A stretch of DNA of 20,704 nucleotides from a virus: positions 1 through 20,704 of the IMG/VR virus record IMGVR_UViG_3300021960_000654, one strand, 5' to 3'. Made by a program: the position numbers and the translations under genes. Of the stretch, positions 1 to 20,704 are shown in pieces. The first letter of the stretch is position 1. The number at the start of each line of letters is the position of its first letter. The notes beneath the pieces were generated by a model that was not told where the DNA came from, did no database searches, and saw nothing but the letters and a program-made list of their open reading frames with translations.

Positions 1-107
1 ATACCGGATTAGATACCGGAGGAGGATTAGATACCGGCACAGAAGAAGCCGGAGGAATAGCTTCTGAACCTGAAGTACCAGGAACGGAAGAAGAATTTGA
101 AGCATAA
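1..107 (+). CDS. C-terminal fragment of an acidic upstream protein (5' end outside window)
   Basis: An open frame enters the window (first full codon at base 3) and ends with TAA at 105-107, overlapping the next gene's ATG by one base (TAATG). The visible 34 residues are Gly/Glu/Thr-rich with a repeated GLDTG unit, encoded by a 14-base direct repeat at 6-19 and 24-37 (18-base period), followed by an acidic tail ending EEEFEA. This looks like a low-complexity, probably disordered C terminus. The coupled stop/start and shared strand suggest the same operon as the following gene. I cannot assign a function from this fragment. The call as coding rests on the frame, the in-phase repeat and the typical TAATG junction. 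Confidence 0.6.
   Translation, partial: TGLDTGGGLDTGTEEAGGIASEPEVPGTEEEFEA
6..37 (+). repeat. 14-base direct repeat coding for GLDTG
   Basis: GGATTAGATACCGG occurs at 6-19 and again at 24-37 (18-base period), in frame within the C-terminal tail of the partial upstream gene. It probably continues upstream of the window. Confidence 0.7.
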
Positions 108-1093
108 TGGATATACTAGAAAAATTTATAAGAAAGGTAGCCTATAAGTTCCCAAAAGGATACCCTGATATTAACAACCCAGAAGATAAAGCTCTACTAG
201 AGTCGATTGTACAAGAATTAACAGGCAATGTACAGCTTAATGAAAACACTAATACTCAATATGATCAAGTGATCGCTTATGCTCTATTTGGGGATGTTAA
301 AAAAGTGGCGGATATACCAAAACCGGTGAAAAAATACCAATTAGGCACAAGCACTTCAGTTGATAACGATGATATGGTGACCTGGAAAAAACTCTACCGA
401 GAGAAACCGCCAAAAACAGGACAAGAAATTGGTGCTCCTGGAACACATGGATCTGGTAACGGAGAAATAGCATTATACTGGTTATTAAACGGCTCCGGGT
501 ATACGGTAAAAGACGGAAGAGGAGATGAACAACCTGACTTAATTGTTAACGGAACTGGGGTAGAAGTGAAAGCTCACGGAACGCCGACGATTACACTAGG
601 TCGATTTGGTAAGGACTACGATACTAGAAAGAAGTTAGGGTATGTTTTAGGGTTAGATGTATTAATTTCAAACCTAACAGGTGAAGAAAGAGCCCCTTCT
701 ATTGATTCTTTTAACGAAAAAGAACTAACTAGGGGTTTTGACACTATGGCTAAATTCTCAGCAAATAATAACCTTAGAGAAGCAAGCAAAGAGTTTGACC
801 TTATTAGCAGTATCTATAGTAAGATTGATACATTATTAAGTGAGTTAGAACTCGATCAGAAATTTGAGCCAAGGGACGGAGCTGCAGCAATTCTTAGACA
901 GCTTCTATACACTAAAGCAGCGAAGAAACCAGGATTTGGAGGGTATATAGTGGATGTATCAGAAGGTGGTATAATAGAATACAAACAAGTAACTAAAGAG
1001 AAATTAGAAAACCTAACCTCAGATGAAATTCTTAAGTATGTCTCTGCAAACGGTGCTGCTCTTAAGATAACCCCAGATAAATTATTTGGATAA
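107..1093 (+). CDS. Putative PD-(D/E)XK-fold nuclease, phage accessory protein
   Basis: 328 residues, start ATG overlapping the upstream stop. The middle of the protein has the layout of a PD-(D/E)XK nuclease core: a conserved-looking Glu in a helix (GNGEIALYW, E120), then PD at 143-144 (DEQPDLIV), then a strand with E-x-K (GVEVKA, E153 and K155). This is the classic metal-binding order E...PD...ExK seen in restriction-like and phage nucleases. Residues 1-90 and 190-328 show no motif I recognise; the C-terminal part is mostly helical and charged. It heads a run of small late genes leading to the terminase, so roles in DNA processing around packaging, or as an injected nuclease, are conceivable but are inference. 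The fold assignment rests on motif reading only; no homology search was possible. Confidence 0.6.
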   Translation: MDILEKFIRKVAYKFPKGYPDINNPEDKALLESIVQELTGNVQLNENTNTQYDQVIAYALFGDVKKVADIPKPVKKYQLGTSTSVDNDDMVTWKKLYREKPPKTGQEIGAPGTHGSGNGEIALYWLLNGSGYTVKDGRGDEQPDLIVNGTGVEVKAHGTPTITLGRFGKDYDTRKKLGYVLGLDVLISNLTGEERAPSIDSFNEKELTRGFDTMAKFSANNNLREASKEFDLISSIYSKIDTLLSELELDQKFEPRDGAAAILRQLLYTKAAKKPGFGGYIVDVSEGGIIEYKQVTKEKLENLTSDEILKYVSANGAALKITPDKLFG

Positions 1094-1110
1094 AAGCCAA
1101 AATACTCTAA

Positions 1111-1118
1111 TATTTATA
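1111..1118 (+). promoter_or_regulatory. TATTTATA late-promoter-like octamer
   Basis: TATTTATA lies in the 29-base gap between two genes, with its last base five positions before the A of the ATG at 1123. The same octamer recurs before most transcription-unit starts in the window. If it behaves like the T4 late -10 box in position, the transcript would start at or beside the ATG. Function is inferred from recurrence only. Confidence 0.5.
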
Positions 1119-1122
1119 CTAT

Positions 1123-1719
1123 ATGTGCAGCTGTGGATGTAATACTTGCGACCTAAAAGCTGTCTTATTAAAAGAAAATAAGCACAGGCAGATTCTCTCC
1201 GAGAGTCTTAAATATCATATTGATAATAAAATCGCAATAACAGAAAACGTATACCGGTATGGGTCCAATCGCTTTTTAAGCCTTTGGAAAGAAGCCCGTT
1301 ACCTTTATTCACGTAATATCATTGACGTCTCTGAAACAGACGAATCTATACTTTTAGAAACTCACCTAGGCGAATACGGTCTTTATGAAGGTCAGAAAGT
1401 AGCTCTAGACTTACCCCAACTTGAAGAAGCTGAATACCAAGGTGAAAAAGTAGAATTAGGCAAACCTAAAAGAGGAGGCTCTAAAAAATTCTATGTTTAC
1501 GTCAAGGATCCTAAAACTAAAAAAGTAAAGAAAGTATCTTTTGGTGGTACTACCGGACTTAAGGCTAAAATTAATGACCCTGAAGCCCGTCAATCATTTG
1601 CCAAAAGACATAACTGTGATCAAAAGAAAGATAAGACCAAGCCCGGTTATTGGAGCTGCCGGCTTCCAAGATATGCTTCACTCCTTGGACTAAAAGGCTC
1701 TTATAGTGGATTCTGGTAA
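1123..1719 (+). CDS. Conserved phage protein with N-terminal Cys cluster and basic C-terminal domain
   Basis: 198 residues. It opens with a tight cysteine cluster MCSCGCNTC (C2, C4, C6, C9), then a helical stretch containing LLKE at 15-18. A middle module around 45-98 includes LGEYGLYEGQKVALDLP. A Lys-rich C-terminal domain (about 118-190) contains FYVYVKDPKTKKVKKVSFG, HNC (C165) and GYWSCRLPRY (C179). From memory, similar C-terminal domains occur in marine T4-like phages without assigned function; I cannot verify this here. Cysteines at both ends suggest metal binding, and the high Lys content suggests nucleic-acid contact. It overlaps the next gene by 14 bases. The start is chosen because it directly follows the TATTTATA element and lies at the 5' end of the frame. 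An N-terminal LKE motif makes it a candidate packaged head protein (inference). Confidence 0.75.
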   Translation: MCSCGCNTCDLKAVLLKENKHRQILSESLKYHIDNKIAITENVYRYGSNRFLSLWKEARYLYSRNIIDVSETDESILLETHLGEYGLYEGQKVALDLPQLEEAEYQGEKVELGKPKRGGSKKFYVYVKDPKTKKVKKVSFGGTTGLKAKINDPEARQSFAKRHNCDQKKDKTKPGYWSCRLPRYASLLGLKGSYSGFW

Positions 1720-2086
1720 GCTACATAAAGTCCTAAAAGAAGTTCTAGAAGAAAAGAAGCGTGATCGCTGTCTAAGGATTGCCGACCGTAAGTATGATAA
1801 ACCTTCTGCTTATAAATCAGGAGCAGTAGTTAGATGCCGTAAAGGGGATATCTGGAAGGATCTTAAAGAAGATGAAACTCTTCATAAATGGTTCTCTCGG
1901 AAAGGAGCTAAGGGAAGCACTTCCGGATGGGTAGACTGCAATGCACCCGACGGTAAGGGCGGATATAAATCCTGCGGAAGACAAAAAGGAGAAAAAAGAT
2001 CTAAATACCCTGCATGTAGACCCACCCCGTCTGCTTGTAAGGATAAAGGTAAAGGTAAAACTTGGGGTAAAAAATCTAAAAAATGA
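1706..2086 (+). CDS. Small Lys-rich, Cys-containing phage protein (GTG start)
   Basis: 126 residues, very basic. It starts with GTG at 1706 inside the end of the previous gene; no in-frame ATG offers a better start, and the resulting N terminus (GKLHKVLKEVLEEKK) resembles those of neighbouring genes. Six cysteines fall in two groups: C22 and C44 flank RIADRKYDKPSAYKSGAVVR, and C78, C90, C104 and C111 lie in a segment with GWVDCN, SCGR and YPACRPTPSACK, ending in a GKKSKK tail. I recall similar GWVDC...CGR...PACRPT domains in small phage and large-virus proteins of unknown function, but could not check. The Cys spacing suggests a zinc-binding or disulfide-stabilised fold. It overlaps the next gene by ATGA. 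A nucleic-acid-binding internal head protein is plausible but unproven. Confidence 0.7.
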   Translation: MDSGKLHKVLKEVLEEKKRDRCLRIADRKYDKPSAYKSGAVVRCRKGDIWKDLKEDETLHKWFSRKGAKGSTSGWVDCNAPDGKGGYKSCGRQKGEKRSKYPACRPTPSACKDKGKGKTWGKKSKK

Positions 2087-2403
2087 TTAAGTTAGCTGAC
2101 ATACTAAAAGAAGTAAAAGAATCCTTTGAAGAGTTTGCAGATACTCGAGGCAAGGGAGCAAGTAAGATTTCTGATTCCGCTCATGAAAAAGGTGGATTAT
2201 CTTTATTAACCTGGCACCACTTTAAGGTTAAATTACCTTATTATAAAAAAGCTACCGAGGGTAAATTAGATATGGAGAAAGCTAAAAAAGAATTTGAAGA
2301 CACTTATAAAAAGATTTCCCTAGATATGACTCAAACTGATTTTCAAAAAGAAGTTGGACGTTTAGAAGTTTTAGGCGAACTTTTAATAAGAAATAAACAA
2401 TAA
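2083..2403 (+). CDS. Small helical phage protein of unknown function
   Basis: 106 residues, start ATG overlapping the previous TGA (ATGA), so probably translationally coupled. The N terminus MIKLADILKEVKES contains LKE at 8-10, matching the [L/I]-x-E pattern of head proteins in this window. The rest is charged and mainly helical, with GLSLLTWHHFKVKLPYYKKA in the middle (W44, H45, H46) and a C-terminal helix QKEVGRLEVLGELLIR. No catalytic motif is evident. From memory, similar short proteins are scattered in marine T4-like genomes. Its place between Cys-rich genes and the terminase suggests a late, virion-associated role; that is inference. Confidence 0.7.
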   Translation: MIKLADILKEVKESFEEFADTRGKGASKISDSAHEKGGLSLLTWHHFKVKLPYYKKATEGKLDMEKAKKEFEDTYKKISLDMTQTDFQKEVGRLEVLGELLIRNKQ

Positions 2404-2427
2404 AGCTTTTTTAGTTTCTGCCTATAG

Positions 2428-3072
2428 ATGTTAAAGTTAACAGATAATAAACTATCTCCGATTTCACATTGGGGAATTCCTTTAGAAAGATTAGAAGTTC
2501 CTTCTGCTAAGGAGCTTGACTTATTTGATACCAACGGGTATGATTTAACTTTATTAGAGCAGAGTTATGCAGAGGTTAATTCTCCTGCTTCTTTACACCG
2601 TTATAAATTAGCTCTTAAATACCCATGGTTTACCTCAGAAGAAATTCTAGAAGGTGCTCATATTAATCATGCTCTTTTATTTGAAAGAAAAGGATACCAG
2701 GGAGCAGCTTTAGGTCAATTACAACATTGGTCAAAAAAGAACCCTCTAGTTAATAAAGTAGCTCAGATTAACCCTAAATGGGGAATTGATCTTTCGATAG
2801 ACTATGCTGATAAGGAAGGTAATGTATTTGAAGTCTTTCACTATGAATGGGATGGATTTGAATATGATGCCGTCTTAGAAATGAAATCTAAAATTGAGAC
2901 TCTGGCACTAAACATAGATTGGAATGATGCAGCAAAGACTCTCTTAAATAGAAAGTCTGAATGGGACTCACTACCGTTCTTTGAGCAGAGTGACTGGAAA
3001 TGTAAATACTTCGGAGTTGAACCTGAGAAGTTTAAAATCATTATATGGAACCGGGAATCGAAAATGAAATAA
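2428..3072 (+). CDS. Phage protein of unknown function, 214 residues
   Basis: 214 residues, preceded by a 24-base gap (2404-2427) that has a T-rich stretch but no hairpin or TATTTATA box. The N terminus is hydrophobic/aromatic (SHWGIPLERLEVP) and is followed by a helical region ending in the LxYPWFTSEEILE segment. A central block about 117-150 alternates strands with many aromatics and acids (WGIDLSIDYADKEGNVFEVF, then HYEWDGFEYDAV). The C terminus is helical with several Trp. I recognise no family or catalytic motif. The last 28 bases overlap the next gene in another frame. It is compact and non-repetitive with coding character throughout, so I consider it real but unassigned. Confidence 0.65.
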   Translation: MLKLTDNKLSPISHWGIPLERLEVPSAKELDLFDTNGYDLTLLEQSYAEVNSPASLHRYKLALKYPWFTSEEILEGAHINHALLFERKGYQGAALGQLQHWSKKNPLVNKVAQINPKWGIDLSIDYADKEGNVFEVFHYEWDGFEYDAVLEMKSKIETLALNIDWNDAAKTLLNRKSEWDSLPFFEQSDWKCKYFGVEPEKFKIIIWNRESKMK

Positions 3073-3338
3073 AGCCTTATAGGGATTTAGAAACCGGATC
3101 TAACTATGTCCTCCGTGAATTTGATAAGAATATAGATCCTATTGAATTACTATGGCATAGAGATGATGAACAGAGATTGGTTGAAGTCGTAGAATGCGGA
3201 AAAGGATGGAAATTCCAACTAGATAATCAATTACCTCAGAACTTAGAACCAGGATCATCTATATTTATATTAAGACACCAATGGCATAGAGTAATTAAAG
3301 GAGAAGGTAAATTGGTTGTAAAAATTAATAAAGAATGA
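3045..3338 (+). CDS. Small cupin-like phage protein
   Basis: 97 residues, starting inside the previous gene (28-base overlap) and itself overlapping the next start by four bases (ATGA). The sequence reads as a single small beta barrel: ELLWHRDDEQRLVEVVE, GWKFQLDNQLPQNLEPG, then SIFILRHQWHRVIKGEGKL and a final VVKIN strand. A first His/Glu-containing motif, a turn with PG, and a second motif with His resemble cupin metal-site spacing (H38 early; H77 and H80 late). The match is partial, so enzymatic activity is not claimed. I recall similar WHRDDEDR...HRVIKG proteins in T4-like marine phages. The true start could lie slightly downstream, because there is no clear ribosome-binding signal at 3045. 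Confidence 0.6.
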   Translation: MEPGIENEIKPYRDLETGSNYVLREFDKNIDPIELLWHRDDEQRLVEVVECGKGWKFQLDNQLPQNLEPGSSIFILRHQWHRVIKGEGKLVVKINKE

Positions 3339-3682
3339 AACGTTATATAGCACAGGTAGTTACAGTTTGGGGAGCTCTTATTCTGATATGGTTTCTCTTT
3401 ATAAAAGACAGTGACCCTTATATTGATAGAGAAGCCGAATTTCAACATCGTATAGACTCTCTAAACCTAGAAATACAGGCAGGTAAAGCTAAGATAGCTT
3501 CTCTAGATTCTGCCAACCACGTTTTAGATTCACTAGTTATAAAAGATAAAGCACAATTAACCGAGATAGCCCGCAAGGCTGAGGTTTATAAACAAAAATA
3601 CAATGAAGAACATAATCGTATTCTTGATATGTCTGATGATAACATCATCTCTGAGTTCACAGCAGCTTTCGACTACGACTGA
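3335..3682 (+). CDS. N-terminal membrane-anchored coiled-coil protein, inner-membrane spanin-like
   Basis: 115 residues. One hydrophobic segment near the N terminus (about 4-23, IAQVVTVWGALILIWFLFI) is preceded by basic residues, predicting N-in with the rest outside the cytoplasm. It is followed by a long heptad-like coiled coil (about 32-100; DREAEFQHRIDSLNLEIQ, then KIASLDSANHVLDSL) and a short tail, DNIISEFTAAFDYD. This topology and size match inner-membrane spanins (Rz type), which act with an outer-membrane partner in the final step of Gram-negative lysis. Its 3' end overlaps the next gene by 80 bases in a different frame, reminiscent of Rz/Rz1. Spanins are poorly conserved in sequence, so the call rests on topology and overlap. 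A tethered structural or exclusion protein is the main alternative. Confidence 0.5.
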   Translation: MKRYIAQVVTVWGALILIWFLFIKDSDPYIDREAEFQHRIDSLNLEIQAGKAKIASLDSANHVLDSLVIKDKAQLTEIARKAEVYKQKYNEEHNRILDMSDDNIISEFTAAFDYD

Positions 3683-4013
3683 TTCAACAGCAGTAGTACC
3701 TATTAAAGCCCTTAGAAAAGCCTTATTAGTAAAAGCCGAAAGAGACAACCTAAAAAACGAATTAGGAGTAGCAAGAGATTCTATCCAAATTCAGGACAGT
3801 ATCATCGTTAAACAAGATGAAGCCATCTTTAACCTAGTATCTCAAGTTGATATCTTTAGAGCTAATGAAAGAAACTACGAAGAAATAATAACTAATAAAG
3901 ATAGTATTATTATAGAAAAAGAAAAAAAGGTAGATCACTATAAAAAGAAAACTACAACAGCATATATCATCACAATATTGAATGCAGTAGCGTTTCTATT
4001 AGTTATAATATGA
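3603..4013 (+). CDS. Secreted coiled-coil protein with C-terminal membrane segment, spanin-like partner
   Basis: 136 residues, starting 80 bases inside the previous gene. Residues 1-19 form a signal-peptide-like segment (MKNIIVFLICLMITSSLSSQ) followed by a Ser/Thr-rich linker. A coiled coil runs about 36-115 with repeated D-S-I-I patterns (DSIQIQDSIIVKQDE), and a C-terminal hydrophobic segment (about 118-136, TAYIITILNAVAFLLVII) ends the protein. C10 within the signal is not in a standard lipobox (preceded by LI rather than small residues). An N-terminal export signal plus a C-terminal transmembrane segment resembles the layout of single-protein u-spanins, except for the missing lipobox. It overlaps the terminase start by ATGA. 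A lysis role is inferred from topology and its pairing with the preceding gene. Confidence 0.5.
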   Translation: MKNIIVFLICLMITSSLSSQQLSTTTDSTAVVPIKALRKALLVKAERDNLKNELGVARDSIQIQDSIIVKQDEAIFNLVSQVDIFRANERNYEEIITNKDSIIIEKEKKVDHYKKKTTTAYIITILNAVAFLLVII

Positions 4014-5587
4014 GTCAAGACTTAAAACAGATAATCAGGCAGGAATTCGTAAGATGTGTCGCAGATCCGGTGCATTTCATGAAAAAATACTGCTATATTC
4101 AGCACCCTCAACGTGGTAGAATACTATTTAACCTATATCCATTTCAGGAAAAAGTACTATCTCACTTCAAAGATAACCCGTATTCCATCATTTTAAAGTC
4201 AAGACAGCTGGGTATCTCCACCTTAGGAGCAGGATATTCACTGTGGTTGATGCTATTTCACAAGGATAAAAACGTTCTAACCCTGGCAACCACACAGGCA
4301 ACAGCAAGAAACCTGGTAGCTAAGGTACAGTTCATGTATGAGAACTTACCTTCCTGGTTAAAAGTACCATCGGTCGAACATAATAAGTTATCTTTAAGAC
4401 TGGCTAACGGTTCTAAGATCCAGGCTAAGTCTTCTAATTCAGATTCGGCACGTTCTGAAGCTGTATCCTTGCTTTTAATTGACGAGGCAGCTTTTATTGA
4501 TAACATTGCTGAGACTTGGGCATCAGCTCAACAGACTTTGGCTACTGGAGGAGGAGCAATCGTACTATCAACTCCATACGGTACCGGAAACTGGTTTCAT
4601 CAGACATGGGTCCGGGCAGAAAGTAAGGAGAATGACTTCCTTCCTATTAAGTTACCTTGGTATGTACACCCGGAAAGAGATCAATCATGGAGAGATAGGC
4701 AGGATGACCTATTAGGAGATCCAAGACTGGCAGCTCAGGAGTGTGATTGTGACTTTAGTACATCTGGAGACACAGTCTTCTACGGTGAGTTTATGGAATT
4801 CTATATGAAGACCTACATGAAGGAGCCTTTAGAAAGAAGAGGAGCAGATCAGAACTTATGGATCTGGGAACCAGTTGACTACTCTAGAAATTATATGGTA
4901 GTTGCCGACGTTGCCCGTGGAGACGGTAAGGACTATTCAGCATTTCATATCTTAGATATAGAAAATAATACTCAGGTCGGTGAATATAAAGGTCAAATAG
5001 GAACTAAAGAATTTGGTTTACTTTTAGTTGCAATAGCAACAGAATATAATGAAGCTTTACTTGTGGTTGAAAATGCATCCATAGGCTGGGCAGCAATTCA
5101 GACTATATTAGATAGAGGTTATAACAACTTCTACCACTCTCCTAAATCAGGAACATTAACAGCAGATTCATATTTTAATCAGTACGATATTCACAGCAAT
5201 ATGACTCCCGGGTTTACTATGAATTCTAAGACTAGACCTCTAATTATCGGTAAGTTTCAAGAAGCAATTAATGAAAAAGCAGTAATCATTCAATCTAAAA
5301 GGCTAATAGAGGAAATGAAAGTCTTTGTTTGGAAGAATGGCCGGGCAGAAGCACAGTATGGTTATAATGACGACTTGGTGATGTCATTCGGAACCGGGTT
5401 ATACGTTCGAGATACAGCCCTACAATTAAACCAGCAAGGTATTGATATTACAAAAGCTACTCTAGGAAACATCTCAACTAATAGAACACCCTACCAAGGG
5501 GTATATTCACCTACAGACGTTAAGAATCCTTATCAAATAGATAACGGACAGGGTGGAACAGAAGATTTCACCTGGCTTCTTAAATAA
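4010..5587 (+). CDS. 17: Terminase large subunit (T4 gp17-like packaging ATPase/nuclease)
   Basis: 525 residues, close to the usual size for T4-type large terminases. It docks on the portal, pumps DNA into the prohead by ATP hydrolysis, and cuts concatemers. The N-terminal ATPase has a Walker A region KSRQLGIST at 63-71, in which the usual Lys of GKT is replaced by Ile while a Lys sits at its start. Walker B is LLLIDEA with D158 and E159, and the coupling motif is LSTPYGTGNW at 187-196. The C-terminal RNase H-like nuclease shows VVADVARGDGKDYSAF (D300), LVVENASIGW (E354) and GYNDDLVMSF (D454/D455), giving the acidic metal triad. The start is coupled to the upstream stop. No small-terminase gene is recognisable beside it. 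The portal gene follows directly, without the sheath and tube genes found between them in T4. Confidence 0.95.
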   Translation: MSQDLKQIIRQEFVRCVADPVHFMKKYCYIQHPQRGRILFNLYPFQEKVLSHFKDNPYSIILKSRQLGISTLGAGYSLWLMLFHKDKNVLTLATTQATARNLVAKVQFMYENLPSWLKVPSVEHNKLSLRLANGSKIQAKSSNSDSARSEAVSLLLIDEAAFIDNIAETWASAQQTLATGGGAIVLSTPYGTGNWFHQTWVRAESKENDFLPIKLPWYVHPERDQSWRDRQDDLLGDPRLAAQECDCDFSTSGDTVFYGEFMEFYMKTYMKEPLERRGADQNLWIWEPVDYSRNYMVVADVARGDGKDYSAFHILDIENNTQVGEYKGQIGTKEFGLLLVAIATEYNEALLVVENASIGWAAIQTILDRGYNNFYHSPKSGTLTADSYFNQYDIHSNMTPGFTMNSKTRPLIIGKFQEAINEKAVIIQSKRLIEEMKVFVWKNGRAEAQYGYNDDLVMSFGTGLYVRDTALQLNQQGIDITKATLGNISTNRTPYQGVYSPTDVKNPYQIDNGQGGTEDFTWLLK

Positions 5588-5607
5588 ATTAAGTTGGCCT
5601 TTTTAAC

Positions 5608-5615
5608 TATTTATA
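5608..5615 (+). promoter_or_regulatory. TATTTATA late-promoter-like octamer upstream of portal
   Basis: TATTTATA sits in the 47-base gap between terminase and portal, with its last base 20 positions before the portal ATG. It belongs to the set of recurring intergenic octamers in this window. The function is inferred. Confidence 0.5.
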
Positions 5616-5634
5616 CTTATATTATTAAGACGTA

Positions 5635-7533
5635 ATGGCAGACACTGGCATATTCTCACGACTAAGAAGACTTTTCTCCACCGATGTTATAATCAGGAAT
5701 GTAGGAGGCGACCAATTAAAAGTTGCTGACACAAATCAGATTCAGATGTCCGGTGAGTTAGAAACGAATTCACTATTTGATAGATATAATAGAATTTATA
5801 CTACATCTCCTACATCTTTATATGGATATCAATCTAATTTCAACTATCAGACCTTAAGAACTCAGTTATACTCAGAGTATGACGCTATGGATACTGATGC
5901 TATTATTGCATCTACCTTAGATATCCTAGCAGAAGAATCTACCCTTAAAAACGATATGGGGGAAGTTCTTCAAATCCGTTCAGCAGACGAAAATATACAA
6001 AAGATTCTTTATAACCTATTTTATGACGTCCTAAATGTTGAATTTAATTTAAGTTGGTGGATTAGAAATATGTGTAAGTACGGTGACTTCTTCTTAAAAT
6101 TAGAAGCATCAGAAAAGTACGGAGTTTATAACGTAATTCCATTTTCTGCCTTTAACATAGAAAGACAGGAGGGCTTTGATAATGATAATCCTGCAGCAAT
6201 TAGATTTAGATATGACCCTGATGGATTAGCAGCTGATACCTATGGATACTTTAGAGGACCTAACCAATCAGCGGGTAAGGATATTTTCTTTGATAATTAC
6301 GAAATAGCACATTTTCGTTTATTAACAGACGTTAACTTCCTACCTTATGGCCGTTCTTATTTGGAGCCTGCAAGGAAATTATTTAAACAGTATACTTTAA
6401 TGGAAGATGCCATGTTAGTTCATAGAATAGTAAGAGCTCCTGAGAAGAGAGTATTTTATATGAACGTAGGAGGTATTCCTCCGGCAGAGATTGAGAACTT
6501 TATGCAGAAGGCTATCTCTAAAATGAAGCGTACTCCGTACATTGATCAACAGACTGGTGAATATAACTTAAAGTATAACATGCAGAATCTTATGGAGGAT
6601 TTTTATATCCCTATGAGAGGTAATGATCAAACTACTAAGATTGAAACTTTAGGAGGTTTACAATACGACGGTATAACAGACGTAGTTTACCTAAGAGATA
6701 AGTTATTTGCTGCTCTAAGAGTGCCGAAAGCATTCCTTGGCTACGACGAAAACTTACAAGGTAAAGCAACCCTGGCAGCAGAAGATATTAGATTCGGTAG
6801 AACCATTGAAAGGATTCAAAGAATCATGATTTCCGAACTTTATAAGATTGCCTTTGTACACCTTTACATTCAGGGATATAGAGATGAATCTTTAACTAAC
6901 TTTGAATTAGGACTTACTACTCCTTCAATCATTTTTGACCAGGAGAAAATTGCTTTATTAAAAGAGAAAGTTGATCTAGCCGTTCAAATCAAAGATTCAG
7001 GTCTTTTACCAACAGATTGGATTTATGATAATGTCTTCCATCTTTCTCAAGATCAATATGATGAATATAGAGATTTAATCTTACAAGATAAGAAGAGACT
7101 ATTCAGACAATCTCAGATTGAAAACGAAGGAAACGATCCTTTAGAGTCTGGAGAATCTTACGGAACTCCTCACGATATAGCCACAGCTTACGGTAAGGGT
7201 AGAGTTTATGACCGACCAGGAAACGTACCTGATGGATATAATGAAGATGAGCCTGAGATGGGCCGTCCTAGAGAAAAAGCATCAATTGCCGGAACTCAAA
7301 ATGATCCTTTAGGAAAAGATAGATTAGGTAGAGATGCTGCCAAGAATGATGACCAGGCAGACTTTGGACGTCCAAAAAGATCAGATGCTAGAGGTTACAG
7401 CTTAGAAGAAGCAGAGAAAATGGCTATGAGACATGAAGAAGCTTTAAAAGGAATACCTACTAAAAAACAGCTGGTATTTGAATCAGAAAAGAAAGCAGAC
7501 AGCTTACTAGATCCAAAACAAATTAGGGAATAA
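5635..7533 (+). CDS. 20: Portal vertex protein (T4 gp20-like)
   Basis: 632 residues. Portal proteins form the ring through which DNA enters and leaves the head, and in T4-like phages they nucleate prohead assembly. Recognisable gp20 features are the basic N terminus (FSRLRRLFSTD), YDAMDTDAIIASTLDILAEE near 82-101, NLSWWIRNMCKYGDFFLKLE near 138-157, LTDVNFLPYGRSYLEPARK, RAPEKRVFYMNVG, and the DQTTKIETLGG...VPKAFLGYDEN segment that precedes the crown. It is about 100 residues longer than T4 gp20. The extra length is a charged, low-complexity C-terminal region after about residue 500 (DRPGNVPDGYNEDEPEMGRP and following), probably disordered. It has its own TATTTATA element upstream. Confidence 0.95.
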   Translation: MADTGIFSRLRRLFSTDVIIRNVGGDQLKVADTNQIQMSGELETNSLFDRYNRIYTTSPTSLYGYQSNFNYQTLRTQLYSEYDAMDTDAIIASTLDILAEESTLKNDMGEVLQIRSADENIQKILYNLFYDVLNVEFNLSWWIRNMCKYGDFFLKLEASEKYGVYNVIPFSAFNIERQEGFDNDNPAAIRFRYDPDGLAADTYGYFRGPNQSAGKDIFFDNYEIAHFRLLTDVNFLPYGRSYLEPARKLFKQYTLMEDAMLVHRIVRAPEKRVFYMNVGGIPPAEIENFMQKAISKMKRTPYIDQQTGEYNLKYNMQNLMEDFYIPMRGNDQTTKIETLGGLQYDGITDVVYLRDKLFAALRVPKAFLGYDENLQGKATLAAEDIRFGRTIERIQRIMISELYKIAFVHLYIQGYRDESLTNFELGLTTPSIIFDQEKIALLKEKVDLAVQIKDSGLLPTDWIYDNVFHLSQDQYDEYRDLILQDKKRLFRQSQIENEGNDPLESGESYGTPHDIATAYGKGRVYDRPGNVPDGYNEDEPEMGRPREKASIAGTQNDPLGKDRLGRDAAKNDDQADFGRPKRSDARGYSLEEAEKMAMRHEEALKGIPTKKQLVFESEKKADSLLDPKQIRE

Positions 7534-7544
7534 AATTTAACACA

Positions 7545-7552
7545 TATTTATT
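7545..7552 (+). promoter_or_regulatory. TATTTATT variant of the intergenic octamer
   Basis: TATTTATT, within TATTTATTATAAAA, lies in the 34-base gap after the portal gene, with its last base 16 positions before the GTG start at 7568. It is a one-base variant of the recurring octamer. Confidence 0.4.
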
Positions 7553-7567
7553 ATAAAACCGACTATT

Positions 7568-8401
7568 GTGCAGAACAAACACTCGAAATTCAAGAATACA
7601 GGTCTTCTTTTTGAACTTTTAGTAAGACGGATTACCGCCGACACTTTAGAAGGGAAAGACTCTGCTGCTATTGATATTCTAAAAAAGTACTTCTTAAATA
7701 GTGAATTAGGAAAAGAATATAAATTATACGAGCAGCTTTCCAAGTATAAAAACTTAACTGAATCTAAGGCTGAATTAGTAATCAATAGCCTGGTTGAAAC
7801 CTCATCTAAACTAAACCGTACCGAGGTTAGAAAGCAGAGATACAATCTAGTACGTGAAATTAAAGAAAATTACAGCGTAGAAAAATTCTTCAAAGTTAAA
7901 ATTAATAACTATAAAATTTACGCTGCTTTAAACAATCTTATTGAAAACCATACATCTACTGATATAGCACCAGAAGTCGTTATTAATAATAAAATGACTT
8001 TACTGGAGCATCTTTCTAAAGCACCTGTTGAGGAAAAGAGAGATGAATTAATGGAGGAATTTAACGGGTATGATAAGGATTTAAAGATGCTTACCTACAG
8101 GGTTCTTCTTGAGAAATTTAATGAGAAGTATGACGATCTAAAGTCTGCACAAAAAGAAGTCTTAAAAGAATTTATTAACTCTGTAGATGCACCTGAGAAA
8201 TTAAAAGAGCTTTATAACAATAGAATACCAGGAATTAAAAGTACTTTAGAAAGAAAAATCAAGAGTATTGAGGACCAGGTAGTTAAAATTAAATTACAAG
8301 AAGTTCTTAAATACGTAACACCTTTGGAGAAAAACGATAAATTCTCTAATGACGATATTGTTAACCTTTTACAGTATTACGAACTAATTAACGAACTTTA
8401 A
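7568..8401 (+). CDS. Conserved head-region protein of T4-like phages, unknown function
   Basis: 277 residues, GTG start with N terminus MQNKHSKFKNTGLLFELLVR; no in-frame ATG lies nearby and this start follows the TATTTATT element. The protein is strongly helical and charged, with repeated Lys/Glu-rich helices and no catalytic motif. Segments such as FKNTGLLFELLVRRITADTL and KKYFLNSELGKEYKLYEQL look like proteins I recall next to the portal and protease genes of marine T4-like phages, where they remain hypothetical. Its place between portal and prohead core genes suggests a role in prohead assembly or as a core component (inference). A three-base gap separates it from the next gene, so the two are probably co-transcribed. 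Confidence 0.8.
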   Translation: MQNKHSKFKNTGLLFELLVRRITADTLEGKDSAAIDILKKYFLNSELGKEYKLYEQLSKYKNLTESKAELVINSLVETSSKLNRTEVRKQRYNLVREIKENYSVEKFFKVKINNYKIYAALNNLIENHTSTDIAPEVVINNKMTLLEHLSKAPVEEKRDELMEEFNGYDKDLKMLTYRVLLEKFNEKYDDLKSAQKEVLKEFINSVDAPEKLKELYNNRIPGIKSTLERKIKSIEDQVVKIKLQEVLKYVTPLEKNDKFSNDDIVNLLQYYELINEL

Positions 8402-8404
8402 AAT

Positions 8405-8614
8405 ATGACTAGGACCGAGTTTAAAAGACAGCTTAAGGAAATGTCTACCTCGGCCGGTGCAGGGGCGTACTTAGGAAAGTATGCTTATAATCCTAATAAG
8501 AACGCTAAAGGAGCTGCAAGGAATTATTACCTTAAACTAGGTTGGAAACTTGTAGACCAGAATAAACTAAGAAAGAAGGCCAAGGGCCTAGTAGTTAAAG
8601 ATCTTTGGAAATAA
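8405..8614 (+). CDS. Small basic prohead-region protein with LKE N terminus
   Basis: 69 residues, markedly basic. The N terminus MTRTEFKRQLKEMST has LKE at 10-12, followed by a Gly/Ala-rich turn (SAGAGAYLGKYAY) and a basic helical C-terminal half (YYLKLGWKLVDQNKLRKKAKG, then LVVKDLW). Its size, charge, N-terminal [L/I]-x-E site and location between the portal and protease genes recall T4 genes 67 and 68 (small prohead core proteins) and T4 internal proteins, although I see no clear sequence identity to them. It could be a packaged, DNA-neutralising core protein cleaved by the gp21-like protease; this is inference. Confidence 0.7.
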   Translation: MTRTEFKRQLKEMSTSAGAGAYLGKYAYNPNKNAKGAARNYYLKLGWKLVDQNKLRKKAKGLVVKDLWK

Positions 8615-8620
8615 TAGAAT

Positions 8621-8953
8621 ATGGCTAACTTTAACGTATCAGTAACACAGAGTACAGAACAGCAACCGGCAGATATAACAGCCGGAGTTTCTACTACTTA
8701 TACTATCTCAAATGCCTTAGAGGGTAGTTCGTATTTTACTTTAGAGACAGTAAAGAACTCAGACGGGTTCTACGATACTACCTCTCCTAAAAATACTTCC
8801 GGATCTTTTACTTTAGGATCTGGATTATCATCCTTAGTACAGTCAGATTACATGGCATCTGTTGTAGTAGCTCCCGGAGGTGGAGTTTTAACATTTGTAC
8901 CTGCAACCACCATAGTAAAAGAAACCTTAAACTTAAGAGGCACAGGAGCCTAA
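8621..8953 (+). CDS. Small beta-rich Ser/Thr/Gly protein, possible head decoration or structural protein
   Basis: 110 residues, six bases after the previous gene. The composition is Ser/Thr/Gly/Val-rich with almost no charged residues, unlike the helical Lys/Glu-rich neighbours. Alternating patterns (NFNVSVTQS, TTYTISNALEGSSYFTLETV, VVVAPGGGVLTFVPATT) point to a compact beta sandwich. There is no signal peptide or catalytic motif. A virion surface or decoration role would fit its composition and its site between portal and protease, but I recognise no family. A small structural domain of neck or fibre type is the alternative. Confidence 0.65.
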   Translation: MANFNVSVTQSTEQQPADITAGVSTTYTISNALEGSSYFTLETVKNSDGFYDTTSPKNTSGSFTLGSGLSSLVQSDYMASVVVAPGGGVLTFVPATTIVKETLNLRGTGA

Positions 8954-8961
8954 GTCTACTA

Positions 8962-8969
8962 TATTTATA
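8962..8969 (+). promoter_or_regulatory. TATTTATA late-promoter-like octamer at leaderless spacing
   Basis: TATTTATA occupies the 21-base gap after the previous stop. Its last base is exactly six positions before the A of the ATG at 8975, so a T4-like start site would coincide with the initiation codon. An ATG at 8971 is out of frame and soon hits a stop, supporting 8975 as the start. Confidence 0.5.
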
Positions 8970-8974
8970 AATGT

Positions 8975-9958
8975 ATGAAAAGCCTACAGAACAAACTAAA
9001 CCTTATTAAAGAAGGAAAAGGCAATAAAGAATTATTCTTAAAAGAAGCTAAGTCAATGTTTCCAAACGTTGTTACTAATGCTTTAACTTTTGATCAAGCC
9101 GTTCATAACTTAACAGAAAGAGGAATCCTTTCAGAAGGATTTATAGGTATATCTTCTAAAAGACCTAACAATCCAGATTGGTTCTCAATCTTTAACGAGA
9201 ATGTAAAAGCCGAACTCAAGGATACTGATAAAGACGTTGAAAAGCTTGAGACTGCAGGCTACGATTATAAAGACGAAAAGAATTCTAACAATCTTTCAAT
9301 GGAGTCTATTTTATCTGGTTACTATGCCGAGATGAAGGATCCTAAGAATGCTGATAAGACTGAGGAAGAATTGAAAGAAATGGTTGTTAAGAATTTAACA
9401 AAAGATCCTTTATACTATATGAAGGACGGTGCTTTCGGAGTTAAGGGCATTGGATATACTGATCAGGCTCCTGGTTTAAAAGCATCTGATACAGATAAGA
9501 TGATGCCTGTTAAGCTTAATGAAGCTAAAAATAAGGCAATGGAAAAAGCAGTTAAAGAGATTGAAAAAAAATCTGATTTAGCTAAAGCCGAAGCCAAAGT
9601 AAGTCAAATAGATGAATTAATTTCTGAACTTCAATCTAAACTATCAATGACAGAAGCCGAAGGTGTATCTGAGATGGTAGATAAAAAGAAAGTAAAAGAA
9701 ATTCAAAGAAATATTAAGTTCTTAGAAGCTAAGAAGAAAAGATACGAAAAAGAAAAAGCCCGTCTTGAAGGTAAGTACGGAGAGAAGAAGAAGGAAGTAG
9801 TAGATGAACGCTTTGATTTAACCAAGTATGATGATGATCCTACATCTATGGATGAGGAATTAGAAACTCCAAACGAAGAAGCCGGAGAGCAGGTAGAAAA
9901 AATGAGTTATGCAGAAGCAGTCAAAGAAATGCTTAAAGCAAAAGGACTTAAAAAGTAA
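8975..9958 (+). CDS. Charged coiled-coil prohead core-like protein
   Basis: 327 residues. The N-terminal region has [L/I]-x-E motifs at 11-13 (LIKE) and 22-24 (LKE). It is followed by a mixed domain (about 25-170) with RPNNPDWFSIFNENVKAEL, a YYAEMKDPKNADKTEEELKE segment and DPLYYMKDGAFGVKGIGYTD. A long, very charged coiled coil covers about 180-275 (KAEAKVSQIDELISELQSKL, then KKKRYEKEKARLEGKYGEKK), and an acidic tail ends in KMSYAEAVKEMLKAKGLKK. It directly precedes the protease by three bases. Position, charge and coiled coil suggest a second core or scaffold component beside the gp22-like protein. I recall comparable proteins in marine T4-like phages but cannot assign a T4 counterpart. Confidence 0.75.
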   Translation: MKSLQNKLNLIKEGKGNKELFLKEAKSMFPNVVTNALTFDQAVHNLTERGILSEGFIGISSKRPNNPDWFSIFNENVKAELKDTDKDVEKLETAGYDYKDEKNSNNLSMESILSGYYAEMKDPKNADKTEEELKEMVVKNLTKDPLYYMKDGAFGVKGIGYTDQAPGLKASDTDKMMPVKLNEAKNKAMEKAVKEIEKKSDLAKAEAKVSQIDELISELQSKLSMTEAEGVSEMVDKKKVKEIQRNIKFLEAKKKRYEKEKARLEGKYGEKKKEVVDERFDLTKYDDDPTSMDEELETPNEEAGEQVEKMSYAEAVKEMLKAKGLKK

Positions 9959-9961
9959 TTA

Positions 9962-10567
9962 ATGAGTAAAGATCTCCTTATAGAAACCCAATCCTTCCGA
10001 CCCGTAGGAGCTATCACCGAATCAAGAGGTGGAGGTAGTCCGATGGTTGAAGGAATCTTGGCTACCTGCAACGTAAAGAACGGTAACGGCAGGTACTACC
10101 CTAAGCCTATTTGGAAAAGGGAGATTGATAAGTATATGGATAATGTTCGTAATAACCGTGCAACCGGTGAACTAGATCATCCAGAATCAACAATAATAAA
10201 CTTAAAAAACGTTTCTCACAATATAAAAGATATCTGGTGGGATGGAGATTATATCATGGGTAAGATCGAAATACTACCTACTCCGTCTGGTAATATCTTA
10301 AAGGCTTTAATTAACAGTGGCATTCAAGTAGGTGTTTCATCAAGAGGAATGGGTTCTGTAAAACAGATAGGTGAGACTTTGGAGGTACAAGATGACTTTG
10401 AGTTACTCTGCTGGGACTTTGTTTCCACTCCTTCAAATCCAGGTTCATGGATGCATCAGTCAAGGTTAAATGAATCCTTAGGAAACAGTTCTATAAAGGA
10501 TTACAGTAAAGCAAACGAAATCATTAGAGAGTTACTTTGCAGTTTTGGACAATGTCCAATTATATAA
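9962..10567 (+). CDS. 21: Prohead core protease (T4 gp21-like serine protease)
   Basis: 201 residues, the usual size for gp21-type prohead proteases. These mature the prohead by cutting scaffold, capsid and internal proteins after [L/I]-x-E. Catalytic signatures are visible: GELDHPE with H73, GVSSRGMGS with the nucleophile Ser at 126 or 127, and WDFVSTPSNPG around D152. The N-terminal segment has LIE (6-8) and ITE (18-20), possible self-processing sites, and a further GILATCNVKNGNGRYYP strand-turn region typical of the family. It sits immediately upstream of the scaffold and major capsid genes, as in T4. The C terminus (SFGQCPII) is unremarkable. Confidence 0.93.
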   Translation: MSKDLLIETQSFRPVGAITESRGGGSPMVEGILATCNVKNGNGRYYPKPIWKREIDKYMDNVRNNRATGELDHPESTIINLKNVSHNIKDIWWDGDYIMGKIEILPTPSGNILKALINSGIQVGVSSRGMGSVKQIGETLEVQDDFELLCWDFVSTPSNPGSWMHQSRLNESLGNSSIKDYSKANEIIRELLCSFGQCPII

Positions 10568-10723
10568 CAATCTATATTTAAAGATAGCTTTTCGGAAAAA
10601 CATCTATATTTATTAAAAGTAGATATGCTATCTCAATATAGCATTCTGAAAAACAAGTTAAACAAACTACATTACGCTTGAAATCAAATAAGCGTATTTT
10701 CCAAAACAAATTTTAGGAACAAA
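10568..10723 (+). promoter_or_regulatory. Structured leader before scaffold gene: TATTTATT box and hairpins
   Basis: This 156-base gap is the longest in the window. It holds two related elements: TATTTAAA at 10575-10582 and TATTTATT at 10607-10614, each inside a TCTATATTTA repeat. Two hairpins follow. The first has a 7-bp stem 10625-10631/10638-10644 (ATGCTAT/ATAGCAT) with a six-base loop. The second has a stem 10673-10679/10690-10696 (TACGCTT/AAGCGTA) with a ten-base loop, followed by TTTT. A transcript starting near 10620 would carry about a 100-base structured leader before the scaffold ATG. Protecting the abundant scaffold/capsid mRNA or partial termination are both plausible; neither is shown. 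Confidence 0.5.
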
Positions 10724-12121
10724 ATGTCAAACAGAGATTTATTAAAAGAGGCTATTGCTGATGCAAAGGCCGTAAAGGAAATGGCTATCTCTAATGCCAA
10801 GGCGGCATTGGAAGAAGCGTTCACTCCGCAATTGAAATCTATGCTTGAAAAGAAACTTACAGAAATGGACAAAGAGGACGAGCACATGGAAGAAGCTATG
10901 CATGATGAAGAAAAGATGGAAGAGAAGATGCATGACGATAAAACTATGTCTGAAGAAGAACTCGAAGAACTTCTTAGAGAATTAGAAACTGACGAAGAGG
11001 ATCTAATGGAAGCTGAAGAAGAAGAATCTGAAGAAGAGGAAGCTGAAGAAGAGGAATTCGACCTTGAGGAAATGTCTGAAGAAGATTTGAAAGCATTTAT
11101 CGAAGATGTGGTAGATGAAATGATTGCTAGTGGCGAGCTTGAAGCTGGCGACGAAAGCATGGAAGATGAAGCTCCTGAAGAGGAGATCGAAGTAACTGAT
11201 GAAGAATCAGAAGAAGAAACCGAAGAAGAACCAATGATGGAAAACAAAAAACCAGCAGCAGAACTTGAAGAAATGATTGCTATTACACCAGCAGTGGTAT
11301 TAACTATCCTTGGGGGAATAGTATCATTTATCGGCGGTGTAGTTGCCAAAACATATTATTCTTTCAAGAAAGAACAAAAGGAAGAAACGGCTAAAAGAAC
11401 AGCAGAAAAGATCAAACAGGGAATGAAACCAGAACAAGCTGCAGCAGAAGCTACTAAAGAAGTAGAGAAAATGCAGTCCATCAACCCTGTAGATCCCAAG
11501 TACACTACAAGTAGACCTGGTGCAACAGGTGCTATGAACCTTGAAGAAGATGAAAAAGAGGGAATGGAAGAAATCATTGACCCAACTGGAAGTGATTTTC
11601 AAGCTTTAGCAGATGCTTTAAATGTTACTATGGAAACAGCTAAGTACATTACTGTTGCTTTCGGTCTTTCAGTACCTGTTCTTATTGGTATGATTCATGC
11701 AGGAGGTACTAAAGCAATTGATTTTATCAAAAAAACGTACAAGAAGTTAACAGGTAAACAAGCTGCTGACTCTGACGAAATGATGGAAACTATCGAAACT
11801 TTAAAAGCTGAACTTAACGAGGTTAATCTTCTAAATTCTAAGTTACTCTACACAAATAAGATCTTTAAAGCTAAAAACTTAACAGAAGCTCAGAAAGTTA
11901 AGGTATTAACTACCTTTGACAAAGCTGAATCAGTTAAAGAGGTTAAGCTTGTATACGAAACCTTATTAGAAGGTCTAGTTTCAACAACAGCTACAACTAA
12001 AGAGGCTATTAAAGAATCTAAGAGTTTTGCATCTAAAGCTGTCGGAGTATCTCCAAAGAAGCCTGTAGTGGAGACTGACGGTATGGTAAGTAGGTTCCAA
12101 AAACTTGCAGGCATTAAGTAA
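10724..12121 (+). CDS. 22: Prohead core scaffold protein (T4 gp22-like) with two hydrophobic segments
   Basis: 465 residues, far longer than T4 gp22 (about 270). The N terminus MSNRDLLKEA has LKE at 7-9. Residues 50-185 are extremely acidic (runs of Glu), as expected for an assembly core that is later digested. The C-terminal part (355-465) carries the gp22-like signature AELNEVNLLNSKLLYTNK, then LTEAQKVKVLTTFDKAESVK, and ends FQKLAGIK. Unusually, two strongly hydrophobic, Gly-rich stretches lie between these regions: about 187-208 (ITPAVVLTILGGIVSFIGGV) and about 307-326 (AKYITVAFGLSVPVLIGMIH). Each is followed by Lys-rich sequence, and the intervening part is helical. They look like transmembrane or membrane-active helices inserted in a scaffold. 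Several internal [L/I]-x-E sites would allow proteolytic removal. Confidence 0.88.
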   Translation: MSNRDLLKEAIADAKAVKEMAISNAKAALEEAFTPQLKSMLEKKLTEMDKEDEHMEEAMHDEEKMEEKMHDDKTMSEEELEELLRELETDEEDLMEAEEEESEEEEAEEEEFDLEEMSEEDLKAFIEDVVDEMIASGELEAGDESMEDEAPEEEIEVTDEESEEETEEEPMMENKKPAAELEEMIAITPAVVLTILGGIVSFIGGVVAKTYYSFKKEQKEETAKRTAEKIKQGMKPEQAAAEATKEVEKMQSINPVDPKYTTSRPGATGAMNLEEDEKEGMEEIIDPTGSDFQALADALNVTMETAKYITVAFGLSVPVLIGMIHAGGTKAIDFIKKTYKKLTGKQAADSDEMMETIETLKAELNEVNLLNSKLLYTNKIFKAKNLTEAQKVKVLTTFDKAESVKEVKLVYETLLEGLVSTTATTKEAIKESKSFASKAVGVSPKKPVVETDGMVSRFQKLAGIK

Positions 12122-12146
12122 AACGAAAAATTAGAAAGTACATAAA

Positions 12147-13772
12147 ATGTCAAACGTACAACAATTATTAGAATCTGCTAATCCCTGGCAGAGTTTGCAA
12201 TCTGACTCGGTTAGATTAGCAAAGAAATGGGACGCTACCGGCCTTTTAGAAGGTTTGAATAGCGAGATTGAGAAAAATAACATGTCTATGATTCTTGAGA
12301 ATCAGGCTAAGCAATTGGTAGTTGAGACTTCTCAAACTGGAACAGGTGGTAGCTTTACAGCTGGTACTGGTGAGCAGTGGGCTGGAGTTGCTCTTCCTTT
12401 GGTTAGAAAGGTATTTGGTCAGATCGCTGCAAAAGAATTCGTTTCTGTTCAGCCTATGAACTTACCTTCTGGTCTTGTATTCTTCTTAGACTTCCAATAC
12501 GGAACTTCAAAGAATCCTTTCACTTCAGGTGATTCTATGTATGGTGATTCTTCTGACAACTTCGGTAACACCTCTACTGGTGGTTTATACGGTGCTGGTA
12601 GATTCACTTATTCTACAAACCAGTTCTCAGCTTCTGCTACTGCTACTACAGCTTCAGCTAACTTATCAGACATCAACTACAACTCTGATTATAGCGCTTC
12701 TGTTGCTGCTGGTCAGGTTATCAAGTTGACTGTTGCTACTTCTTCTATCTCTTCTGATATCGACGTATTAGGAGTAAGAGGATTTGTTATCACTTCTGGT
12801 TCTACCGTAACTTTAGCTGATAACTTGAACGAATTTAACTACCTTTCTGGAGGAAACGTAGTATTCTTCGTATCTCAGTCTGCTGCTCCTGCTATCGGAA
12901 GTTCATACGTAATCGAGTACAACAAAGATACTAAAGATAATGCAAGAGGTGACTTCGAATCAGGTGCTGCTTACGCTGTTCCTAACGCTGAGTCTACTTC
13001 TGACATCGTTATCCCACAGATTAACGTTTCTATGAGATCTGAGGCTATCGTTGCTAAGACTAAGAAGTTGAAAGCACAATGGACTCCTGAATTCGCTCAG
13101 GACTTGAATGCATACCATAGCTTGGATGCTGAAGCTGAGTTGACTTCTACAATGTCTGAGTACATTAGCTTGGAGATCGATTTAGAGATCTTAGATATGT
13201 TGATTGAATCAGCTGCTGCTGGTACTGAGTACTGGTCTGCTGTTAACAACAGAACTATCGTTGGTACTGAAACTGCAAGCGCTCAATTCGGAAACGCTGG
13301 ATTCTTTAACACTCAAGGTCAGTGGTTCCAGACTTTAGGAACTAAGATGCAGAAATTATCTAACATCATCCATCAGAGAACTTTGAGAGGTGGTGCTAAC
13401 TTCTGCGTAGTAAGTCCTACTGTAGCTACTATCTTAGAAAGCATTCCTGGATTCGCTTCTACTTCTAACGGAGATGTAAGCGTTGCTACTTATGCTTTCG
13501 GTGTACAGAAGATGGGTCAGATCAACAACAGATACACTGTTTACAAGAACCCATACATGAAAGAAAATACTATCTTGATGGGCTTCAAGGGTAGTCAGTT
13601 CTTGGAGACTGGTGCTGTATTTGCTCCTTACATTCCATTGATCATGACTCCTATGGTTTACGATCCTGATACCTTCGTACCAAGAAAAGGATTATTAACT
13701 AGATATGCTAAGAAGATGGTAAGACCTGAATTCTACGGTAAGATCTACGTTAATGGTTTGAACACTTTGTAA
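12147..13772 (+). CDS. 23: Major capsid protein (T4 gp23-like)
   Basis: 541 residues, the expected size for gp23, the HK97-fold hexamer subunit. Family hallmarks are KKWDATGLLEGL near 26-37, SMILENQAKQLVVE near 47-60, and WAGVALPLVRKVFGQIAAKE followed by FVSVQPMNLPSGLVFFLDFQ. Later come MRSEAIVAKTKKLKAQWTPE and the C-terminal PLIMTPMVYDPDTFVPRKG. The N-terminal propeptide probably ends at about E60 (VVE followed by TSQTG), the likely gp21-like cleavage point; LLE at 7-9 is an extra [L/I]-x-E site. Codon choice is more uniform than in neighbouring genes (GCT, TCT, GGT), fitting very high expression. A strong terminator follows. No gp24-like vertex protein gene follows. Confidence 0.95.
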   Translation: MSNVQQLLESANPWQSLQSDSVRLAKKWDATGLLEGLNSEIEKNNMSMILENQAKQLVVETSQTGTGGSFTAGTGEQWAGVALPLVRKVFGQIAAKEFVSVQPMNLPSGLVFFLDFQYGTSKNPFTSGDSMYGDSSDNFGNTSTGGLYGAGRFTYSTNQFSASATATTASANLSDINYNSDYSASVAAGQVIKLTVATSSISSDIDVLGVRGFVITSGSTVTLADNLNEFNYLSGGNVVFFVSQSAAPAIGSSYVIEYNKDTKDNARGDFESGAAYAVPNAESTSDIVIPQINVSMRSEAIVAKTKKLKAQWTPEFAQDLNAYHSLDAEAELTSTMSEYISLEIDLEILDMLIESAAAGTEYWSAVNNRTIVGTETASAQFGNAGFFNTQGQWFQTLGTKMQKLSNIIHQRTLRGGANFCVVSPTVATILESIPGFASTSNGDVSVATYAFGVQKMGQINNRYTVYKNPYMKENTILMGFKGSQFLETGAVFAPYIPLIMTPMVYDPDTFVPRKGLLTRYAKKMVRPEFYGKIYVNGLNTL

Positions 13773-13799
13773 GATAAACCTTACGTAAAGTAACTAGAG

Positions 13800-13825
13800 A
13801 GCCCGGTGAAAGCCGGGCTTTTTTT
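13800..13825 (+). terminator. Intrinsic terminator after the major capsid gene
   Basis: A 7-bp GC-rich stem AGCCCGG (13800-13806) pairs with CCGGGCT (13813-13819) across a TGAAAG loop and runs into seven T (13819-13825). It is the only classical strong rho-independent terminator in the window and closes the head-gene transcription unit. Confidence 0.92.
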
Positions 13826-13848
13826 ATGTTCGTTCCTCAATAAGAATC

Positions 13849-13856
13849 TATTTATA
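13849..13856 (+). promoter_or_regulatory. TATTTATA late-promoter-like octamer upstream of phoH
   Basis: TATTTATA (in TATTTATAATAAAG) follows the capsid terminator and ends 26 bases before the phoH ATG. A terminator followed by this element argues that it restarts transcription. Confidence 0.55.
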
Positions 13857-13881
13857 ATAAAGTTATTAATCTTATTAAAAT

Positions 13882-14571
13882 ATGCCAAGCAATCATCACA
13901 CGGATGAGGTTTTTAAGGAGAAAAGAAAGCCAAAAAATCCTATTAAATTTGGAATAACGTTAAATGAAGAACAGAAACTTGCTAAAGCAGAAATCTTACA
14001 CCACGACGTCACAGCCATCAAAGGCAAAGCCGGTTCAGGTAAAACCATGCTTGCCGTTCAAACCGGATTAGATCAATTATTTAATAGAGAGGTAGAGAAA
14101 ATGATTATTGCCCGGCCTTATGTAACTGCCGGAGAAGATATCGGATTTTTACCAGGAGGAGTAGATGATAAATTATCTTATTTAACTTCTCCGATTTATA
14201 ATATAATGTATGATCTAGTCGGAAAAGCTAAGACAGAAAAGCTTGTAAATGACGGGGGTGTCATAGTGGCTCCCTTTGGCTTTTTGAGAGGTAATACATT
14301 CTCTAACTGTTATGTTTTAATTGATGAGGCACAAAATGCCACTATGAAACAAACAGAATTAATGCTGGGCAGACTCGGTTTAGGATCTAAGATGGTCTTC
14401 TGCGGGGATATGTCCCAGTGTGACTTGAGAAATAAAAAAGACTCTGGATTTGATTTCTTTTTAAAGCTAGAAATTGAAGTACCTGGGGTAAAAGTAATAA
14501 ATCTCTACCAGAATCACAGACACGATGTAGTTGATCCTGTTTTAGATGTATTTATAAGATATAGGGATTAG
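13882..14571 (+). CDS. phoH: PhoH-like P-loop ATPase
   Basis: 229 residues. The PhoH family comprises ATPases related to the PhoH/YlaK/PhoL group, widespread in marine phages; their phage role is not settled, with proposals including RNA metabolism and phosphate stress. Walker A is GKAGSGKT at 48-55. Walker B is VLIDEAQ at 145-151, followed by NATMKQTELMLGRLG. The sensor-like segment is FCGDMSQCD at 173-181, and a conserved NHRHDVV occurs near 211. GEDIGFLPGG (84-93) and PFGFLRGNTF (131-140) are also typical of the family. The basic N-terminal 25 residues are probably an extension. It has its own promoter-like element after the capsid terminator. A phoH gene between capsid and fibre genes is not the T4 arrangement. 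Confidence 0.93.
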   Translation: MPSNHHTDEVFKEKRKPKNPIKFGITLNEEQKLAKAEILHHDVTAIKGKAGSGKTMLAVQTGLDQLFNREVEKMIIARPYVTAGEDIGFLPGGVDDKLSYLTSPIYNIMYDLVGKAKTEKLVNDGGVIVAPFGFLRGNTFSNCYVLIDEAQNATMKQTELMLGRLGLGSKMVFCGDMSQCDLRNKKDSGFDFFLKLEIEVPGVKVINLYQNHRHDVVDPVLDVFIRYRD

Positions 14572-14596
14572 GCAGAGACTTATCCTTCTATACTGA

Positions 14597-14604
14597 TATT
14601 TATA
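14597..14604 (+). promoter_or_regulatory. TATTTATA late-promoter-like octamer
   Basis: TATTTATA (in TATTTATAATAAAA) ends nine bases before the ATG at 14613. Its downstream sequence nearly matches that at 13849, suggesting an extended consensus TATTTATAATAAA. Confidence 0.55.
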
Positions 14605-14612
14605 ATAAAACT

Positions 14613-15008
14613 ATGTCTGCCGGGAGATACAACTTTTATATAGAACAAGGAGCTACCTTTAAATTAGACTTAGCGTACAAAGATTCAAACGGCGATCCTG
14701 TTGATCTTACAGATTACAATGGTCGAATGCAAATCCGACCCTCCGTTACTTCAGATACAGTCTACCTTACACTATCTAGCTCTTATAACTCAGACGGTAC
14801 CGGTCTTCATTTTTCTGGTTCTAATAATAATCTTCCACCAACCTCAGGCACAGTAGGAGTAATTATAGCCTCTTGTACTAGCTCGGATTTAAGCTGGTCT
14901 GGAGATGCTTACTATGATCTAGAGCTTTACTCAGGATCTGGAGATTGTGCTTATACAGTAAGGTTGATAGAAGGAAAGGTAAGACTCAGTAAGGAAGTAA
15001 CCCGTTAA
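14613..15008 (+). CDS. Fibre/baseplate-associated beta-structured protein (BppU-N-like)
   Basis: 131 residues. The opening RYNFYIEQGATFKLDLAYKD, followed by DPVDLTDYNGRMQIRPSV, resembles N-terminal domains of tail fibre or upper-baseplate proteins in many phages (a strand, then a bounded GxPxDLTxYxxRMQIR turn). The C-terminal YYDLELYSGSG and VRLIEGKVRLSKEVTR complete a small beta sandwich. It probably sits at the base of the fibres as an adaptor. Its stop overlaps the next ATG (TAATG), implying coupled translation with the following fibre protein. Assignment is by pattern memory, so the exact position in the virion is uncertain. Confidence 0.7.
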   Translation: MSAGRYNFYIEQGATFKLDLAYKDSNGDPVDLTDYNGRMQIRPSVTSDTVYLTLSSSYNSDGTGLHFSGSNNNLPPTSGTVGVIIASCTSSDLSWSGDAYYDLELYSGSGDCAYTVRLIEGKVRLSKEVTR

Positions 15009-15778
15009 TGGCAGGTAATAATATACATATTAACGTCGATGAAAACAGAGTAATCGTCCAAGAGAACCAAACTCAAATAGTACAGGTTGTTGCTCAAGGA
15101 CCTCAAGGTGCTCGTGGACCAGTCGGCCCTGCCGGACCTTCTGGATCTGCTGAAGCAGTAGGTCCTATAAGCTCTTTACAGTACAATAAGGATGGTACTA
15201 CCGTCTCAGGTAGTAGTCTTTTACTATTTAATGATTCTACCGGTGCAGTAACTTTATCTGGAAGCCTGTTAATATCAGGAGCATTAATACCAAATGCCGA
15301 TCCAGCAACCGGCCTTTCCTCTTTTTCTTTAGGAAGTGCAACCAATGCCTGGAAAGATCTTTACGTTGGAGATTCTACAATATACTTTGTTAGTCAATCT
15401 ACAGTTTACCCTTTAACTATTGAAACTAACGATGCTGGCTTAGTAACTTTAAAAATAGATAATCACGAGGTACCTCTCGCCGGAGTTACCGGTAGTCAAG
15501 ATATAACAGCTTCCTTAGCGGATACTGCATCGTTTGCAATAACAGCTTCTTATGCTTTAAATGCATTAAATGCTTTTTCAAACTTTATTTACACAGGCTC
15601 AATAACAGCTTCTGTTGACATATCTGATGATATCTTTTTAATCAAATCTGCATCAGTAGAAATGTTTAAAATCAATAATGAAGGAGTAACAATCTTAAAA
15701 ACAAACAATACAACACCCTCGGCAGTAGCCGGTGGTATATTCTATTCAGGATCAGGAGATTTTTTCTTCGGCTCCTAA
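15008..15778 (+). CDS. Tail fibre-like protein with short collagen-like segment
   Basis: 256 residues, start overlapping the upstream stop. The N-terminal 30 residues (NNIHINVDENRVIVQENQTQ) form a strand-rich attachment segment. They are followed by a short collagen-type GXY stretch GPQGARGPVGPAGPSG at 31-46. The remainder has fibre-like repeats: ATNAWKDLYVGDSTIYF near 111-127 and the alternating ASLADTASFAITASYALN at 168-185, a pattern common in phage trimeric fibres. The C terminus (FYSGSGDFFFGS) is hydrophobic and may be a trimerisation tip or a contact with the next fibre. It is probably a structural fibre or connector. No enzymatic motif is seen. Confidence 0.75.
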   Translation: MAGNNIHINVDENRVIVQENQTQIVQVVAQGPQGARGPVGPAGPSGSAEAVGPISSLQYNKDGTTVSGSSLLLFNDSTGAVTLSGSLLISGALIPNADPATGLSSFSLGSATNAWKDLYVGDSTIYFVSQSTVYPLTIETNDAGLVTLKIDNHEVPLAGVTGSQDITASLADTASFAITASYALNALNAFSNFIYTGSITASVDISDDIFLIKSASVEMFKINNEGVTILKTNNTTPSAVAGGIFYSGSGDFFFGS

Positions 15779-15779
15779 C

Positions 15780-15787
15780 TATTTATT
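15780..15787 (+). promoter_or_regulatory. TATTTATT variant of the intergenic octamer
   Basis: TATTTATTAATAA lies directly after the stop at 15776-15778, ending (octamer) 29 bases before the ATG at 15816. The A-rich stretch AAAAAAACTAAGAAAATAAA precedes the start codon, as expected for a Bacteroidota-type SD-independent start. Confidence 0.4.
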
Positions 15788-15815
15788 AATAACGTAAAAA
15801 AACTAAGAAAATAAA

Positions 15816-17486
15816 ATGGCAAGTTGGAAAAAAGTCATAGTCTCTGGATCGTCCGCAGAACTATCATCATTAAGCCTTGATACCGCGTTAACCGTAGCAA
15901 ACGGCGGTACTGGAGTATCCACGGTAGCAACCAATGGAATACTTTACGGCAACGGGACAAGCGCATTGCAGGTAGCTTCAGCTGCTGCTAATTCAGTATT
16001 AATAACTAACGGTTCAAACGTACCTAGTTTAAGCACAACCTTACCTTCAGCAGTTCAAGGAAACATCACAAGTGTTGGAACGATTGGAAGTGGTACTTGG
16101 CAAGGTACTGCAATCGCAGATACTTATGTTGCTAACGACTTAACTATCGACGGTGGTACTGTAGATAACACAGTAATCGGAGGTTCAACTCCTGCTGCTG
16201 GTACATTCACATCTGGTAGCTTTAAAGGAATTGCACTTACTAATAACGGAACACTTTCCGGTATAGGGTCTAATATAATATTTACAGGTGCCAATTCTAG
16301 CTTAACTGGTTCGTTCTCTGGATCATTTTCAGGAGACGGTTCTGGATTATCAGGAGTAACAGCTAACTTCCCAACTACATTAAAATCTTCACCTCTTGCT
16401 GCAACAGATTTATTCTTCTATAATGATAATAACGGATCTAATCCTTCTAAGAAATTAACATTAGGAACTTTAGCAACTGATATTGCCGGATCTGGTTTAA
16501 CCGTTGTAGGTAGTAAAAATCTTCATGTAGATTCTGGTTCTTTAGCAACTTACTTCCGTCAGGATGCTTATTCGAACGTAAGCGGTGATATTACTATCGC
16601 TTCAAACGGTACAGCAGCTATCGGATCTGGAGTAATCGTTAACGCCGACATTAACGCCTCAGCAGCAATCGCTGTTTCAAAATTAGCAGCAAGTACAATA
16701 TCTGGAGTTACATTAGGTAATAACTTAGCCAACTTAGTAGACGGAAACGGTATTGCAGACTTTACCTACAACGGTTCAGCTGGAGCAACAGTTACTGTTG
16801 AAGCAGATGGATCTACTTTATCTGTAGGAGCTAGTGGTGTTAAAGTAGCCGATGCCGGAATTACAGAAACACAATTAAACACTTCAGTTGCAGGTACTGG
16901 TTTATCAGGCGGTGCCGGAACAGCCTTATCAGTAGATTACGGAACTTCAGCAGGTACAGCAGCACAAGGTAACGTATCAGTTACATTTGCCGGAACTAGT
17001 AACGAAATTGAACTTAGCACTAACACCTTCTCAACTATCGGTGGTGGTGGATCAGTTACTATCGGATTACCTAACGATGTAACAATTGGAAATAACTTAA
17101 CAGTTACTAACGATCTTTCAGTAACAGGAAATGCAGTCTTTAATAGCGATATTACTGTAAGAGGAACTGCTTCATTTGAAAATACTCAAAACTTAGAAGT
17201 TGCAGATAGATTCATCTTACTTGCCTCTGGTTCAACATCAGCCGGTGACGGTGGTATTGTAATCCAGCAATCAGCAGGAAAAATAGGAGCAGTATTTGCA
17301 TATGATGGAGCATCTACATCTAGATGGGGAATTGCAACAGGATTCCATGCTTCAGCATCAGCATACACTCCAGAAGCATTTATGGGAGTTATCTTCGAAG
17401 GTACTACTGCCGCTGCTACATCAGCTGGATATGATGAAAAAGGTCATATTGTAGTAAACGGAGAAGATATCTATATTTACTCATAA
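15816..17486 (+). CDS. Tail fibre protein, SWKK-type N-terminal anchor
   Basis: 556 residues. The N terminus MASWKKVIVSGSSAELSSL is shared with the later fibre gene at 18077 and probably attaches the fibre to the same site. The body is Gly/Ser/Thr/Ala-rich with fibre-like beta repeats: ANGGTGVSTVATNGILYGN, VGTIGSGTWQGTAIAD, and GSFSGSFSGDGSGLSGVTAN. A series with ISxDxNASAAIAVSKLA resembles repeats common in phage and bacterial adhesive fibres. The C-terminal 150 residues (VTGNAVFNSDITVRGTASFE onward, with GDGGIVIQQSAGKIGAVFAY and a final GEDIYIYS) form a distinct non-repetitive tip domain, likely the receptor-contacting or trimerisation end. No cleavable chaperone motif is evident. Confidence 0.85.
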   Translation: MASWKKVIVSGSSAELSSLSLDTALTVANGGTGVSTVATNGILYGNGTSALQVASAAANSVLITNGSNVPSLSTTLPSAVQGNITSVGTIGSGTWQGTAIADTYVANDLTIDGGTVDNTVIGGSTPAAGTFTSGSFKGIALTNNGTLSGIGSNIIFTGANSSLTGSFSGSFSGDGSGLSGVTANFPTTLKSSPLAATDLFFYNDNNGSNPSKKLTLGTLATDIAGSGLTVVGSKNLHVDSGSLATYFRQDAYSNVSGDITIASNGTAAIGSGVIVNADINASAAIAVSKLAASTISGVTLGNNLANLVDGNGIADFTYNGSAGATVTVEADGSTLSVGASGVKVADAGITETQLNTSVAGTGLSGGAGTALSVDYGTSAGTAAQGNVSVTFAGTSNEIELSTNTFSTIGGGGSVTIGLPNDVTIGNNLTVTNDLSVTGNAVFNSDITVRGTASFENTQNLEVADRFILLASGSTSAGDGGIVIQQSAGKIGAVFAYDGASTSRWGIATGFHASASAYTPEAFMGVIFEGTTAAATSAGYDEKGHIVVNGEDIYIYS

Positions 17487-17491
17487 AAATC

Positions 17492-17507
17492 GGCAAAATA
17501 ATTTGCC
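17492..17507 (+). terminator. Weak hairpin after fibre gene
   Basis: A perfect 6-bp stem GGCAAA (17492-17497) and TTTGCC (17502-17507) with a four-base ATAA loop starts five bases after the fibre stop and is followed by TTCTTAGTT. It may be a weak terminator or an mRNA 3'-end stabiliser; the T-tract is poor. Confidence 0.4.
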
Positions 17508-17523
17508 TTCTTAGTTAAACAGT

Positions 17524-17531
17524 TATATATT
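17524..17531 (+). promoter_or_regulatory. Degenerate octamer TATATATT before small genes
   Basis: TATATATTAAAACC sits just upstream of the ATG at 17539 and resembles the TATTTATTATAAAACC element at 7545 downstream of the octamer. It is a weaker match and could be ordinary A/T-rich start context. Confidence 0.25.
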
Positions 17532-17538
17532 AAAACCA

Positions 17539-17739
17539 ATGGGGTTATTAGCAAATATTAAAAACAATAATAAAAGCAAAGATAAGTCAGGAGAGGTCCA
17601 AAACGCCTCTCTTGACCTGTCTAAGCAGGAATTAGAAATTATATTAAGCGGTCTAGGTGAGGCATCTTTCAAAGGCCGTCAATTGGAGCTAGTTTATAAG
17701 CTCGTAATTAAGTTACAACAAGCACATCAAAAGTTATAA
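17539..17739 (+). CDS. Small helical phage protein, paralogue-like to the next gene
   Basis: 66 residues. The first 25 are Lys/Asn/Ser-rich and probably disordered (IKNNNKSKDKSGEVQN). The rest is a helical domain, LSKQELEIILSGLGEASFKG then RQLELVYKLVIKLQQ. I recall similar ILxxIxxSxFKGxxxExVYxLxxKLQ proteins in marine T4-like phages, with unknown function. It ends with a TAATG overlap to the following gene, whose core can be aligned with it without gaps. The position between two fibres suggests an assembly factor or small structural protein for fibres; this is inference. Confidence 0.65.
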   Translation: MGLLANIKNNNKSKDKSGEVQNASLDLSKQELEIILSGLGEASFKGRQLELVYKLVIKLQQAHQKL

Positions 17740-17975
17740 TGAAGATCTTAGAACAGCGGTTAGATATAGTAGAACACCAGGTCTTACTTTCGGCCTTAGA
17801 TCAAATTCAAATTTACGGCAAAGACGCTATGAAGGTAGCACTTCTTCAAGAAAAACTTTCCGGAGGATTTAAAGCCTTACAACAGGCAGAAGCAGAAGAA
17901 AAATCCCAGATTCAGAACGTTCAGGATCAATTGAAAGCTGAACCGGAAAAACCTAAACACAGGTTTGTAAAATAA
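17739..17975 (+). CDS. Small helical phage protein, related to the preceding gene
   Basis: 78 residues, start overlapping the preceding stop by one base. A helical core (EHQVLLSALDQIQIYGKDAM, then KVALLQEKL) lines up with the preceding protein's core, sharing the LS-x-L turn, the G-[KR] and the final KL. It is followed by a coiled, Gln/Glu-rich helix (ALQQAEAEEKSQIQNVQDQL) and a basic tail (EKPKHRFVK). No membrane or catalytic features are seen. The pair probably arose by an old duplication and works together, perhaps in fibre assembly. Confidence 0.65.
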   Translation: MKILEQRLDIVEHQVLLSALDQIQIYGKDAMKVALLQEKLSGGFKALQQAEAEEKSQIQNVQDQLKAEPEKPKHRFVK

Positions 17976-17981
17976 GTAGAC

Positions 17982-17999
17982 TCGTAATCATATTTACGA
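17982..17999 (+). promoter_or_regulatory. Palindrome next to octamer, operator-like
   Basis: TCGTAA (17982-17987) and TTACGA (17994-17999) form a perfect inverted repeat around TCATAT, ending two bases before the TATTTATA box. It could be a factor-binding site or the 3'-end hairpin of the upstream mRNA. Confidence 0.35.
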
Positions 18000-18001
18000 T
18001 A

Positions 18002-18009
18002 TATTTATA
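18002..18009 (+). promoter_or_regulatory. TATTTATA late-promoter-like octamer with GC-rich leader downstream
   Basis: TATTTATA lies in the 101-base gap before the second SWKK fibre, ending 68 bases before its ATG. Unlike other copies, it is followed by a comparatively GC-rich leader containing CCC-GAAA-GGG (18024-18033, a possible GNRA tetraloop) and CAGG/CCTG (18041-18044/18052-18055), suggesting a structured 5' untranslated region. Confidence 0.5.
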
Positions 18010-18076
18010 AAAGATATTATAGGCCCGAAAGGGAAGTGGGCAGGCACAAATCCTGTAACCAACCGTAATTGAACAT

Positions 18077-19525
18077 ATGCCAAGCTGGAAAAAAGTCATT
18101 ATATCCGGCAGCGATGCTGCCCTGAACTCGTTAGACATCACTCAAGATCTAACAGTAGATACAAATACCCTTTATGTAGATTCAAGTAATAACCGTGTTG
18201 GTATTGGAACCGCTAGTCCGAGTCAAAAATTAACCGTTGAAGGAGACATTACAGGATCTGGGTATGTTAAAGGATCTACCCTATACGCCCTTGACGATGT
18301 TGTAGTTGGAGATCAGATACTACATTACGGGGATACTGATACAAACCTAAGTTTTACAACCGATAAAATACAAATCAATGCCGGTGGAGTAGAGATGATC
18401 ACTCTCACCGAAGGAGCAGCAGATAATGTTCATATTAATGCCGGTGCAGTAGATATGGACTTTAAAGTCTCTACCGATAACGATAATGATACATTGTTTG
18501 TTGAAGGTAGTACGGATAGAGTTGGTATTGGTACTAGCAGTCCTGGTGCAAAATTCCATGTAAGCGGTGGAGGGTTTGATGTCTATACTGATTATTCTGC
18601 AACCAACGCTTCAATAGGTATATCTTCCTTAAAAAAGACAAGCGGTTTTAGCGCCTTAGTTGTTGGAAGATCTCACAGTATAAACGATTCATTAGCACTA
18701 AGATTTAACTATGTTGGAGCCAATAATGCATCTAACTACTTAGGTCTTGGATTTTATGCTAACGATGATTTGCTAGTTGTAAAACCATCCGGCAACGTAG
18801 GTATTGGTACTACTAATCCAACATATCAACTACATGTATCAAGTAGTACTGCTGCTTTAGGAGTATATGAAAGAGCAGGAGGAGCTGCCTTATACTTAGA
18901 AGGTCAGTTAACTCGAGGTGTGATGGGGACTGTGGGTGCACACCCATTACTAATTGCATACAATAGTGGTGAAGTAGCAAGATTTACAGGAACATCATTT
19001 GATGTAACTGGATCTTTAAATGTAGGAACTGGAACTGATATAAACTTAATTGGAGGAGGAAATTTAGAAACCAACGGAGGAAATGTAAATACAACCGGAG
19101 GAAGTATTAATATCGGAGGAGGAGCTGTAAACGGAACCATTCCTGGATCAGCAGTAAACGTAGATGTTGTTACTGCAACCATTAAGAACTTCGTAATCGA
19201 TCACCCAACCCCTGAAAAAGAAGGGTATAAATTAAGACACTCATCTTTAGAGGGACCTGAAGCAGGAGTATATTTTAGAGGAAAATCAACCTCAAACATA
19301 ATCGATCTTCCAGATTACTGGGTAGATTTAGTAGAAGAAGAAAGTATAACAGTAAGTTTAACACCATTTAGTTCTCCTTGTCAGCATTACATAGAAGACA
19401 TAAGGGATAACCAGGTTATTATAGGTTGTGCCTGCGGTACTCCTAACTACCACTTTACTGTCTACGGAGAAAGAAAAGACGTTGAAAAACTTGTTGTTGA
19501 ATACAAAGAAGAAAAATATTTATAA
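18077..19525 (+). CDS. Tail fibre protein with VGIGT repeats and conserved C-terminal tip domain
   Basis: 482 residues. The N terminus MPSWKKVIISGSDAALNSL repeats the anchor of the fibre at 15816. Three copies of a VGIGT-x2-P unit (residues 41-45, 149-153 and 241-245; for example VGIGTASPSQKLTVEG) mark beta-solenoid-like shaft segments of a kind frequent in Bacteroidota surface proteins and their phages. A Gly/Asn-rich stretch (about 325-360, GGGNLETNGGNVNTTGGSIN) precedes the C-terminal domain beginning FVIDHP at 372. That domain carries LRHSSLEGPEAGVYFRG, DLPDYWVDLV, SITVSLTPF, two close Cys (GCACG) and YGERKDVEKLVVEY. I recall such FVIDHP/SLEGPE domains at ends of phage and bacterial fibre-like proteins, possibly a trimerisation or chaperone-like tip. 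The likely role is a second, alternative receptor-binding fibre. Confidence 0.85.
   Translation: MPSWKKVIISGSDAALNSLDITQDLTVDTNTLYVDSSNNRVGIGTASPSQKLTVEGDITGSGYVKGSTLYALDDVVVGDQILHYGDTDTNLSFTTDKIQINAGGVEMITLTEGAADNVHINAGAVDMDFKVSTDNDNDTLFVEGSTDRVGIGTSSPGAKFHVSGGGFDVYTDYSATNASIGISSLKKTSGFSALVVGRSHSINDSLALRFNYVGANNASNYLGLGFYANDDLLVVKPSGNVGIGTTNPTYQLHVSSSTAALGVYERAGGAALYLEGQLTRGVMGTVGAHPLLIAYNSGEVARFTGTSFDVTGSLNVGTGTDINLIGGGNLETNGGNVNTTGGSINIGGGAVNGTIPGSAVNVDVVTATIKNFVIDHPTPEKEGYKLRHSSLEGPEAGVYFRGKSTSNIIDLPDYWVDLVEEESITVSLTPFSSPCQHYIEDIRDNQVIIGCACGTPNYHFTVYGERKDVEKLVVEYKEEKYL
19517..19524 (+). promoter_or_regulatory. TATTTATA octamer overlapping stop codon, leaderless spacing
   Basis: TATTTATA spans the last codons and stop region of the preceding fibre gene, ending exactly six bases before the A of the ATG at 19530. 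The spacing matches that of the 8962 copy. Confidence 0.45.
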
Positions 19526-19529
19526 CTAG

Positions 19530-20704
19530 ATGACCAAAAATGTTCAAATAATACCAGCCTCCGGAAGTCTAGATTTTATAGACGGAACCCAGTCAGTTGT
19601 TCTAACTATGAAACAGTCCGGCGGTATAGCTACCGGTATTGATATTTCCGTAAACGGAGGACCAGCCGCCAGTATCCAAGGAACGCAAGGTACTACTGGA
19701 TCGCAGGGTACCACAGGAGCTCAAGGTATTCAAGGTCGTCAAGGTATAACCGGTACTCAAGGAACTACCGGAACTCAAGGCACCACAGGTGCTCAAGGAA
19801 CAACAGGTGCCCAAGGTATCCAAGGAAGACAAGGTATTACTGGTACTCAAGGCACTACTGGAACTCAAGGTACTACCGGAGATACTGGTTCTCAAGGTAC
19901 AATTGGAGCACAAGGTATTCAAGGAAGACAAGGTATAACCGGAAACACAGGTCCAATAGGACCAGATGGACCTCAAGGAACAACTGGTACACAAGGAACT
20001 ACCGGAACACAGGGTACTACTGGTACTCAAGGAACCACCGGAGCTCAAGGTATCCAAGGTAGACAAGGTATTACTGGTACTCAAGGAACAACTGGTGATA
20101 CTGGATCACAAGGAACTACCGGAACTCAAGGAACTACCGGAACTCAAGGTACGATAGGTGCCCAAGGTATCCAAGGCCGTCAAGGTATTACTGGAAACAC
20201 AGGTCCAATAGGACCAGATGGACCGCAAGGTACCACCGGTACTCAAGGAACTACTGGAGCACAGGGTATCCAAGGCCGTCAAGGTATAACAGGTACACAA
20301 GGTACTACGGGTGATACTGGATCTCAAGGTACTACCGGTACTCAAGGAACAACTGGAGCTCAAGGTATTCAAGGCCGTCAAGGTATAACCGGAACACAGG
20401 GTACAACAGGTGCTCAAGGAACAACAGGGTCACAGGGTACTACAGGTACTCAAGGAACCACCGGAGCACAGGGTATCCAAGGCCGTCAAGGTATCCAAGG
20501 AATTGGATTAAGCTGGCAGGGAACTTGGAGCTCTGGAACAACATATTCACAAAATCAAGTAGTAGAGTATAATAGCTCTACATATGTAAGTCTACAAAAC
20601 GGTAATTTAAACCAAACACCTTCGTCCAGCCCACTATCATGGGAATTAATGGCCGCTCAAGGTACTCAAGGAACTACCGGAACCCAGGGTACAACTGGAG
20701 CTAC
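19530..20704 (+). CDS. Large collagen-like tail fibre with embedded carbohydrate-binding-like module (3' end outside window)
   Basis: An ATG at 19530 opens an uninterrupted frame of at least 391 codons to the window edge. Residues 1-48 (TKNVQIIPASGSLDFIDGTQ onward) form a non-repetitive head. From about residue 50 a collagen-type G-x-y array follows, dominated by GTQ, GTT, GAQ and GIQ triplets, with eight copies of AQGIQGRQGI and two of GNTGPIGPDGPQG. Around residues 328-375 the array is broken by a module, LSWQGTWSSGTTYSQNQVVE then YNSSTYVSLQ and PLSWELM. Its W...Y..xxVxY..xxYxxxx..N..P....W pattern resembles small chitin/carbohydrate-binding (CBM5/12-type) modules. The collagen array then resumes. 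Trimeric collagen-like stalks with sugar-binding domains fit an adhesion fibre. Antisense open frames over this region are by-products of the repeat. Confidence 0.88.
   Translation, partial: MTKNVQIIPASGSLDFIDGTQSVVLTMKQSGGIATGIDISVNGGPAASIQGTQGTTGSQGTTGAQGIQGRQGITGTQGTTGTQGTTGAQGTTGAQGIQGRQGITGTQGTTGTQGTTGDTGSQGTIGAQGIQGRQGITGNTGPIGPDGPQGTTGTQGTTGTQGTTGTQGTTGAQGIQGRQGITGTQGTTGDTGSQGTTGTQGTTGTQGTIGAQGIQGRQGITGNTGPIGPDGPQGTTGTQGTTGAQGIQGRQGITGTQGTTGDTGSQGTTGTQGTTGAQGIQGRQGITGTQGTTGAQGTTGSQGTTGTQGTTGAQGIQGRQGIQGIGLSWQGTWSSGTTYSQNQVVEYNSSTYVSLQNGNLNQTPSSSPLSWELMAAQGTQGTTGTQGTTGA
19717..20497 (+). repeat. Tandem collagen-coding repeat with higher-order unit
   Basis: Nine-base (three-residue) G-x-y repeats are organised in a larger unit starting with AQGIQGRQGI, repeated eight times with spacers of variable length. 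Copies differ mostly at third codon positions (GGT/GGA/GGC, CAA/CAG, ACT/ACC/ACA), so protein repetition is kept while DNA identity is broken up. Confidence 0.85.

Follow-up and report, generated by a model that had tools for sequence, protein, structure and literature searches.

A directional TATTTATA element as the likely core of late promoters in T4-related phages of Bacteroidota

The octamer in the window and in related phages

The window, the whole 20,704-nt stretch of viral DNA analyzed here, carries all of its genes on the + strand and contains 5.1% non-coding DNA. Its structural module includes terminase, portal, prohead protease, major capsid protein, and PhoH genes recognized by profile. 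A sequence-only reading of this stretch had described a recurring octamer before the starts of transcription units, and the nine exact copies of TATTTATA and three copies of the variant TATTTATT that it listed are all present, as is the strong terminator that it placed before one of them (Table 1). Across the whole window, the two forms together occur 12 times on the + strand and never on the - strand.

Table 1. Octamer copies and associated terminator in the window
Feature	Position	Strand	Context
TATTTATA box	1111..1118	+	4 nt before ATG 1123
TATTTATA copy	3262..3269	+	inside gene 3045-3338
TATTTATA box	5608..5615	+	19 nt before portal (gp20-like) ATG 5635
TATTTATT variant	7545..7552	+	15 nt before ATG 7568
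TATTTATA box	8962..8969	+	5 nt before ATG 8975; retained in close relatives L003, L004, L006
TATTTATT copy	10607..10614	+	109 nt before ATG 10724; extended-matrix match weak, -2.0 bits
Intrinsic terminator	13800..13825	+	3' of major capsid gene; stem AGCCCGG/CCGGGCT (13800-13806/13813-13819), T-run 13819-13825
TATTTATA(ATAAA) box	13849..13856	+	between terminator and phoH ATG 13882
TATTTATA copy	14549..14556	+	inside end of phoH
ATATTTATAATAAAAC box	14597..14604	+	best score, 17.3 bits; 8 nt before ATG 14613
TATTTATT variant	15780..15787	+	28 nt before ATG 15816; moderate match
TATTTATA box	18002..18009	+	67 nt before ATG 18077; 12.5 bits
TATTTATA copy	19517..19524	+	5 nt before ATG 19530 and overlapping the last codons of gene 18077-19525; extended-matrix match weak, 2.5 bits

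The nine exact copies compare to 2.8 expected from dinucleotide shuffling of the whole window, and none of 100 shuffles reached nine, which is modest evidence taken by itself. Pooling TATTTATT weakens the window-wide count (12 versus 5.6 expected, reached by 3 of 100 shuffles), so most of the signal is carried by exact TATTTATA. Six of the nine exact copies fall in the non-coding part of the window (binomial p ~1e-6), where shuffled gaps predict 0.3. The two intragenic copies at 3262 and 14549 are probably due to chance, and the TATTTATT site at 10607 is doubtful as a functional box.

Relatives were represented by 80 related IMG/VR loci from a capsid-protein search, the nearest having a capsid protein 84% identical to that of the window. 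In the same-strand gaps of these contigs, which are ~76% A+T, TATTTATA occurs 312 times, compared to a mean of 19 and a maximum of 32 in dinucleotide shuffles of the gaps. Enrichment over shuffled AT-matched sequence, the comparison proposed by the sequence-only reading, is thus found in the relatives as well as in the window gaps. Over the window and the 80 loci, TATTTATA is present 429 times on the coding strand and 128 times on the other strand, and an unseeded strand-asymmetry scan of all same-strand gaps returned ATATTTATAA as its top 10-mer, at 179:0. The same 10-mer was distributed 17:0, 23:0, 0:10, and 0:20 by strand in near-complete genomes, always on the coding strand. A chance or composition effect could be imagined given the A+T content of the gaps and the occurrence of single intragenic copies, but it is already refuted by the 16-fold enrichment over shuffles of the same gaps and by the 179:0 asymmetry, and can practically be dismissed.

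The box precedes some genes only, as expected of transcription-unit starts. The exact octamer lies within 70 nt upstream of 29 of 52 portal orthologues (38 of 52 when one mismatch is allowed), exact TATTTATA accompanies 43/56 orthologues of the gene at 7568, and the octamer is kept upstream of 22/25 orthologues of the gene at 14613. For phoH, the corresponding numbers are 27 of 65, or 49 of 65 with up to one mismatch. None of the 80 capsid orthologues has an exact octamer within 70 nt, and none of 68 protease orthologues has one upstream; the capsid gene must therefore be read through from upstream. In phage Mel-JY01, where the sigma factor described below is also present, the octamer occurs before the portal, pre-sheath, and tube genes. 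No clear use of the box was found in Rhodothermus phage RM378, in which the sigma is different and ECF-like. Genes were called by a simple longest-ORF script, so errors in single start codons are possible.

Anatomy and orientation of the element

Alignment of 334 sites resolved the element as T-rich / A-or-C / TATTTATA / A-n-w-AAA. Upstream of the octamer, positions -8 to -3 are T-rich and -1 is A (0.94) or C; downstream, A reaches 0.72 at offset 8 and 0.84 to 0.86 at offsets 11 and 12, and continues through 13. The extension TATTTATAATAAA suggested earlier is exact at two window sites (13849 and 14597), but it is better represented by [AC]TATTTATAAnWAAA preceded immediately by a T-rich tract. 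Between 50 and 9 bases 5' of the octamer, every column stayed at or below 0.13 bits over background in the 334 sites, leaving no sign of a -35 element.

Because the T-rich and A-rich flanks differ, they fix the orientation of the box, which works in the coding direction as judged from the flanks, terminators, and gene starts. The sequence-only reading called the octamer the reverse complement of the T4 late promoter box. This is literally exact but misleading, as TATAAATA is nearly palindromic and differs from its own reverse complement at two central bases only. To call TATTTATA a reversed TATAAATA, or a TATAAATA whose central AA has become TT, is to describe one and the same sequence, and the simpler reading is a T4-type box in its usual orientation that has TT for AA at -10/-9. 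The exact complementarity would also suit a T4 late promoter read from the other strand, with TATAAATA on the - strand driving antisense RNA. Against this, the - strand is almost without genes, the flanks are asymmetric, the box sits 3' of + strand terminators and near + strand starts, and TATAAATA on the coding strand of the relatives' gaps is just twice the shuffle expectation (42 versus 21). An antisense promoter is accordingly very improbable.

The distance from octamer to ATG has a median of 15 nt and a 5th-to-95th percentile range of 4 to 73 nt (334 sites). On the T4 model, the octamer would occupy -13 to -6, with RNA starting ~6 bases beyond it. In 33 of the 334 sites (~10%), including those at 1111, 8962, and 19517 in the window, only 3 to 5 nt separate the octamer from the annotated ATG, and RNA initiating 6 nt downstream would begin within the codon, which counts against a promoter of this type. 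A transcript from the box at 1111 would have almost no leader, or else translation would begin at a later start codon.

Terminators and two promoter classes

The copy that follows the capsid terminator had been taken to suggest a promoter, and the same arrangement recurs among relatives. In a survey of 502 gaps, 72 held both an intrinsic terminator and a box, and the box was 3' of the terminator in 72/72, most often 1 to 12 nt past the T-run. The T-run is commonly just 20 to 30 nt from the ATG, so room for another full promoter is often lacking. Terminator stems vary among loci while the box stays constant, as is clear before phoH.

In the annotated relative immuto, whose TerL is 63% identical, octamers precede the terL, portal, sheath, tube, baseplate hub, and tape measure genes, among others. 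A second motif, bipartite TTG-N20-TATMTTTAG, is packed before small early genes of unknown function at 61 to 76 kb. This class fits, at the level of sequence, the Bacteroidota primary-sigma promoter TTTG / TAHHTTTG (PMC6847099). Among labeled genes next downstream of box-matrix hits in five genomes, 46 encode virion or lysis functions and 13 early or metabolic functions, labels that describe function rather than timing; no labeled virion gene is preceded by a host-type promoter in these genomes. The designation "late" thus comes from the functions of downstream genes, and with 13 of 59 being early or metabolic, it may include "middle." At some sites in the clade genome G001, the two classes occur in tandem, with a late box 13 nt past an early one.

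These patterns also bear on whether the box acts in RNA as a translation signal, an AU-rich 5' leader aiding ribosomes on genes that lack a Shine-Dalgarno sequence, comparable to A-rich positions in Flavobacterium. Most boxes lie 8 to 30 nt before an ATG, and A is favored at -3, -6, -12, and -13 in Bacteroidota translation (PMC6847099). However, the box-to-ATG distance ranges from 0 to >70 nt, the box lies past the terminator in every gap that has both, with no space between for a separate promoter, it is missing before capsid and protease genes, and a different motif occurs at a similar distance before early genes. A role in translation is for these reasons quite unlikely.

A promoter read by some other factor deserves somewhat more weight but still appears improbable. 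Candidates would be a phage-modified host primary sigma, a host alternative sigma, or a second, ECF-like phage sigma; TATTTATA partially fits the host -7 element TAHHTTTG (PMC6847099), and an ECF-like sigma is indeed encoded by G001. Yet the box has no -33 element, in contrast to the strict TTG-N20-TA of host-type promoters in the same genomes, and the ECF-like sigma is present in one of five clade genomes, compared to four of five for a gp55-like protein.

A gp55-like sigma and comparison with T4

Profile searches for the gp55-like sigma anticipated by the sequence-only reading located a sigma-region-2 protein in all but one of the five clade genomes. The gene is absent from the 20.7-kb window and known from relatives, and it was not found in G004, a large partial relative. 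The protein is ~232 to 259 aa long and corresponds to gp118 in immuto. Its gene lies just 3' of the early block in immuto, G001, and G002, with a late box after the stop codon in the first two of these. Scanning with the sigma alignment recovered 80 loci, in which ATATTTATAA is distributed 146:4 by strand.

Searching relatives with T4 gp55 directly (phmmer) returned no homologue; profile searches alone succeeded. Sigma70_r2 (PF04542) was matched by 44 of 46 family members, with a best E value of 5.7e-5 and an example member below the curated cut-off, and the late-sigma (gp55) family phrog_234 was matched by 29 of 46. These matches are weak singly but appear consistent for a family. Profile-profile alignment of the new sigma with ten gp55s (hhalign) gave E 5e-6 and 86% probability over region 2. 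A fold search returned mostly sigma factors with weak scores, while nothing was obtained when the sequence profile was compared to the PDB or when relatives were searched with phrog_12791.

In T4 gp55, the pockets for A-12, A-9, and A-8 are lined by Y97, N13/H95, and T99, respectively, with Y97 stacking on A-12 (PMC7892883). Comparing these DNA-contact residues, as had been proposed, gave a mixed result. The Tyr aligned with Y97 is invariant (46/46) and the new box retains A-12, whereas the counterparts of N13, H95, and T99 do not match. N13, an Asn in 9 of 10 gp55s that helps hold A-9, is opposite an invariant T11 or H/Q12 in a region of uncertain register, and -9 is one of the changed positions of the box. 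H95, which is variable within gp55s as well, is replaced by Y/F. T99 is replaced by Gly with an adjoining Thr even though A-8 is unchanged, making the residue match imperfect. The pocket residues and box bases would fit each other at -12 and -9, with no clear fit at -8.

The ~95-aa C-terminal domain of the new sigma is predicted alone at pLDDT 87, and the C terminus carries a conserved ENGYTNF after a long helix, with no T4-like LDFLY clamp-binding tail in the family. A fused sigma-4 or gp33 was considered for this domain and dropped, as the predicted structure had no PDB match below E 0.6. Another gp33 candidate, a small gene that overlaps the start of the sigma gene, was dropped as well because, judging from its sequence, it has an N-terminal membrane segment.

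Like the T4 late promoter (gp55/gp33/gp45, Straboviridae; PMC2988020, PMC7892883), the element is an 8-bp TATA-type box at the predicted -10 site that lacks a -35, is followed by A/T-rich DNA, and serves virion genes, and a phage factor of the sigma-region-2 type accompanies it. The box is tightly conserved but a variant, identical to TATAAATA at 6 of 8 bases in the same register. Unlike T4, the central AA is TT, the host belongs to the Bacteroidota, and the sigma has the additional domain and lacks a T4-like clamp-binding tail. Late promoters predicted in silico for KVP40, 44RR, S-PM2, and Aeh1 are family variants of the T4 box; Aeh1 shows that drift can occur at -13/-12, but TT at -10/-9 is not reported for any of the four (PMC2988020). 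Compared to the Bacteroidota primary-sigma promoter, which the early promoters of these phages resemble, the late box lacks both the -33 TTG and TAHHTTTG, and ends in ATA rather than TTG. In the literature searched, which largely excluded subscription papers and preprints, TATTTATA was not found described as a late promoter of any phage.

Taken together, the extended TATTTATA element is most likely a late-promoter core of the -10 type in T4-related Bacteroidota phages, a clade comprising the genus Immutovirus and many uncultured relatives, and is probably read by host core polymerase with the phage gp55-like sigma. In such a scheme, immuto gp118 would direct the host core enzyme to the box without use of a -35, and early genes would be served by the host primary sigma at TTG-N20-TATMTTTAG.

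Five relatives gave no credible match to a gp45-like or DnaN-like clamp with phrog_223, PF02916, or PF00712, although phrog_223 and PF02916 found the T4 clamp in a control. Sliding clamps diverge fast, so absence by sequence search is weak evidence and a diverged clamp may be present. The DNA polymerase is of family A, in a polA/DnaB/DnaG replisome unlike that of T4. It is possible, though short of probable, that these phages represent a clamp-independent branch of T4-type late transcription, in which the gp55-like sigma, bearing a new C-terminal domain instead of the T4 clamp-binding tail, is retuned to TATTTATA for the Bacteroidota polymerase and uncoupled from a gp45-type clamp.

Both a phage, immuto, and its host, Flavobacterium sp. 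LMO8, are in culture, which makes the prediction directly testable. The two classes make up a proposed map of early and late promoters, the first found for an abundant T4-related phage group of Bacteroidota, and suggest a function for immuto gp118, which is annotated merely as hypothetical. The box and its putative sigma offer a natural experiment on specificity change in gp55-type sigmas, with orientation kept, two bases changed, and the corresponding pocket residues altered in part. Should no clamp take part, these phages would test whether late transcription was coupled to replication ancestrally or is so in the T4 branch only.

The sigma gene and its upstream neighbor

In 78 of the 80 loci from the sigma alignment scan, the gene directly upstream of the gp55-like sigma, mostly abutting or overlapping it, encodes a conserved protein of ~95 amino acids that carries an N-terminal membrane segment and is a possible membrane regulator. 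The C-terminal domain of the sigma family itself was predicted with high confidence to be entirely helical (pLDDT 87), and this fold had no match in the PDB.

Tandem promoters and a second sigma in G001

Clade genome G001 contains two nearly identical tandem promoter cassettes, each with an early box followed by a late box 13 nt away, a terminator-like hairpin on its 5' side, and a similar gene on its 3' side. The second G001 sigma is ECF-like (regions 2 and 4) and related to phrog_1740, the sigma family of Rhodothermus phage RM378.

Positions of features (L numbers denote sequence loci)
Feature	Source	Position
~95-aa protein gene	L084	27900-28193
Sigma C-terminal domain	L125	10448-10732
Early/late box pairs	G001	22823/22836 and 23456/23469
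ECF-like sigma	G001, L095	7367-7903
Candidate 7-deazaguanine genes	immuto, L083	18607-37015
Collagen-like ORF	window	19530-20702
Bacteroidota-type promoters	Mel-JY01, PP395634.1 (L205-L208)	53716, 83393, 143695, 130012(-)

Gene content and host of related phages

Genes for QueC, QueD, QueE, QueF, FolE, and DpdA in the Flavobacterium phage immuto suggest 7-deazaguanine DNA modification. An open-ended ORF in the window, with long collagen-like G-x-Q/T-G repeats, probably encodes a tail-fibre-type protein. Mel-JY01, labeled a Microcystis phage, carries Bacteroidota-type promoters (cTTGCATA ... CGTATATTTG) and encodes the sigma of Bacteroidota phages; its true host may be a Bacteroidota companion within the culture.
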